A model generated the notes under the pieces. It was given only the letters and a program-made list of their open reading frames with translations, searched no databases and was not told where the DNA came from. A DNA stretch of 64,000 nt from the NCBI RefSeq assembly GCF_011170125.1, contig NZ_BLLN01000002.1, forward strand, positions 591,501 to 655,500, given 5' to 3'. The stretch comes from Streptomyces diastaticus subsp. diastaticus. GTDB taxonomy: Bacteria > Actinomycetota > Actinomycetes > Streptomycetales > Streptomycetaceae. The translations under genes and the position numbers were made by a program. This document shows, in pieces, positions 1-64,000 of this stretch (its first letter is position 1; each line of letters begins with the position of its first letter).

Positions 1-258
1 CTGCGCTCCCTCGGCCGAACGAGGTCAGTCGACCGCAATATGCGGTTACCGCTGACACTTTCGAGCCAAGTTCGCCCTTTTTGGCCCGGGTGGCTCACGC
101 TCCGCGCCAGCCGCAGGAACCTGGGCGATCCCGACAGGACAATGCTGGACATCTCGTCTCTATTGCGTGTAGATGTGGACCCATTGTCGGCGGCGCGGAA
201 TCACCTGGGGGTTTGCGATGCTTTTGAGCAATACGCACCGGCCGGAAAACCGTAGAAC

Positions 259-1665
259 ATGACATCCCCACACTTCCCCAATGTGGCCGGAATCGATTCC
301 ACGGTCCCCGCCCCCGCGCAGACTGTCGCGCCCTCGCCGCAGCCTCCGGCCGCGCCGGTCCCGGCCCCCTCGACGGCCGTCCAGGACCGCCTCGCCGGCT
401 GGGTCTCCGACCTCACCACCCTGCACGAACTCACCGAGCGGCTGAGCGCCACCTCCACCGTCGACACCGCCCTCCGGGAACTGCTCCACGCCGGTGCCTC
501 GCTCGTCGGTGCGCGCCGCGGCCTCGCCGCGCTGGAGCCGGGCGGCCCCGACGGCCCGCGCGCCGCCTTCACCGGCCACGGTCTCGGCCGCGCCGACCTC
601 GGCCACATCGAGACCGTGCCGCGCGCCGCCTCCTGTCACGGGCGGTTGCTCGACGAACCGCCCGGCGGGCGGCGCGAGATCTGCCGCCCCGACCTCGCCG
701 CGGACCGCTCCACCGATCCGCGCCACCGCGAGGTCGCCGCCCGCCTCGGCTGTGCGGCGAGTTACGCGGCGGCGCTGGAGACCCGGGGCGAGGGCCGGTT
801 CGGCGCGGTCGTCTGGCTGTACGACGAACCGGCCGAGCCCGACGAGCGCCGCCGCCACCTGACCCGGCTCTACCTCCGCCAGGCCGGGGAGCACCTGGCC
901 CGCCTCCTCGCCCTCGACGCGGCCCGCGCCGCCCTCGCCACCCTCCGCGAGGAACTGCTGCCCAGCCGCCTTCCACGGGTGGCCGGAGTACGGCTCGCCG
1001 CCCGCCACCGGACCGGGCCGCGCGGCGGCGGCGACTGGTACGACGCGCTGCCGCTGCCCGAGGGCGCCCTCGGCCTCGCCGTCGGCTCGGTGACCGGGAC
1101 CGGGCCCAGCGCGGTGGCCGCCATGGGCCGCCTGCGCGCCTCGCTGCGGGCGTACGCGGTGATGGAGGGGGAGGACCCGGTCGCGGTCCTCTCCGACCTG
1201 GAGCTGCTGCTGCGGCTCACCGAACCGGCCCGCTCGGCGACGGCGCTGTTCGGGTACTGCGAGCCGGCCGGCGGCCCCGGCGCCGAGCGCGCTCGGCGGC
1301 TGGTGCTGGCCGGTGCCGGGCACTGTCCGCCGGTGATCGTCAGCGAGCGCGGCGCCGAGTTCGTGGAGACCTCGCTCTCCGCACCGCTGGGCATGCTCGC
1401 CTGCTGGGAGGCGCCCAGTGTGGAACTGCGGCCGCGGGCGGGCGACACCGTCCTCCTCTACAGCGACGGGCTGCTGCGCCGGACCGGCGACCCGATGGAC
1501 CGGGCCTTCGCACGCCTGCACTCGGCCGCCGCCTCCGTCCCCAGGGGCCGGCGCGAGGACCCGGACGCCGTCGCCGACCACGTCCTCGGCTCCCTGCTTC
1601 CCGAGGGACTCGACGACGAGGAGAGCGAGGAGGACGTGGTCCTGCTCGCCGCCCGCTTCGACTGA
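259..1665 (+). CDS. GAF + PP2C (SpoIIE-type) phosphatase-like protein
   Basis: A 468-residue soluble protein. After a Pro/Ala-rich N-terminus (about 1-45) there is a GAF-like segment (about 45-215), then a SpoIIE/PP2C domain (about 235-468). The domain is shown by GGGDWYDA (near residue 257), LLYSDGLLRR (near 398) and the C-terminal EDVVLLAARF. Family members dephosphorylate Ser/Thr in anti-anti-sigma factors, and this one sits 1.9 kb from an anti-sigma-like kinase on the other strand. Odd point: the second metal motif, normally GDVxGxG, reads VGSVTGTG, so a metal-binding Asp appears replaced by Ser and activity is uncertain. The ATG at 259 has only a weak ribosome site. The domain call is firm; the role is inferred. 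Confidence 0.85.
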   Translation: MTSPHFPNVAGIDSTVPAPAQTVAPSPQPPAAPVPAPSTAVQDRLAGWVSDLTTLHELTERLSATSTVDTALRELLHAGASLVGARRGLAALEPGGPDGPRAAFTGHGLGRADLGHIETVPRAASCHGRLLDEPPGGRREICRPDLAADRSTDPRHREVAARLGCAASYAAALETRGEGRFGAVVWLYDEPAEPDERRRHLTRLYLRQAGEHLARLLALDAARAALATLREELLPSRLPRVAGVRLAARHRTGPRGGGDWYDALPLPEGALGLAVGSVTGTGPSAVAAMGRLRASLRAYAVMEGEDPVAVLSDLELLLRLTEPARSATALFGYCEPAGGPGAERARRLVLAGAGHCPPVIVSERGAEFVETSLSAPLGMLACWEAPSVELRPRAGDTVLLYSDGLLRRTGDPMDRAFARLHSAAASVPRGRREDPDAVADHVLGSLLPEGLDDEESEEDVVLLAARFD

Positions 1666-1790
1666 GGCGGGCCCGGGCGCCGGACCGCGCACCCGCGGGT
1701 GACGGGACCAACAGCCGCACGCCCCTTCGGTGCCCCTGGGAACGGACATACGATGGATGAACATCCCATGTCACACCCAGGAGGAATGCC

Positions 1791-3269
1791 GTGGCCGAGG
1801 AACTCTCGGAGACCCCGAAGGAAATCGATGAGGCCGTGGCGGACTCCGGCGACCAGCCGATCAAGCAGCGGAAGAACGGGCTCTACCCCGCGCTCTCCGA
1901 CGAGCTCGCCGAGAACATGACGCAGGGCTGGGCCGACACCGAGCTGCACGGCCTCCAGCCGATCGAGCAGGCCGCCGAGACCGCCGGCCGCCGTGCCGCC
2001 CTCTCCGCCCGCTTCCCCGGTGAGCGTCTGGTCGTCCCGTCCGGCAACCTCAAGACCCGCTCCAACGACACCGAGTACGCCTTCCGCTCCTCGGTCGAGT
2101 ACGCGTACCTCACCGGTGACCAGACGGAGGACGGCGTCCTCGTCCTGGAGCCGGTCGAGGGCGGCCACGAGGCCACCGTCTACCTGCTTCCCCGCTCCAA
2201 CCGGGAGAACGGCGAGTTCTGGCTCGACGGCCAGGGCGAGCTGTGGGTCGGCCGCCGCCACTCGCTGGGCGAGGCCGAGCAACTGCTCGGCATTCCCGCC
2301 AAGGACGTGCGTGAGCTGCCCGCCGCACTCCGCGAGGCCACCGGTCCGGTCCGCGTGGTCCGCGACTACGACGCCCAGATCGAGGCGGCCCTCGCCGACA
2401 AGGTCACCGCCGAGCGCGACGCGGAGCTGAAGGTCTTCCTCTCCGAGGCCCGGCTGGTCAAGGACGCCTTCGAGGTCCGTGAGCTCCAGAAGGCGGTGGA
2501 CTCCACCGTCCGCGGCTTCGAGGACGTCGTCCGCGTCCTGGACAAGGCCGAGGCCACCTCGGAGCGGTACATCGAGGGCACCTTCTTCCTCCGCGCCCGC
2601 GTCGAGGGCAACGACATCGGCTACGGCTCCATCTGCGCCGCCGGCCCGCACGCCACCACCCTGCACTGGGTCCGCAACAACGGCCCGGTCCGCTCCGGCG
2701 ACCTGCTGCTGCTCGACGCCGGCGTCGAGACGCACACCCTCTACACCGCCGACGTCACCCGCACCCTGCCCATCAACGGCACGTACTCCCCGCTCCAGCG
2801 GAAGATCTACGACGCCGTGTACGAGGCCCAGGAGGCGGGCATCGCCGCCGTGCGACCCGGCGCCAAGTACCGGGACTTCCACGAGGCCTCGCAGCGCGTG
2901 CTGGCCACCCGGCTCGTCGAGTGGGGCATTCTCGACGGCCCGGTCGACCGGGTTCTGGAGCTGGGTCTCCAGCGCCGCTTCACCCTGCACGGCACCGGCC
3001 ACATGCTCGGCATGGACGTCCACGACTGCGCGGTCGCCCGGACCGAGACCTACGTCCAAGGCACCTTGGAGCCCGGCATGTGCCTCACCGTCGAGCCCGG
3101 CCTGTACTTCCAGGCGGACGACCTGACGGTGCCGGAGGAGTACCGGGGCATCGGCGTCCGGATCGAGGACGACATCCTGGTCACCGAGGACGGCAACCGG
3201 AACCTCTCCGCCGCCCTGCCGCGCGCCTCGGACGAGGTCGAGCGCTGGATGGCCGAGCTGAAGGGCTGA
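1791..3269 (+). CDS. pepP: Aminopeptidase P family protein (Xaa-Pro aminopeptidase)
   Basis: A 492-residue cytoplasmic metallopeptidase expected to remove the N-terminal residue before proline. An N-terminal creatinase-like domain (about 50-210) precedes the pita-bread catalytic domain (about 230-490). Visible metal and catalytic blocks include LLLLDAGVETHTLYTADVTR (two Asp ligands), LHGTGHMLGMDVHD (His), LTVEPGLYF (Glu) and GVRIEDDILVT (Glu). The GTG start at 1791 is preceded by GGAGG at a good distance. Two strong hairpins and two parS sites follow the stop. Length and motifs are normal for actinobacterial PepP. Confidence 0.95.
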   Translation: MAEELSETPKEIDEAVADSGDQPIKQRKNGLYPALSDELAENMTQGWADTELHGLQPIEQAAETAGRRAALSARFPGERLVVPSGNLKTRSNDTEYAFRSSVEYAYLTGDQTEDGVLVLEPVEGGHEATVYLLPRSNRENGEFWLDGQGELWVGRRHSLGEAEQLLGIPAKDVRELPAALREATGPVRVVRDYDAQIEAALADKVTAERDAELKVFLSEARLVKDAFEVRELQKAVDSTVRGFEDVVRVLDKAEATSERYIEGTFFLRARVEGNDIGYGSICAAGPHATTLHWVRNNGPVRSGDLLLLDAGVETHTLYTADVTRTLPINGTYSPLQRKIYDAVYEAQEAGIAAVRPGAKYRDFHEASQRVLATRLVEWGILDGPVDRVLELGLQRRFTLHGTGHMLGMDVHDCAVARTETYVQGTLEPGMCLTVEPGLYFQADDLTVPEEYRGIGVRIEDDILVTEDGNRNLSAALPRASDEVERWMAELKG

Positions 3270-3279
3270 CCCGGCCCCT

Positions 3280-3365
3280 GCGAGGCAGCCGGGCACGGCC
3301 TGCCTCGCTGGGCGGGTGATGGCATGACGAGGGGCGTTGTCTCACGCGGGCCAACGCCCCTCGTC
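3280..3365 (+). terminator. Tandem terminator hairpins after pepP
   Basis: Two inverted repeats follow the pepP stop. The first has 9-bp arms at 3280-3288 and 3300-3308 (GCGAGGCAG / CTGCCTCGC). The second has perfect 14-bp arms at 3326-3339 and 3352-3365 (GACGAGGGGCGTTG and its complement) with a 12-nt loop. There is no strong T-run, which is common for Streptomyces terminators. They separate pepP from the convergent anti-sigma-like gene. Confidence 0.75.
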
Positions 3366-3367
3366 GC

Positions 3368-3381
3368 GTTTCACGTGAAAC
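3368..3381. other. parS: parS (ParB-binding site), perfect
   Basis: Perfect 14-bp palindrome GTTTCACGTGAAAC in the gap between pepP and the anti-sigma-like gene, 77 bp from the next copy. It matches the Streptomyces parS consensus bound by ParB for origin segregation. Confidence 0.93.
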
Positions 3382-3444
3382 ATCCGACCAGGTCACGTCA
3401 CAGGTGAAACACCACGTCGCTGCGGCAATGAGAGTCCTGTCGAT

Positions 3445-3458
3445 GTTTCACGTGAAAC
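3445..3458. other. parS: parS, perfect
   Basis: Second perfect GTTTCACGTGAAAC in the same intergenic gap (3270-3530), flanked by A/T on both sides as in the 16-bp form. Confidence 0.93.
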
Positions 3459-3530
3459 ACCGCACTGCCCCCCCCTTCAGCGGGCCGACGGTCTGACGGC
3501 ACGGTCGGAGGACTCCGTCAGACGGCGCGC

Positions 3531-3980
3531 TCAGACGGCTACCAGCGGTGCGTCCTTGCGCCACTTGAGGATCTTGTCGAAGGACACGACGGCTCCGGCG
3601 CGGCCCGGCTTGTTGCCGAAGTGGGCGTGGTCGGAGAGCTGCTCGATGAGGTCGAGCCCGCGACCGCTCTCGTCCTGCGGAGCGGTCAGGGGCACGCTGC
3701 GGACGGGCCGGGCGGGGAATCCGGGGCCGGAGTCGGCCACCTCGATCCGACATCGCTCACCGTCCAGGTAGGCGGTGACCCGGTAGGCACTCTCCGGTTC
3801 GGGCGACCCCGCTCCTCCGTGTTCCACCGCGTTCGCGCACGCCTCACTCAGGGCGACGGACAGGTCGTAGGAGATGTCGGGATCGACACCCGCGGTCTCC
3901 ATCGACCCGATGAGCAGGCGACGGGCGAGCGGCACACTCGCGGCATCGCGCCGCAAATGGAGTGACCACATGATGCTCAT
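3531..3980 (-). CDS. ATP-binding anti-sigma-factor-like protein (HATPase_c_2)
   Basis: A 149-residue RsbW/SpoIIAB-like GHKL ATPase. The N box EACANAVEHG (about 47-56), the G1 box ADSGPGF (about 82-88) and ESGRGLDLIEQL (about 104-115) are all present. Such proteins phosphorylate anti-anti-sigma partners or bind sigma factors; in Streptomyces many stand alone. An AGGAGG site seven bases upstream supports the ATG at 3980; longer upstream readings of this frame have no start signal. The target is unknown, but the nearby PP2C-like protein is an obvious candidate counter-player. Confidence 0.9.
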   Translation of the reverse strand: MSIMWSLHLRRDAASVPLARRLLIGSMETAGVDPDISYDLSVALSEACANAVEHGGAGSPEPESAYRVTAYLDGERCRIEVADSGPGFPARPVRSVPLTAPQDESGRGLDLIEQLSDHAHFGNKPGRAGAVVSFDKILKWRKDAPLVAV

Positions 3981-4203
3981 GCTCCAGCCTCCTGACTGCG
4001 GCTCGACATACCGATACGTCTTGCCCCGCCGCCCACGACGTAAGCCCTTCGGCTCCCGCGCCCGCCTCGGCCCGCCGCGCGCCGCCGCCCCGCGGGGGAC
4101 ACATGCGCATACGCCCGCCCCGCCGGGCCGAGAAGCTGAGGTACCCGGACTTTGCGGACCTGCCGTACCGCTGAGGGGGTGCCGGTGCGATGATGAGCCG
4201 GTC

Positions 4204-4974
4204 ATGGCTGCCCCCCACGCGTACGCGCGAGCCGGAGCGGGTCTCCGGCTCCTGAGGGCCGCGGTGTTCACCGCGGTCTGCGTCGTGGTGTCCGCGGCCG
4301 GGCACGTCTTCGCCTCCTGCCTCGCCCTGCCGGGCTGGTCGCTGGCGGCGGCCTTCCTCGGGATCTTCCTGGTGACAGCGGCGCTCGCCGGGCGGGAACG
4401 CTCCTTGCCGGGGATCGTCCTGGCGCTGGCCGCCGGGCAGATCGGCCTGCACGCCCTGTTCGGGATGGCGCAGCAGGGCGCCGCCAAGGCCGCCTCGGAG
4501 GCGAGCCTGGTGGCCCGCGCCGGGGAACTGACCTGCGGGCACAGCGGGGCCATCTCCCCCCACCAGGCGAAGCAGATCCTCGCCGCGGCGGGGCTCGACC
4601 CGCACAGCCCCGCCATGCACCAGCACTCGGGGCTCGCCGGGCTGCTGCCGTCCCTGCCGATGCTCCTCGGCCACCTGCTGGCCGCGCTCGTCGCGGGCTG
4701 GCTGCTGCGCCGGGGGGACCTCGCGCTCTTCCGGCTGGTGCGGCTCTCCGCACTCGGCCGCGAGGAACTGCGCGCCCACGGGGCACCGGTGCGCGCGCTG
4801 CGGACCGCCCTGCGGCTGGTTCGCGCCCTGCGCGCCGGCCTCGCCGCGGACCGCACGCCGTGGACCCGGCATCTCGTCCCGCCGGAGCCGCCCAGGCTCC
4901 GGACGGCCGAACTTGAGCACTCGGTGAGCAGGCGGGGTCCCCCCGCCGCCGAGGTGTACGTACTCGCAGTCTGA
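4204..4974 (+). CDS. Membrane protein with a His/Met/Cys-bearing loop, head of copper cluster
   Basis: A 256-residue protein I cannot assign to a named family. Hydrophobic helices lie near residues 14-40, 46-64, 70-90 and 140-165. Between the third and fourth is a stretch (about 107-145) with one Cys, six His and one Met, including TCGHSG, SPHQ and MHQHSG, a composition typical of copper-binding loops. The C-terminal third is Arg-rich and probably cytoplasmic. It is followed on the same strand by ycnI, sco, PCuAC and copCD, so a role in copper handling is inferred. The ATG at 4204 was chosen because upstream in-frame sequence lacks a better start; its ribosome site is weak. Confidence 0.75.
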   Translation: MAAPHAYARAGAGLRLLRAAVFTAVCVVVSAAGHVFASCLALPGWSLAAAFLGIFLVTAALAGRERSLPGIVLALAAGQIGLHALFGMAQQGAAKAASEASLVARAGELTCGHSGAISPHQAKQILAAAGLDPHSPAMHQHSGLAGLLPSLPMLLGHLLAALVAGWLLRRGDLALFRLVRLSALGREELRAHGAPVRALRTALRLVRALRAGLAADRTPWTRHLVPPEPPRLRTAELEHSVSRRGPPAAEVYVLAV

Positions 4975-5115
4975 CGCGGCACTCCGCAACGCCCGCGCGC
5001 ACGCCCGACGGTGTGCCCGGACGGGACGGGAGGGGTGCCGCGAGGTCCGCGCGCGCCCGCGCGCCGGACACGTACCGCCTCAACCGTTCACCACTGCCGA
5101 AAGTGGAGTCCTCTC

Positions 5116-5898
5116 ATGTCTGTCGACAACGTGACCACCGTCGCCCCCGCCTCCCCGCGCCGGAACTGGGCCGTGCGCGGCTCCGCCCTCGCGGTGACCG
5201 CGGCCGCCGGAGTCGTCCTGCTCGCCGGCCCCGCCGCCGCCCACGTGAGTGTGCAGCCTCAGGGTGAGGCCGCCCAGGGCGGCTACGCGACGGTGAACTT
5301 CAAGGTCCCCAACGAGCGGGACGACGCCTCCACCGTGAAGCTGGAGATCAACTTCCCGGCCGACCACCCGCTGACCTCCGTCATGCCCCAGCCGGTTCCC
5401 GGCTGGGACGTGCAGATCACCAAGACGAAGCTGGACAAGCCGCTGGAGAGCCACGGCAACAAGATCACCGAGGCCGTCTCCAAGGTCACCTGGACCGCGA
5501 AGGACAAGGGCGTCGAGACGGGACAGTTCCAGCAGTTCCCGCTCTCCCTCGGCGCGCTGCCCGAGGACGCCGACCAGCTCGTCTTCAAGGCCATCCAGAC
5601 GTACGACAGCAAGGAGGTCGTGCGCTGGATCGAGGAGCCCACCGGTGGCGAGGAGCCGGACACCCCGGCCCCGGTGCTGGCCCTGACGGCCGCCTCCGGT
5701 GACGGCCACGGAGCCGCAGCGGACGACAAGCCGGCGAAGCCCGCCGCCTCGGACGACACCGGGAAGGCCTCGTCCGAGCAGGCCGCCGAGAGCTCCAGCG
5801 ACTCCACCGCCCGCATCCTCGCGGTCGTGGGCATCCTCGTCGGCCTCGCGGGCGTCGCCTTCGGCGTCCTGTCCGGCCGTCGGCGTACCACCAGCTGA
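5116..5898 (+). CDS. ycnI: YcnI family copper-associated secreted/membrane-anchored protein
   Basis: 260 residues: signal peptide ending near ...PAAAHVSVQP (about residue 43), a YcnI domain (DUF1775, about 43-190), an Ala/Asp/Lys/Ser-rich linker (about 200-235), then a C-terminal membrane helix and RRRTTS tail. The His directly after the predicted cleavage site is the N-terminal His used for Cu(II) binding in characterised YcnI proteins. It would display the domain outside the membrane to bind copper and pass it to CopC/CopD-like partners. A large hairpin lies in the 78-nt gap before sco. The ATG at 5116 follows GTGGAG. Confidence 0.92.
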   Translation: MSVDNVTTVAPASPRRNWAVRGSALAVTAAAGVVLLAGPAAAHVSVQPQGEAAQGGYATVNFKVPNERDDASTVKLEINFPADHPLTSVMPQPVPGWDVQITKTKLDKPLESHGNKITEAVSKVTWTAKDKGVETGQFQQFPLSLGALPEDADQLVFKAIQTYDSKEVVRWIEEPTGGEEPDTPAPVLALTAASGDGHGAAADDKPAKPAASDDTGKASSEQAAESSSDSTARILAVVGILVGLAGVAFGVLSGRRRTTS

Positions 5899-5902
5899 AC
5901 CC

Positions 5903-5955
5903 TGCGGTGTGCACCGGGATCATGACCGTGGAACGGTCACCCGGTGCACACCGCA
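5903..5955 (+). terminator. Long two-part hairpin between ycnI and sco
   Basis: Perfect 16-bp arms at 5903-5918 and 5940-5955 (TGCGGTGTGCACCGGG and its complement) enclose an inner 7-bp stem (TGACCGT 5923-5929 / ACGGTCA 5933-5939) with a 3-nt loop and a 4-nt bulge. It ends 21 nt before the sco start, so it could terminate or attenuate transcription between ycnI and sco, or protect an mRNA end. Confidence 0.7.
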
Positions 5956-5976
5956 CCCGATCCCTGGGACATCACC

Positions 5977-6630
5977 ATGCGCAAGAAGACCCTGCTCGCC
6001 GCCGCCCTGTTCTCGGCCTCCGCTCTCACCCTGACCGCCTGCGGCGGCTCGGGGGACAGCGACAAGCCGGTCGCGTCGGTCTCCTCCGACGTCGCCACCG
6101 AGAAGGCGGCCACCGTTCTCGACCAGCCCTTCAAGAAGCCGGACCTCGTCCTCACCGACACCAGGGGGGAGAAGTTCGACCTGCGGGAGCGGACCGCGGG
6201 CAAGCCCACGCTCATCTACTTCGGCTACACCAACTGCCCGGACGTCTGCCCGCTGACGATGAGCAACATCGCCCTCGCCAAGAAGGCGCTGCCCAAGGCC
6301 GACCAGGAGAAGCTCCAGGTCGTCTTCGTCTCCACCGACCCGGAGCACGACACCCCCGAACTGCTCGGCTCCTGGCTGAAGGGACAGGACCCCGACTTCA
6401 TCGGCCTCACCGGCGACTTCGCCACCATCCAGGGCGGCGCCCGGACGATCGGCATCTCCATCGACGAGCCGACCGAGGACAAGAACGGCAAGCGGGTCTC
6501 CATGCACGGCAAGCAGGTCATCGCCTTCTCCCCGAAGGACGACTCCGGATACGTGCTGTACGGCGACGACGCGACCGCCGACGACTACGAGAAGGACCTG
6601 CCCAAGCTCCTCACCGGGGCCAAGCCGTGA
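5977..6630 (+). CDS. sco: SCO1/SenC family copper chaperone lipoprotein
   Basis: A 217-residue lipoprotein: signal peptide with lipobox LTAC (Cys near 20), then a thioredoxin-like Sco domain. The Cu-binding motif CxxxC is seen in TNCPDVCPLT (about residues 88-97), and the distal His ligand is probably in KQVIAFSPKD or nearby. Sco delivers copper to the CuA centre of cytochrome c oxidase; in S. lividans it also serves the cuproenzyme GlxA. Its stop overlaps the next start by four bases (GTGA), so translation of the two is probably coupled. Confidence 0.95.
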   Translation: MRKKTLLAAALFSASALTLTACGGSGDSDKPVASVSSDVATEKAATVLDQPFKKPDLVLTDTRGEKFDLRERTAGKPTLIYFGYTNCPDVCPLTMSNIALAKKALPKADQEKLQVVFVSTDPEHDTPELLGSWLKGQDPDFIGLTGDFATIQGGARTIGISIDEPTEDKNGKRVSMHGKQVIAFSPKDDSGYVLYGDDATADDYEKDLPKLLTGAKP

Positions 6631-7154
6631 GGCGCCGGCTGCTCGGCGGCGCGCTCGCCCTGGTCGCGGCTGCCTCGCTGGCGGGTTGTTCGGACGACGG
6701 CGCGAAGGCGACGAGTGCCCCGGATCTGACGGTGGCCGGTGCCTTCATGCCGCAGCCGGTCAACGCCGACATGGCCGCGGGGTTCTTCGTCCTCACCAAC
6801 AAGGGCGGCACCGCCGACCAGCTCACCTCGGTGACCAGCCCGGCCGCCGAGCGGGTCACCCTGCACAGCACCGAGGGCGGGGCCATGCGCGAGCAGGACT
6901 CGTTCGAGGTCCCCGCCGACGGCACCCTCGACTTCAGCCGGGGCGGCAACCACCTGATGTTCGAGCAGCTCACCGGGCGCCCGGCCGTCGGTGACTCCGT
7001 CGAGGTCGTTCTGCACTTCAGCGAGTCGGGCGAGATCGAGGTCTCCCTCCCGGTGAAGGAGGCCACCTACAACCCGGCCAAGGCGTCGGGCCCCGGGCAC
7101 GGCACGGTGCAGCCGGCGGACCGCCGGACTGCTCAGGCGCACACGGCACAGTGA
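6627..7154 (+). CDS. PCu(A)C-type copper chaperone lipoprotein (ECuC-like)
   Basis: 175 residues starting at a GTG that overlaps the sco stop. A short RRRLLGG start and lipobox SLAGC lead to a PCu(A)C domain (DUF461, about 30-150). Expected Met/His ligands are visible in AFMPQPVNADM, VTLHSTEGGAM and NHLMF. It should bind Cu(I) outside the membrane and supply Sco. The His-containing C-terminal tail (about 145-175) is low complexity. The overlap with sco suggests a fixed stoichiometric partner. Confidence 0.93.
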   Translation: MRRRLLGGALALVAAASLAGCSDDGAKATSAPDLTVAGAFMPQPVNADMAAGFFVLTNKGGTADQLTSVTSPAAERVTLHSTEGGAMREQDSFEVPADGTLDFSRGGNHLMFEQLTGRPAVGDSVEVVLHFSESGEIEVSLPVKEATYNPAKASGPGHGTVQPADRRTAQAHTAQ

Positions 7155-7168
7155 GGAGCTGACCGCTG

Positions 7169-9313
7169 ATGACCTGCACGGAATCCGGCCTCCGCAGAGG
7201 TGGTGCGGCTCTTGTGACCCCGGGAGCCGCACGGCTGCTGCCCGTCCTCCTCGCGGTGGTCCTGGCCGCACTCGCGGTGCTGGCCGGGGCCGGGAGCGCC
7301 GGGGCGCACGCGGCGCTGACCGGGAGCGATCCGCAGCAGGACTCGGTGGTCGAGCAGGCTCCGAAGGAGGTCTCACTCACCTTCTCCGAGCAGATCGCCG
7401 TCGACGAGGACGCCATCCGCGTCCTGGACCCCTCGGGCAACCGCGTCGACACCGAGGAGGCCCCGCGGTCACTCGGCTCTGGCGGCGCGCAGTACGCGGT
7501 GAAGCTGCGCGCCGGGCTGCCCGACGGCACCTTCACCGTCGCCTACCAGGTCGTCTCGGCCGACAGCCACCCGGTGGCCGGCGCCTTCACCTTCTCCATC
7601 GGCGCGCCCTCCGAGACCAGTGCGTCCGTCCCCGACCAGGCCTCCGGCGGCGGCGCCGTCGGCACTCTCTACGGCATCGCCCGCTACCTCTCGTACGCCG
7701 GGTTCACGCTGCTGGTCGGCGGGGCCGCCTTCGTACTGGCCTGCTGGCCGGGCGGGGCCCGGGTGCGGCCGATGCAGCGGCTGGTGGCGTTCAGCTGGGT
7801 CGGACTGACCGCGGCCACCCTGGCGATGCTGCTGGTGCGCGGGCCGTACGCGGGCTCCGGCAAGCTGGCGGACATCTTCGACCTGGGGGTGCTGGGGGGC
7901 GTCCTGGAGACCAAGACCGGGGCGGCGCTGGTCTCCCGGTTGCTCCTGCTGGCCGCCGCCGCGCTCTTCGTCGCCGTGCTCTTCGGCGCGTACGCGCGGC
8001 GTGAGAACGCCGAGGAGCGGCGCGACCTGACCTTCGGGCTGGCGATCGGCGGGACCGTGGTCGCGGTGGGGCTGGCGGCGACCTGGGCCATGTCCGAGCA
8101 CGCGTCGACCGGGATTCAGGCGGGCATCGCCATGCCGGTGGACATCCTGCATCTGCTTGCCGTGGCGGCCTGGTTCGGCGGACTGACCGCGCTGCTCCTC
8201 GCCCTGTACCGGGCTCCGTCCGTGGAGCGTTCCGCTGTCCGGCGGTTCTCCGGGGTGGCCTTCGCCTCCGTGGTGGTCCTGGCCCTCACCGGCCTCTACC
8301 AGTCCTGGCGCCAGGTCGGCTCCTGGTCGGCACTGACCGGGACCTCGTACGGGCAGCTCCTGTTGGTCAAGGTCGGGCTGGTGGCGCTGCTGGTCGCGGT
8401 GGCGGGGCTGTCGCGTCAGTGGACGAGGCGGCTCGGCGAAGCGTCCGAGACCGCCGGCCCGCCGGGTCCGGCAGCCGGGCACGGGGCGCCGCCGGAGGCG
8501 GCGGCACCGGTGGCCGGGAGCTCGGGGGCGGATGCGGGCCGCCGGACGCCGGGCGTGGCGGCGGACGGCTCCCGCCCGGACGCCGACAGCGGCGAGCGTA
8601 CGGAGACCAGGGCAGTCACCGCTGGGAGCTCCTCGCACCCCGAGGGCAGGACGGCGGTCGTCCAGGGCGAGGGGGCGGACGACGCGACGCCGGGCGAGGC
8701 CCGGCCCGCCGCCGAGGCACGCGTCCCCGTCCAGGCCGACCCGGTGCGCGAAGCCCAGCTACGGCGCCAGCGGGAGGCCGCGACATCCGCCGCGCGCAAG
8801 AAGCGGCGGGACGGCGACCGGGAGCGGTCGGGACTGCGGCGCTCGGTGCTGGTGGAGGCCGGTGTCGCGGTGGTCGTGCTGGCCGTCACCACGGTGCTGA
8901 CGACGACGGAGCCCGGCCGTACCGAGGAGGAGGCGGCGGCCGGTACCTCGGCGTCCGCCGCCCAGCAGCAGGGGCCGGTCTCCCTCAACGTGCCGTTCGA
9001 CACGGGCGGCAAGGACGGCAAGGGCACCGTGCTCCTCGACGTGGACCCGGGGCGGAGCGGCGACAACGCGCTGCATGTCTACCTCCAGGGCCCGGACAAG
9101 GAGCCGCTGGACGTACCGGAGGTGAAGGTGGCGCTGACGCTGAAGGCGCAGGACCTCGGTCCGCTCACCGCTCCGCTGGAGCGCATCTCCGCAGGACACT
9201 GGAGTGCCGCCGGGGTACAGATCCCGCTGGCGGGTCGGTGGACGGTAGCGGTCACCGTCCGGACCTCCGACATCGATCAGGTGACCGTGAGCAAGAACGC
9301 AAGGATCGGCTGA
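7169..9313 (+). CDS. CopC-CopD fusion copper resistance/import protein
   Basis: A 714-residue protein with four parts. A signal peptide ends near AGAHAALTGSDP, placing the CopC N-terminal His at about 47. A CopC beta-barrel (about 47-150) follows, then a CopD membrane domain of about eight helices (about 170-415), and a long Pro/Gly/Arg/Glu-rich linker (about 425-545) leading to another helix (about 555-575). The outside C-terminal domain (about 590-714) is also seen in other actinobacterial fusions. CopC/CopD proteins bind and move copper across the membrane. GAGGAG precedes the ATG, 14 nt after the PCuAC gene, so they are co-transcribed. The linker of about 120 residues is unusually long. 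Confidence 0.9.
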   Translation: MTCTESGLRRGGAALVTPGAARLLPVLLAVVLAALAVLAGAGSAGAHAALTGSDPQQDSVVEQAPKEVSLTFSEQIAVDEDAIRVLDPSGNRVDTEEAPRSLGSGGAQYAVKLRAGLPDGTFTVAYQVVSADSHPVAGAFTFSIGAPSETSASVPDQASGGGAVGTLYGIARYLSYAGFTLLVGGAAFVLACWPGGARVRPMQRLVAFSWVGLTAATLAMLLVRGPYAGSGKLADIFDLGVLGGVLETKTGAALVSRLLLLAAAALFVAVLFGAYARRENAEERRDLTFGLAIGGTVVAVGLAATWAMSEHASTGIQAGIAMPVDILHLLAVAAWFGGLTALLLALYRAPSVERSAVRRFSGVAFASVVVLALTGLYQSWRQVGSWSALTGTSYGQLLLVKVGLVALLVAVAGLSRQWTRRLGEASETAGPPGPAAGHGAPPEAAAPVAGSSGADAGRRTPGVAADGSRPDADSGERTETRAVTAGSSSHPEGRTAVVQGEGADDATPGEARPAAEARVPVQADPVREAQLRRQREAATSAARKKRRDGDRERSGLRRSVLVEAGVAVVVLAVTTVLTTTEPGRTEEEAAAGTSASAAQQQGPVSLNVPFDTGGKDGKGTVLLDVDPGRSGDNALHVYLQGPDKEPLDVPEVKVALTLKAQDLGPLTAPLERISAGHWSAAGVQIPLAGRWTVAVTVRTSDIDQVTVSKNARIG

Positions 9314-9319
9314 ACCACC

Positions 9320-10564
9320 ATGGCGGACACCCCCCTCCAGCGTCCGGTGACCCGGCGGCGCCTCCTCGGCACCGCCGGGGCGACCGGCCTCGCCCTCGGT
9401 GTGACCGGCGCCGCCGCCGGTTACACGGCGGCCGCACCCTCCGACAGCGTCACACCACTGACCGAGGTGGGTTCGCGGCGCGAGATGTTTCACGTGAAAC
9501 ATCAGCCCGGCATCACCACACCACTGCATGCCCGTGGCCACCTGATCGCCTTCGACCTGGCTCCCGGCGCCGGACGCAAGGAGGCGGCGTCCCTGCTGCG
9601 GCGCTGGTCGCAGACGGCGGACCGGCTGATGGCGGGGAAGCCCGCCCCGGCCGGCGGCCATGACACCGGGATCGCGCTGGACGCGGGGCCGTCCGCGCTG
9701 ACGGTGACCTTCGGGTTCGGGCACAGCTTCTTCGCCCGTACGGGGCTGGAGAAGCAGCGGCCGGCCGCGCTCGACCCGCTGCCGGAGTTCTCCTCGGACC
9801 GGCTCGACGCCCGTCGCGGCAACGGCGACCTGTGGGTGCAGATCGGCGCGGACGACGCCCTCGTCGCCTTCCACGCACTGCGCGCCGTGCAGAAGGACGC
9901 CGGGCAGGCGGCGAAGGTCCGGTGGCAGATGGACGGGTTCAACCGCTCCCCCGGCGCCACCGAGCAGCCGATGACCACCCGCAACCTGATGGGCCAGATC
10001 GACGGCACCAACAACCCCGCCCCTTCGGACGAGGACTTCGCGGCCCGGGTCCGGGTCCCCGACGGCGGCGACCCCGCCTGGATGGCGGGTGGCTCGTACG
10101 TCGTCTTCCGGCGCATCCGGATGCTCCTCGACGACTGGGAGCAGCTCTCGGTCGCCGACCAGGAGGCCGTGATGGGGCGGCGGAAGTCCGACGGCGCGCC
10201 GCTCACCGGCGGCACCGAGACCACCGAGCCGGAGCTGGAGCGCGTCGGCAAGGACGGAGAACTGGTCATCCCCCTCAACGCGCACGCCCGCATCACCCGC
10301 CCCGACCAGAACGGCGGGGCCGCCATGCTGCGGCGGCCCTTCTCGTACCACGACGGCATCGACGACGAGGGCGTACCCGATGCCGGGCTGCTCTTCCTGT
10401 GCTGGCAGGCCGACCCGCACCGCGGCTTCGTCCCCGTCCAGCGCAAGCTCGACCGGGGAGACGCGCTCTCGGCCTTCATCCGGCACGAGGCGAGCGGCCT
10501 GTACGCCGTCCCGGGCGGCGCGCCGAAGGGCGGGTACGTGGGGCAGGAACTGCTGGAGGGGTGA
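9320..10564 (+). CDS. dtpA: Tat-exported DyP-type heme peroxidase (DtpA-like)
   Basis: A 414-residue DyP/EfeB-family peroxidase. A twin-arginine signal (TRRRLLGTAG, residues 11-20) indicates export folded with heme. The catalytic GxxDG motif lies in GQIDGTNNP (near 224) and the probable proximal His in LNAHARITRP (near 321). In S. lividans the orthologue lies in the same sco/ECuC neighbourhood and is needed for maturation of the copper radical oxidase GlxA, which fits this context. A perfect parS site is encoded in frame as MFHVKH (residues 56-61) between signal and mature domain. It begins six bases after copCD ends. Confidence 0.93.
   Translation: MADTPLQRPVTRRRLLGTAGATGLALGVTGAAAGYTAAAPSDSVTPLTEVGSRREMFHVKHQPGITTPLHARGHLIAFDLAPGAGRKEAASLLRRWSQTADRLMAGKPAPAGGHDTGIALDAGPSALTVTFGFGHSFFARTGLEKQRPAALDPLPEFSSDRLDARRGNGDLWVQIGADDALVAFHALRAVQKDAGQAAKVRWQMDGFNRSPGATEQPMTTRNLMGQIDGTNNPAPSDEDFAARVRVPDGGDPAWMAGGSYVVFRRIRMLLDDWEQLSVADQEAVMGRRKSDGAPLTGGTETTEPELERVGKDGELVIPLNAHARITRPDQNGGAAMLRRPFSYHDGIDDEGVPDAGLLFLCWQADPHRGFVPVQRKLDRGDALSAFIRHEASGLYAVPGGAPKGGYVGQELLEG
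9487..9500. other. parS: parS inside dtpA, perfect
   Basis: GTTTCACGTGAAAC lies inside the coding sequence, read as Met-Phe-His-Val-Lys-His, in the non-conserved stretch after the Tat signal. Confidence 0.92.
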
Positions 10565-10668
10565 CAGCGGGTTCCGGCCACCTTCGAGCCCCCGTGCGGG
10601 GAGGACGCCCCGTCCGGTGGGTGGTCACCGGCCCGGTCGGCGGTCGCCGGGAGACTAGGGTTTCCGAC

Positions 10669-11604
10669 ATGTCAGCCACCCGCTACGCGTATCTGGGCCC
10701 CGAAGGCACCTTCACCGAGGCCGCGCTCCGCCAGCTCCCCGAGGCCGCCACCCGGGAGCTCGCCCCGATGGTCTCCGTGCCCGCGGCCCTGGACGCGGTC
10801 CGCGCGGGCCAGGCCGCTGCCGCCCTGGTGCCCATCGAGAACTCGGTGGAGGGCGGCATCACCACCACCCTCGACGAACTGGCCGCCGGGCAGCCGCTGA
10901 TGATCTACCGCGAGGTGCTGCTGTCGATCAGCTTCGCCCTGCTGGTACGGCCCGGTACCCAGCTCGGCGACATCAAGACGGTGACCGCTCACCCGGCGGC
11001 GCAGGCGCAGGTCCGCAACTGGCTCGCCGCCCACCTCCCGGAGGCCCAGTGGGAGTCGGCCGCCTCCAACGCCGACGGGGCGCGGCTGGTGCAGGAGGGC
11101 CGGTACGACGCGGCCTTCGCCGGGGAGTTCGCCGCGGCCACCTACGGGCTGGAGCCCCTGGTGACCGAGATCCACGACGCGGAGAACGCGCAGACCCGCT
11201 TCATCCTGGTGGGCCGCCCCGCCCGCCCCTCCGCCCCGACCGGCGCCGACAAGACCTCGGTGGTCGTCTGGCTCGGCCCCGACCGGCCCGGCGCGCTGCT
11301 CGAACTGCTCCAGGAGTTCGCGGTGCGCGGGGTCAACCTCATGCTGATCCAGTCCCGGCCGACCGGTGCGGGGATCGGCAACTACTGGTTCGCCGTCGAC
11401 GCCGAGGGGCACATCGCCGACCGCCGGGTGGCTGAGGCGCTGATGGGGCTCAAGCGGCTCAGCCCCGACGTGCGCTTCCTGGGTTCCTATCCGCGTGCCG
11501 ATGTGCGCCCGGAGGATCTGGCACCGCTGCGCCCGGGAACGTCCGACGAGGAGTACGTGTCGGCGGCCGACTGGCTGAACCGGTGCCAGGACGGGCGGTT
11601 CTGA
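10669..11604 (+). CDS. pheA: Prephenate dehydratase
   Basis: 311 residues converting prephenate to phenylpyruvate in phenylalanine synthesis. The PDT domain (about 1-185) starts YLGPEGTFTEAAL, has PIENSVEGGI and ends with the conserved Thr-Arg-Phe in AQTRFILVGR. A C-terminal ACT domain (about 195-275) for phenylalanine feedback contains QSRPTGAG, the usual ESRP motif with Gln for Glu. There is no chorismate mutase domain. The ATG at 10669 gives the normal family length. The next gene, serS, is 807 nt away. Confidence 0.96.
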   Translation: MSATRYAYLGPEGTFTEAALRQLPEAATRELAPMVSVPAALDAVRAGQAAAALVPIENSVEGGITTTLDELAAGQPLMIYREVLLSISFALLVRPGTQLGDIKTVTAHPAAQAQVRNWLAAHLPEAQWESAASNADGARLVQEGRYDAAFAGEFAAATYGLEPLVTEIHDAENAQTRFILVGRPARPSAPTGADKTSVVVWLGPDRPGALLELLQEFAVRGVNLMLIQSRPTGAGIGNYWFAVDAEGHIADRRVAEALMGLKRLSPDVRFLGSYPRADVRPEDLAPLRPGTSDEEYVSAADWLNRCQDGRF

Positions 11605-12411
11605 ACGGAATCCCCGCCAGGAGAACGGACTCGCGGAACGGCGTCGTCTGGTTCCGTCCCGGGCTTCACCTGGCAGTTCTCCTCGTCCACAGAGTTATCC
11701 ACAGGCACGGCTCTCGACCTGGGGACAAGTCGACACGCGAGGCCGGCATCATCGACAAACAGGTGAACGGACTCCAACGGTTCCACGCTGCCGCAAAACC
11801 AGGCCCGTCACCTTAATTCTCGTGATCAACCCTTTGGGGCGAACCATTTCCACTCGAAAGCGCGGGTGCGCGAGGTTTGGTCCGGGAATCCCAGGGCCGG
11901 CGCACACCTTTCGGAAGTCGATCTTCCGGCATCCACAGATCAACCCCACAGCCTGTGGATAACTTTCGGCGACGAGCCGTTCCTGTGGACAACAACAGGA
12001 ACGGGCGGCCCCAAGTAGCCGTTTTCGCCCGGCAGTCGAGTCGGCCCGGCGGTTTCCCCGCACCGTCCTCCACGGGCAGCGAGGCGGAAGCCCCGGCCGG
12101 CCCGCCTTTCCTGCGGCTCCCAGCACCTTCCGCACACCCGCTCCGCCTCACCCCGCCTCCGTCCTGGCTGCCGCGACCAGAGCTACGGGTGAAATCCCCG
12201 CGTACCGGACTTCCGTTTCGCGAGTTCCGGCGATTCGGCTGCCGGAACTCCGGAGCGGAAATCCGCACCGGCCCCGTTCCGGGAATCTTCTTCCTCCGTC
12301 CGGACCCGCACGGGTGGCGGCCCGGACCGACAGACGGGCGAAGGGGGACGTTTCTCACCGCCGGCACTATCCAGTCGTAGGGCACCAGGCGGCACCGGTA
12401 GCCTGGAGAAC
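11605..12411. other. 807-nt gene-free stretch between pheA and serS
   Basis: No open frame here has credible start or codon use. The first 390 nt hold DnaA-box-like sequences (annotated separately). The rest is lower in GC than the genes and probably carries the serS promoter and leader. No terminator hairpin or T-box core was recognised. Confidence 0.6.
11683..11992. promoter_or_regulatory. DnaA-box cluster between pheA and serS
   Basis: Boxes: TCGTCCACA (11683-11691, one mismatch), TTATCCACA (11695-11703), TTATCCACA on minus (11954-11962) and TTGTCCACA on minus (11984-11992, the Streptomyces-preferred form). The weaker GCATCCACA is at 11929-11937. Spacing is irregular. This could titrate DnaA or regulate nearby genes. 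Confidence 0.6.
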
Positions 12412-13683
12412 GTGATTGACCTTCGCCTGCTTCGTGAGGACCCCGACCGTGTGCGCGCCTCCCAGCGCGCCCGTGGAGAGGACGTCGCACTCGTCGACGC
12501 CCTGCTCTCCGCCGACGAACGGCGCAGGTCGTCCGGCGTCCGCTTCGACGAGCTGCGTTCCGAGCAGAAGTCGCTCGGCAAGCTCATCCCCAAGGCCACC
12601 GGTGACGAGAAGGCCGAACTGCTGAAGAAGGCCGGCGAACTCTCCGCCGCCGTCAAGGCCGCCGACGCCGAGAAGGACGAGGCCGACGAGGAGGCCAAGC
12701 AGCTCCTGCTCCGCCTGGGCAACGTCGTCCACCCCGACGTCCCGGTCGGCGGCGAGGAGGACTTCACCGTCCTCTCCGAGCACGGCACCATCCGCGACTT
12801 CGCCGCCGAGGGCTTCGAGCCCCGCGACCACCTGGAGCTCGGCGAGGCCCTCGGCGCCATCGACGTCGAGCGCGCCGCCAAGGTCTCCGGCTCACGCTTC
12901 TACTACCTCACCGGCGTCGGCGCCCTGCTGGAGCTGGCCCTGGTCAACGCCGCGATCGCCCAGGCCGGCGCCGCCGGTTTCACCCCCATGCTGACGCCGG
13001 CGCTGGTCCGCCCGCGAGCGATGGAGGGCACCGGCTTCCTCGGCCAGGCCGCCGAGGACGTCTACCACCTGGAGAAGGACGACTTCTACCTGGTCGGCAC
13101 CTCCGAGGTCCCCCTCGCGGCGTACCACATGGACGAGATCATCGAGGCCGACAAGCTGCCCCTGCGGTACGCCGGCTTCTCGCCGTGCTTCCGCCGTGAG
13201 GCCGGCACGTACGGCAAGGACACCCGGGGCATCTTCCGCGTCCACCAGTTCGACAAGGTGGAGATGTTCTCCTACGTCGCGCCGGAGGACGCCGAGGCCG
13301 AGCACCAGCGTCTGCTCGACTGGGAGATCCAGTGGCTCCAGAGCCTGGAACTCCCCTTCCAGGTGATCGACGTGGCCAGCGCCGACCTCGGCTCCTCGGC
13401 CTCGCGGAAGTTCGACTGCGAAGCCTGGATCCCGACCCAGGGCAAGTACCGCGAGCTCACCTCCACCTCGAACTGCACGGAGTTCCAGGCCCGCCGCCTG
13501 TCCGTGCGGATGCGGGACGGCAAGAAGGTCCAGCCGCTGGCGACGCTCAACGGCACGCTGTGCGCCGTCCCCCGGACCATCGTCGCCATCCTGGAGAATC
13601 ACCAGCAGGCCGACGGCTCCGTGCGGGTGCCGGAGGTTCTCCGCCCCTACCTCGGCGGACGCGCCACCCTCGACCCGCAGTAG
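12412..13683 (+). CDS. serS: Seryl-tRNA synthetase
   Basis: A 423-residue class II synthetase charging tRNA-Ser. The N-terminal coiled-coil arm (about 28-100) is followed by the catalytic domain. Motif 2 lies in [20 protein letters not shown] (about 262-281) and motif 3 near [20 protein letters not shown] (about 381-400). It starts at GTG 12412 with GGAG nearby. It appears to be co-transcribed with the downstream HAD gene (26-nt gap). Confidence 0.97.
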
Positions 13684-13709
13684 TCACCCAGTCTGGAGCC
13701 GTTCACCAC

Positions 13710-14534
13710 GTGAGCCCCGCCCGTCCCGCCCCCGTGTTCCCGTACAAGCTCGTCGCCACCGACCTGGACGGAACGCTGCTGCGGCCCGACGACACGGTCT
13801 CCGAACGCACCCGGGAGGCACTCGCCGCCGCCACCGCGGCGGGTGCCGCGCACATCGTGGTGACCGGTCGCTCCGTCGCCTGGACCCGCCACGTCCTCGA
13901 CGACCTCGGCTACGAAGGCATCGCGGTCTGCGGCCAGGGCGCGCAGGTCTACCACGCGGGGGAGCACCGGCTGCTCACCTCGCTGACGATGGACCGGCGC
14001 CTGGCCGGGCTGGCCGTCGACAAGATCGAGGCGGAGACCGGGCCCCTGCTGCTCGCCGCCGTCCGCGACGGCCTGGACGGCGAGGTGCTCATCGGCCCCG
14101 GCTACCGGGTCCAGGAAGGCCCCCTCGTCGGCGTCCCCTGCACCGACCGGGCCGAGCTGTGGGCGGCCCCGATCAGCAAGGTCTACCTCCAGCACGCCAC
14201 CCTCGGCGACGACGAACTCGCCGCGGCCGCCCTGCGGATCGCGGGTGACCTGGTGGGCGTCGTGATGGCCGGGCCGGGCGTGGTGGAACTGCTGCCCCTG
14301 GGCCTCTCCAAGGCCACCGGGCTCTCTCTGGCCGCCCGGCGCCTCGGCACCAAGGGCGCCGAGACCATCGCCTTCGGCGACATGCCCAACGACATCCCGA
14401 TGTTCGGCTGGGCCGGCCACGGCGTCGCCATGGCCAACGCCCACCGGGAACTCAAGGCCGTGGCCGACGAACTCACCACCTCCAACGCGGAGGACGGCAT
14501 CGCCGTGGTCCTGGAGCGCCTGCTCACCGGCTGA
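13710..14534 (+). CDS. Cof-type HAD superfamily phosphatase
   Basis: 274 residues. Motif I DLDGTLL (about 17-23), motif II VVTGRS, the Lys in SKATGLSL and motif III/IV GDMPNDIPMF (about 217-226) define a class IIB HAD hydrolase, usually acting on sugar phosphates or flavin/PLP phosphates; the substrate is unknown. It follows serS closely, starting at a GTG with GGAG upstream. A paralogue with the same motifs lies at 23168-24034. Confidence 0.93.
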   Translation: MSPARPAPVFPYKLVATDLDGTLLRPDDTVSERTREALAAATAAGAAHIVVTGRSVAWTRHVLDDLGYEGIAVCGQGAQVYHAGEHRLLTSLTMDRRLAGLAVDKIEAETGPLLLAAVRDGLDGEVLIGPGYRVQEGPLVGVPCTDRAELWAAPISKVYLQHATLGDDELAAAALRIAGDLVGVVMAGPGVVELLPLGLSKATGLSLAARRLGTKGAETIAFGDMPNDIPMFGWAGHGVAMANAHRELKAVADELTTSNAEDGIAVVLERLLTG

Positions 14535-14539
14535 CCCAC

Positions 14540-14570
14540 CGGGCCCCGGCCGCGAGCGGCGCGGGGCCCG
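14540..14570. terminator. Bidirectional terminator hairpin
   Basis: Nine-bp arms CGGGCCCCG (14540-14548) and CGGGGCCCG (14562-14570) lie in the 42-nt gap between convergent genes and could end both transcripts. Confidence 0.7.
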
Positions 14571-14576
14571 CCCCGG

Positions 14577-15296
14577 TCACTCCTCCCCGGCCACGGTCAG
14601 GCTCCGCAGCTTCTGTCCCGCGTACCAGGTGGCCAGGACGGTCGCCGCCACCAGCAGGACCACCGCCGTCGGCAGAGCCACGTCGGAGGTGACGGCCTCG
14701 CCACCGGTCACCTTCTCGGCGATCGCCAGCGCCCACTGCTGCACGCTGAGGGTGCGGGCCCCGCTGATGAGCGAGGCGAAGAGGCCCTCCCAGATCAGGG
14801 CGTAGACCAGTCCGAAGACCACGGCGTGCCGGGTGATGGTGCCCAGCAGGAGGAAGAGCGCCGCGTAGGCGATGGAGGCGACCAGCGCCGCGACCGTGTA
14901 GGCGACGGCGAGCTGTCCTCCGTTGCCGTTGAGGATGAAGCCGGCGATCAGGGTGGGTATGGCGGAGAACGCCATCGTCACGCCGATGGCGACGAACAGC
15001 TTGGTCAGGATGATCGTGGGGCGCTTGATCGGCTTGGCCAGCAGGTACACCACCGAGCCGTCGTCGATCTCCGGTGCGATCGCGCCGGTACCCGCGACGA
15101 CTCCGATGATCGGCACCATGACGGCGAGGGAGAAGCCGCCGAGGACCGCTTCCGCCGTGCTGTCGTCGGCTCCGGTGAGGAGCCGGACCGCCGCGGCGAT
15201 GATCAGGAGCAGCGCCGGGAGGACGAAGAGGATGAGGGCCCGGCGGCGGCCGAGCAGTGCCCGGTAGGTGAGCCGGGCGACCGTGGGGTCGTACAT
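14577..15296 (-). CDS. ABC transporter permease
   Basis: A 239-residue ABC-2-type permease with about six helices (for example 21-40, 50-75, 95-120, 130-160, 200-225) and cytoplasmic N-terminal TYRALLGRRRALI. It is the last gene of a four-gene minus-strand operon and pairs with the ATPase just upstream (13-nt gap). The cargo is unknown; such pairs are typically exporters. Confidence 0.9.
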   Translation of the reverse strand: MYDPTVARLTYRALLGRRRALILFVLPALLLIIAAAVRLLTGADDSTAEAVLGGFSLAVMVPIIGVVAGTGAIAPEIDDGSVVYLLAKPIKRPTIILTKLFVAIGVTMAFSAIPTLIAGFILNGNGGQLAVAYTVAALVASIAYAALFLLLGTITRHAVVFGLVYALIWEGLFASLISGARTLSVQQWALAIAEKVTGGEAVTSDVALPTAVVLLVAATVLATWYAGQKLRSLTVAGEE

Positions 15297-15309
15297 CGCT
15301 GAAGGCTCC

Positions 15310-16221
15310 TTACGCCGCGACGAGATAGGAGAAGACCGATTCGAGGGACTCGTCGGACGGCGAGACCGTCAGCAGCCGGATGCCGTGGTCCCGTGCCACC
15401 CGGGGGAGCAGTTCGGTGAACCGCCCGAAGTCGACCGCCTGGACACGCAGCGCCCCCTCCCGGGCGTCCACCTCGATGCCGGAGGTGGACGGGTCCGCTA
15501 TCAGCGCGGCGGCCAGTGCCCGGTCGTCGCTGGAACGCACCACGTACTGGTGCGGTCGGTCGGTCATCAGCCGCCGGATGCGGCGGAAGTCCCCGGAGGC
15601 GGCGTGCCGGCCGGCGACGATCACCTCGATGTGCGAGGCGAGCTGCTCGACCTCCTCCAGGATGTGCGAGGAGAAGAGCACCGTGCGGCCCTCCTCGCCC
15701 ATCCGCCGCAGCAGTTCCATGAGCTGCATACGCTGGCGGGGGTCCATGCCGTTGAACGGCTCGTCGAGGAGCAGCACCGAGGGTTCGTGCACCAGCGCCG
15801 AGGCCATCTTGACCCGCTGGCGCATCCCCTTGCTGTAGGTCGCGATCTTCCGGTCCTGGGCGTACTCCATGTCGACCGTGGCCAGGGCGCGAGCGGCCGT
15901 GGCGGCGTCGAGGCCGTGCAGCTCGGCGTTGGCGACGACGAACTCCCGGCCGGTGAGGAAGTCGTACATGGCCTCGCGCTCGGGGACGATCCCGATGTGC
16001 CGGTAGACGGACTCGTTCCGCCACACCGGGTCGCCGTCGAGGGTGACGGTGCCGGTGGAGGGGGCGAGGAAGCCGCCCATCATGTTGATCAGTGTGGACT
16101 TGCCCGCGCCGTTGGGGCCGAGGAGGCCGGTGACGCCGGGGCCGATCGTCATGGTGATGTCGTTGACCGCGACGACGTTCCCGAACCAGCGGGAGGCGTG
16201 GTCGATGCTCAGGGTGGTCAC
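15310..16221 (-). CDS. ABC transporter ATP-binding protein
   Basis: 303 residues. Walker A LLGPNGAGKST (about 33-43), signature YSKGMRQRVKMAS (the C-loop, with SKGMR replacing LSGGQ), Walker B VLLLDEPFNGMD and the following SSHIL His are all visible, plus a C-terminal domain of about 80 residues. The GTG start overlaps the upstream permease stop by four bases, indicating coupling. It energises the flanking permease(s). Confidence 0.93.
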   Translation of the reverse strand: MTTLSIDHASRWFGNVVAVNDITMTIGPGVTGLLGPNGAGKSTLINMMGGFLAPSTGTVTLDGDPVWRNESVYRHIGIVPEREAMYDFLTGREFVVANAELHGLDAATAARALATVDMEYAQDRKIATYSKGMRQRVKMASALVHEPSVLLLDEPFNGMDPRQRMQLMELLRRMGEEGRTVLFSSHILEEVEQLASHIEVIVAGRHAASGDFRRIRRLMTDRPHQYVVRSSDDRALAAALIADPSTSGIEVDAREGALRVQAVDFGRFTELLPRVARDHGIRLLTVSPSDESLESVFSYLVAA

Positions 16222-17099
16222 AGTCCGGCCTTCCGGTAGCGGCGCATCAGCAGGCCGTAGCAGCCGGCGATGATGCCGAGGACGACGAGGAGATGGACGG
16301 CCCCGCCCGCCGTGGACGGCCCGGCCCCGCCCGGGTAGGCCGAGGAGGCACCGAGGAAGGCCGTCTGCACGCCGTCGATCAGGGTGATGGGGGAGAACAG
16401 GCCGATCCAGCCGACCGCCTCGGTGGTGCCCTGCTGGAAGGCGATGGCCTGGACGGTGGAGACCGCGCCGTAGGTGATGGTGAAGACCGCGATGACCGCG
16501 GCGATGCCGAAGCCGCGGCGCGGCGTGACCGCCGACACCACCAGCCCGATTCCGGCGAAGAGCAGGGAGAGCAGTGCCACCGAGACCATGCCCTGTCCGA
16601 ATCCCGCCGTCTGGTCGGCGAAGTCGAGTTCGGCGAGAAGTGCGCCTCCGTACAGCACCAGAAGCGGGACGGCGGTGAGCAGGAAGAGGGCGGAGGCCAT
16701 CGCCGCGTACTTGGCGAGGACGTAGTCGACCCGCTCGACGGGGCGGGAGAAGTAGAGCGGGACCGTCTTGAAGCGCAGGTCGCGGGAGACGGACTGGGGT
16801 GCCTGCGAGGCCACGTAGAGGCCGATGACGGCCTGCATGACGATGGCGTAGCGGGTGTAGTCGACCGGGAGGCTCTTGAGGCCGGTGGTGACCGTGACGG
16901 CGACCATGACGGCCGCCGGCAGGCACATCACGGCGAACAGGAGCATGGGCAGCACCTTGGACTTGGCCGAGCGGCCGAGGCCGTAGGCGCCGCGCAGGCT
17001 CTGCGAGTAGAGGGCGCGCCGGGCGTGCGGGCGGCCCAGCCGCGGGCCGTCGTACTTCCGGTAGCCGATGTTGTGGATCTGTGTGCTCTCCACGGTCAT
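16218..17099 (-). CDS. ABC transporter permease
   Basis: A 293-residue permease with about six helices and a cytoplasmic N-terminus containing GYRKYDGPRLGR, as in other Streptomyces ABC-2 permeases. It overlaps the ATPase genes on both sides by four bases. It is similar in plan to the permease at 14577 and probably forms a heteromeric exporter with it or with its own ATPase. Confidence 0.92.
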   Translation of the reverse strand: MTVESTQIHNIGYRKYDGPRLGRPHARRALYSQSLRGAYGLGRSAKSKVLPMLLFAVMCLPAAVMVAVTVTTGLKSLPVDYTRYAIVMQAVIGLYVASQAPQSVSRDLRFKTVPLYFSRPVERVDYVLAKYAAMASALFLLTAVPLLVLYGGALLAELDFADQTAGFGQGMVSVALLSLLFAGIGLVVSAVTPRRGFGIAAVIAVFTITYGAVSTVQAIAFQQGTTEAVGWIGLFSPITLIDGVQTAFLGASSAYPGGAGPSTAGGAVHLLVVLGIIAGCYGLLMRRYRKAGL

Positions 17100-18133
17100 G
17101 ACCGACCGCCTCCCGCCGTGCCTCGGACGGACTCCGCGGCCGGTGGCGCCGAGGCGGCGGCGGGCGGCGGAGGCCCTGATGGGTCGTGTTGCGCGCGCTG
17201 CCCGGCGGCGTCCGTGTGGAAGACGTCGGCGATGTGGCGGCGGCCCTGCTCCATGCGGACCAGGCCGAGACCGAGGTCGACGACGAGGTCCCGGACCAGG
17301 TCGCGGGTCTCCTCGTCGGCCTCATCCAACAGCAGGCTGTGGCCGGCGCCGGGCAGGACACCGCCCGAGCCCGCCGCGACGCCCCGGGCCTGGAGCGCCG
17401 CCAGCAGCGCTGCGGTGCCGTCCGGGTGGGCCTCGGTGTCGGTCACCTCGACCGCCAGCGTGGTGGTGGCCCCGGTGAAGTCGCGGGTGGAGCTGGAGCG
17501 CAGCAGGCTGCCGCCGTCGATGACCACGACGTGGTCGCAGGTGCGCTCCAGCTCCCCGAGAAGGTGGGAGGTGACCAGGACCGAGATGCCGAAGTCGGCG
17601 TGGATCCGCCGGATCAGCTCCAGCATGTCGTCCCGGCCGACCGGGTCGAGGCCGTTGGTCGGCTCGTCCAGGAAGACCAGGTCCGGGTCGTGGACCAGAG
17701 CCTGGGCCAGCTTGACGCGTTGCTTCATGCCGGTGGAGTAGCCGCCCATCGGCCGGTAGCGCTCTTCGTAGAGGCCCACGTGCCGCAGGGTGTCGGCGGT
17801 GCGCTCGCGGGCGGCGGTGGGAGGCAGCCCGGACATGCGCGCCATGTGGACGACGAACTCGGTGGCCGAGACGTCGGGTGGCAGGCAGTCGTGCTCGGGC
17901 ATGTATCCGACACGCTCGCGGATGGCGCCGCCGTGGGTGGAGACGTCGAGGCCCAGCACCTCCGCCCGGCCTTCGGAGGCCGGGGCGAGGCCCAGCAGGA
18001 TTTTGATGAGCGTCGACTTCCCGGCACCGTTGGACCCCACGAGGCCGGTCACTCCGGGCCCGACGTCCATGGTCAGCCGGTCAAGGGCGGTCACCTTGGG
18101 GTACCGCTTGCTCAGGCTTTCGGTCGCGATCAC
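17096..18133 (-). CDS. ABC transporter ATP-binding protein
   Basis: First gene of the four-gene ABC operon. Walker A LVGSNGAGKST, C-loop YSTGMKQRVKLAQ, Walker B LVFLDEPTNGLD and the switch His in TSHLL are present, and the C-terminal extension is Ala/Pro-rich. GAGGGG lies five bases before the GTG at 18133 (starting VIATES); a GTG at 18139 is too close to that site. The operon's ATPase-permease-ATPase-permease order suggests two related half-systems. Confidence 0.92.
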   Translation of the reverse strand: MIATESLSKRYPKVTALDRLTMDVGPGVTGLVGSNGAGKSTLIKILLGLAPASEGRAEVLGLDVSTHGGAIRERVGYMPEHDCLPPDVSATEFVVHMARMSGLPPTAARERTADTLRHVGLYEERYRPMGGYSTGMKQRVKLAQALVHDPDLVFLDEPTNGLDPVGRDDMLELIRRIHADFGISVLVTSHLLGELERTCDHVVVIDGGSLLRSSSTRDFTGATTTLAVEVTDTEAHPDGTAALLAALQARGVAAGSGGVLPGAGHSLLLDEADEETRDLVRDLVVDLGLGLVRMEQGRRHIADVFHTDAAGQRAQHDPSGPPPPAAASAPPAAESVRGTAGGGRS

Positions 18134-18472
18134 AGTCACCCCTCGAACGTAGTGGTGCGCGCCACAGCAGTCGTCAGACCACGGGGTTGTCCTCGCCTCA
18201 GACTCCGGTATTACGAGCCCGTAAGGGAGGCCATACCCGGGTACGGGAGCGTGTGAGGGGCGTCGGACGGAGCGCGGAGCACACGCGTTCGCCGACGGAC
18301 CACTATTGGAAGATCTGTCCACAGGGCCCGTGCACACCTATTGACGGGGCCGCCCGGGGTTGCCAGATTCATGGTGCGCGCGGCGCCGCCAGGACACGGC
18401 AGGGGGAGCGGAGCGGGTCCGACGGGCCCGTCCACACCTCTCGCGGACGACGACAGAGACGGAGTACAGGTC
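18134..18472. promoter_or_regulatory. Divergent intergenic region, ABC operon / EphD-like gene
   Basis: A 339-nt gap between divergent genes that must hold both promoters. One DnaA-like box CTGTCCACA (18315-18323) is present. No clear operator was seen. Confidence 0.5.
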
Positions 18473-20290
18473 ATGGGGGGTCTGAGCGGCGCACGTGAGC
18501 GCCGGGTACCCACGGGCGGAGTGGAACTGCGGGTCGCGGAACTGGGCGACACGAGCAGGCCCACCGTCGTCCTGGTCCACGGCTACCCGGACTCCAAGGA
18601 GGTCTGGTCCGACGTCGCCGCCCGTCTCGCCGACCGCTTCCACGTCGTCCTGTACGACGTCCGTGGCCACGGACGCTCGACCGCGCCGCGCCCCCTGCGC
18701 GGCGGCTTCACGCTGGAGAAGCTCACCGACGACTTCCTCGCCGTCGTGGACGCCGTCAGCCCGGACGCACCGGTCCACCTCGTCGGCCACGACTGGGGTT
18801 CCGTCCAGTCATGGGAGTTCACCACCGTCGACCGCACCCGTGGCCGCATCGCCTCCTTCACCTCCCTCTCCGGCCCGTCCCTGGACCACTTCGGGCACTG
18901 GATCAGGAAGCGCGCGAGCCGCCCCACGCCGCGACGCCTGGCGCAGCTGGTCAACCAGGGCGCCAAGTCCTGGTACGTCTACATGCTCCACACACCCGTC
19001 CTGCCCGAGCTGGCCTGGCGCGGGCCGCTCGGCAAGCGCTGGCCCCGCATCCTGGAGCGGCTGGAGAAGGTCCCCGCGGGCGACTATCCGACGCCTTCCC
19101 TGGGGAGTGACGCCGCCCACGGCGCCTGGCTCTACCGGGACAACGTCCGCAGCCGGCTGCGCCGTCCCCGCGCCGACCCCTACGCGCACGCGCCGGTGCA
19201 GCTGATCACGCCGACCGGTGACGTCTTCCTGTCCCAGCGGCTCTACGACGAGTTGGAGTCGTGGGTCCCGCAGCTCGTCCGCCGTACGATCCCCGCCAAG
19301 CACTGGGTGCCGCGCACCCGCCCCGACCAGCTCGCGGCGTGGATCGGTGAGTTCGTCGACACCCAGGAGGCCCTGCGCCAGAGCGGGCGCGCCACTTCTC
19401 TCGCCCTGGTCGAGGGCGGACGCCCCCGGGGCGGCGCCAGGCGGCGGGCCGCGCTCGCCCGCTACGCCGAGCGGTTCGCCGGGCAGTTGGTGCTGGTCAC
19501 AGGCGCGGCAGGCGGTATCGGGCGGGCCACCGCGCTCGCCTTCGCCGCGGCCGGCGCCCGCGTGATCGCCGCGGACCGGGACGGCGCGGGAGCGGCGGGC
19601 ACGGCGCGCGCGGCCCTCGCGGCGGGAGCTCCCCGCGCCTGGGCGGAGACCGTGGACGTCGCCGACGAACAGGCCATGGAGAAGTTCGCCGCCAAGGTCG
19701 AGGCCGAGTACGGCACGGTGGACGTCCTCGTCAACAACGCCGGGGTCGGCCTCTCCGGCCCGTTCCTCGACACCACACCCGAGGAATGGCGGCGTGTCCT
19801 GGACGTCAATCTCTGGGGCGTCATCCACGGCTGCCGCCTCTTCGGCCGCCACATGGCCGACCGCGGCCAGGGCGGCCACATCGTCAACCTCGCCTCCGCC
19901 GCCGCCTATCTCCCCTCCAGGGCCCTACCCGCCTACAGCACCTCCAAGGCCGCCGTGCTGATGCTGAGCGAGAGCCTGCGGGCCGAACTGGCCCCACGCT
20001 CCATCGGCGTCACGGCGGTGTGCCCGGGCATCGTCAACACCGGCATCACCCGGACCTCCCGGTTCGCCGGAGCGGGCAAGGAGGAGGAGGCCGAACGCCG
20101 GCGCCGCGCCGCCAAGCTCTACGGCATACGCAACTACCCGCCGGAGAAGGTCGCCGACGCGATCCTGCGCGCGGTGCTCGACAACAGCGCCGTCGTCCCG
20201 GTCACCCCGGAGGCCCGCGGCAGCCGCCTCCTCGCCCGCCTCTCCCCGAAGGGGGCCCGGGCCTTCGCGCGGCTCAACCCGCCCGTGTGA
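18473..20290 (+). CDS. Alpha/beta hydrolase - SDR fusion (EphD-like)
   Basis: A 605-residue two-enzyme protein. The N-terminal half (about 1-310) is an epoxide-hydrolase-type alpha/beta hydrolase: oxyanion HGYPDS, nucleophile Asp in VGHDWGSV (about 104) and a C-terminal His in AKHWVPR. The C-terminal half (about 335-600) is a classical short-chain dehydrogenase: TGAAGGIGRA cofactor motif, NNAG, and the YSTSK Tyr/Lys pair. The architecture matches mycobacterial EphD, which acts in mycolate modification; Streptomyces lacks mycolates, so the substrate here must differ. The ATG at 18473 has GGAG eight bases upstream; a longer reading from 18341 is less likely. Confidence 0.9.
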   Translation: MGGLSGARERRVPTGGVELRVAELGDTSRPTVVLVHGYPDSKEVWSDVAARLADRFHVVLYDVRGHGRSTAPRPLRGGFTLEKLTDDFLAVVDAVSPDAPVHLVGHDWGSVQSWEFTTVDRTRGRIASFTSLSGPSLDHFGHWIRKRASRPTPRRLAQLVNQGAKSWYVYMLHTPVLPELAWRGPLGKRWPRILERLEKVPAGDYPTPSLGSDAAHGAWLYRDNVRSRLRRPRADPYAHAPVQLITPTGDVFLSQRLYDELESWVPQLVRRTIPAKHWVPRTRPDQLAAWIGEFVDTQEALRQSGRATSLALVEGGRPRGGARRRAALARYAERFAGQLVLVTGAAGGIGRATALAFAAAGARVIAADRDGAGAAGTARAALAAGAPRAWAETVDVADEQAMEKFAAKVEAEYGTVDVLVNNAGVGLSGPFLDTTPEEWRRVLDVNLWGVIHGCRLFGRHMADRGQGGHIVNLASAAAYLPSRALPAYSTSKAAVLMLSESLRAELAPRSIGVTAVCPGIVNTGITRTSRFAGAGKEEEAERRRRAAKLYGIRNYPPEKVADAILRAVLDNSAVVPVTPEARGSRLLARLSPKGARAFARLNPPV

Positions 20291-20669
20291 GAAGCGGGAA
20301 AGGTCCTGACGCTCCTCCCCGACTCGGCACCAGGCGACAGGGGAGGGGCAGGGCTCCGTGGGAGCTTCGGACACTCCTCGCACAGCATCGTGCTCCTCAA
20401 CCTGACGCCCCCTCACACCGCTTGACGGGCCATCATCTCTGCGCCACCTCGAAGTTGCCCACACCTGGGACCAGTTATCCACAGCTTCTGCCGCTACAGC
20501 TGTGGATAACACCTACTCTCTGTGGATCAAACCTCGATATGCCGTGGAATTACGCACAGTTGCTGCTCCACCCGCTCGTGAAGCGCCCGTGACGCCGTGA
20601 TGCCCCAGCCCGCCACCGCGTCCGCCGAAGTCCGGCAGCACTGTCCGACCCCGTCGGTACGCTCGCGCC
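20291..20669. other. 379-nt gene-free stretch with DnaA-box palindrome
   Basis: Between the EphD-like gene and the next gene. The only recognised structure is the DnaA-box inverted repeat at 20474-20510. Local GC is lower than in the genes. Confidence 0.6.
20474..20529. promoter_or_regulatory. Inverted pair of DnaA boxes plus a third
   Basis: Perfect 13-bp arms GTTATCCACAGCT (20474-20486) and AGCTGTGGATAAC (20498-20510) each contain TTATCCACA, separated by 11 nt. A one-mismatch box TGTGGATCA follows at 20521-20529. The arms are too AT-rich for a typical terminator, so DnaA binding is the more natural reading. Confidence 0.6.
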
Positions 20670-21092
20670 ATGAGCGTCTCCCTCTACTACCGCGCGCGCC
20701 GGATCGTGCCCCTCACGGCCGACGAGACCGCCGCCGTCGAAGGCGTCGTCGCCGGCCGCCTCTCCTCCTTCCCGTACCAGGACGAGGAAAGCCTCCACCT
20801 GTACGCGGTCGGGGGCGGTGAGCCGGAGGAGATCGTGGCCGGGTCCACCAAGATGCCGTTCGATCCGGACCGGGTGCTGCCGGTGCTCACCCACGTGCTG
20901 GACACGGTGACCGAGTTGCGCCGGGCCCTGCCCGGAGCGGAGTGGCACGTACACCTGGACGACCTCGACGTCCCGTGGGACGAGGACGAGGGCTACGCCT
21001 TGCCCGGGATGCGCGGCCCGGACCTCCCACCCGCAGGCGCTCAGGGCGGTCGTCCGGGGATCCAGGGGTGTGCTGTCCCAGGGCGTTGGTGA
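20670..21092 (+). CDS. Conserved hypothetical protein, possibly altered 3' end
   Basis: A 140-residue soluble, acidic protein of no recognised family, starting MSVSLYYRARR and containing DEESLHLY, STKMPFDPDRV and LDDLDVPWDEDEG. The body has normal Streptomyces codon use. The last 25 residues (after MRGPDL) are Gly/Pro/Arg-rich and run into the 44-bp repeats and IS481 relic, so the natural C-terminus may have been replaced during insertion. Confidence 0.7.
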   Translation: MSVSLYYRARRIVPLTADETAAVEGVVAGRLSSFPYQDEESLHLYAVGGGEPEEIVAGSTKMPFDPDRVLPVLTHVLDTVTELRRALPGAEWHVHLDDLDVPWDEDEGYALPGMRGPDLPPAGAQGGRPGIQGCAVPGRW

Positions 21093-21102
21093 CCCGCGTG
21101 CT

Positions 21103-21188
21103 GGGTGCCTGAACAGGTGAGGGCCCTGTGCGTCCGGTGTGGACCCGGGTGCCTGAACAGGTGAGGGCCCTCTGTGTCCGGTGTGGAT
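21103..21188 (+). repeat. 44-bp direct tandem repeat at IS relic edge
   Basis: Two adjacent copies begin at 21103 and 21147, each starting GGGTGCCTGAACAGGTGAGG. They differ at two positions in their first 41 bases. They lie between the hypothetical gene and the transposase relic and may be a duplicated element end. Confidence 0.8.
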
Positions 21189-21189
21189 C

Positions 21190-22045
21190 AACGTCTACCG
21201 CCGACCACCAGGAGGCCCTCGCGTCCCCCCGTGATGCTCCGCTGTACCCGACCGGCAGGCTGCGTCCGGCCCGGTGTGTCGTGGACGACGGCCGGCCGCC
21301 GCGGCGGACTGCGGAACGCTTCCGGGTCAGCCACACCACCGCCTGCCACACCACGCCGTCCGCGGGGTCACCCGCTGCCGGCAGACGGGCGGGCCCGGGA
21401 GGCACGACCGCTCCAGCCGCCCTCACCACAGCCCGCGCCAGACGTCTGCCCCGGTCGCGCGTCAGGTCCTGCGGCCGCGGCGCGAGCACCGGATCGGACC
21501 GGTACGGTCGGCCGCCCGACGCGGCATCGCCGCCTCCACCGCCCACCGCATCCTCGTCGCAACCACCTGCCCGCCCTGTCCTCGCAGGACCGCGCCACCG
21601 GCGAACCCGTGCGCCGCCATGAACGCTCCCGGCCTGGAGAACTGGTCCACACCGGCGCCAAGAAGCCCGGACGCATCCCCGACGGCGGCGGCCGCCGCAA
21701 GGTCCTCGGCAGGACAGCCGACAGTCCGGACGAGGAGTCGCCGCCACGGCGCGGGACACGGGCACCTGCACACCGTCCCGAACGACCACACCCGTCTCGC
21801 CCCCACCGAGGACCTGCCCGACGAGACCGCCGCCACCTGCGCCGGCTTCCTCACGCGGGCCACCGCCCGGTCGCCGCACGCGACATCACGACCGAACGGG
21901 TCTCACCGACAACGCCTGGGCCTACAGCGAGGACACCGGGCGCCGCACCCACCACGACCTGGCCACCAGCCACCGCTGGGCCAGGCACTGGCGACCGCGG
22001 ATCAAGGGCGAGGTCGGACGCTTCCACCGTCTCCCTGCTCGACGC
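21190..22045 (+). pseudogene. Decayed IS481-family transposase
   Basis: IS481 transposase sequence can be followed across all three plus frames. The HTH region reads TGRLRPARCVVDDGRP and AERFRVSHTTA (about 21245-21345); then REHRIGPVRSAARRGIAAST (about 21480-21550) and DRATGEPVRRHERSRPGELV (about 21585-21650). The core is GRIPDGGGR and DETAATCAGFLTRA, and the end DNAWAYS and KGEVGRFHR (about 21908-22030). Several frameshifts separate them. The first catalytic Asp (usually LVHVDVKK) reads LVHTGAKK and the last Glu (usually KVERFHR) reads EVGRFHR, so two of three DDE residues are gone. No intact terminal inverted repeats were found. Confidence 0.85.
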
Positions 22046-22073
22046 TGCCCAACACCGCGGAGGGCTCCCCCGA

Positions 22074-22976
22074 TCAGGAGAGCTGCGCGGCCGCCTCGGC
22101 GGCGATCTTCTCGAAGACGGCCTGGTCGGCGGCGAAGTCCGAGTCGGCGATCGGCCAGTGGACGACGATCTCGGTGAAGCCCAGTTCCTGATGGCGCCCG
22201 GCGAACTCCACGAAGGCGTCGACGGAGTCCAGCAGCCGGGAACCCTCCGGCGTGAACCCGGTGAGCAGGATCTTCTCCAGGCCGGCCACGTCGCGCCCGG
22301 CCTCCTCGCACGCGGTCCCGAGCCGTGCGATCTGGCCCCGCAGCGCCTCGGTGGCCTGCTCCGGGGTTCCCTCCTCATTGCTCCTCGGGTCACCGGTCGT
22401 CACCCACGCCTGCCCGTGCCGGGCCGCCAGCCGCAGGCCGCGCGGACCGGTCGCGGCGACCGCGAAGGGCAGCCGGGGCCGCTGGACACAGCCGGGGATG
22501 TCGCGCGCCTCCTCGGCGGAGTAGAAGGTGCCACGCTGCGAGACGGCGTCCTCCGTCAGCAGCCGGTCGAGCAGCGGCACGAACTCGGCGAAGCGGTCCG
22601 CGCGTTCCCGGGGCGTCCACAGCTCCTGCCCGAGCGCCGTGGCGTCGAAGCCGCTGCCGCCGGCGCCGATACCGAGGGTGATCCGTCCGCCGGAGACGTC
22701 GTCGAGGGAGATCAGCTCCTTGGCGAGGGTCACCGGGTGCCGGAAGTTGGGCGAGGTCACCAGCGTGCCCAGCCGCAGCCGGTCGGTGGCGGTCGCGGCG
22801 GCGGTCAGCGTCGGCAGTGCGCCGAACCACGGACCGTCGCGGAACGACCGCCACGAGAGGTGGTCATAGGTGTACGCGGTGTGGAAGCCCAGCTCCTCGG
22901 CGCGCTGCCACTTGGCGCGGCCGCCTTCGTGCCAGCGGTCGACGGGAAGGATCACGGTGCTCAGTCGCAGGCTCAT
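22074..22976 (-). CDS. LLM-class flavin-dependent oxidoreductase
   Basis: A 300-residue luciferase-like monooxygenase (TIM barrel). The N-terminus MSLRLSTVILPVDRW, TAYTYDHLSWR, LGTLVTSPNFRHPVTLAKE and the phosphate-binding GIGAGGSGFD are typical of F420- or FMN-dependent members. The substrate is unknown. The stop lies about 30 nt from the IS481 relic on the opposite strand, but the C-terminus looks complete. Upstream in-frame sequence (to 23243) overlaps the divergent HAD gene and lacks coding character. Confidence 0.9.
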   Translation of the reverse strand: MSLRLSTVILPVDRWHEGGRAKWQRAEELGFHTAYTYDHLSWRSFRDGPWFGALPTLTAAATATDRLRLGTLVTSPNFRHPVTLAKELISLDDVSGGRITLGIGAGGSGFDATALGQELWTPRERADRFAEFVPLLDRLLTEDAVSQRGTFYSAEEARDIPGCVQRPRLPFAVAATGPRGLRLAARHGQAWVTTGDPRSNEEGTPEQATEALRGQIARLGTACEEAGRDVAGLEKILLTGFTPEGSRLLDSVDAFVEFAGRHQELGFTEIVVHWPIADSDFAADQAVFEKIAAEAAAQLS

Positions 22977-23167
22977 GCGCCCGAGCCTACGCGGGCGGCA
23001 CCAGGGCCTGGCGGGCGTGCGGGGAGGCACCGCCGGGGCGGCGTACACGGGGCGCGGGCCCGGCCTGGTTTCAGCCATCCGGGTGCCCGACCGACGGAAA
23101 GCACTCATCTGTGCGAAGCCCCGCACACGCGTGCTGGCATATGCGCCACAATCGAAGGGTGACCTCA

Positions 23168-24034
23168 GTGACGCCGTTGCCACGGACCCCGGCCGCCCCC
23201 TCCGCCCCGATCCGTCTGATCGCCACGGACCTCGACGGCACACTGCTCCGCGACGACAAGACGATCTCCCCGCGGACCAGTGCCGCCCTCGACGCCGCGG
23301 CGCGGGCGGGGATCCACGTGCTCTTCGTGACCGGACGGCCGGCCCGGTGGATGGAGGTGGTCCGCGACCACGCCCGCGGCGACTCGCTCGCCATCTGCGG
23401 AAACGGCGCCGCCGTCGTCGACCTCGCTACGGACGACGAGGAGGGGCGCCCGCGCTTCGTCCGCGTCCGCCCGCTGCCGGAGGAGACGGCGCTCGCGGTC
23501 GTGGCGGCCCTGCGCGCCCACGCGCCCGGCACCAGCTTCGCGGTGGAGCGCACCAGCGGCCTCTTCCACGAGCTGGGCTACCCGCCGCTGCACCTGGACC
23601 CGGCGCAGGGCGTCGCCCCCGCCGAGAAGCTGCTGGCCGAGCCCACCGGCCCCAGGCCCCAGCCGGTCCTCAAGCTCCTCGCCCACCACGGCGACCTGGC
23701 GCCCGACGCGTTCCTGGCCCAGGCCCGGTCCCTCGTCGGCGACCTGGTGTCGGTGACCAGGTCGAGCCCCACCGCGCTGCTGGAGATCAGTGCGCACGGC
23801 GTATCGAAGGCGAGCACCCTGGCACTGAGCTGCGCGGAGCGCGGCATCCGCCAGGAGGAGGTGGCCGCCTTCGGCGACATGCCGAACGACATCGAGATGC
23901 TGAGCTGGGCCGGTTCCTCCTACGCCATGGGCAACGCCCACCCCGATGTCCTGGCCGCCGCCACCGGCACCACGCGGGAGAACAACGAGGACGGCGTGGC
24001 CCTGGTCATCGAGCGCATCCTCGCGGACGGCTGA
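23168..24034 (+). CDS. Cof-type HAD superfamily phosphatase
   Basis: 288 residues. Motif I ATDLDGTLLRDDK, motif II FVTGRPARW, Lys in SKASTLALS and motif III/IV FGDMPNDIEML mark a class IIB HAD hydrolase of unknown substrate. It is paralogous to 13710-14534: the C-terminal GNAHPDV...NNEDGVALVIERIL aligns with the other's ANAHREL...NAEDGIAVVLERLL. The GTG at 23168 has GAAGGG about eight bases before it; a GTG at 23159 or ATG at 23141 would lengthen it slightly. Confidence 0.92.
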   Translation: MTPLPRTPAAPSAPIRLIATDLDGTLLRDDKTISPRTSAALDAAARAGIHVLFVTGRPARWMEVVRDHARGDSLAICGNGAAVVDLATDDEEGRPRFVRVRPLPEETALAVVAALRAHAPGTSFAVERTSGLFHELGYPPLHLDPAQGVAPAEKLLAEPTGPRPQPVLKLLAHHGDLAPDAFLAQARSLVGDLVSVTRSSPTALLEISAHGVSKASTLALSCAERGIRQEEVAAFGDMPNDIEMLSWAGSSYAMGNAHPDVLAAATGTTRENNEDGVALVIERILADG

Positions 24035-24048
24035 GGTGCCGGAGCCGC

Positions 24049-25095
24049 TCAGAGGGTGACGCCGCGTTCCGCGAACCACGGGCCGGGGTCGACCGCCGAC
24101 CCGTAGTACGGGGTCAGCCGGATCTCGAAGTGCAGGTGGGGCCCGGTCGAGTTCCCGGTGCTGCCGGACTGTCCGATCCAGTCCCCGGCCCGGACCCGGT
24201 CCCCCTGGTCGACGGCGGGCGCCGAGAGGTGCGCGTACTGCGAGTAGTAGCCGCCGTCGTGCCGCACCACGACCTCGATGCCGTACGCGCCGCCGCAGGC
24301 GACCCGGATGACCCGCCCGGCGCCGATCGCGCGGACCGGGGTTCCCGTGTCGACGGCGAAGTCCTGACCGCTGTGCCGGTGGGCCCACCGGGCGCCCTCT
24401 CCACCGAAGCCGGCCGAGAGCGTGTAGGAGCGCACCGGGGTCATCCAGGGCCGTCCCGTGCGAGCCGGACTGCCGGCGGTGCCGAGGCGGACGGCTCCCC
24501 GGCACCTGCCGGCGGTGACCGTGGTCTCGGCCTGCCGCTCCAGCCGCTGCTGTGCGTCGCGTAGCCGGCCTTCGATACGTGTCTTGAGCCTGCCCAGTTC
24601 GTCGGCGCGACGGGCCAGCGTCCGGGAGACCTTGGCGGCGCTCCGCTCGCCCTCGGCCAGCCTCCGCTCGGCCCGCTGGGTACGACCGACCGCGTTGGTG
24701 ACCGCCAGGTCGGCCTGGCTGGCGGCGTGCTGACTGCGCAGGAGGGCGACGGGGTCGTCCGTCAGCAGCAGCCGGGCGGTGTACGGCAGCCCGGAGCCCG
24801 CGCGGTACTGGGCGCTGGCGATCCGCCCCAGGTCGGCCCGGTAGGCGGCGAGGACGCGACGCTCCTCGGCGAGGCGCTTCTCCAGCCGCCGCGCCTCGCG
24901 CCGTTGCGCACGGGAGGCCCGGAGTCCGGCCTCGTACCGCTGCGTCGCGGCGGATGCCTCCTCGTAGAGCCGCGCGACCTCCGCCCCGGGGTCGGGGGGA
25001 GTGTCGCCGCTCGCGTCGTTCGGGGCGAGGTACCCGAGGGCGAGCAGCGCACACAGGACCGGAAGGAACAGGTGGCGGCGGTCTCGGGAGCTCAT
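24049..25095 (-). CDS. Secreted M23-family (LytM) peptidase with coiled coil
   Basis: 348 residues: a signal peptide (1-30), an Ala/Arg/Glu-rich coiled coil (about 35-190, with a break near 95-120), then an M23 domain (about 215-348). Zn-site features HSGQDF and HLHFEIR are present, with the second catalytic His in QYAHLS. The architecture (coiled coil plus LytM) is that of NlpD/EnvC-like cell-wall hydrolases or hydrolase activators. It should act on peptidoglycan outside the membrane. It is convergent with the HAD gene (14-nt gap). Confidence 0.92.
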   Translation of the reverse strand: MSSRDRRHLFLPVLCALLALGYLAPNDASGDTPPDPGAEVARLYEEASAATQRYEAGLRASRAQRREARRLEKRLAEERRVLAAYRADLGRIASAQYRAGSGLPYTARLLLTDDPVALLRSQHAASQADLAVTNAVGRTQRAERRLAEGERSAAKVSRTLARRADELGRLKTRIEGRLRDAQQRLERQAETTVTAGRCRGAVRLGTAGSPARTGRPWMTPVRSYTLSAGFGGEGARWAHRHSGQDFAVDTGTPVRAIGAGRVIRVACGGAYGIEVVVRHDGGYYSQYAHLSAPAVDQGDRVRAGDWIGQSGSTGNSTGPHLHFEIRLTPYYGSAVDPGPWFAERGVTL

Positions 25096-25221
25096 GCCCG
25101 GATCGTTGCCCGCGCCGCCCGGCGCGCTCTCGCCGGACTCGTACGGGCGAGGGACGGCGTGCCCCGTACGGAGCAGGTGCGTACCGCTGAACAGGGTGGT
25201 GGCCGGCAGGCACGGCCTCCG

Positions 25222-26940
25222 CTACAGCGCGGCCTCCCAGACCACCGACGTTCCCGCTCCGTCCTCGCCGATGCCCGGGCCGTACCAGCTCGTGCCCCCG
25301 AGGGATTCGGCGCGCCGCTGGAGATTGCGCAGGCCGCTGCGGCGCCCTCCCTCCGCGATGCCGACTCCGTCGTCGGCCACGGTGAGGCGGACTCCCGGCG
25401 CGCCGTCGGGCAGGGTGTGGCCGGCGTCGACCACGACCTCGACGCGGCCGGCGCCGGAGTGGCGGAAGACGTTGGAGAGCGCCTCGCGGAGGGCGGCGAC
25501 GAGGTTCCTGCCGGTGGTCTCGCCCACGAGCGTGTCGAGGGGGCCGAGGATCCGGTGGGCCGGGGTGAAGCCCAACGGCACGGCGGCCAGGCTGATCTCG
25601 CGCAGGATGCGGGTACGCAGTCCGGCCGGGGCGTCGGCGGGCCCCGGCTGGAGGGCGAAGATCGCGGCACGGATCTCCTGGATGGTGACGTCGAGTTCGT
25701 GCACCGCCCTGCCGAGCCCCTCCTGGACCGTGGGGACGCCGGAGCGGCGCTGGGCCGTCTCCAGCATCATGCCGGTGGCGAAGAGACGCTGGATCACCAG
25801 GTCGTGCAGGTCGCGGGCGATCCGGTCGCGGTCCTCCAGGACGGCGAGACGCTCACGGTCCCGCTGGGCCTCGGCCATGCGCAGGGCCGGCGCCGCCTGG
25901 GTGGCGAACCGGGCGGCCAGTGCTTGTTCCGCCTCGGTGAAGTGGCGCGCGCCGACGGAGCGCGGGGTGGCCAGGGCGCCCAGCACCCGGTCGTCGCAGA
26001 CCAAGGGCAGCATCATGCTCGGACCGAACCCGGCGCCGGCCTCGGTACGGACCCGGGGGTCACTGGTGGCGTCCTCCACCAGGACCGGCCGGCCGGCGAG
26101 CAGTTCGCGGACCAGCTCGCTGTCGGCGGGGATCACCAAACCCATGGCGCCACCGGCTTCGCCGGCACGCGAGGAAGCGGCGACGGTCTCCATGCTGCCT
26201 TCCTCGGTGGCCAGCAGGACGATGCCTGCCTGGGCGTCGGCGAGGTGGCGCGCCTGCTCGGCCACGACGGCCAGGACCTCGTCGGCGTCACCGCCGGAGA
26301 GCAGGGCGGTGATGACGGCGACGGATCCGTTGATCCATCGTTCGCGCTGCCTGGCGGCCACGTGCAGCCGGGCGTTGCCGACGGCGATACCGGCCTCGGT
26401 CGCCAACACCCGCAGGACCTGGAGGTCCTCCTCGGTGAACTCGGCGCCGTCCTGCTTCTCCGCCAGGCAGAGGTTGCCGAAGATCCCGTCGGCGACGCGG
26501 ACGGGCACGCCGATAAAGGTGTTCCCCGGGTGGTGAGGCGGGAACCCGCAGGACCGCGGGTCGGTGGTGAGGACGGCGAGGCGTACCGGGCCCGAATCGT
26601 GGACCGGCGCTCCGAGCAGTCCCCGCTGACCGCCGGGGAGGTGGCCGAGGACACGGGCCGTGGCGTCGACCACGTCGTGGCGGACGAAGTCCGACAGCTC
26701 CCTGCCGTCCCCGGCGAGGACACCGATCGCCGCGTACCGCGCGCCGCACAGTTCCGCGGCGGTCTCACCGAGCCTGTCCAGCGTGTGGTGCGGCTCGGTT
26801 CCCGTCCCGGCCGAACGCATCGCTTCGAGTAACCGGGGGATGCGGACGGCTGGCTCGGCGGTCATCCCGTGCGGCCCAGGAGGGGCCGCGGGGGCGTCGC
26901 CAGAGAGCGAGCCGGTGCCGTTCCCGGCGGTGGGCGGCAT
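25222..26940 (-). CDS. DosS/DevS-like two-GAF sensor histidine kinase
   Basis: About 572 residues: GAF-A (about 45-195), GAF-B (about 215-365), HisKA_3 with phospho-His in ARDLHDLVIQRLFATGM, and a HATPase domain (ALREALSNVFRHS, VADDGVGI, GLRNLQRRAESLGG). GAF-A contains CGFPPHHPGNTFIGVPVR, which aligns with the DosS/DevS segment holding the heme-proximal His, so oxygen/NO/redox sensing is likely but inferred. It follows cydDC by 80 nt, so it is probably part of the cyd operon. No response regulator is adjacent. An ATG at 26865 is an alternative start (547 residues); neither start has a strong ribosome site. Confidence 0.88.
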   Translation of the reverse strand: MPPTAGNGTGSLSGDAPAAPPGPHGMTAEPAVRIPRLLEAMRSAGTGTEPHHTLDRLGETAAELCGARYAAIGVLAGDGRELSDFVRHDVVDATARVLGHLPGGQRGLLGAPVHDSGPVRLAVLTTDPRSCGFPPHHPGNTFIGVPVRVADGIFGNLCLAEKQDGAEFTEEDLQVLRVLATEAGIAVGNARLHVAARQRERWINGSVAVITALLSGGDADEVLAVVAEQARHLADAQAGIVLLATEEGSMETVAASSRAGEAGGAMGLVIPADSELVRELLAGRPVLVEDATSDPRVRTEAGAGFGPSMMLPLVCDDRVLGALATPRSVGARHFTEAEQALAARFATQAAPALRMAEAQRDRERLAVLEDRDRIARDLHDLVIQRLFATGMMLETAQRRSGVPTVQEGLGRAVHELDVTIQEIRAAIFALQPGPADAPAGLRTRILREISLAAVPLGFTPAHRILGPLDTLVGETTGRNLVAALREALSNVFRHSGAGRVEVVVDAGHTLPDGAPGVRLTVADDGVGIAEGGRRSGLRNLQRRAESLGGTSWYGPGIGEDGAGTSVVWEAAL

Positions 26941-27020
26941 GGACGGCGCGTCATGCGCGCGGTGGGTGACGGCTGGATGGCAACCTGCCGTGCTGGGCTC
27001 CGCCGGCCCGAATACGCGAC

Positions 27021-30000
27021 TCACGCCGCCACCTCCGACCGTCCCAGCAGCAGAGCGTCCGTGGATCGCTCCCGCTCCCGTAGCCGGCGGAACGGCCCGT
27101 CCTCCGTGCTCAGCTCCTCGTACGTGCCGCGCTGCACGATCCGGCCCGCCTCCAGCACGAGGATCTCGTCGACCGCTTCCAGCCCGGTGAGCCGGTGGGT
27201 GATGAGGAGGGTGGTACGCCCCCGGGTCGCGGCCAGCAGGTCGGCGGTGAGGCGGTCGCCGGTCTCCAGATCGAGGTGTTCGGTCGGCTCGTCGAGCACC
27301 AGGAGCGGGAAGTCGGCCAGCAGCGCCCGGGCCAGCGCAAGCCGCTGCCGCTGCCCGCCGGAGAGCCGCGCGCCGTGCTCCCCGACCGGGGTGTCCAGCC
27401 CGTCGGGCAGCGTTTCGGCCCACTCCAGCAGCCGGGCCTGCGCCAGCGCCTCGCGGAGCCGCTCCTCGGACGCGGAGCGGTCGGCGAGGAGGAGGTTCTC
27501 CCGCAGGGTGCTGTCGAAGACGTGGGCGTCCTGCGCGCAGAGCCCGACCAGGCGTCGTACGTCGTCCCCGGCCAGCTCCGTCGCTGACGTACCGGCGAGC
27601 GTGTGACTCCCGGCGCGGGCGTCGAGGAAGCGCAGGAGGAGGTGGGCCAGCGTGGTCTTGCCGGAACCGGACGGTCCCACCACGGCGATCCGGCGCCCCT
27701 CGGACACGGTCAGGTCGATCCCGCTCAGCGCATCGCGCGCCTGTCCGGGATACCGGGCGTCCACGCCACGTAGCTCCACCGGGAACGGACTTGCCGGCGC
27801 CGTCCCGGCGGTCTCGGGTTCGTCGACCGGTATGGGGGCGTCCAGCACCTCGTGGACCCGTTCGGCGCTACGGCGCACCCGTTGCCGGAACTGGACGGCG
27901 AGCGGAAGCCCGGTCACCGCCTCGAAGGCGGCGAGCGGCGTCAGCACCACCACGGCCAGCGCCACCCCGTCCAGGGCACCCGCACTCACCCCCCGGACAC
28001 CGACGTACGCCGCGGCCACCGTGGTCAGCCCCGTGACCATCGCCGTCAGACCGGAGCCGAGGGCGTTGGCCGTGGCCCCCCGCGCCCGGATGCGGGTCAG
28101 CTCGCGGTCGGCGTCGCCGGCCCGTGCCGTGCGGTGGGCCAGTGCACCCGCCACCGTCAGCTCACCCGTGCCGGTGAGGACCTCCGTGACCCGGGTGGCC
28201 AGCGCTCCCCTCGCCGGCGCCAGCCGCAGTTCGGCACGCCGGGCGAAGGCACCGCTGACCAACGGCACCCCCACGCCTGCCGCCAGCAGGCCGACGGCGA
28301 GGACAGCCCCGGCGGGCGGCAGCAGCCACGTCACGAAGAGGACGGAGACGACGGAGACGAGCGCGGCCCAGCCGGCCGGCAGGAGCCACCGGAGCCAGTA
28401 GTCCTGGAGCGCGTCCACGTCCGCGACCAGGCGCGAGAGCAGATCGCCCCGCCGTGTGCCCCGCAGACCGGCGGGGGCGAGCCGCTCAAGCCGCCGGAAC
28501 ACCGCGACCCGGGTGTCGGCCAGCATCCGCAGGACCACGTCGTGGGAGACGAGACGTTCCGCGTACCGGAAGACCGCCCGCCCGATACCGAAGGCCCGCG
28601 TCGCCGTCACAGCCATCATCAGGTAGAGCACCGGGGGCTGTTGGGAGGCCCGGGAGATCAGATAACCCGAGGTGGCCATGAGGCCCACCGCGCTGCCGAG
28701 CGCCAGGCTGCCCAGCAGGAGGGAGAGCAGCAGGTGACCGCGCCGGGTGCGTCCTGCGGCCCGCACTCGGGCCAGGGCGGAGCCGCCTCGGAGCGGCCCG
28801 GAGGCCGGAGCGGGGCCCTCCTCCGGTGTTTCACGTGAAACAGCGCGCACAGGCTCCGGGGGCGGTGTCGCGGATGTTTCACGTGAAACATCCGCGAAGA
28901 ACCACTCCCACTCCTCAGGCGAGGTTTCACGTGGAACATCCGCACGCGCGCCGCCGGGCAACGGGCCGTCCGCGCCGGATCGGGCCCGGGGCCCGTCCGC
29001 CACCGTCATGGAGCCGGCCGCCGACACGAGGGAACCACCTGCTGAGGAGTTTTCGCGCTGCGTCGGGACGCTACGCTCACGCTTCCCCGCCGAGACCTTC
29101 GTCACCTCGTCCATCCGCACCACCCGGTCGGCGACAGCGAGGAGGGCGGGCCGGTGCACCACCAGCAGCACCGTCCGGCCCACGGCGAGCCGCCGGACCG
29201 CCTCGACGACGGCTTCCTCGCTCGCGCCGTCCAGCGCGGCGGTCGGCTCGTCCAGCAACAGGATCGGCCGGTCCGCGAGGAACGCCCGGGCCAGTGCGAT
29301 GCGTTGGCGCTGGCCGGCGGAGAGTCCCGCGCCCTCCTCACCCAGCTCCGTCTCCATGCCCAGGGGAAGGCCCGCCACGAAGTGCTCCGCCCCCGCCTGC
29401 TCGAGCGCCCGGGCGACGTCCGCGTCACAGGCCTCGGGGCGGGCCAGCCGGACGTTCTCCGCGATGGTGCCCGCGAAGAGCTGAGGGCGTTGTGGGACCC
29501 AGGCGATGCGCTGGTGCCACTGCTCCCGGTCGACCTCGGCCAGATCGGTCCCGCCGACGGTGATCCGCCCGCCGACCGGGGCGACGAAGCCCAGGACTGC
29601 CTGGAGCAGCGTCGACTTGCCGCACCCGCTGGGCCCGACGAGGGCCACGGTCTCCCCGGGAGCCACCGAGAAGTCGGCCTCACGGACGGCGGGCGTGCCG
29701 CGCCCGGGGTAGCGGACGGTCACCCGCTCGAAGGCGAGGGCGCCCGTGGGCGCGGCCAGCTCGCCGGTGTGCGGCAGGGGGGTCTCCAGTACGGCGAACA
29801 CCTCTTCCGCGGCGGCCAGGCCTTCCGCCGCCGCGTGGTACTGCGCGCCGACCTGGCGTAGCGGCAGGTACGCCTCGGGGGCCAGAAGCAGGATGACCAG
29901 CCCGGTGTACAGATCCATGTCGCCGTGGACGAGCCGCATGCCGATGGTGACGGCCACCAGTGCCACCGAGAGCGTGGCCAGCAGTTCCAGCGCGAAGGAG

Positions 30001-30731
30001 GAGAGGAAGGCGATGCGCAGGGTGCGCAGGGTCGCCCGCCGATAGTCGTGGGTGATGCGGCGGATCGACTCGGCCTGCGCCTTGGCGCGTCCGAAGATCT
30101 TGAGGGTGGGCAGCCCGGCGACCACGTCCAGGAAGTGACCGGAGAGCCGCGACAGCAGGCCCCACTGCCGGTCCATCCGGGACTGGGTCGCCCAGCCGAT
30201 GAGCGCCATGAAGACCGGTATCAGCGGCAGGGTGACGACGATGATGGCGGCGGAGACCCAGTCCTCGGTGACGACCCGGGCGAGCACCGCGACCGGCACG
30301 ACGACGGCCAGCCCCAACTGCGGCAGGTATCGGGCGAAGTAGTCGTCGAGCGCGTCCACGCCGCGGGTGGCCAGGGCGACGAGAGACCCGGTCCGCTGGC
30401 CCGAGAGCCAACCAGGACCGAGCCGCCCGGCCCGTTCCACCAGCCGCATCCGCAGTTCGGAGGTGACGGCGGCGCTGGCACGGTGGGCGGCGAGTTCGGT
30501 CAGCCAGGAGATGAGGGCGCGCCCCAGGGCCACGGCCACCAGCACGAGGAGCGGGGTGGTCAGGTCGCCGGTGTCGTAGCGCTGCTCGAAGGAGGAGACG
30601 ATCAGTTCGGCGAGGAGCATGGCCTGGGCGATGACCAGCCCGGCGCCGACCGCACCGAGCACCACCACGGCGACCAGGAAGAACCTGGTGGCGCGGGCGT
30701 ACCTGAGCAGTCGCGGGTCGACAGGTTTCAC
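27021..30731 (-). CDS. cydDC: Fused CydD-CydC thiol-reductant ABC exporter
   Basis: About 1236 residues joining two ABC half-transporters that export cysteine/glutathione-like thiols and are needed to assemble cytochrome bd. The CydD half (about 1-560) has six helices and Walker A VGPSGCGKST, signature LSAGQRQR and ILLLDEPTAALD. The CydC half (about 665-1236) has VGPSGSGKTT, LSGGQRQR and LVLDEPTEHLD. The linker (about 565-665) is low complexity and contains three in-frame parS-type sites read as V-(S/P)-R-E-T. GGAGG lies nine bases before the GTG at 30731, which itself lies in a parS site; a GTG at 30740 is too close to the GGAGG. It is third in the cydABDC operon. Confidence 0.95.
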   Translation of the reverse strand: MKPVDPRLLRYARATRFFLVAVVVLGAVGAGLVIAQAMLLAELIVSSFEQRYDTGDLTTPLLVLVAVALGRALISWLTELAAHRASAAVTSELRMRLVERAGRLGPGWLSGQRTGSLVALATRGVDALDDYFARYLPQLGLAVVVPVAVLARVVTEDWVSAAIIVVTLPLIPVFMALIGWATQSRMDRQWGLLSRLSGHFLDVVAGLPTLKIFGRAKAQAESIRRITHDYRRATLRTLRIAFLSSFALELLATLSVALVAVTIGMRLVHGDMDLYTGLVILLLAPEAYLPLRQVGAQYHAAAEGLAAAEEVFAVLETPLPHTGELAAPTGALAFERVTVRYPGRGTPAVREADFSVAPGETVALVGPSGCGKSTLLQAVLGFVAPVGGRITVGGTDLAEVDREQWHQRIAWVPQRPQLFAGTIAENVRLARPEACDADVARALEQAGAEHFVAGLPLGMETELGEEGAGLSAGQRQRIALARAFLADRPILLLDEPTAALDGASEEAVVEAVRRLAVGRTVLLVVHRPALLAVADRVVRMDEVTKVSAGKRERSVPTQRENSSAGGSLVSAAGSMTVADGPRARSGADGPLPGGARADVPRETSPEEWEWFFADVSRETSATPPPEPVRAVSRETPEEGPAPASGPLRGGSALARVRAAGRTRRGHLLLSLLLGSLALGSAVGLMATSGYLISRASQQPPVLYLMMAVTATRAFGIGRAVFRYAERLVSHDVVLRMLADTRVAVFRRLERLAPAGLRGTRRGDLLSRLVADVDALQDYWLRWLLPAGWAALVSVVSVLFVTWLLPPAGAVLAVGLLAAGVGVPLVSGAFARRAELRLAPARGALATRVTEVLTGTGELTVAGALAHRTARAGDADRELTRIRARGATANALGSGLTAMVTGLTTVAAAYVGVRGVSAGALDGVALAVVVLTPLAAFEAVTGLPLAVQFRQRVRRSAERVHEVLDAPIPVDEPETAGTAPASPFPVELRGVDARYPGQARDALSGIDLTVSEGRRIAVVGPSGSGKTTLAHLLLRFLDARAGSHTLAGTSATELAGDDVRRLVGLCAQDAHVFDSTLRENLLLADRSASEERLREALAQARLLEWAETLPDGLDTPVGEHGARLSGGQRQRLALARALLADFPLLVLDEPTEHLDLETGDRLTADLLAATRGRTTLLITHRLTGLEAVDEILVLEAGRIVQRGTYEELSTEDGPFRRLRERERSTDALLLGRSEVAA
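28828..28841. other. parS: parS inside cydDC linker, perfect
   Basis: GTTTCACGTGAAAC, encoded in frame (minus strand) as Val-Ser-Arg-Glu-Thr; first of three at 48-bp steps. Confidence 0.92.
28876..28889. other. parS: parS inside cydDC linker, perfect
   Basis: Perfect copy exactly 48 bp from the previous one, same reading frame (DVSRETS). Confidence 0.92.
28924..28937. other. parS-like site inside cydDC linker, one mismatch
   Basis: GTTTCACGTGGAAC, one base from consensus, 48 bp beyond the middle copy and in the same frame (DVPRETS). Confidence 0.75.
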
Positions 30732-30738
30732 GTGAAAC
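30725..30738. other. parS: parS overlapping the cydDC start codon, perfect
   Basis: GTTTCACGTGAAAC covers the proposed GTG start of cydDC (30731) and lies right after its ribosome site. Confidence 0.92.
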
Positions 30739-30819
30739 ACCCTCCGGGGGCGGCCGGACGGCAGGCGCGCCGTCCGGTGCGGGAGCCGGAGCCGCAAGCC
30801 GCGGCCCCCGCATGAGCGG

Positions 30820-31821
30820 TCAGTGGGCCTCGGCGAGGTGATGCGTGCCGATGCGCTTACGGAAGACCCAGTACGTCCACCCCTGGTAGAGGAGGACCAC
30901 CGGCGTCGCGATCCCCGCACACCAGGTCATGATCTTCAGCGTGTACGGACTGGAGGCGGAGTTGGCAGCGGTGAGGCTCCACTCCGGATCCAGGGTGGAC
31001 GGCATCACGTCGGGGAAGAGCGAGACGAAGAGCATCGCCACGCTGGCCACGATGGTCAGCCCCGAGAGGGCGAAAGCCCACCCCTCCCTGCCCTTGGCGA
31101 CCGCACCGAGGGCGGCGAGCAGTGCGAGCACCGCGACCCCCAGCAGGACGGCCCCGGCGGTCTTGCCGTGGTCGGCCTGGGTCCACAAGAGGAAGCCCAG
31201 GGCCGCCACCGCGGTGACCGCCCCGAGCCGCAGCGCCAGCCCGCGCGCCCGCTCCCGTATCTCCCCGACCGTTTTGAGTCCGGCGAAGACCGTGCCGTGG
31301 AAGGTGAAGAGGGTGAGCGTGACGACTCCGCCGAGCAGCGCGTACGGATTGAGCAGGTCGAGGACACCGCCGACGTACTCCTTGTCGGCGTCGATCGCCA
31401 CGCCGCCCACGATGTTGCCGAAGGCGACGCCCCAGAGGAAGGCGGGGAGCAGGGAACACCAGAAGATGGCGTGCTCCCAGTTGGTCTGCCACCGCTCCCC
31501 GCTCCGCTTGACGCGGTACTCGAAGGCCACGCCCCGGATGATGAGACAGATGAGGATGAGCAGCAGCGGCAGGTAGAAGCCGGAGAAGAGCGTGGCGTAC
31601 CACTCGGGGAAGGCGGCGAAGGTCGCGCCGCCGGCGCTGAGCAGCCACACCTCGTTGCCGTCCCAGACGGGCCCGATGGTGTTGATGAGGACGCGCTTCT
31701 CCCGCCGGTCGCGGGCCAGCAGCTTGGTGAGGACGCCGACCCCGAAGTCGAAGCCTTCCAGGAAGAAGTAGCCGGTCCACAGGACAGCGATCAGGACGAA
31801 CCAGACGTCGTGGAGTTCCAT
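30820..31821 (-). CDS. cydB: Cytochrome bd ubiquinol/menaquinol oxidase subunit II
   Basis: A 333-residue membrane protein with about eight to nine helices. The start (MELHDVWFVLIAVLWTGYFFLEGFDFGVG) is the conserved CydB N-terminus, and NTIGPVWDGNEVWLL is a family signature. With CydA it forms the high-affinity bd oxidase used at low oxygen. It begins 14 nt after cydA. Confidence 0.97.
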   Translation of the reverse strand: MELHDVWFVLIAVLWTGYFFLEGFDFGVGVLTKLLARDRREKRVLINTIGPVWDGNEVWLLSAGGATFAAFPEWYATLFSGFYLPLLLILICLIIRGVAFEYRVKRSGERWQTNWEHAIFWCSLLPAFLWGVAFGNIVGGVAIDADKEYVGGVLDLLNPYALLGGVVTLTLFTFHGTVFAGLKTVGEIRERARGLALRLGAVTAVAALGFLLWTQADHGKTAGAVLLGVAVLALLAALGAVAKGREGWAFALSGLTIVASVAMLFVSLFPDVMPSTLDPEWSLTAANSASSPYTLKIMTWCAGIATPVVLLYQGWTYWVFRKRIGTHHLAEAH

Positions 31822-31835
31822 ACCTCAGCGCTCCC

Positions 31836-33344
31836 TCAGTACGAGAAGGCCATGGGGCGGTCGGCGTCGGCCGAGTCGCCGCCGATCTTCTTGGGCGGAT
31901 TGAGGTCGGCCTCCGTCAGCTCGGGCGGTCCGGCCTTGACGTACTTCACGAGCAGCCTGACCTCGATGACGGCGAGCACGGCGTAGAGCAGGGTGAAGAC
32001 GATCATCGAGGTGAGTACCTCGCCCTGGGAGACGCCGGGGGAGACGGAGGCCGAGGTGCGCAGGACCCCGTAGACCGCCCAGGGCTGGCGGCCCATCTCG
32101 GTGAAGATCCATCCCCAGGAGCTGGCTATCAGCGGGAAAGCCAGCGTCCAGAGGGTGAGGCGCCAGTAGAGGCGGCTGAAGCGAGGGCTCAGCACCTTGT
32201 TGCGGAAGAGCACGAGGTTCGGCACCTCGTCCTCGCCGGTGCGCAGGCGGTGGGGGAGGAGGAACTTCCTCCGGGTGAGCCAGAGGCCGAGCAGTCCGAT
32301 GCCGAAGGAGGCCATGCCGAAGCCGATCATCCAGCGGAAGCCCCAGTAGGCGACCGGGATGTTGGGCCGGTAGTCCCCTGGCCCGTACTTCTCCTGGTAC
32401 TCGGCGTTCATGTCGTTGATGCCGGGCACGGGATCGGAGAAGTTGCTGTGGGCGAGGAAGGAGAGGAGGCCCGGCACCTCGACGGCGACCACGTTGTGGC
32501 CCTTGTCGACGTCACCGACGGCGAAGAGGGAGAACGGCGCGGGCCCCTCGCCCTCCCAGAGCGCTTCGGCCGCCGCCATCTTCATCGGCTGCTGCTCGTA
32601 CATGATCTTGCCGAGGGTGTCGCCGCTGACCGCCGTGAGCAGGCCGCCGACGGCGACGGTGACCAGGCCCAGACGAAGGGAGAGCCGCATCGAGTCGATG
32701 TGCTTCTTCCGCATCAGGTGGTAGGCCGCGATGCCCGCCATGAACGCGCCGCCGGTGAGGACGGCCGCCGCGATGGTGTGGAAGAACTGCGCGAGCGCCG
32801 TGTTCTGGGTCAGCACGAGCCAGAAGTCGGTCAGCTCGGCACGTCCGGTCGCCTCGTCGATGCGGTAGCCGACCGGGTGCTGCATCCAGGAGTTGGCGGC
32901 CAGGATGAAGTACGCGGAGAGGATGGTGCCGAGGGAGACCATCCAGATGCAGGCGAGGTGGATCTTGGGTGGCAGCTTGTCCCAGCCGAAGATCCACAAC
33001 CCGATGAAGGTCGACTCGAAGAAGAAGGCGATCAGCGCCTCGAAGGCCAGCGGGGCGCCGAAGACGTCCCCGACGAAGCGCGAGTAGTCGGACCAGTTCA
33101 TACCGAACTGGAACTCCTGGACGATGCCGGTGACGACTCCCAGGGCGATGTTGATCAGGAAAAGCTTGCCCCAGAACTTGGTTGCCTTGAGGTACTTCTC
33201 CTTGCCTGTCCGCACCCATGCGGTCTGAAGCCCGGCGGTGAGTCCGGCCAGCGAGATCGTCAGGGGGACGAAAAGGAAGTGGTAGACGGTTGTGATGCCG
33301 AACTGCCATCGCGACAGGGTTTCCGGCGCCAGTGCAAGATCCAC
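31836..33344 (-). CDS. cydA: Cytochrome bd oxidase subunit I
   Basis: 502 residues, nine or so helices. The N-terminal ETLSRWQFGITTVYHFLFVPLTI holds heme ligand His near 19; KxxG-type and GRQPW motifs (TEMGRQPWAVYG) near the Q-loop and heme d region are present. The Q-loop is short, as in actinobacteria. The GTG at 33344 (VDLALAPE) follows AGGAGG; a longer upstream reading would run through the Rex operator. It is the first gene of the cyd operon. Confidence 0.97.
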   Translation of the reverse strand: MDLALAPETLSRWQFGITTVYHFLFVPLTISLAGLTAGLQTAWVRTGKEKYLKATKFWGKLFLINIALGVVTGIVQEFQFGMNWSDYSRFVGDVFGAPLAFEALIAFFFESTFIGLWIFGWDKLPPKIHLACIWMVSLGTILSAYFILAANSWMQHPVGYRIDEATGRAELTDFWLVLTQNTALAQFFHTIAAAVLTGGAFMAGIAAYHLMRKKHIDSMRLSLRLGLVTVAVGGLLTAVSGDTLGKIMYEQQPMKMAAAEALWEGEGPAPFSLFAVGDVDKGHNVVAVEVPGLLSFLAHSNFSDPVPGINDMNAEYQEKYGPGDYRPNIPVAYWGFRWMIGFGMASFGIGLLGLWLTRRKFLLPHRLRTGEDEVPNLVLFRNKVLSPRFSRLYWRLTLWTLAFPLIASSWGWIFTEMGRQPWAVYGVLRTSASVSPGVSQGEVLTSMIVFTLLYAVLAVIEVRLLVKYVKAGPPELTEADLNPPKKIGGDSADADRPMAFSY

Positions 33345-33425
33345 GTCTCCTCCTTGGATCACCCGCGAACGGTGCCCACTTCGCCCTCGTTGATCCTCCG
33401 CAAAGCGGGGGATACAGGATGCGCT

Positions 33426-33441
33426 TGTGAACGCGTTCACA
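33426..33441. promoter_or_regulatory. Rex operator upstream of cydA
   Basis: Perfect 16-bp palindrome TGTGAACGCGTTCACA, the known ROP site of the NADH/NAD+-sensing repressor Rex, 82 bp upstream of the cydA start. Rex leaves this site when NADH rises under low oxygen, inducing cydABDC. Confidence 0.93.
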
Positions 33442-33478
33442 TTCACAAGCAATTATGTCCTACCACCTGACAAGAGCA

Positions 33479-33513
33479 GAAGGCGGGGCCCCCTTCCCGG
33501 GGACCCCGCCTTC
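33479..33513 (-). terminator. Terminator after the aminotransferase gene
   Basis: Ten-bp arms GAAGGCGGGG (33479-33488) and CCCCGCCTTC (33504-33513) with a 15-nt loop, 23 nt beyond the stop of the minus-strand aminotransferase gene. Confidence 0.75.
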
Positions 33514-33535
33514 GCCTCGCGCCTGCCGGCGGCCG

Positions 33536-34618
33536 TCAGCCGCTCTTGCGGAACGCCTCCGTCACCTTCAGGAAGAGATCGTTCGCCTCCGGCTCACCGA
33601 CGGTGACCCGCACACCCTCGCCGGCGAACGGCCGGACCACGACCCCGGCCCGCTCGCAGGCCTGGGCGAACTCGACCGTCCGCTCCCCCAGCCGCATCCA
33701 GACGAAGTTGGCCTGCGTCTCGGGCACCGTCCACCCCTGCTCCTGGAGCGCGGAGACCACGCGGGCCCGCTCCCCGACCAGGGCGCCGACCCGGCCGAGC
33801 AGCTCGTCCTCCGCGCGCAGCGAGGCCACGGCCGCGTCCTGGGCGAGCTGGCTCACACCGAAGGGGACCGCCGTCTTCCGCAGCGCCGCCGCCACCGGCT
33901 CATGGGCGACGGCGAAGCCGACCCGCAGCCCGGCCAGGCCGTACGCCTTCGAGAACGTCCGCAGCACCGCGACGTTCGGCCGGTCCCGGTAGATCTCGAT
34001 GCCGTCCGGCACCTCGGCGTCCCGGATGAACTCGCGGTACGCCTCGTCCAGCACGACCAGCACGTCACCGGGGACCTGGTCGAGGAAGCGCTCCAGCTCG
34101 GCACGGCGGACGACGGTGCCCGTGGGGTTGTTGGGGTTGCAGACGAAGATGAGGCGGGTGCGGTCGGTGATCGCCGCAGCCATCGCGTCCAGATCGTGCA
34201 CCTCTCCGGAGGTCAGCGGCACCTGGACCGACTTCGCCCCACTGATCTGCGTGATGATCGGGTACGCCTCGAACGACCGCCAGGCATAGATCACTTCGTC
34301 ACCCGGGCCCGAGGTCGCCTGGAGCAACTGCTGCGCCACCCCGACCGACCCGGTCCCCGTCGCCACGTGCTCCTGCGGCACCCCGAACCGCTCGGCCAGC
34401 TCGGCCGTCAGCGTGGTGCAGGCCATGTCCGGGTACCGGTTGAGCTGAGCGGCGGCGGCCAGCGTGCTCTCCAGGACTCCGGGGAGCGGCGGGTACGGGT
34501 TCTCGTTGGAGGACAGCTTGTAGGCCGCCGGGCCCTCGGAGGCGGAGGCGGGCTTCCCGGGCTTGTAGGTCGGAATGCCCGCAATCTCCGCACGCAACGT
34601 GGGGGTCGACTCGCTCAC
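33536..34618 (-). CDS. hisC: HisC-type PLP aminotransferase
   Basis: A 360-residue class I/II aminotransferase. SSNENPYPP at the N-terminus, VCNPNNPTG, and the PLP Lys in [16 protein letters not shown] mark the histidinol-phosphate/aromatic-amino-acid aminotransferase group. Because Streptomyces carry a hisC in the his operon, this copy may instead be an aromatic (Pat-like) aminotransferase. AGGAGG six bases upstream supports the GTG at 34618 (VSESTPTL); an ATG at 34639 precedes that site. Confidence 0.88.
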
Positions 34619-35003
34619 CGCGGTCCTCCTCGTGATCATCGGTTCGAATACTTCTCACCTTATGAGGATTGAGCTTCCCGGCGCAGGGCCTCGGCGAGGA
34701 GAACACGGTGCGTGGCTCGTCGGGCACCGAGCGGCACGAGGCGAGAGGGCGCGCGAAATCTCCCCGCGCGCCGGTGGCCCGCGCCGTGGCGCGCATCCCT
34801 CGTGAAGGTGAGTTGGGCCTTCGCCGCCCCCTCATCCGATAAGCGGGGTCATTCCTCCGAAGCGTGCGAATCAACGGGCAAGCGCGGCAACCACGCTGCA
34901 TTTAGCTGGTGTTGAGCACGAACCGCCGTGCAGAAACGTCACCGTCAACGCTTGCATATGCATCCGGGTCTTCCGCCCCCGTGAGCCCTACTATCGGCTC
35001 GCC
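34619..35003. promoter_or_regulatory. Divergent region, aminotransferase / LacI regulator
   Basis: A 385-nt gap with both promoters. A 10-bp palindrome TGCATATGCA at 34953-34962, 41 nt before the regulator start, is a weak candidate autoregulatory operator. Confidence 0.4.
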
Positions 35004-36125
35004 ATGACAGCAGCAGGGAAGCACCAGGTGAGCCGAACGGATACGACCCGTCGGAGAAGCCGGCCAGTGCGGGCGGGCATCAGAGATGTGGCCGCCGCCG
35101 CCGGCGTCTCCATCACAACCGTGTCCGACGCCCTCAACGGCAAGGGGAGACTGCCGGACGCCACCCGCCGCCACGTCCGGGAGGTGGCGGAACGACTCGG
35201 CTACCGCCCCTCGGCGGCGGCCCGCACCCTGCGCACGGGCAAGTCGGGCCTCATCGGTCTGACCGTGACCACGTACGGGGATGAACCTTTCACCTTCACG
35301 GAGTTCGCCTACTTCGCGGAGATGGCCAGGGCCGCCACCTCCGCCGCTCTCGCCCGCGGCTACGCCCTGGTGATCCTCCCCGCGACCTCCCGGCTCAGCC
35401 CGGTCGACGTCTGGTCCAACGTGGCACTCGACGGCACCGTGGTGGTCGATCCCGCCGACGACGACCCGGTGGTCCGCGAACTCGCCCGCCAGGGACTCCC
35501 CGTCGTCTCCGACGGCCGGCCCGCGGGCTCCCTGCCCGTCACGGCCTGGGTCGACAACGATCACGAGGCGGCCGTCCTCGACATCCTCGACCACCTCGCC
35601 GCGGCGGGGGCGCGCCGCATCGGGCTGCTCACCGGCACGACCACCGACATGTACACCCGCCTCTCCACCTCGGCCTACCTGGACTGGTGCGCCCGGATCG
35701 GCCAGGACCCGGTGCTGGAGGCGTATCCGGCACATGATCCGTGCGCCGGCGCCGTCGCCGCCGACCGGCTCCTGGCCCGGCCCGACCGGCCCGACGCCGT
35801 CTACGGGCTCTTCGACCCCAACGGCACCGACCTCCTCGCCGCCGCCCGCCGCTACGGTCTGCGCGTCCCCGAGGACCTGCTCCTGGTCTGCTGCAGCGAG
35901 TCCACCGTCTACGCCAGTACCGAGCCGCCCGTCACCACGCTCTCCCTCAAACCGCGTCGGATCGGCACGGCCGTCGTCCAGCTCCTCATCGACGCCATCG
36001 AGGGCGTCAACCAGGACCAGCCGGTGGAACAGGTGATACCGACCGAGCTGATCGTCCGGACCTCCTCGATGCGGCGCTCCCCACGCACCACCGTCAATCC
36101 TCCCCGCTCCCCAGGGCAGGGGTGA
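35004..36125 (+). CDS. LacI/GalR family transcriptional regulator
   Basis: 373 residues. The LacI HTH (about 30-80: GIRDVAAAAGVSITTVSDALNG, then DATRRHVREVAERLGYRPSA) is followed by a periplasmic-binding-like sensor domain (about 85-350). The hinge sequence SAAARTLRTGKSGLIG is normal. The effector is unknown and no sugar operon is adjacent, so it may regulate distant genes or itself. Confidence 0.93.
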   Translation: MTAAGKHQVSRTDTTRRRSRPVRAGIRDVAAAAGVSITTVSDALNGKGRLPDATRRHVREVAERLGYRPSAAARTLRTGKSGLIGLTVTTYGDEPFTFTEFAYFAEMARAATSAALARGYALVILPATSRLSPVDVWSNVALDGTVVVDPADDDPVVRELARQGLPVVSDGRPAGSLPVTAWVDNDHEAAVLDILDHLAAAGARRIGLLTGTTTDMYTRLSTSAYLDWCARIGQDPVLEAYPAHDPCAGAVAADRLLARPDRPDAVYGLFDPNGTDLLAAARRYGLRVPEDLLLVCCSESTVYASTEPPVTTLSLKPRRIGTAVVQLLIDAIEGVNQDQPVEQVIPTELIVRTSSMRRSPRTTVNPPRSPGQG

Positions 36126-36325
36126 GCGACACGGGGAGCACCGGGAAAAAGTCCTCCCAATTCGGAAGGAATCCCCGGTGAACAGAGGTCCCGTCGTTAT
36201 TCACCACCCCTGGTGCACCACACAGCGCGATCCTCATTCCTATGATGGGCGGACGACACCGCGGGCCGCTGCGACCAGGCAGTCCGAACCGGTGCAGAGG
36301 CGGCGCGATGGTGGTGGAGGGGTCG

Positions 36326-37378
36326 ATGACTCAGGGGGCCAGTCAGGGACCCACGGTGCGCACGGCGACACTGCGTGACTTCCGGGTACCCGCGTACGTC
36401 CAGCAGGCGGGGCCCCCGGCCACGTCCGCACCCGTCGACGAGGAACCACCGGACGGCTACACCCCGACCCAGCGGGACCTCCCGGTCATCAACCGGGGCG
36501 ACACCGTGCAGGTGACGGTGGCCCCGGAGGAGGCCACCGCGCGCACCACCTCCGACGGCCTCGGGCCGCTCTACGCGGTGGGAGACGTCCACGGTTACCT
36601 GGACGAGCTGCTCGCCGCCCTCCAGGCACAGGGACTGGTCGACGCCGACGGCAACTGGTCCGCGGGGAACGCCCGCGTCTGGTTCCTGGGCGACTTCACC
36701 GACCGCGGCCCCGACGGCATCGGCGTCATCGAGCTGGTCATGCGGCTCTCCGCGGAGGCGGCCGCGGCAGGCGGGTACTGCAAGGCCCTGATGGGCAACC
36801 ACGAGTTGCTGCTGCTGGGCGCCAAGCGGTTCGGCGACACCCCGATCGACTCCGGTGCCGGCACGGCCACCTTCCAGGCCGCCTGGCTTCTCAACGGCGG
36901 GCAGAAGAGCGACATGGAGCGGCTGGAGGACCACCACCTCCAGTGGATGTCCCGGCTCGACGCCATCGTCGAGGAGGACGACCACCTGCTCCTGCACTCC
37001 GACACCACGGCCTATCTGGACTACGGCGACTCCATCGAGGCGGTCAACGACACCGTTCACGACATCCTCACCCGCAACGACGCCGACGAGTGCTGGGACC
37101 TCTTCCGCAAGTTCACCAAGCGGTTCGCCTTCCGCGACGAGGGCGCCTCGGCCGCCCGCGAACTGCTCGGCGTCTACGGCGGCCGCCGCGTCGTCCACGG
37201 CCACAGCCCCATCCCCTATCTGCTGGGGGAGTCCGGCTCCTCCGAGGACGGCTCATCCGACAGCGGCCCGCAGATCGACGGGCCGCACATCTACGCCGAC
37301 GGCCTGGCCGTCGCGCTCGACGGCGGGGTCACCATGGCGGGCAAACTCCTGGTCAGCGGCCTGCCCCTCGCCGACTGA
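36326..37378 (+). CDS. Metallophosphoesterase (PPP-like)
   Basis: 350 residues with the full calcineurin-like motif set: GDVHGYLDEL (about 93-102), GDFTDRGPDG, GNHELLLL, and the C-terminal VHGHSPIPYL. The N-terminal 85 residues are Pro/Thr-rich and probably disordered. It may be a protein phosphatase or nucleotide phosphoesterase; the substrate is unknown. The ATG at 36326 is chosen for GGAGGGG six bases upstream; an ATG at 36308 is possible. Confidence 0.9.
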   Translation: MTQGASQGPTVRTATLRDFRVPAYVQQAGPPATSAPVDEEPPDGYTPTQRDLPVINRGDTVQVTVAPEEATARTTSDGLGPLYAVGDVHGYLDELLAALQAQGLVDADGNWSAGNARVWFLGDFTDRGPDGIGVIELVMRLSAEAAAAGGYCKALMGNHELLLLGAKRFGDTPIDSGAGTATFQAAWLLNGGQKSDMERLEDHHLQWMSRLDAIVEEDDHLLLHSDTTAYLDYGDSIEAVNDTVHDILTRNDADECWDLFRKFTKRFAFRDEGASAARELLGVYGGRRVVHGHSPIPYLLGESGSSEDGSSDSGPQIDGPHIYADGLAVALDGGVTMAGKLLVSGLPLAD

Positions 37379-37782
37379 GCCGGGCGGACGGACCGGCCCT
37401 GCCGACCCCGGGCCGTGGACGGCACGGCCGGCGTGGGCGGTCGGTGCCCCGGCACGGCGCACCACGGCCGCTCCGGCGCGGGACTGCCCGACCGCGCTCA
37501 CGACCACCACCGAGCAGTCCTTCCCCGGCCGACGGCCGCTGTCCCGCCCCGGCGTACCGTGCCGGAAAGTGGCGCCCGCCCCGCCCGGACCGGCCGGGGC
37601 CGTACGGGCCGGTGAGCATACGGGAAGGTGCCGCCCGGCCTCCCTTTTCCGCGAAGTCACTGTCACATCGGGCCGTTACCGCTCTACCATCGACATATCC
37701 GTAGCAGGCTCTCCTCCGTTCCCACCGACCCGCCCGCGACGTCGCGGGCGGCGATGCCCTACGGACACCTCGGGGGATGCAC
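37379..37782. other. 404-nt gene-free stretch
   Basis: GC-rich sequence between the metallophosphoesterase and the next gene. Short open frames here lack Streptomyces third-position bias, and no site or hairpin was recognised with confidence. Confidence 0.5.
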
Positions 37783-38691
37783 ATGAACGGCGCTCCGCAC
37801 CTGTTGGACGAGGACCGGGCCGCGTACGAGCGGCTCCTCGACGAAGCCCTGCGCACCATCACCCACGACGGAGGCGGCCCCGCCTCGCCGAACTCCGGCC
37901 CACGGCCCTCCCTCCCCGAACTGCGCCAGCTCGCGCTGGGCGACAGCGCCGCGATCACCGCGGCGGCCGCGGCCGAGTACCGGCACCTTCTCGCCCTCCG
38001 CGAGGAGTTGAGCGAGACCACCGCGGCTCGGCCCACCACCGGCGACGACCGCTCCGCCGCGCCTGACGCCGGCGGTCTGATCACGGCCGTGAGCCAGATG
38101 ACCGAGGCCACCGGCGCGGGCGTCCTGGCCGTCCTGACCGTCCTCGCCCCGCTCCTCGCCGGCACGGCGGCCCTCATATTCCTGCTGGTCGGCTATGGGC
38201 TGCGGATGCTGGACCCGGTACCGGCGCCCGCGCAGACGCTGCTCACGACGGGCTGGGTGTTCGCCGCACTCGCCGCGGCCGCCCTGCTCGTCGCCGGCCT
38301 GGCCCTTCTGGTGACCGCCCTGCGCAACAAGGCGCTCTTCCCGGTGTCCCCGCTGCCGGCCGATCCGCTCCACGGCGAGGTGCGGCAGGCCGCCGAGGCC
38401 TGGGAGCGGGCACTCACCGAACGCGGCATCCTGCCCTTCCTCCGCGCCACCCTCGCCGAAGCCTCGGCGAGGGTCCCCGAGACGAGGCCCGCCGGCGAGG
38501 TGGAGTCGGCGGACCGCGCCCCGGCCGTCGAGTCGGATCGTATGCCCCACCTCGGCTACGGCCGCCCGGGCTTCAGCAGCCCCTCGGAACGCGGGCAGGG
38601 CCGACCCGGCTCCCGCCCCTCCTACCAGAGCCCGCAGTTCGGCAGCCCGGACTTCAGTGGTCCCGAGTACGACGGTCCGGGGCACGGATGA
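37783..38691 (+). CDS. Hypothetical two-helix membrane protein
   Basis: 302 residues, no recognised family. A soluble, helical N-terminus (about 1-105; MNGAPHLLDEDRAAYERLL) precedes two hydrophobic segments (about 112-140 and 152-177). A cytoplasmic segment (LPADPLHGEVRQAAEAWERALTERG, about 188-212) follows, then a Gly/Pro/Ser-rich tail with repeats around SPQFGSPDFSGPEY. An ATG six bases upstream (37777) is an alternative start. Three parS sites follow the stop. Confidence 0.78.
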   Translation: MNGAPHLLDEDRAAYERLLDEALRTITHDGGGPASPNSGPRPSLPELRQLALGDSAAITAAAAAEYRHLLALREELSETTAARPTTGDDRSAAPDAGGLITAVSQMTEATGAGVLAVLTVLAPLLAGTAALIFLLVGYGLRMLDPVPAPAQTLLTTGWVFAALAAAALLVAGLALLVTALRNKALFPVSPLPADPLHGEVRQAAEAWERALTERGILPFLRATLAEASARVPETRPAGEVESADRAPAVESDRMPHLGYGRPGFSSPSERGQGRPGSRPSYQSPQFGSPDFSGPEYDGPGHG

Positions 38692-38739
38692 ACGGTGGCC
38701 GACCGGGCGCTTCCGGCGCTCCGGCCGACCACTCGCCGC

Positions 38740-38753
38740 GTTTCACGTGAAAC
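38740..38753. other. parS: parS, perfect (triplet copy 1)
   Basis: First of three perfect sites at exact 29-bp steps between the hypothetical gene and thiC. Confidence 0.93.
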
Positions 38754-38768
38754 AGGACCACGAAGGGC

Positions 38769-38782
38769 GTTTCACGTGAAAC
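38769..38782. other. parS: parS, perfect (triplet copy 2)
   Basis: Perfect GTTTCACGTGAAAC, 29 bp from both neighbours. Confidence 0.93.
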
Positions 38783-38797
38783 ATCGACGGTAGGGGT

Positions 38798-38811
38798 GTT
38801 TCACGTGAAAC
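38798..38811. other. parS: parS, perfect (triplet copy 3)
   Basis: Perfect copy with an extended near-palindrome (GGGGT..., ...CGCCCC flanks), 20 bp from the thiC stop. Confidence 0.93.
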
Positions 38812-38830
38812 GCCCCCACCGCTGCGGCAC

Positions 38831-40768
<1,938 letters not shown>

Positions 40769-40845
40769 ACAAAGGTGGCTCCACGCTAACGTCCCTTCGG
40801 CCGTGCTGAACAGTGGGCCTCGCCGACTCTTGCGATGATCGACGC

Positions 40846-42231
40846 GTGACCTCGACGACGCCACCGCCGCCCCCGCCCTCGCAGCCCCCCTCGGACGGGC
40901 CGCCGCCCGGCGGCCACGACGGGGGTCCGCCGACGGGCGGTCACGGGCACTCCCACAGCCACGGCCCGGCCGCTCCCGTCTCCAGGCATCTGCGCAAGGT
41001 GATCGCGGCCGTCCTGATCCCCTTCGCCGCCGCCGTCGTGGTCGGGCTGCTCGTCCTGTGGCCCGGGGGAGCACCGCCGCACGAGCGGACCGGTGTCGGC
41101 ATGGACCGCCAGACGGAACAGGGCTCGGTCACCAAGCTGGAGCAGGTCGACTGCTCCGACGTGAACGTCTCCCAGCCACCCCCCACCGGTGACACCTCCA
41201 CCCCGGAGGGCCGCTCCGCGCAGGAGCAGGCGACCGGACGGTGCGAGAAGGCCACCATCGAGGTGACCTCCGGGCCGCACGCGGGCCGCACCTTCACCGA
41301 GATCGTGCAGCCGGACGCCTCCCGCAAACTGAGCCAGGGGCAGGGCGTGGTGGTCGCCTACGCCCCGGACGCGCCGGAGGAACTCCAGTACTCCGTCACC
41401 GACGTCGACCGGAAGTTCCCGCTCACCCTGCTGGCCGCGATCTTCGCCGTGGCGGTGGTGCTGGTCGGCCGGATGCGGGGCCTGATGGCGCTGGTCGCGC
41501 TCGCCGCGAGCTTCGCGCTGCTCACGCTGTTCATCCTGCCGGCGATCCTCCAGGGCTCGAATCCTCTGGTGGTGGCGGTGGTCGGCGCCAGCGCCATCAT
41601 GCTGATCGCCCTGTATCTCTGTCATGGCCTGACCGCGAGGACCTCGGTGGCGGTGCTCGGCACTCTGGTCTCCCTCCTGCTGATCGGCGTGCTCGGCTCG
41701 GTCTTCATCGGCTGGGCCGCTCTGACGGGCAACACCGACGACAACACGGGCCTGATCCACGGTCTCTACCCGGAGATCGACATGAGCGGCCTGCTGCTGG
41801 CCGGCGTCATCATCGGCTCCCTCGGTGTCCTGGACGACGTGACGGTCACCCAGACCTCGGCGGTGTGGGAACTGCACCAGGCCGACCCGTCGATGGGCCG
41901 GCGCAAGCTCTACCGGGCCGGCATCCGCATCGGCCGGGACCACATCGCCTCCGTGGTGAACACCCTGGTGCTGGCGTACGCGGGTGCCGCTCTGCCGTTG
42001 CTGCTGCTCTTCTCGATCGCCCAGAGCAGCGTGGGCATGGTCGCCAACAGCGAGCTGGTGGCGGAGGAGATCGTCCGGACCCTGGTGGGCTCGATCGGCC
42101 TGGTCGCCTCTGTCCCGGTGACGACGGCGCTGGCGGCACTGGTGGTGTCGGCGGACAAGGGCACGGGGGTGCCCGTGGGCGGCGCTCCGGCGGCGCGCGG
42201 CGGCAAGGGGCGTCGCCGCAGGAAGCGCTGA
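40846..42231 (+). CDS. YibE/F family membrane protein
   Basis: 461 residues. The N-terminus is Pro/Gly/His-rich (about 5-55, with GGHGHSHSHG), one helix follows at about 60-80, then an outside domain (about 85-195), and seven or so helices (about 195-440) carrying YibE/F features such as LYCHGLTARTSVA and GVLDDVTVTQTSAVWEL. The function of the family is unknown, and transport is usually presumed. The His cluster could bind metal. GTG at 40846 gives the usual N-terminus. It is divergent from thiC. Confidence 0.88.
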   Translation: MTSTTPPPPPPSQPPSDGPPPGGHDGGPPTGGHGHSHSHGPAAPVSRHLRKVIAAVLIPFAAAVVVGLLVLWPGGAPPHERTGVGMDRQTEQGSVTKLEQVDCSDVNVSQPPPTGDTSTPEGRSAQEQATGRCEKATIEVTSGPHAGRTFTEIVQPDASRKLSQGQGVVVAYAPDAPEELQYSVTDVDRKFPLTLLAAIFAVAVVLVGRMRGLMALVALAASFALLTLFILPAILQGSNPLVVAVVGASAIMLIALYLCHGLTARTSVAVLGTLVSLLLIGVLGSVFIGWAALTGNTDDNTGLIHGLYPEIDMSGLLLAGVIIGSLGVLDDVTVTQTSAVWELHQADPSMGRRKLYRAGIRIGRDHIASVVNTLVLAYAGAALPLLLLFSIAQSSVGMVANSELVAEEIVRTLVGSIGLVASVPVTTALAALVVSADKGTGVPVGGAPAARGGKGRRRRKR

Positions 42232-42279
42232 GGCGGGTGCCGGCGCCGGACGGGCGGGGCCCGGCCGGCGCCGGTTCAC

Positions 42280-42717
42280 TCAGCCGGCGCTCTGTTCCTC
42301 CGCGAGGATGCGGTTCAGGGCATCGTCGAGGTGGGTGTCGAAGTCGGCGTGAGCCCGTTCGCTGCCGAGCGGGACGAGCCGGTCGGTGCGGTCGAGGAAG
42401 GCGAGCAGCGGTGCCTTCCCGGCACGGAACAGGGCCTGCTCGGAGCCGACCTGGAGGGTGATGTGCACCTCCCTGGTGGCCTCCCGCCCGACCGGACAGA
42501 CGTGCACGTCGCCGTCGCCCGCGGCGTCCAGGACTCCGTCGACCAGCAGTTCGCGGCCGAAGACCCAGGTGACAGGTGCGTCGCCGGGGAGGTGGAACGT
42601 CAGCCGCACCGCGTACGGATCGACGGTCTCGTACCGCAGCTCCACCGGGATGCGGAACGCGAGCTCCTCGGAGACGAGGAAGCTCATCATGACCTCTGCC
42701 TGTACTGACTCGCGCAT
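42280..42717 (-). CDS. ssgA: SsgA sporulation/cell-division activator
   Basis: A 145-residue SALP-family protein; the start MRESVQAEVMMSFLVSEEL and the LFRAGKAPLLAFLDRTDRLVPLGSE-type C-terminal half match SsgA itself rather than its paralogues. It localises septum formation and activates sporulation-specific division in aerial hyphae. It is convergent with the YibE/F gene and lies 97 nt downstream of ssgR, its known activator, in the conserved order. Confidence 0.95.
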   Translation of the reverse strand: MRESVQAEVMMSFLVSEELAFRIPVELRYETVDPYAVRLTFHLPGDAPVTWVFGRELLVDGVLDAAGDGDVHVCPVGREATREVHITLQVGSEQALFRAGKAPLLAFLDRTDRLVPLGSERAHADFDTHLDDALNRILAEEQSAG

Positions 42718-42814
42718 GGACTACCCCGCCAGTTGCCGCCACGTGGCCGAAATCCGTCCCGGCCCTTCATGGCATCTTGCAGAACGCCATCATTGGATCA
42801 CAAGGAGTGAGTTT
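42718..42814 (-). promoter_or_regulatory. ssgR-ssgA intergenic region
   Basis: A 97-nt gap expected to hold the SsgR-dependent ssgA promoter. No clear palindrome was identified. Confidence 0.4.
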
Positions 42815-43633
42815 TCAGATGCTGATAGAGAACCGGAGCCGCCGGAGAATGCTGCCGACGTCCCGGTGCAGCAGTTGCGTGGTGGACCGCAGGCGTTCGG
42901 CCTGTGCGGCGGGGAGGGAGAGGGCGAGGACAGCGGCGGTGGACCCGACGGTGATCGGCACGGCCGCGCAGGCCACACCGAGGGCGTACTGCTGATACTC
43001 GACGACCGGCTGCATACGCTCGGCCGCGGCCAGCCGGCGCAGCAGGCGCCGGCTGTCGGGGACCGAGTACGGGGTGAGTTGCCGGACCGGATGCCGGGAG
43101 AGGTGATCCCGGCGGCCCTCCTCGTCGAGCTGCGAGAGGAGGCACTGGCCTATGGCGTGGGCGTGGGCGGTCTCACGGAAGTCGGCCCATTCCGCGACCG
43201 CGGGATTCCCGGGCGTGTCCGCCGTCGCGACCAGGTCGACCTCGCCGTCCCGGTACATGGCGAAGTAGACGGGCGCACCGAGGCGTTCGTGCCAGTGGCG
43301 CAGGACCTCGTCGATGAGGTGGCGGCGGCTCTGCTGGGCGTGCGCCTCGTCGAGACGGGCCACGGCGGATCCCAACACGTAGACGCCGTCGACCCGTCGG
43401 AGGTACCGCTCGTGGGTCAGGGTGCGCAGCAGGTGGTAGGCGGTGGGCAGCGCGACGCCCGCCTCACGGGCCAACTGCTTGGCGGGGGCACCGCCTTCGT
43501 GGACGGCGGCGGCCTCCAGCAGCCGAAGGGCCCGCTGGACGGAGCCGATGAGCGTAGGCGCGACGTGGCCGTCGTCCTGGTGAGTACCCGTGGACCAGTC
43601 ATCCGGTCGGTCCGCGGGCGTGGCGTGGGCCAT
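42815..43633 (-). CDS. ssgR: IclR-family regulator SsgR
   Basis: 272 residues. The IclR winged HTH (about 27-85: GSVQRALRLLEAA, AKQLAREAGVALPTAYHLLRT) and the effector domain (about 90-265) are present. By position and family this is SsgR, which activates ssgA transcription independently of several whi genes in S. coelicolor. Confidence 0.93.
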   Translation of the reverse strand: MAHATPADRPDDWSTGTHQDDGHVAPTLIGSVQRALRLLEAAAVHEGGAPAKQLAREAGVALPTAYHLLRTLTHERYLRRVDGVYVLGSAVARLDEAHAQQSRRHLIDEVLRHWHERLGAPVYFAMYRDGEVDLVATADTPGNPAVAEWADFRETAHAHAIGQCLLSQLDEEGRRDHLSRHPVRQLTPYSVPDSRRLLRRLAAAERMQPVVEYQQYALGVACAAVPITVGSTAAVLALSLPAAQAERLRSTTQLLHRDVGSILRRLRFSISI

Positions 43634-43804
43634 GGCCTGGTCACCCCCGGAGAGCCTGAACCCCCGGGCGCGGCCGCCCGGAGCGGTGCGAAGGCGGGGC
43701 CTTCGCGCCGGATTCCGGACTGTAGCCGGTGGCCTCGCGGCGGGTTCCCCGCTTGGGGAGCCATTCCCCCGGGTGGAGGAATCGCCGCGTCTGCGTCCTG
43801 CCGG

Positions 43805-44020
43805 CTACCAGCTGCCGCTGCCCGAGGACGGGAAGAACTTCCTGACCACGTAGATGAGTCCGCCGACGAGGGCGACGAAGATCAGGATCTTGAAGAGCAG
43901 CCCGACGACGAAGCCGACCACGGAGGCGATGAGGCCGCCGAAGATGAAGAGGGCGAGGACCGGGACGGCGATCCACTTCACCCACCACGGAAGTCCGATG
44001 AATACCTCGCGTGCGCCCAT
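43805..44020 (-). CDS. Small two-helix membrane protein (DUF5326-like)
   Basis: 71 residues: MGAREVFIGLPWWVKWI, two hydrophobic helices (about 16-38 and 40-60) and a short KFFPSSGSGSW tail. I believe it is the Streptomyces family called DUF5326, often found beside ssgR; the function is unknown. Codon bias is normal. Confidence 0.8.
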   Translation of the reverse strand: MGAREVFIGLPWWVKWIAVPVLALFIFGGLIASVVGFVVGLLFKILIFVALVGGLIYVVRKFFPSSGSGSW

Positions 44021-44221
44021 GACCTGTCCCCTCTCTGCCTGTCGCGCCCCGGTGGCGCGGCCGACGGTGCGGCCCGGACCTCGTCGGCCCTCGCGCTGCC
44101 GTGTCGTCTTCGATGCTAGGCGGCCGCAGCGAACGGTGGGCGGCTCGCGCCCCCCGTCTCTCCCTGACCCTCCCCCTAGGGAACAGCCGGGGCGCCGCCA
44201 GGGTTCCCGCCCGTACCGGCC

Positions 44222-44539
44222 TCAGCCCTCCGGCGGGGAGAAGACCACCATGACCCGCAGGTCCTCGCTGATGTGGTGGAACTTGTGCGGCGTACCGGCC
44301 GGGACGTAGACGACACTGCCGCGCCCCACCTCGGTGGTCTCCTCGCCCACGGTGATGGCCGCCCGGCCGCTGACGACGAGGTACACCTCGTCCTGGCGGT
44401 GCGGCTGCTGCGGGTCGAGCTGACCGGCGTTGAGGGCGTACAGGCCCACGGACATGTTCCGCTCACGCAGGAACTGGAGGTACGCGCCGTCGTTGGCGGC
44501 GCGCTCCGCCTCCAGTTCGTCGAGCCGGAAAGCCTTCAT
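44222..44539 (-). CDS. Cupin-domain protein
   Basis: A 105-residue single-domain cupin: PHRQDEVYLVVSGRAAITVG (motif 1) and VYVPAGTPHKFHHISEDLRV (motif 2) give two His and a Glu for metal binding. Its role is unknown. ATG 44539 gives a complete cupin fold; longer readings overlap the divergent gene. Confidence 0.88.
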   Translation of the reverse strand: MKAFRLDELEAERAANDGAYLQFLRERNMSVGLYALNAGQLDPQQPHRQDEVYLVVSGRAAITVGEETTEVGRGSVVYVPAGTPHKFHHISEDLRVMVVFSPPEG

Positions 44540-44654
44540 CAGCCGCTGGCCTCTCTGTTCGCTTCTCACGGTGTGCCTTCGGTCCGGCCGGCCGCTCGCG
44601 GGGCGAGCGGTGTGCCCGCTGACGGCGCCGATCTTGTCTGCCACGATCAGACAC

Positions 44655-45035
44655 ATGACCAATTTCCTAGTCAAGACGCTGGCGAACGCGGCTGCCCTTC
44701 TGGTCGCCGTGTGGCTGCTCAAGGACATCACCCTCACCGGCGACAGCACCGGTAACAAGGCGCTCACACTCATTGTCGTCGCCCTGATCTTCGGCCTGGT
44801 CAACTTCCTCGTGAAGCCGGTGGTGAAGGTCCTGACCTTCCCGTTGTTCGTGCTCACGCTTGGCCTGATCACGCTGGTGGTCAACGCGCTGATGCTGCTG
44901 CTGACCTCCTGGCTGGCAGGCCAGTTCGAGCTGGGTTTCCACGTCGACGGTTTCTGGACCGCCGTCCTCGGCGGCCTGATCATCTCGGTGGTCTCCTGGG
45001 CGCTGAACGTCGCCCTGCCCGACCGCAAGGACTGA
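44655..45035 (+). CDS. Phage holin family / membrane protein
   Basis: 126 residues with four hydrophobic helices (about 5-23, 33-52, 58-83, 97-120), matching the Phage_holin_4_2 family, which in bacteria is chromosomal and of unknown function. No phage genes are nearby. It is divergent from the cupin gene. Confidence 0.85.
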   Translation: MTNFLVKTLANAAALLVAVWLLKDITLTGDSTGNKALTLIVVALIFGLVNFLVKPVVKVLTFPLFVLTLGLITLVVNALMLLLTSWLAGQFELGFHVDGFWTAVLGGLIISVVSWALNVALPDRKD

Positions 45036-45061
45036 CCCCGCGCCTTCGGCACTCCCCGCCT

Positions 45062-45094
45062 CGGGGCGGATCTCCCTGCGAGCAGTCCGCCCCG
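45062..45094 (+). terminator. Terminator hairpin after the holin-family gene
   Basis: Nine-bp arms CGGGGCGGA (45062-45070) and TCCGCCCCG (45086-45094). Confidence 0.65.
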
Positions 45095-45237
45095 CCGGGC
45101 TCTCTCCGCGACGTCCGTCCAGGTCGTGGACGTGTGGTGCGCGGGGAGGAAAGCGTGTCCGATGCTGGAGGCGGGCGGCCCGGCCGTGGAGGTCCGCCCG
45201 GCAGGGGCCAGGGACGACGCGAGAAGGGCGGCCACCA

Positions 45238-46362
45238 ATGACGGGCGACGGCACGAGGGCGGTACGAGCGGGTCTGCCCAAAGCGGTGAAGAACGAGCCG
45301 ACACTCCCCGGACCGGTCTTCGCCGCCCACTTCCACCTTCCCGGCGACGTGAGCGGACCGTACGCCTACGGCCGGGACGACAATCCGACCTGGACCCATC
45401 TGGAACAGGCCATCGCCGAACTGGACGCGCCGGGCGGGAACGCCCACACGCTGGTCTTCGCCTCGGGCATGGCGGCCATCTCGGCCGTGCTGTTCTCCCA
45501 GCTCGGTGCGGGCGACACCGCGGTGCTGCCGGACGACGGCTACCAGGCGCTGCCGCTCCTGCGCGAGCAGCTGAGCGCCTACGGCGTGGAAGTGCGCACC
45601 GCGCCGACCGGCGGTGACGCGCAACTGGACGTCCTGGACGGCGCCAAGCTGCTGTGGATCGAGTCCCCGTCCAACCCCGGCCTCGACGTCTGCGACATCC
45701 GCCGCCTGGTCGACGCCGCCCACGCCCGGTCGGCGCTGGTCGCGGTGGACAATACCCTGGCGACTCCGCTCGGCCAGCGACCGCTGGAGCTGGGCGCCGA
45801 CTTCTCGGTGGCCTCGGACACCAAGGGGATGACAGGCCACGGCGACATCCTGCTCGGCCACGTGACCTGCCGCGACGCCGAGCTGGCCGCGGGCGTCAAG
45901 CGCTGGCGCAAGATCGTGGGCGCGATCCCGGGCCCGATGGAGGCGTGGCTCGCCCACCGCTCCCTCGCCACGCTGCACCTTCGCGTCGAGCGGCAGACCG
46001 CCAACGCGCTGGCGCTGGCCGAGGCTCTCCGCGCCCGGTCCGACGTCACGGGCCTGCGCTATCCGGGGCTGTCCGACGATCCCTCGCACACGGTCGCGGC
46101 CCGCCAGATGCGGCGCTTCGGTTCGGTCGTCTCGTTCGACCTCGGCGCCAGGGAGCGGGCCGAGCGCTTCCTGGCCGAGCTGCGGCTAGTCGAGGACGCC
46201 ACCAGTTTCGGGAGCGTGCGCTCGACCGCGGAACGGCGGGGCCGGTGGGGCGGCGACGCCGTCGGGGAGGGATTCGTCCGCTTCTCCGTCGGAGCGGAGG
46301 ACGCCGAGGACCTGGTCGCCGATGTCGCGCGCGCCCTCGACCTCTCTCACGGGGCCGTCTGA
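45238..46362 (+). CDS. Cystathionine gamma-lyase-type PLP enzyme
   Basis: 374 residues of the Cys/Met-metabolism PLP family. Family marks are YGRDDNPTW, FASGMAAISAVLF, IESPSNPGLDVCDI, DNTLATP and the PLP Lys in SDTKGMTGHGDILLGH (about 200). It is most likely a cystathionine gamma-lyase, cleaving cystathionine to cysteine; gamma-synthase cannot be ruled out from motifs. A strong hairpin follows. Confidence 0.9.
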   Translation: MTGDGTRAVRAGLPKAVKNEPTLPGPVFAAHFHLPGDVSGPYAYGRDDNPTWTHLEQAIAELDAPGGNAHTLVFASGMAAISAVLFSQLGAGDTAVLPDDGYQALPLLREQLSAYGVEVRTAPTGGDAQLDVLDGAKLLWIESPSNPGLDVCDIRRLVDAAHARSALVAVDNTLATPLGQRPLELGADFSVASDTKGMTGHGDILLGHVTCRDAELAAGVKRWRKIVGAIPGPMEAWLAHRSLATLHLRVERQTANALALAEALRARSDVTGLRYPGLSDDPSHTVAARQMRRFGSVVSFDLGARERAERFLAELRLVEDATSFGSVRSTAERRGRWGGDAVGEGFVRFSVGAEDAEDLVADVARALDLSHGAV

Positions 46363-46427
46363 GCTGTCCTGCGACGCCCGGCCGTGCGTCGCGGAGCGAC
46401 GCCGGCCGCGGTGAGCCGCGCGCGTGG

Positions 46428-46466
46428 GAACGGCCCGAGCCTCCCCCCTCGTGGCTCGGGCCGTTC
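46428..46466 (+). terminator. Terminator after the PLP lyase
   Basis: Perfect 13-bp arms GAACGGCCCGAGC (46428-46440) and its complement (46454-46466), 13-nt loop. Confidence 0.8.
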
Positions 46467-46605
46467 TGGGCTCCGTACAGAAGAGCCACCTCATCAAGGC
46501 TAGTTGACCCTGCGTCAGTGTCCAATCACTGTGGCGGCAGCGACCTATCGACATATTTATAGTTGCACCGCGAGTGACGGCCTGCGACGCGAAGGGGTTG
46601 AGTGC

Positions 46606-47511
46606 GTGGACGTGGCGCTGCTGCGTACGTTCGTCATGGTCCACCGAGCCGGCTCCTTCACCCGCGCCGCCGCCCTGCTCGGGCTCTCCCAGCCGGCCGT
46701 CACCTCGCAGATACGCACCCTGGAGCGCCAGCTCGGCCGCCCGCTCTTCCTCCGCAGGGCCCGCGGTGTGACGCCCACCTCGGTCGGCGACGAACTCGCC
46801 CACCGGGCCGCGCCGCACCTCGACGCCCTGGCGGAGATCGCGGAGGGCGCCCTCACCGTGGAGGCGCCGCTACGGACGCTGCATCTGGCAGGGCCGCCCG
46901 AGTTCATGGCGGACCGGGTCCTGCCCGCGCTGGCCGGCCTCAGAGACCCGTCGGGACCGTCGGTCCGGCTCCGCGCCGCCTTCGGTTCGGCCGAGGAGGT
47001 GCTCGAAGGGCTCGCGGCCGGGCACCACGACCTCGCCGTCACCACCCGCCGCCCGCGCGGCACCCTGCTCAGCTCAGGAACACTCTGCGACGAGGAGCAC
47101 CTCCTGGTGGCGGCACCGCACTGGGCCGCGCGGTTCCCACCCGGGGCGGTACGGCGCGGCGGGGCCGAGGCGCTCGACAAGGTGCCGGTCGTCGATGTCC
47201 ACGAGACCCTGCCCTTCACCAGGCGCTACTGGGCCACGGTCTTCGAGGCGCCGCCTCCGGAGCACGCGGCCGTGGTCGCTCCCGATCTGCGGGCGGTCCT
47301 TGCCTGCGTGGTCGCGGGAGCGGGGATGGCGGTCCTGCCGCGGTACCTCTGCGAGGACACTCTCCTCCGGCGTGAACTGGTCACCCTGCTGGAGCCCTCG
47401 CTGCCTCCACTGCGCACCTACTTTCTCGCCGTGCGGACCGGTACGCAGTCGCTGCCGCACCTCGCGGCCGTCCACGAGTGGCTGATGCGGGCGGCCGTCG
47501 CCTGGGGGTGA
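46606..47511 (+). CDS. LysR-family transcriptional regulator
   Basis: 301 residues. The N-terminal wHTH (VDVALLRTFVMVHRAGSF, AAALLGLSQPAVTSQIRTLE, residues 1-60) is followed by a substrate-binding domain. GTG 46606 has AAGGGG eight bases upstream; longer in-frame sequence to 46504 lies in the promoter. Its target is unknown. A one-mismatch parS follows the stop. Confidence 0.92.
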   Translation: MDVALLRTFVMVHRAGSFTRAAALLGLSQPAVTSQIRTLERQLGRPLFLRRARGVTPTSVGDELAHRAAPHLDALAEIAEGALTVEAPLRTLHLAGPPEFMADRVLPALAGLRDPSGPSVRLRAAFGSAEEVLEGLAAGHHDLAVTTRRPRGTLLSSGTLCDEEHLLVAAPHWAARFPPGAVRRGGAEALDKVPVVDVHETLPFTRRYWATVFEAPPPEHAAVVAPDLRAVLACVVAGAGMAVLPRYLCEDTLLRRELVTLLEPSLPPLRTYFLAVRTGTQSLPHLAAVHEWLMRAAVAWG

Positions 47512-47521
47512 GCCCGCCGAT

Positions 47522-47535
47522 GTTTCACGTGGAAC
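47522..47535. other. parS-like site, one mismatch
   Basis: GTTTCACGTGGAAC in the 45-nt gap between the LysR and NUDIX genes. Confidence 0.7.
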
Positions 47536-47556
47536 ACGCGGGGCCAGATTTCCTCC

Positions 47557-48039
47557 ATGACCGTTCGCTCCGTGGTCAAGCGCACCGCCCGGGCCGTGCT
47601 CCTCGACGGTGACCAGCTCGTCCTGATCAAGCGCACCAAGCCCGGCGTCGATCCTTACTGGGTGACTCCGGGGGGCGGAGTCGAGCCGGAGGACGGCAGC
47701 GTCGTCGCCGCGCTCCACCGTGAGGTCCTGGAGGAGCTGGGCGCCAAGATCACCGATGTGGTCCCCTGCTTCGTCGACACGGTCGAGCACATCGGCGTGG
47801 ACGCCGAGACCACCGGCGTGAAGGTGCAGCACTTCTTCGTCTGCCGCCTCGGCACCATGGACCCGGCCCTGCGCCATGGTCCCGAGGTCGAGGAACCCTG
47901 CGGAGAGTACGAGATCGTGCGCATTCCCTTCACCCGGCTCGGCATCGCCTCGGTCCACCTGGTGCCCCTGTCGTTGCGGCACTACCTGGACGGCAACATC
48001 GAGGGCGTCCGGGCGCTGCTCGCCCCGGATCTCGGCTGA
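47557..48039 (+). CDS. NUDIX hydrolase
   Basis: 160 residues. The Nudix box is clear: GGGVEPEDGSVVAALHREVL then EELGA (about 43-66). It hydrolyses a nucleoside-diphosphate-linked substrate that cannot be named. A parS lies 83 nt after the stop. Confidence 0.93.
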   Translation: MTVRSVVKRTARAVLLDGDQLVLIKRTKPGVDPYWVTPGGGVEPEDGSVVAALHREVLEELGAKITDVVPCFVDTVEHIGVDAETTGVKVQHFFVCRLGTMDPALRHGPEVEEPCGEYEIVRIPFTRLGIASVHLVPLSLRHYLDGNIEGVRALLAPDLG

Positions 48040-48121
48040 GCGGGCGCGCGGCCGGCCGTGTCAAGCAGCCCGGCGTCCCCTGCCGCCGAACCGCTTCCGG
48101 CCCGTCGGCCCGAGTGGGGGT

Positions 48122-48135
48122 GTTTCACGTGAAAC
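48122..48135. other. parS: parS, perfect
   Basis: GTTTCACGTGAAAC in the gap between the NUDIX and GNAT genes. Confidence 0.93.
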
Positions 48136-48299
48136 AGGGCACATCCCGGCTGTGGCCGCACGCTGCCGGAGGGGGCTGCTCACCGCGTGAGCTGCGGGAA
48201 TGCCCGGCTCGGGCCTGGGCGTGGCTGACCGCGGAGCCGGTGATCCCCGGCTGAAAAGACGGTGGACGCGGAGGTCCCCCGTCGGCCAATCTGAGCCGC

Positions 48300-49178
48300 G
48301 TGTCGACACCTGCGCTCTCCGCTCTACCCGTCCGTCCGCTCACCCTCCGGGATCTCCCGGCCTGCACGAGCCTCGCGTACGACCGGGGGTGGTCCCCGGA
48401 CGAGCACAAGTGGCGACTGCTGCTCGCGGCAGGACACGGGGTCGGCGTGGACGCTCCGGACGGAGGCGGGCTGCTGGGCGCCTGCACGCTCACCGACTTC
48501 GGCCCGCACGAGGCCCCCGCCTTCACCGCCATCGGCATGGTGCTGATCGCCGACCGGTACGCGCGGCAGGGCTTCGGCCGCCGCCTGCTGGAGCACGTCA
48601 TCCGGTACAGCGGCTCGGTCCCGCTCACCCTCTACGCCTCCGCCGGCGCCGTCCCGCTCTACCGGAAGCTGGGCTTCAGCTCCGTGGGCCAGGCCGCGAA
48701 GGCCACCGGGCGGTTCACCGGCCCCGCCTCGTCCCCGGCGCGTCCGGGGCTCTCGCTCTCCCCTGCCCGGGCGGGCGATCTGCCCCGCATCCTGCGGCTC
48801 GACGCCGAGGTGTTCGGAACCGACCGGACGCCCCTGATCACCCGGCTCCCCGCCTTCGCCGACCGGCTCCTGGTGGCGGAGGAGGGTGGGGAACTGACCG
48901 GCTTCGCGGCACGCTGGCCCAGCACCGGGAGCGAGGTGGTCGGTCCGCTCGTCGCCCGGGACGGCGACACCGCCCGGGCTCTGATCACCGCCCTGGCCGT
49001 GGGCAGCCACCGTCCGCTCCGCGTGGACGTCGACGTGCGGCACACGGCCCTGCTGGACTGGCTGGGCGGGAGCGGGATGCCGGTGACGGAGGTCAGCGAC
49101 CTGATGACCCGCGACCTGCCCGCCCTCCCCGGCGACTGGACCAGGCGTTTCGCCCCCCTCACCGTCGCCGCGGCCTGA
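48300..49178 (+). CDS. GNAT-family N-acetyltransferase
   Basis: 292 residues. The acetyl-CoA motif lies in GMVLIADRYARQGFGRRLLE (about 80-99). The second half (about 155-285) resembles another degenerate acetyltransferase domain (RAGDLPRILRLDAEVFGTDR), as in other two-domain GNATs. GTG start at 48300. The substrate is unknown. A 17-bp inverted repeat follows. Confidence 0.88.
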   Translation: MSTPALSALPVRPLTLRDLPACTSLAYDRGWSPDEHKWRLLLAAGHGVGVDAPDGGGLLGACTLTDFGPHEAPAFTAIGMVLIADRYARQGFGRRLLEHVIRYSGSVPLTLYASAGAVPLYRKLGFSSVGQAAKATGRFTGPASSPARPGLSLSPARAGDLPRILRLDAEVFGTDRTPLITRLPAFADRLLVAEEGGELTGFAARWPSTGSEVVGPLVARDGDTARALITALAVGSHRPLRVDVDVRHTALLDWLGGSGMPVTEVSDLMTRDLPALPGDWTRRFAPLTVAAA

Positions 49179-49234
49179 GCGTCCGCAGGACCACGACAGC
49201 CCGCCGGGCACCCTCGCTCCGCCGGGGCGGACGA

Positions 49235-49277
49235 GTTCACGCCACGCGCCAGCCAGGAGATGGCGCGTGGCGTGAAC
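49235..49277. terminator. 17-bp perfect inverted repeat
   Basis: GTTCACGCCACGCGCCA (49235-49251) and its complement (49261-49277) with a 9-nt loop, 57 nt after the GNAT stop; probably its terminator. Confidence 0.75.
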
Positions 49278-49431
49278 AGCCGCGTTGAGCCCTCACACGG
49301 GAACTTTTACTTGCGCCAGCCCGCTACACGCATACGCCGTATATTGCGTCGATGACTTAGGCTGGACGACAACCCGGACAGTAGACCGCCCCGGGCGGCC
49401 GAGAGGCCACGACGAGGAGGAGCGAGGAGCC

Positions 49432-49890
49432 ATGACCGCCACGGACCCCGCACTGACCGCGCTGGCACAGAGCTGGTGCGCCCTGTCGCTGCTGCACGGC
49501 CGTATCGAGGCACACCTGGAGCGGGCCCTCCAGTCCGGGCACGGCCTCAGCACGCGCGAGTACTCACTGCTGGACGTACTCAGCCGACAGCACGACGGCG
49601 AGGGCGGCCATCTGCAGATGAAGCAGGTCGCCGACGCCGTCGTCCTCAGCCAGAGCGCCACCACGCGACTGGTGACCCGGCTGGAGGACCGCGGCCTGCT
49701 CTCCCGCTACCTCTGCCCCACCGACCGGCGCGGCATCTACACCGACGTGACCCCGTCGGGGGCCACTCTCCTCGAAGAAGCCCGCCCCACCAACGACGCG
49801 GCCCTGCGGGAAGCCCTCGACGCCGCCGCCCAGAATCCCGAACTCGCCCCACTCGTCCAGGCCGTGGAGACCCTGCGCGTCCCCGCCTGA
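49432..49890 (+). CDS. MarR-family transcriptional regulator
   Basis: 152 residues with a winged helix: YSLLDVLSRQ, MKQVADAVVLSQSATTRLVTRLE and the wing CPTDRRGIYTDVTPSG. It begins at the ATG after GGAGG/GAGGAG. The AT-rich upstream sequence (around 49328-49348) may hold an operator. No adjacent efflux gene reveals its ligand. Confidence 0.92.
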   Translation: MTATDPALTALAQSWCALSLLHGRIEAHLERALQSGHGLSTREYSLLDVLSRQHDGEGGHLQMKQVADAVVLSQSATTRLVTRLEDRGLLSRYLCPTDRRGIYTDVTPSGATLLEEARPTNDAALREALDAAAQNPELAPLVQAVETLRVPA

Positions 49891-49940
49891 CGTCATCACC
49901 GCGCCCGGAGCGCCCAGGGCGCTGCTCTACTGTGCGGCTC

Positions 49941-50504
49941 ATGGATCACTTCAGCAGCACGCCCCAGCAGGACCACGAGCCCACAACCACAGACGATGCC
50001 GCCGCACCCCGCCCGCGCGGCGACGCGGACGGCCACCGGGAAGCCCGCTCCACCGGGGAACTGCTGATCCGCCCCGCCGAAGTCTCCGACGTGGCGGCCA
50101 TCGTCGCCATGCTCGCGGACGACCCGCTGGGCGCCACCCGGGAGTCCCCGGAGGACCTCACTCCGTATCTGGCGGCCTACTCCCGGCTGGCCTCCGACCC
50201 CCATCAGCGCCTCGTCGTGGCCGAGCGTGCCGGCAAGGTCGTCGGAACGCTTCAGCTGACCCTCGTCCCGGGCCTCTCCCGCCGGGCCGCCACCCGGTCC
50301 CTCATCGAGGGAGTGCGCGTCCACGCGGACGAGCGGGGAAGCGGTCTCGGCAGCCTCCTCATCGAGTGGGCCGTCGAGACCTCCAGCACCGAGGGCTGCC
50401 AGCTCGTCCAGCTCACCTCCGACGCCTCACGCGAGGACGCCCACCGGTTCTACGAGCGCCTCGGTTTCGTCGCCTCCCACGTGGGGTTCAAGCGGCAACT
50501 CTGA
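49941..50504 (+). CDS. GNAT-family N-acetyltransferase
   Basis: 187 residues. The first 45 are a low-complexity Asp/Pro/Arg stretch; the rest is a GNAT domain with GVRVHADERGSGLGSLLIEW (CoA loop) and REDAHRFYERLGF. It follows the MarR gene by 50 nt, possibly co-transcribed. Confidence 0.9.
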   Translation: MDHFSSTPQQDHEPTTTDDAAAPRPRGDADGHREARSTGELLIRPAEVSDVAAIVAMLADDPLGATRESPEDLTPYLAAYSRLASDPHQRLVVAERAGKVVGTLQLTLVPGLSRRAATRSLIEGVRVHADERGSGLGSLLIEWAVETSSTEGCQLVQLTSDASREDAHRFYERLGFVASHVGFKRQL

Positions 50505-50558
50505 GCCGCGCTCTGCCGCTTCGGCCGGGCCGGCGCAACAGGCCCCCCGGTGATGGGT

Positions 50559-50572
50559 GTCTCACGTGAAAC
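50559..50572. other. parS-like site, one mismatch
   Basis: GTCTCACGTGAAAC, 29 bp before the next perfect copy. Confidence 0.72.
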
Positions 50573-50587
50573 CCCGGCTTGAGCCAT

Positions 50588-50601
50588 GTTTCACGTGAAA
50601 C
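50588..50601. other. parS: parS, perfect
   Basis: Middle member of a three-site group between convergent genes. Confidence 0.93.
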
Positions 50602-50625
50602 ATCACACCGCCGGGTGCTGGGGAT

Positions 50626-50639
50626 GTTTCACGTGAAAC
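50626..50639. other. parS: parS, perfect
   Basis: Perfect copy 38 bp after the previous one, 22 bp from the hydrolase stop. Confidence 0.93.
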
Positions 50640-50660
50640 ATCCCCTCAATCAGGCTTCGT

Positions 50661-52061
50661 TCACCCCGACTCGACCTGGCCGTGCCATCCACGGGCATCC
50701 ACGCCGCCAGGAACCACCGAGTCCGGGGCGTAGGGCTCGCGCGTGTACACGAACGCACCCAGATCCAGATGCGTCACGGCACCTTCGACGTCGCGCACGG
50801 GCCGCAGGATCTCCCCGCGGAAGTAACCGTCCAGCCCCCGCCACGTCCCGTCACCGACCGCCTCGAAACGCGAGGCGCGCCCAGTCCCCTTCAGCGGCCG
50901 CAGCTCCACCCCGCCATCGGCACCACAGTGCAGTCCGTACGGCGTCACGCCCCAGTACCAGGCACCGGCCAGCTCCAGTACCGCCGGGTCCACCTCCCGC
51001 ATCGGCCGCCAGAGCCGAGGCATCGCCGGCTCCGCCTCGGCGACGATGCCGAGGAGTTCGGCGGCGAGGGTGCCCACGAGGAGCCCGGAGGTGGTGTTGG
51101 CCAGGACGACGGCGGTCAGCCGCTCGCCCTCATGCGACAGCAGGGCGGCCAGGTACCCGGGCAGGGAACCCATATGGCCGGTGAGCGTGGCCCCGGCGCC
51201 GCTCAACACCTGCAACCCCAGCCCGTAGGCGCTCTCCGGCGTCCCCGGCAGGCTCGGAGCCGCAGGCGTCCGCATCTCCCGTACCGAGGCCGCGCTCAGC
51301 ACCTCCTCGTCGCCATCGAGCAGGAAGGCGGCGAAGCGCAAGAGATCCCGCGTCGTCGACCAGAGCTGCCCGGCGGGGGCCATGCGGCCGAGATCGTGCG
51401 CCGGCTCCGGCAGGAGCGCGTCGGCCCAGGGGTGCACCGCCCAGCCTCGCGCGTACGGCGCCTGCGGCCCGTAGCTGGTCCGGGTCAGCCCCAGCGGCTC
51501 CAGCACCTCGGTGCGCAGCACCTTCTCCCAGGGCTCGCCCCGCATCTCCTCGACGAGTGCGCCGAGCAGGGTGTAGCCGGGGTTGGAGTAGTGGTGAATC
51601 CGGCCTACCGGGTGCCGGTGCGGCTCCTCGCCGAGTACGTCGGACAACTCCGGCCGCAGAGTGCCGGGACTCCGTTCCCACCATTCACCGGGCGCCTCAG
51701 CGGCGAGCCCGGCCGTGTGGGACAGCAGGTCGGCGATGGTCGCCTGGCCCGCGCCCGTGCCGGGCAGATGCTTCTCCAGGGGATCGGTCAGCTCCAGAAG
51801 CCCCTCGTCACGAAGCCGCATGACAAGAACGGCCGTGAAGGTCTTACTGATGGAGCCGACCCGGTACTGCGTGCGGCCGTCGGTCTCGACCCCGTCGAGC
51901 GCGGAGAGGGCACCCTCCCAGATCACCTCCCCGTCCCGCGCCACCCCGGCCACGAGCGACGGCACGCGGGACTCGTTCTGCGCCTTGGCGATCCGGTGGC
52001 GCAAGGCCCGACGGGTGGTGGGCAGAAGGCCGAGGTCTTCGACTGTCTCATCAGTTGTCAT
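50661..52061 (-). CDS. Beta-lactamase-family serine hydrolase
   Basis: 466 residues. The class C/DD-peptidase fold is shown by the SxxK nucleophile in VGSISKTFTA (about 65-74) and the Tyr motif HYSNPGYTLL (about 158-167); HMGSLPG is the likely third motif. A C-terminal domain (about 365-466) is typical of esterase/D-aminopeptidase relatives. No signal peptide, so it is probably cytoplasmic. ATG 52061. Confidence 0.9.
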   Translation of the reverse strand: MTTDETVEDLGLLPTTRRALRHRIAKAQNESRVPSLVAGVARDGEVIWEGALSALDGVETDGRTQYRVGSISKTFTAVLVMRLRDEGLLELTDPLEKHLPGTGAGQATIADLLSHTAGLAAEAPGEWWERSPGTLRPELSDVLGEEPHRHPVGRIHHYSNPGYTLLGALVEEMRGEPWEKVLRTEVLEPLGLTRTSYGPQAPYARGWAVHPWADALLPEPAHDLGRMAPAGQLWSTTRDLLRFAAFLLDGDEEVLSAASVREMRTPAAPSLPGTPESAYGLGLQVLSGAGATLTGHMGSLPGYLAALLSHEGERLTAVVLANTTSGLLVGTLAAELLGIVAEAEPAMPRLWRPMREVDPAVLELAGAWYWGVTPYGLHCGADGGVELRPLKGTGRASRFEAVGDGTWRGLDGYFRGEILRPVRDVEGAVTHLDLGAFVYTREPYAPDSVVPGGVDARGWHGQVESG

Positions 52062-52309
52062 GGTCTCCACTCCACTCGCTCGGCCAAAGGAGGTCCAGCA
52101 CTTTCCGCGGACAGGTCCAGTCCGCCCCGATCGACCGGCACACGGACTCAGCCGCTGCTGCGCACCTGGACGGCTCTCGCTCCTCGAATCGCTCCCGCTC
52201 CCGCGGGCCGACCGCCACCAGGAGCTGAGCCGCGGGTGGGGAGCGAGGAGTGCACATCCGCCCCCGCCACCTCGGTCTTCCGGCGGATGGGCGTCGGCGT
52301 TGACGCCTG

Positions 52310-53449
52310 TCACCCCTTGAGGCACGCACGGAGCGCCGTGACGAGCCGGTTGGCCCGGTCGTCCCCGTGGCCGATCATGCGGTTGGCCACGTAGGCGAAG
52401 CCGACGCCGAACTCGTCGTCGCCGAAGACGAACTGGCCCCCCGCACCGTCATTGCCGAAGCTGCGGCCACCCAGCATCGGGCGCGGGTGCTCCGAGTCGA
52501 GGAGGAAGCCCGAGCCCCAGCGCTGGCCCAGGTCGAAGCCCTGCCAGGTGGGTCCCGCCGACACCTCGCGCACGGCGTCGGTCACCGTCTCGGTCGAGAG
52601 CAGGCGGGAGCCGCCGTCGATCCCCGTCACGGCGGCGCCGTACAGGGCGGCGAGTCCACTCGCGGAGGCGACCGCTCCCGCGCCGGGCAGTTCCATGCCG
52701 AGCAGTTCGGGGTCGTTCCAGCCGTGGGGCTCGTCGAGTCCGGGGAAGACCAGCGCTCCGTTCATCGTGACGATGCGCATCAGCAGCGACTGAGGATCAC
52801 CGGCGGGACGGCCCTCGGCCTCCACCAGTCGCGCCAACTCCCCCGTCTCGGAGGCGGGCAGGCCGATCCAGGCCCGTACTCCGAGCGGCTCGCCGATCGC
52901 CTCACGGAAGAACCGGCCCGGGGTGAGCCCGGTGACCCGACGGATGATCTCCCCGACCAGGAACCCGAAGACGTGCCCGTGGTACTCGTACGCCTCACCC
53001 GGTTCCCAGAGCGGGACCTGCTCCTCGACGGCGTGGACGACCGGTGCCCACTCGGCGATCTCGGCGAAGCTCGGAGTGCGGTCGAGCACCGGCACTCCGG
53101 CCCGGTGGCCGAGCACCATGCGCGTGGTGATCCGCTCCTTGCCCACGGCGGCGAACTCCGGCCAGTAGGTCGCGACCGGTGCGTCGAGGTCGAGCCGCCC
53201 CTGCTGGGCGAGGAGATGGGCGCAGATGCTGACGAGGCCCTTGGCGCAGGAGAAGACGGGCACGACCGTCTCGCGGGTCCACGGCCGCCCGGACCGTTGG
53301 TCGGCCACGCCGCCCCAGAGTTCCACCACGGGGCGGCCACCCACCCGGACCGACACCGCCGTGCCCAGTTCCCCGAACTCCGTGAAGTTGTCGCGGAAGA
53401 CGTCGGCCACGCCCCCGAAGGTCTCGTCCGCCCAACCGCCGATCTCCAC
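52310..53449 (-). CDS. Beta-lactamase-family serine hydrolase/esterase
   Basis: About 379 residues with SCAKG (SxxK, about 70), Tyr in AYEYHGHVFGFL and a C-terminal FGNDGAGGQFVFGDDE, resembling EstB/LipL-like beta-lactamase-fold esterases. No signal peptide. It is next to another member of the same fold on the same strand but not closely similar to it. A GTG at 53449 has AGGAG eight bases before it; GTG 53458 is too close. Confidence 0.9.
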   Translation of the reverse strand: MEIGGWADETFGGVADVFRDNFTEFGELGTAVSVRVGGRPVVELWGGVADQRSGRPWTRETVVPVFSCAKGLVSICAHLLAQQGRLDLDAPVATYWPEFAAVGKERITTRMVLGHRAGVPVLDRTPSFAEIAEWAPVVHAVEEQVPLWEPGEAYEYHGHVFGFLVGEIIRRVTGLTPGRFFREAIGEPLGVRAWIGLPASETGELARLVEAEGRPAGDPQSLLMRIVTMNGALVFPGLDEPHGWNDPELLGMELPGAGAVASASGLAALYGAAVTGIDGGSRLLSTETVTDAVREVSAGPTWQGFDLGQRWGSGFLLDSEHPRPMLGGRSFGNDGAGGQFVFGDDEFGVGFAYVANRMIGHGDDRANRLVTALRACLKG

Positions 53450-53637
53450 GACACCCACTCCTGCACACGCTCGACTCCGGCCGGCTCAGGCCGCTGGACC
53501 GCGACAGGCTACGAGTCCGGCCCCAGGGGCCACCATGTGTTTTTCGACGGGCAGTCGGTGGAGCAGGAGCCCCACGGCCACGCGCCCCCCACGCCCGGCC
53601 ACGCGTCAGCCCCGGTCCGGTGACGCCCGGACGCGCC

Positions 53638-54180
53638 TCACCACCTCCGGTTGACGGTCGCCTTCCCGCCGGTCACCAGGCTGGCCGGGGGGACATCCTC
53701 CGCCACGACCGCGCCCGCGGCCACCACCGCGTCCCGCCCGATGCTGACGCCGGGCAGGACCGTCGCCCCCGCGCCGATCCACACGTTCTCCCCCACATCG
53801 ATGGGACCACCGCTCAGCCAGTCCCGGCGCTCCACGGGATCGACCGGATGGCCGACCGTGATGAAGGTCGCCTTCGGCCCGATCATCACCCGCTCACCGA
53901 GCCTGATGCCCGCGTAATCCAGGAAGGTGCAGTTCTGGTTGATGAACACACGCTCGGCCAGCTCCAGATTCAGGCCGTGGTCCGTGTAGAACGGCGGGTA
54001 GATCGTGGTCCTGGCCGGCAGCTTCCGCCCGAGGATCTGCTCGAACAGCTCCGCCTTGCCCACCTCGTCCTCGAACGGCAGTACGTTCAGGCGAGAGGTC
54101 AGCTCCGTGGCACGCAGCACCCGCTCGGACATGGCCTGGAACTGGGCGCTGCGGATACGCATGAATCGGTCGTCGGGCAT
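53638..54180 (-). CDS. Hexapeptide-repeat sugar O-acetyltransferase (Maa-like)
   Basis: 180 residues: N-terminal Mac domain (RATELTSRLNVLPF), left-handed beta-helix repeats, and catalytic His in FITVGHPVDP. It probably acetylates a sugar such as maltose/glucose or a nodulation-type acceptor, using acetyl-CoA. Confidence 0.92.
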   Translation of the reverse strand: MPDDRFMRIRSAQFQAMSERVLRATELTSRLNVLPFEDEVGKAELFEQILGRKLPARTTIYPPFYTDHGLNLELAERVFINQNCTFLDYAGIRLGERVMIGPKATFITVGHPVDPVERRDWLSGGPIDVGENVWIGAGATVLPGVSIGRDAVVAAGAVVAEDVPPASLVTGGKATVNRRW

Positions 54181-54509
54181 GGGCCGATCCTCGCAGGCGC
54201 GGAGTCCGTCGGGGACCGGGTCCGACGGAGGGGAAGGTTCCGTCGGGCTCGCCGGCCTGGGGGCGACGCTCCAGCATGGCCACGCCCACCTGACCCCGGT
54301 GGGCGCTCAGCCCTGCCTGCAAGGCGACAGTGCCCCCCTCGAAATGCCCCCGAGTGCCCGTGGGCTTCCCTGGTCGCCAAAGCCCCTGTACCGCCGAGCG
54401 GTGCCCGCCTTATTGCCCGAGGGCCGCCGAGGGTGGAAGCGCGCACCAATGAGATTCCCGCGCCGCGCCGGTCTGTACGCGTGAGACCGACTCACGGAAG
54501 GCTGGCACC

Positions 54510-55073
54510 ATGCGGAAACTGATCTACGGCATGAACGTGTCCTTGGACGGCTACATCGCCGCGCCCGGCGACGACATCGGCTGGAGCGTGCCGAGCGACG
54601 AGCTGTTCCAGTACTGGTCCGACCGGCTGCAGGCGACCGACCTCTCGCTGTACGGGCGCAAGCTGTGGCAGATGATGTGCCCCTACTGGCCGACCGTCGC
54701 CCAGCAGCCCGGCGCCACCCCGGCGGAGGCCGGGTTCGCGCGCCGCTGGCGGGACATGCCGAAGGTGGTGTTCTCCTCGACGCTCGGCCAGGTCGACTGG
54801 AACACCCGGCTGGTCAGCGGCGAGGCGGTCGCCGAGATCGCCCGCCTCAAGGCCGAGGACGGCGGCCCGATGGACATCGGCGGCGCCACGCTGGCCGCGG
54901 CGGCCATGCGAGCCGGGTTGATCGACGAGTACGTGCTGGCGACCGCACCCGTCCTGGTCGGCGGCGGCACACCGTTCTTCACCGCACTGGACGACTGGGT
55001 GAACCTGAAGTTGGTGGAGACGCGGACGCTACCCGGCGACGTGGTCCTGACGAGGTACGAGACGAGGCGCTGA
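54510..55073 (+). CDS. Dihydrofolate-reductase-family (RibD C-terminal-like) protein
   Basis: 187 residues starting RKLIYGMNVSLDGYIAAPGDD, with YGRKLWQMM and GGATLAAAAMRAGLIDEYVL, LVGGGTPFF typical of the RibD_C family. It binds NADPH and reduces an unknown pterin- or other substrate; it is not the essential FolA. Confidence 0.9.
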   Translation: MRKLIYGMNVSLDGYIAAPGDDIGWSVPSDELFQYWSDRLQATDLSLYGRKLWQMMCPYWPTVAQQPGATPAEAGFARRWRDMPKVVFSSTLGQVDWNTRLVSGEAVAEIARLKAEDGGPMDIGGATLAAAAMRAGLIDEYVLATAPVLVGGGTPFFTALDDWVNLKLVETRTLPGDVVLTRYETRR

Positions 55074-55155
55074 GCAACCCGCACGGGACTCGCCGGACCG
55101 CCGGGCCGGCGGGTGCCTCGGGCCCGGAAAGCTCCAGCGGGCACACGTCACGTCT

Positions 55156-56625
55156 TCACCCGTGAGCCATGTCCACGAACCGGCTGTAGTGGCCCTGGAA
55201 GGCGACGGTGATGGTGGCCGTGGGGCCGTTTCGGTGCTTGGCGACGATCAGGTCCGCCTCGCCCGCGCGAGGTGACTCCTTCTCGTAGGCGTCCTCGCGG
55301 TGGAGCAGGATCACCATGTCGGCGTCCTGCTCGATGGAGCCGGATTCACGGAGGTCGGAGACCATCGGCTTCTTGTCGGTGCGCTGTTCGGGGCCACGGT
55401 TCAGCTGAGAGAGCGCGATGACCGGGATCTCCAGCTCCTTGGCGAGGAGCTTGAGGTTACGGGACATGTCCGAGACCTCCTGCTGCCGGCTCTCGGCCCG
55501 CTTGGAGCCGCCGGACTGCATGAGCTGGAGGTAGTCGATGACGACGAGCTTGAGGTCGTTGCGCTGCTTGAGACGCCGGCACTTGGCGCGGATCTCCATC
55601 ATCGACAGGTTCGGGGAGTCGTCGATGTAGAGCGGCGCGGCCGACACGTCGGGCATGCGGCGGGCGAGCCGCGTCCAGTCCTCGTCGGTCATCGTGCCGG
55701 AACGCATGTGGTGCAGCGCGACCCGTGCTTCGGCGGAGAGCAGGCGCATGGCGATCTCGTTGCGGCCCATCTCCAGGGAGAAGACGACGCTCGGCAGGTT
55801 GTTCTGGATCGAGGCGGCGCGCGCGAAGTCGAGGGCGAGCGTGGACTTGCCCATGGCGGGGCGGGCGGCGATGACGATCATCTGGCCGGGGTGCAGGCCG
55901 TTGGTGAGCGAGTCGAAGTCGGTGAAGCCGGTGGGGACGCCGGTCATCTCGCCGCTGCGGGAGCCGATCGCCTCGATCTCGTCGAGCGCGCCCTCCATGA
56001 TGTCGCCGAGCGGCAGGTAGTCCTCGGAGGTCCGCTGCTCGGTGACGGCGTAGATCTCCGCCTGCGCGCTGTTGACGATCTCGTCGACGTCACCGTCGGC
56101 GGCGTATCCCATCTGCGTGATCTTGGTGCCCGCCTCCACGAGGCGGCGGAGCACCGCCCGCTCGTGGACGATCTCCGCGTAGTACTCGGCGTTGGCCGCG
56201 GTGGGCACCGTCTGCACGACGGTGTGGAGGTACGGGGCGCCGCCGACCTTGGTGATCTCGCCGCGCTTCGTCAGCTCCGCGGCGACGGTGATGGGGTCGG
56301 CGGGCTCACCCTTGGCGTAGAGATCGAGGATCGCCTGGTAGATCGTCTCGTGCGCGGGACGGTAGAAGTCGTTGCCCTTGAGGATCTCCACCACGTCGGC
56401 GATGGCGTCCTTGGAGAGGAGCATGCCGCCGAGTACCGACTGCTCGGCGTCGAGGTCCTGCGGTGGTACGCGCTCGAACGCGGTCGCCTGGCCGCCGTCC
56501 CAGTTGTCGCCGTCGCGGTCACGGCCTCCGTCGTTGCCCCTGCCCCGGCGTCGGGAGGCCGGCAGCCGGTCACCAGGTCCGGCGTCCGCCGCCCACGGGT
56601 CGTCCAAGGGCTCGGAGATACTCAC
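55156..56625 (-). CDS. dnaB: Replicative DNA helicase DnaB
   Basis: 489 residues. A disordered Arg/Gly/Asp N-terminus (about 15-48), the N-terminal helical domain (about 52-160), then the RecA-like motor: Walker A ARPAMGKST (254-262) and Walker B VVIDYLQLM (361-369), with RESGSIEQDADM in motif H4. No intein. GTG 56625 follows GGAGG. Its minus orientation and neighbours (MATE, then rplI-rpsR-ssb-rpsF) are the standard Streptomyces order near oriC. DnaA boxes lie just upstream. Confidence 0.97.
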   Translation of the reverse strand: MSISEPLDDPWAADAGPGDRLPASRRRGRGNDGGRDRDGDNWDGGQATAFERVPPQDLDAEQSVLGGMLLSKDAIADVVEILKGNDFYRPAHETIYQAILDLYAKGEPADPITVAAELTKRGEITKVGGAPYLHTVVQTVPTAANAEYYAEIVHERAVLRRLVEAGTKITQMGYAADGDVDEIVNSAQAEIYAVTEQRTSEDYLPLGDIMEGALDEIEAIGSRSGEMTGVPTGFTDFDSLTNGLHPGQMIVIAARPAMGKSTLALDFARAASIQNNLPSVVFSLEMGRNEIAMRLLSAEARVALHHMRSGTMTDEDWTRLARRMPDVSAAPLYIDDSPNLSMMEIRAKCRRLKQRNDLKLVVIDYLQLMQSGGSKRAESRQQEVSDMSRNLKLLAKELEIPVIALSQLNRGPEQRTDKKPMVSDLRESGSIEQDADMVILLHREDAYEKESPRAGEADLIVAKHRNGPTATITVAFQGHYSRFVDMAHG

Positions 56626-57095
56626 CGTGCCGCCTCCATCCGTCCGCCGAGCGGACCTCGCCGTGCGCGCTTCCGTACGGCCCGACACTGACAAAGCGAG
56701 AGGCCGAACCCCTCTTCTGACGCGTCGAAGTCGTGAGTTTCCTCGGTCGGTGACTCAGGCCGCGCGCGGGTGGGTCGCCGGACCACGGTAGGCCCGTCGA
56801 CACCGTCAGCCAATCTGGTTATCCACAGGCCCTGTGGATGATCGCCCCAATGCTGTGGAGAACCCGCCGAAACCTGTGCACGCTTCCGTGGACAGCACTG
56901 TGAACAACCCCTCAGGCACCTCGCCACCCTACCGCTGACCTGCAATTTCACCGCCCGCAGGCTGTGCAGGAGAAAAACTTCCCCACCTCGCGCGAGATCG
57001 TCTCCAAACCGTTGCCACTCCACCCGCAACCTGGCGCCAAGTAAGGAGCCTACCGGCATTGCATCCATTACCTGTGGATGATTACATTGGGCGCC
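56626..57095. promoter_or_regulatory. Divergent region dnaB / MATE
   Basis: A 470-nt gap between divergent genes that holds both promoters and the DnaA-box cluster listed separately. Confidence 0.6.
56819..57081. promoter_or_regulatory. DnaA-box cluster upstream of dnaB
   Basis: TTATCCACA at 56819-56827 (perfect). One-mismatch boxes TGTGGATGA (56833-56841), TGTGGAGAA (56854-56862), TGTGAACAA (56899-56907) and TGTGGATGA (57073-57081) also lie here. At least the first four fall within 90 bp, close enough for cooperative binding. Confidence 0.6.
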
Positions 57096-58433
57096 ATGAC
57101 CAAGGCAGCTCCGCAGGCCAAGCCCCATCGCCGTCGGCACGACCGCGAGATCGTCGCCCTTGCCGTCCCCGCCTTCGGAGCCCTCGTCGCCGAGCCCCTC
57201 TTCGTGATGGCGGACAGCGCGATCATCGGCCACCTGGGCACCGCGCAACTCGCCGGGCTCGCCGTGGCCTCCGCCCTGCTGACCACCGCGGTCAGCATCT
57301 TCGTCTTCCTCGCCTACGCCACCACCGGCGCCGTCGCCCGACGCGTCGGCGCGGGAGACCTCTCCGCCGCCATCCGGCAGGGCATGGACGGCATCTGGCT
57401 GGCGCTGCTCCTGGGAGCCGCCGTCATCGCGGTGGTCCTGCCGACCGCCCCGGCCCTCATCGACCTCTTCGGAGCCTCCGAGACCGCCGCACCGTACGCG
57501 GTCACGTACCTGCGCATCTCCTCGCTCGGCATTCCGGCGATGCTCGTCGTGCTGGCCGCCACCGGTGTGCTGCGCGGACTCCAGAACACCCGCACCCCGC
57601 TCTACGTCGCCATCGGCGGCTTCGTCGCCAACGCCGTCCTCAACGTCGTCCTGGTCTACGGCGCCGGGCTGGGCATCGCCGGCTCCGCCTGGGGCACGGT
57701 CATCGCCCAGTGCGGCATGGCCGCCGTCTACCTGGTGGTCGTCGTCCGAGGCGCCCGCAAGCACGGCGCCTCGCTCAAGCCGGACGCGGCGGGCATCCGC
57801 GCCTCCGCGCAGGCGGGCGCCCCGCTGCTGGTGCGTACCTTGTCGCTGCGGGCCGTCCTGATGATCGCGACCGCCGTGGCCGCACGCCTCGGGGACACGG
57901 AGATCGCCGCCCACCAGATCATCCTCTCCCTGTGGAGCCTGCTCGCCTTCGCCATGGACGCCATCGCCATCGCCGGGCAGGCGATCATCGGGCGCTACCT
58001 CGGCGCCGGTGACACCCGAGGGGCCCAGGCCGTCTGCCGTCGCATGGTGGAGTGGGGCATCGGCTCCGGCGTCGCCCTCGGCGTCCTGGTGGTCGTCTCC
58101 CGGCCCCTGTTCATCCCTCTGTTCACCAGCGACTCGGCGGTACATGACGCCGCCCTCCCCGCCCTGCTGGTGGTCGCCTGCTGCCAGCCCCTCTCGGGCA
58201 TCGTCTACGTCCTCGACGGTGTCCTCATGGGAGCGGGCGACGGCCCGTACCTCGCCTGGGCCATGCTGCTCACCCTCGCGATCTTCACGCCGTTCGCCCT
58301 GCTGATTCCCGCCTGGGGCGGCGGCCTCACCGCGGTCTGGGGAGCGATGACGCTGATGATGGCCACCCGGGCGGTCACCCTGGGCCTCCGTACGAGGTCG
58401 GGGCGCTGGCTGGTCACGGGAGCCAGCCGGTGA
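57096..58433 (+). CDS. MATE-family efflux transporter
   Basis: A 445-residue, twelve-helix DinF-like multidrug/toxin exporter (IVALAVPAFGALVAEPLFVMAD, ATGVLRGLQNTRTPLYV). It is expected to use Na+ or H+ to export cations. ATG 57096 is chosen; ATG 57078 would add six residues and neither has a good ribosome site, so the mRNA may be leaderless. Confidence 0.93.
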   Translation: MTKAAPQAKPHRRRHDREIVALAVPAFGALVAEPLFVMADSAIIGHLGTAQLAGLAVASALLTTAVSIFVFLAYATTGAVARRVGAGDLSAAIRQGMDGIWLALLLGAAVIAVVLPTAPALIDLFGASETAAPYAVTYLRISSLGIPAMLVVLAATGVLRGLQNTRTPLYVAIGGFVANAVLNVVLVYGAGLGIAGSAWGTVIAQCGMAAVYLVVVVRGARKHGASLKPDAAGIRASAQAGAPLLVRTLSLRAVLMIATAVAARLGDTEIAAHQIILSLWSLLAFAMDAIAIAGQAIIGRYLGAGDTRGAQAVCRRMVEWGIGSGVALGVLVVVSRPLFIPLFTSDSAVHDAALPALLVVACCQPLSGIVYVLDGVLMGAGDGPYLAWAMLLTLAIFTPFALLIPAWGGGLTAVWGAMTLMMATRAVTLGLRTRSGRWLVTGASR

Positions 58434-58499
58434 CACCGGAGCCGACGGGCCGGGCCCGCGTGACGGGGCAACTGCGCCGGCGCGCTGGCGACAGATGAT

Positions 58500-58513
58500 G
58501 TTTCACGTGAAAC
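58500..58513. other. parS: parS, perfect
   Basis: GTTTCACGTGAAAC between the MATE gene and rplI. Confidence 0.93.
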
Positions 58514-58546
58514 ATCACCGCCGGGGGATGACCGCCCCGAGCACAG

Positions 58547-58560
58547 GTCTCACGTGGAGC
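58547..58560. other. Degenerate parS-like site
   Basis: GTCTCACGTGGAGC, three mismatches, 47 bp from the perfect copy; the core TCACGTG is kept. Weak candidate. Confidence 0.35.
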
Positions 58561-58626
58561 ACCGGGCCGGCACGACGCCCACCTCGCGCACACCACCCAC
58601 CCCGGACACGGCTGTCCGGGCACGAC

Positions 58627-58658
58627 GGAGGGCCGCACCCTGACGGGTACGGCCCTCC
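58627..58658 (-). terminator. Terminator of the rpsF-ssb-rpsR-rplI operon
   Basis: Arms GGAGGGCCG (58627-58635) and CGGCCCTCC (58650-58658) with inner ACCC/GGGT pairing, 23 nt beyond the rplI stop. Confidence 0.82.
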
Positions 58659-58681
58659 GCTTCACGCTGCCGGATCGCTGA

Positions 58682-59128
58682 TCAGGCGGCGACGACCTCG
58701 ACGTTCACCTTGGCGGCGACCTCGGGGTGCAGACGCACGGACGCGGAGTGCGCGCCCAGCGACTTGATCGGCGCGTCCAGCTCGATGCGACGCTTGTCGA
58801 CCTTCGGACCGCCGGCAGCCGTGATCGCCTCGGCGATGTCGGCCTGCGTGACGGAACCGAAGAGACGGCCGGCCTCGCCGGAGCGGGTGCTCAGGCGGAC
58901 CTTGACGCCCTCGAGCTCGGCCTTGACCTGGTTGGCCTGCTCGATGGTGGCGATCTCGTGGATCTTGCGAGCACGACGGATCTGCTCGACGTCCTTCTCG
59001 CCACCCTTGGTCCAGCGGATCGCGAAACCACGCGGGACCAGGTAGTTCCGGGCGTAGCCGTCCTTGACGTCGACGACGTCACCGGCCGCACCGAGGCCGG
59101 AGACCTCGTGGGTGAGGATGATCTTCAT
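58682..59128 (-). CDS. rplI: 50S ribosomal protein L9
   Basis: 148 residues starting [21 protein letters not shown], with the conserved [15 protein letters not shown] segment and a connecting helix. Binds 23S rRNA. Last gene of the four-gene ribosomal/ssb operon. Confidence 0.98.
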
Positions 59129-59146
59129 CAGTCGGTCACCCTTCCC

Positions 59147-59383
59147 TTATCGCGCGGTCGACGTGTAGGGCAGCAGCGCCATCTCACGGCTGTTCTTCAC
59201 AGCCGTGGCGACGTCACGCTGGTGCTGCGTGCAGTTGCCGGTCACGCGGCGGGCACGGATCTTGCCGCGGTCGGAAATGAACTTCCGCAGCATGTTCGTG
59301 TCCTTGTAGTCCACGTACGTGACCTTGTCCTTGCAGAACGCGCAGACCTTTTTCTTCGGCTTGCGCACAGGCGGCTTAGCCAT
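59147..59383 (-). CDS. rpsR: 30S ribosomal protein S18 (zinc-binding form)
   Basis: 78 residues. CAFC plus CTQH gives the four Zn ligands of the C+ form; Streptomyces usually also carry a C- paralogue used under zinc starvation, not in this window. It binds near S6, encoded in the same operon. Confidence 0.97.
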
Positions 59384-59449
59384 GGTGTTTCTCCTGTGTG
59401 ATCAAGAAGTGTGGTGGCGAACCCTGATCCCTCGCGGACGCGGAGCGTC

Positions 59450-60037
59450 CTAGAAGGGGGGCTCGTCCGAGTAGCCGCCACCGCCGCCGGAGCTGCCGCC
59501 CCAGCCGCCGCCGCCACCCTGCTGCTGGCCGCCGCCGGCGGGAGCACTGGTGGCCCAGGGGTCGTCGGCGGGAGCACCGCCGCCGCCCTGCTGCTGGCCA
59601 CCGCCGGGGCCGCCGCCCCAGCCGCCCTGCTGGCCGCCGCCACCGCCGCCGTAACCGCCCTGGCCACCGCGGCCGGTGGTCTTGGTGACCTTGGCCGTGG
59701 CGTTCCGCAGGCTGGCGCCGACCTCGTCGACGTCCAGGTCGTAGACCGTGCGCTTGATGCCCTCACGGTCCTCGTAGGACCGCTGCTTCAGCCGGCCCTG
59801 CACGATGACGCGCATGCCTCGCTGAAGCGACTCGGCGACGTTCTCCGCCGCCTGACGCCAGACCGAGCAGGTGAGGAAGAGGCTGTCGCCGTCCTTCCAC
59901 TCGTTGGTCTGACGGTCGAAGGTGCGGGGAGTGGACGCGACGCGGAACTTCGCGACCGCCGCACCGGACGGGGTGAAGCGCAGCTCGGGGTCGTCGACAA
60001 GATTGCCGACCACCGTGATAACGGTCTCGCCTGCCAT
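59450..60037 (-). CDS. ssb: Single-stranded DNA-binding protein
   Basis: 195 residues: OB fold (1-110; [20 protein letters not shown]), a long Gly/Gln-rich linker (about 120-185) and the acidic C-terminal tip SDEPPF that recruits replication and repair proteins. It is in the operon between rpsF and rpsR, the usual order. Confidence 0.97.
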
Positions 60038-60113
60038 GGGGTACCTCTCGGCGGGTTTGCTGCTGGCTGCTGGCTGCTACTCGGATCCCGAGTGGAACTG
60101 AGCGGGAAAGAGC

Positions 60114-60404
60114 TCAGTGGTTCTCGGGGCGGAGGACCTTGGTCCTCAGGACCGACTCGTTCAGGTTCATCTGGCGGTCGAGTTCCTTGACGACCGCAGG
60201 CTCGGCCTGCAGGTCGATCACCGAGTAGATGCCCTCGGGCTTCTTCTTGATCTCGTACGACAGACGACGACGGCCCCAGGTGTCGACCTTCTCGACCTTT
60301 CCGTCGGCCTCACGGACGACGGAGAGGAAGTTCTCGATCAGAGGGGCGACGGAGCGCTCCTCCAGATCGGGGTCGAGGATGACCATCACCTCGTAGTGAC
60401 GCAT
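60114..60404 (-). CDS. rpsF: 30S ribosomal protein S6
   Basis: 96 residues starting [17 protein letters not shown], with the S6 ferredoxin-like fold marks [18 protein letters not shown] about ten bases upstream supports the ATG at 60404. First gene of the operon; the promoter should lie in the 298-nt gap upstream. Confidence 0.98.
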
Positions 60405-60702
60405 GTAGAACCCACCTCCTTTGGACTCAGCGGCCACGGTCGTTCCGTGGCAGGAGGGTCTTGATGCGAGCGCAACGGTATCGGCCGCCACTGACGACGG
60501 ACCCGCGAGCGGGAGCCGTGTGAGCGGGTGATCCAGGATCTGGGCAGACACCGGTGCAGACGGTACAGAGTACCCGCACGACCGCTTCCGGTTGAAATCC
60601 GGCCGCCGATGCCCGCAATCTGGGTATATCGGGTGCTTCGGCATCGGTCGCGCAGTGCCGGTGCCCGCACCGACGAGCGCCGCTTCCGCAGGAGGTGCCG
60701 TA

Positions 60703-61023
60703 ATGGCCCAGCCCCAGACGATGCGTACGAAGACAGCCGGTTCCCTCTTCGCCACCGACGGCAAGCCCCACCCGCTCCCCGACGCGCTGATGGTCGTCAC
60801 CCTGGCACTCGGGGTGCTGGCCCTGGTCACAGCCGGGTTCCACCATTTGCACCTGGTCAGTTCCTGGGCCGGGCTCGTGGGCATCCTCACCGGCGCCTAC
60901 GGCCAGTTCATCTCCGTGACGACCAGGGAGCGCACCTTGCTCATCGTGGGACTCGGTGCTTCCGCCCTCGGCTTCTACCTGGGCATGGCCCACGGAGGCC
61001 TCTTCGGCGGCGTGATCAACTGA
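60703..61023 (+). CDS. Small membrane protein, unknown function
   Basis: 106 residues with three hydrophobic helices (about 28-48, 52-70, 78-98); [14 protein letters not shown] start supported by GGAGG seven bases upstream. It ends in a Gly-rich [12 protein letters not shown]. No family recognised with confidence. A strong terminator follows. Confidence 0.85.
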
Positions 61024-61037
61024 CACCTCCCGCCTTT

Positions 61038-61080
61038 CCGGCCGAGGGACCGTTCCGCATCGGAGCGGTCCCTCGGCCGG
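61038..61080 (+). terminator. Strong terminator hairpin
   Basis: Perfect 15-bp arms CCGGCCGAGGGACCG (61038-61052) and its complement (61066-61080). Confidence 0.85.
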
Positions 61081-61201
61081 CGCCGCGCCCCCGGCCGGTT
61101 CGGTGGCGGCCCGAACGGGGCGATCACCGGCGCAGTAGGCTTCGCGCGAGAGCCGGAGCCCCTGACCGCATGGGGACACACCAGCCCGAGGAGCGCCCCG
61201 A

Positions 61202-62323
61202 ATGAGTCTGACCCTCAGGACCATCAGCCGTGAGCAGCATCTGGCGTACATCCAGACACTGCCCGCGGCCAGCCACATGCAGGTCCCGGCCTGGGCGGAC
61301 GTCAAAGCGGAGTGGCGCGCGGAGAGCCTGGGCTGGTTCGACGACCGGACGGGCGAGATGGTGGGCGCCGGTCTCGTCCTGTACCGCCAGCTCCCGAAGA
61401 TCAAGCGGTACCTGGCCTACCTCCCCGAGGGACCGGTGATCAACTGGTTCTCCCCCCATCTGGAGGAGTGGCTCCAGCCGATGCTGGCCCACCTCAAGCA
61501 GCAGGGTGCCTTCTCGGTGAAGATGGGCCCGCCGGTGGTCATCCGGCGCTGGGAGGCCGCCAGTATCAAGAAGGGCATCCAGGACCCGGACGTCAAGCGC
61601 CTGCGGGACGTCGAGGCGGACTTCATCGAGCCGCGCGCCTTCGAGGTCGCGGACCGGCTGCGGCGCATGGGGTGGCAGCAGGGCGAGGACGGCGGCGCGG
61701 GCTTCGGCGACGTGCAGCCGCGGTACGTGTTCCAGGTCCCGCTGGCCAACCGTTCGCTGGAGGACGTCCACAAGGGCTTCAACCAGCTGTGGCGGCGCAA
61801 CATCAAGAAGGCCGAGAAGGCCGGCGTCGAGGTGGTCCAGGGCGGTTACCAGGACCTCGAGGAGTGGCAGCGCCTCTACGAGGTCACCGCTGAGCGCGAC
61901 CGGTTCCGTCCGCGTCCCCTCAGCTACTTCCAGCGCATGTGGACGACGCTGAACAACGAGGACCCCAACCGGATGCGGCTGTACTTCGCCCGCCACGAGG
62001 GGGAGAACGTCGCGGCCGCCACGATGCTGGTCGTCGGCGGCCACGTCTGGTACTCCTACGGCGCCTCCGCCAACCACAAGCGCGAGGTCCGGCCCTCCAA
62101 CGCCATGCAGTGGCGGATGCTGCGCGACGCCTACGCACTCGGCGCCACCGTCTACGACCTGCGCGGCATCTCCGACTCCCTGGACGAGTCGGACCACCTC
62201 TTCGGCCTCATCCAGTTCAAGGTCGGCACCGGCGGGCAGGCTGCCGAGTACCTCGGCGAGTGGGACTTCCCGCTCAACAAGCTCCTGCACAAGGCGCTCG
62301 ACATCTACATGTCCCGCCGCTGA
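61202..62323 (+). CDS. femX: FemX-like peptidoglycan bridge aminoacyltransferase
   Basis: A 373-residue FemABX-family protein with two GNAT-like lobes; the N-terminal SHMQVPAWADVKAEW, QLWRRNIKKAEKAGVEV and KREVRPSNAMQWRMLRDA are family marks. In Streptomyces (LL-DAP, one Gly bridge) the enzyme adds the Gly from tRNA to lipid II or its precursor. It probably forms a transcription unit with the racemase-like gene 88 nt downstream. Confidence 0.92.
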   Translation: MSLTLRTISREQHLAYIQTLPAASHMQVPAWADVKAEWRAESLGWFDDRTGEMVGAGLVLYRQLPKIKRYLAYLPEGPVINWFSPHLEEWLQPMLAHLKQQGAFSVKMGPPVVIRRWEAASIKKGIQDPDVKRLRDVEADFIEPRAFEVADRLRRMGWQQGEDGGAGFGDVQPRYVFQVPLANRSLEDVHKGFNQLWRRNIKKAEKAGVEVVQGGYQDLEEWQRLYEVTAERDRFRPRPLSYFQRMWTTLNNEDPNRMRLYFARHEGENVAAATMLVVGGHVWYSYGASANHKREVRPSNAMQWRMLRDAYALGATVYDLRGISDSLDESDHLFGLIQFKVGTGGQAAEYLGEWDFPLNKLLHKALDIYMSRR

Positions 62324-62411
62324 CCCCGGCGGGCACGGCACAATTCATCCGGCGGGGCGCATCGGCCGCCCCGCCGCACCGCGACTGACACAGGAAGGCT
62401 CCGGACCGGCC

Positions 62412-63443
62412 ATGGCGCTCACGCTGTACGTCGACACCGCGCGCTGGCGGGAACACCACCACCAGGTGCGCGAGCAGTTCCCGGGCATCGTCCCCGTCTG
62501 CAAGGGCAACGGGTACGGCTTCGGGCACGAGCGGCTGGCCGAGGAGGCGATCCGCTTCGGTGCCGACATCCTCGCCGTGGGCACCACCTACGAGGCGGCC
62601 CGGATCAAGGACTGGTTCAGCGGTGACCTGCTGGTCCTGACGCCGTTCCGGCGCGGCGAGGAGCCGGTGCCGCTGCCGGACCGGGTCGTCCGCTCGGTCT
62701 CCTCGGTGGACGGGGTGCACGGACTGGTCGGCGCCCGCGTGGTCATCGAGGTGATGTCCTCGATGAAGCGCCACGGGGTGAGCGAGGAGGACCTCCCGAA
62801 GCTCCACGCGGCCATCGAGGACGTCCGGCTGGAGGGCTTCGCCATCCACCTGCCGCTGGACCGCACCGACGGCACCGACGCCGTCGAGGAGGTCATCGCC
62901 TGGATGGACCGTCTGCGCGCCCACCGCCTGCCGCTGCACACCATGTTCGTGAGTCACCTCAAGGCCACCGAACTCGCCCGCCTCCAGCAGCAGTTCCCGC
63001 AGACGCGGTTCCGCGCCCGGATCGGCACCCGGCTGTGGCTGGGCGACGAGGAGGCGACCGAGTACCGCGGCGCGGTGCTGGACGTCACCCAGGTCTCCAA
63101 GGGCGACCGCTTCGGCTACCGCCAGCAGAAGGCGGCCGGTGACGGCTACCTGGTCGTGGTCGCCGGCGGCACCTCGCACGGAGTGGGCCTGGAGTCGCCG
63201 AAGGCCCTGCACGGGGTGATGCCGCGTGCCAAGGGTGTCGCCCGTGCGGGGCTGGCGACGGTCAACCGGAACCTCTCGCCGTTCGTCTGGGCGGGCAAGC
63301 AGCGCTGGTTCGCCGAGCCGCCGCACATGCAGGTCTCGATCCTCTTCGTCCCCGCCGACGCCCCTGCCCCGCAGGTCGGCGACGAGCTGGTCGCCCACCT
63401 GCGGCACACCACCACGCAGTACGACCGGGTCGTCGAACGCTGA
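62412..63443 (+). CDS. Alanine-racemase-like PLP protein
   Basis: 343 residues. The N-terminal PLP barrel is indicated by PVCKGNGYGFGHERLAEEA (PLP Lys near 31), as in alanine racemases. The C-terminal half is divergent: I do not see the canonical catalytic Tyr motif, and RIGTRLWLGDEEATEYRGAVL is different from typical Alr. Its position next to femX suggests a cell-wall amino-acid role, perhaps a racemase or an amino-acid-binding protein for bridge synthesis. Confidence 0.85.
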   Translation: MALTLYVDTARWREHHHQVREQFPGIVPVCKGNGYGFGHERLAEEAIRFGADILAVGTTYEAARIKDWFSGDLLVLTPFRRGEEPVPLPDRVVRSVSSVDGVHGLVGARVVIEVMSSMKRHGVSEEDLPKLHAAIEDVRLEGFAIHLPLDRTDGTDAVEEVIAWMDRLRAHRLPLHTMFVSHLKATELARLQQQFPQTRFRARIGTRLWLGDEEATEYRGAVLDVTQVSKGDRFGYRQQKAAGDGYLVVVAGGTSHGVGLESPKALHGVMPRAKGVARAGLATVNRNLSPFVWAGKQRWFAEPPHMQVSILFVPADAPAPQVGDELVAHLRHTTTQYDRVVER

Positions 63444-63462
63444 GCCGACCGGGCCGCACGTG

Positions 63463-63508
63463 CAGAGGCCCCTGGCCGCCCCGTGGAGGGAGCGGCCGGG
63501 GGCCTCTG
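63463..63508. terminator. Bidirectional terminator hairpin
   Basis: Sixteen-nt arms at 63463-63478 and 63493-63508 (CAGAGGCCCCTGGCCG, one mismatch) between convergent genes. Confidence 0.8.
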
Positions 63509-63525
63509 GCGTTCAGGTCCGCGCG

Positions 63526-64000
63526 TCAGGACGAACCGGGCGCCACGGGGCCACTCGCGCTCAGGCCGTCGCCGATCGTCCTGCCCGTGCCCCAGCGCAC
63601 CACCGGGCGGTCGAAGTGGGCGGCGTGTTGCGGCGGATGGGCGGCGGCGTAGCCGAGGACGAACCGGTCCGGCGCGCCGTCCAGGACCCCGCCGGAGGGA
63701 TCGTCGTCCCCGTCCCGGCGGACCACGTCCCGTTCGGGGAACAGCGCGTCGCGCACGACGACGGCGCAGAGGTAGAGCGTCCCGGCCAGGTGCAGGCAGA
63801 TCGCGAGGTGGTACCCCTCCAGGGGCAGGCCGCGCTGGGCGTCCCCACTGCTGGTGTAGGCCAGGTACATCCAGATGCCGAGGTAGTACAGCACCTCGCA
63901 GCTCTGCCAGATCAGGAAGTCGCGCCAGCGGGGGCGGGCGAGGGCGGCCAGCGGGATCAGCCAGAGTACGTACTGCGGCGAGTACACCTTGTTGGTGAGG
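63526..64000 (-). CDS. C-terminus of a GT87-type membrane glycosyltransferase (partial)
   Basis: The gene runs off the right-hand edge. The visible C-terminal part includes NKVYSPQYVLWLIPLAALA, two or three helices, and a soluble tail. The SPQYVLWL motif is typical of polyprenyl-phosphate-mannose-dependent GT87/GT-C mannosyltransferases. The substrate is not determinable from this part. Confidence 0.8.
   Translation of the reverse strand, partial: LTNKVYSPQYVLWLIPLAALARPRWRDFLIWQSCEVLYYLGIWMYLAYTSSGDAQRGLPLEGYHLAICLHLAGTLYLCAVVVRDALFPERDVVRRDGDDDPSGGVLDGAPDRFVLGYAAAHPPQHAAHFDRPVVRWGTGRTIGDGLSASGPVAPGSS

What the first reader, a model, noticed from the sequence alone, without database searches (positions are those of the whole stretch)
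3368..58560. Dense field of parS sites marks the origin-proximal domain
Thirteen perfect GTTTCACGTGAAAC palindromes and three one-mismatch copies occur in 64 kb, plus a three-mismatch copy at 58547. Chance expectation for a 14-mer is far below one. In S. coelicolor parS sites cluster around oriC. The number and tight grouping here (about 7 loci) give a complete local map of ParB loading points.
Basis: partly seen in the sequence, partly recalled or inferred. Interest (0 to 1): 0.7.

Follow-up and report, generated by a model that had tools for sequence, protein, structure and literature searches.

The report
Dense chromosome-segregation site field in Streptomyces
This stretch of a Streptomyces chromosome near the replication origin is crowded with copies of the short DNA landing site of the chromosome-segregation protein ParB; such crowding is already known for this group, but the copies seem to multiply by small tandem duplications and then decay, much as satellite repeats do.

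Summary
The window holds 13 of the 45, so it is no complete map. A dense field is a known trait (PMC8743542: 11-65 sites in 20 Streptomyces genomes, 65 in S. albidoflavus J1074). This genome, a relative of S. albidoflavus, is high (53; median 22 of 250) but not unique. Added here: compared with S. albidoflavus NRRL B-1271, parS is kept (534/549 columns) while spacers drift (324/467), and three degenerate copies of the window are perfect in the relative, i.e. probably dying parS. Arrays elsewhere keep a constant step with residual spacer homology, which points to tandem duplication as their birth; in the window itself that test is inconclusive. One genome reaches 131 sites. One array is encoded in frame in the linker of fused CydDC.

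The parts
3339..3352 (.). decayed parS (GTCTCACGCGGGCC, 5 mismatches); the aligned site is perfect in S. albidoflavus NRRL B-1271
3368..3381 (.). parS, perfect, between the 3' ends of two convergent frames (1791-3269 + and 3531-4982 -)
3445..3458 (.). parS, perfect, same intergenic stretch
9487..9500 (.). parS, perfect, in frame in a Dyp-type peroxidase frame (9320-10564, +): MFHVKH at residues 56-61, just before the peroxidase domain (from residue 62)
28828..28841 (.). parS, perfect, in frame in the CydD-CydC linker (AVSRETP)
28876..28889 (.). parS, perfect, in frame in the CydD-CydC linker (DVSRETS), 48 bp from either neighbour
28924..28937 (.). parS, one mismatch (DVPRETS); perfect in the relative
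27021..30920 (-). fused cydDC frame: CydD match at residues 79-603, CydC match at 718-1244; the parS array codes for residues 662-698 between them
30725..30738 (.). parS, perfect, at the 5' end of the cydDC frame (RVFHVKP, about residues 61-65) or just upstream of the real start; start not settled
38740..38753 (.). parS, perfect, beyond the 3' end of thiC (38831-40624, -)
38769..38782 (.). parS, perfect, 29-bp step
38798..38811 (.). parS, perfect, 29-bp step; the relative has the same 29/29 array
47522..47535 (.). parS, one mismatch (GTTTCACGTGGAAC), just after the end of a LysR-type frame; same variant in the relative
48122..48135 (.). parS, perfect, intergenic
50559..50572 (.). parS, one mismatch; perfect in the relative
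50588..50601 (.). parS, perfect, between the 3' ends of a GNAT-type frame (49476-50504 +) and a serine-hydrolase-like frame (50661-52325 -)
50626..50639 (.). parS, perfect, same intergenic stretch
58500..58513 (.). parS, perfect, between the 3' ends of a MATE transporter frame (57078-58433 +) and rplI (58682-59128 -)
58547..58560 (.). decayed parS (3 mismatches); perfect in the relative

Best explanation
The window is part of the centromere (parS field) of a Streptomyces chromosome, on the parB side of dnaA. ParB dimers are expected to load at each GTTTCACGTGAAAC, close into CTP-dependent clamps, slide out, and together build one origin-proximal segregation complex that ParA moves and that recruits SMC (function inferred from published work on ParB; not shown here). 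The field evolves by birth and death: short tandem duplications copy a parS with its spacer, parS copies are kept by selection, spacers drift, and surplus copies die by point mutation (conservation and degenerate copies shown here; duplication and direction of change inferred). In this genome the field looks like a slightly eroded version of that of its relative S. albidoflavus NRRL B-1271.
For: Motif, number and origin-proximal position. Orthology: in the fetched stretches G000 and G349 carry 20 arrays each, in the same order; parS columns 534/549 identical, spacers 324/467, 40-bp flanks 1177/1459; three degenerate copies (3339, 3397, 58547) and four of five one-mismatch copies of G000 are perfect in G349. 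Birth by duplication: equal successive steps in 17 of 52 adjacent pairs in arrays of Streptomyces and close kin (expected 2.8, largest of 5000 permutations 9) and 29 of 102 in other bacteria (expected 6.0, largest 18); in G300 16 of 24 (expected 2.3; 0 of 20000), spacer identity 122/228 against 0.361 in shuffles (0 of 200); locus L132 repeats a 24-bp unit (parS plus ggcccaccgc) exactly; the G000 array at C2:578080 repeats an 87-bp unit with similar spacers. Same loci, different arrays: 5 Streptomyces loci at the place of window 30725 and 7 at that of window 58500 have arrays with different steps. Published ParB ChIP-seq at 16-17 parS in S. venezuelae (PMC12511625, passages read).
Against: No binding data for this strain. 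In the window only two arrays (48/48, 29/29) have equal steps; pooled over G000 the equal-step test is not significant (2 of 6 pairs, expected 0.98; 5122 of 20000 permutations). Over the sampled Streptomyces arrays spacer identity within arrays is only slightly above that between arrays (0.483 against 0.417; 418 of 5000 draws reach it). Spacings also show a helical-type periodicity, so spacing may be selected as well as inherited. G000 has one site, in the array at C2:672710, that G349 lacks. The direction of change rests on two genomes without an outgroup, and the alignments were centred by hand on known sites.
Confidence: 0.82

Rival explanations
1. Spacing is set by selection rather than by duplication: neighbouring parS sites are held on a favoured face of the helix so that ParB dimers loaded side by side can interact.
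For: Array spacings favour about 23-27, 33-38 and 43-47 bp with few at 28-32: triple-array loci of Streptomyces and close kin R=0.303 at 10.5 bp (1 of 2000 jittered sets), other bacteria R=0.311 (0 of 2000), and R=0.295 (0 of 5000) when each combination of coarse taxon and spacing is counted once. A wider Streptomyces set with G300 and G000 gives R=0.224 (3 of 2000).
Against: Different arrays of one genome keep different constant steps (33x5, 31x3, 24x4, 22x2 in G300), and orthologous arrays change their steps (48/48 to 45/48, 29/38 to 28/42, 91 to 81). The window's 29-bp steps fall in the void. G300 alone shows no significant periodicity (585 of 2000). The test was chosen after seeing the spacings, orthologous arrays are not independent, and the scan pattern only admits steps of 19-49 bp. 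It does not explain spacer homology.
Confidence: 0.25
2. The sites are held by something other than ParB, for example as transcription terminators or as coding motifs (VSRET, MFHVK).
For: A few sites lie at the centre of longer palindromes (3 of 45 in G000, 4 of 50 in G349, 3 of 51 in G300, in the fetched stretches, against control rates of 0.4-0.6%); four sites of the window are in frame in named genes; the four multi-copy intergenic arrays of the window lie between 3' ends of convergent frames.
Against: Most sites have no extended palindrome; no terminator-like site at 3200-3600; clustering around parB and dnaA is not explained.
Confidence: 0.03
3. CRISPR-like array or chance repeat.
For: Palindromic repeats with spacers of constant length and different sequence look superficially like it in G300.
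Against: 14-bp repeat, spacers down to 5 bp, one repeat family spread over 683 kb around parB; 18 matches against 0.73 by chance. Cas genes were not searched.
Confidence: 0.01

Closest known systems
Chromosomal ParABS centromere of Streptomyces (S. coelicolor 24 parS, S. venezuelae 16-17, S. albidoflavus J1074 65; from passages of PMC12207404, PMC12511625, PMC8743542)
   Same: same 14-bp palindrome, clustering around the origin, parB inside the field, many sites per genome, more sites on one side (29 of 45 perfect sites on the parB side of dnaA)
   Different: 53 sites here; the site-by-site birth-and-death reading and the count of 131 in G300 were not in the passages I read
parS clusters of Pseudomonas aeruginosa and Bacillus subtilis
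   Same: ParB loading sites near oriC
   Different: far fewer sites (P. aeruginosa: ten putative, from the start of the abstract of PMC4368675; B. subtilis about ten, recalled)
Minisatellites and eukaryotic centromeric satellites (recalled, analogy only)
   Same: tandem units with duplication, divergence and change of copy number
   Different: the unit is a selected 14-bp protein site with a drifting spacer; arrays of 2-7 units at many separate loci

Membership tests
chromosomal parS (ParABS) | matches the GTTTCACGTGAAAC palindrome | tested here: met
   13 perfect, 3 one-mismatch
chromosomal parS (ParABS) | clustered around oriC rather than spread evenly | tested here: met
   all 53 sites with at most one mismatch on contig C2 within 683 kb around dnaA; genome 7.08 Mb in 9 contigs. 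oriC itself was not located; dnaA stands for it
chromosomal parS (ParABS) | a cognate chromosomal ParB encoded in the genome | tested here: met
   one ParB_N match (1.8e-35) at C2:676739-677017; full frame
chromosomal parS (ParABS) | ParA encoded next to parB | tested here: inconclusive
   neighbouring frame with a KGGVGKTT stretch, read by eye; no HMM run on it
chromosomal parS (ParABS) | ParB binds the sites in vivo | not testable with these tools
   needs ChIP-seq
tandem-repeat origin of the arrays | constant step within an array | tested here: inconclusive
   G000: 2 of 6 adjacent pairs equal, not significant; met in G300 (16 of 24) and in the pooled Streptomyces sample (17 of 52)
tandem-repeat origin of the arrays | homologous spacers between units | tested here: inconclusive
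   G000 29/65 against 0.276 in shuffles from 3 spacer pairs, the clearest being the C2:578080 array outside the window; G300 122/228 against 0.361; pooled Streptomyces not significant
CRISPR | repeats and spacers of some 20-50 bp (recalled) beside cas genes | tested here: not met
   14-bp repeat, spacers down to 5 bp; cas genes not searched

The most novel reading that the evidence does not exclude
Streptomyces centromeres behave like satellite DNA: parS copies are born by tandem duplication, kept in tens of copies by selection on total ParB loading, and die by point mutation, so that the field drifts from 7 to 131 sites between species while the loci stay put; a preference for helical phase would add a rule for neighbouring ParB dimers.
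Probability: 0.55. Interest if true: 0.6.

Novelty: new member of a known kind. Interest (0 to 1): 0.42.

Why it matters
Why Streptomyces keep tens of parS where most bacteria have a few is open. A natural series of related genomes with 7 to 131 sites, orthologous arrays at fixed loci and visibly degenerate copies makes the question testable: does segregation or hyphal growth depend on the total number of sites, on local array size or on spacing? It also warns against counting a three-mismatch copy as a functional site.

Tried and rejected
Spacings of the window's side of the field (19, 29, 38/39, 48, 77) first looked like multiples of about 9.6 bp; that period is not supported in the wider sample (218 of 2000), and orthologous arrays shift their steps. 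Terminators: only a small minority of sites have long flanking palindromes, and no terminator-like site was found at 3200-3600. The symmetric variant GTTCCACGTGGAAC as the parS of the genomes without canonical sites: no perfect match in any of the 8 genomes searched. The ParB tree used extremes chosen on purpose: 33 genomes searched, 30 loci returned, 28 rows used (G258 and G110 dropped because my motif did not find the frame; G046, G070 and G078 had no locus in that call; row G113 keeps extra N-terminal residues); the order of its main groups is unresolved. Literature searches; only the listed rows were looked at (25 of 89, 10 of 42, 5 of 5, 2 of 2, 3 of 3, 10 of 74, 12 of 69, 5 of 5), and none of those titles and abstract starts is about tandem birth of parS. 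Passages were read in PMC8743542, PMC12511625, PMC8357415 and PMC12207404. Livny 2007 is not held and Jakimowicz 2002 was not sought; the library lacks most subscription journals.
Full report
Check of the observation. ARAGORN found no tRNA; Rfam gave one match, Streptomyces RNA 3920, at 46425-46549, minus strand.

Whole genome. The window is G000:C2:591501-655500 of a 7,083,172-base assembly in 9 contigs. Of 58 places with at most two mismatches 57 are listed; the 45 perfect and 8 one-mismatch places equal the 53 counted and all lie on C2 between 279,998 and 963,138. The dnaA match is at C2:684,135 and the one ParB_N match at C2:676,739, minus strand. 39 of the 45 perfect sites are within C2:578-807 kb, and 29 of 45 lie on the parB side of dnaA. 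PMC8743542 reports 79.86% to the right of oriC in 20 closed genomes (passages read); that parB lies to the right in the usual orientation is recalled. The window holds 13 of the 45.

How unusual. In the 250 same-genus genomes the median is 22 sites with at most one mismatch (quartiles 18 and 25); G000 has 53. One search covered 392 same-genus genomes, of which by handle number 305 are new, so 555 distinct ones in all: 11 of 555 have 53 or more and 5 exceed 65 (67, 70, 76, 82, 131). PMC8743542 gives 11-65 sites, 65 in S. albidoflavus J1074, by a matrix method, so its numbers and mine are not strictly comparable. The density is therefore a known trait of this group.

Anatomy. Frames were chosen by codon-position G+C and 20 distinct frames were run against NCBIfam, some also against Pfam. 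The four multi-copy intergenic arrays lie between the 3' ends of convergent frames: Xaa-Pro-aminopeptidase-like and HATPase-domain frames (3368-3458), an unnamed frame and thiC (38740-38811), GNAT-type and serine-hydrolase-like frames (50559-50639), MATE transporter and rplI (58500-58560). Single intergenic sites lie after a LysR-type frame (47522) and after a weakly Nudix-like frame (48122). Four sites are in frame: 9487 codes for MFHVKH in a Dyp-type peroxidase just before its N-terminal domain, and 28828, 28876 and 28924 code for AVSRETP, DVSRETS and DVPRETS at residues 662-698 of a CydD-CydC fusion, between the CydD (79-603) and CydC (718-1244) matches. The site at 30725 lies near residue 61 of that frame, before the CydD match; the true start is not settled.

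Birth and death of sites. In the fetched stretches the ori regions of G000 and G349 carry 20 arrays each, in the same order. Aligned pair by pair, with the pairs set by hand, parS columns agree in 534 of 549, spacers in 324 of 467 and 40-bp flanks in 1177 of 1459 positions (centring on known sites favours parS somewhat). G000 copies at window 3339 (5 mismatches), 3397 and 58547 (3 each) and four of its five one-mismatch copies in these arrays are perfect in G349; the fifth (47522) is the same variant in both. One G000 site, in the array at C2:672710, has no counterpart in G349. Decay in the G000 lineage is the natural reading, without an outgroup to prove direction. Steps change as well (48/48 to 45/48 in the CydDC array, 29/38 to 28/42, 77 to 75, 91 to 81, 25 to 36).

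Same loci in other species. Stretches orthologous to window 30725 (five loci) and 58500 (seven loci), found by BLAST among the triple-array loci, carry arrays with other steps, such as 34/39, 37/36, 37/37 and 21/38, 26/29, 21/36, 42/21, 36/27, 42/22, 25/24/54, where the window has one site, or one site and one decayed copy. These loci were selected for having triple arrays. In L132 a 24-bp unit (parS plus ggcccaccgc) is repeated exactly.

Origin of arrays. Equal neighbouring steps: 17 of 52 against 2.8 expected, and 29 of 102 against 6.0, neither reached in 5000 permutations. Spacers of equal length within an array are clearly alike in other bacteria (0.743 against 0.266 between arrays) but only slightly in Streptomyces (0.483 against 0.417; 418 of 5000 draws). 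In G300 (131 sites; one search lists only the first 50 places, and 13 stretches were fetched) steps are often constant within arrays and differ between arrays: 16 of 24 equal against 2.3, spacer identity 122/228 against 0.361. For G000 alone the step test is not significant (2 of 6), while spacer identity is raised (29/65 against 0.276, three pairs; the clearest is the 48-39-48 array at C2:578080). Tandem duplication followed by spacer drift fits best; for the window itself it is an inference from relatives.

Rival: a spacing rule. Spacings are periodic near 10.5-11 bp in Streptomyces and, in a separate sample, in other bacteria, with few between 28 and 32 bp. The test was chosen after seeing the data, G300 alone does not show it, and the window's 29-bp steps sit in the void. 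It is kept as a lead.

Tree. ParB of 28 genomes chosen for extreme counts: G000 pairs with G349 (53, 65), nine genomes with 37-131 sites group together (support 97/96), a pair has 39 each, and the eleven with 7-9 sites group together with weaker support (93/95). The order of these groups is unresolved and intermediate genomes were hardly sampled, so several expansions, or one early expansion with losses, both remain possible.

Function. ParB loading, CTP-clamp sliding and SMC recruitment are taken from published work (PMC12511625 and PMC12207404, passages read). PMC12207404 suggests that S. coelicolor ParB nucleates independently on two parS and speculates that many parS enlarge the segrosome. 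PMC8357415 (passages) says that several parS probably add robustness and that scattered sites look counterproductive for avoiding SMC collisions. None of this was tested for this strain.

Noticed in passing
L214 (G042), L215 (G046), L216 (G078), L217 (G070); genus g3 of the same family, unnamed: Five genomes of one genus have no canonical parS (at most one mismatch) and a sixth has one, though ParB is present (67-68% identity). G078 (contamination 10) has 11 places matching GTCACACGTGTGAC with at most one mismatch, 10 of them on the parB contig. With a pattern built from what I had seen, G037 has 16 places, 9 of them TGCTTCACGTGAAGCA; G042, G046, G054, G062 and G070 have 3-4 mixed half-site palindromes each, 17 of 18 on the parB contig; seven others of the genus mostly keep TGTTTCACGTGAAACA. 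It looks like a shift of parS specificity with mixed intermediates inside one genus.
   Followed up: partly
ParB of the same g3 genomes (L193, L196, L218-L229): Six variant-parS genomes (G046 not extracted) differ from seven canonical ones at many fixed ParB positions, several in and after the helix-turn-helix (for example Q to H in GRSRPQV). Whether these cause the shift is unknown; much of it may be plain relatedness.
   Followed up: partly
G300 (inferred Streptomyces sp. NRRL F-4489), L034-L046: 131 parS sites with at most one mismatch, twice the published maximum I found, in arrays of up to seven copies with steps of 22-52 bp in the fetched stretches.
   Followed up: partly
window 28828-28937: A three-copy parS array is translated as the interdomain linker of a CydDC fusion. 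Its steps are 48/48 here and 45/48 in the relative, all multiples of three; the relative's frame was not translated.
   Followed up: partly
window 3269-3531, 38691-38831, 50504-50661, 58433-58682: All four multi-copy intergenic arrays of the window lie between the 3' ends of convergent frames (one of the eight frames, 37777-38691, has no family match). Not tested outside the window.
   Followed up: no
parS arrays across bacteria (L047-L166): Neighbouring parS in triple arrays are rarely 28-32 bp apart (3 of 104 taxon-spacing combinations outside Streptomyces) and show a periodicity near 10.5 bp.
   Followed up: partly
L160 6388-6572 and window 3271-3353: In S. albidoflavus NRRL B-1271 one parS is the centre of a longer palindrome (gaggggcgtt-parS-aacgcccctc); in the window the arms are kept but the parS in the middle has decayed.
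   Followed up: no
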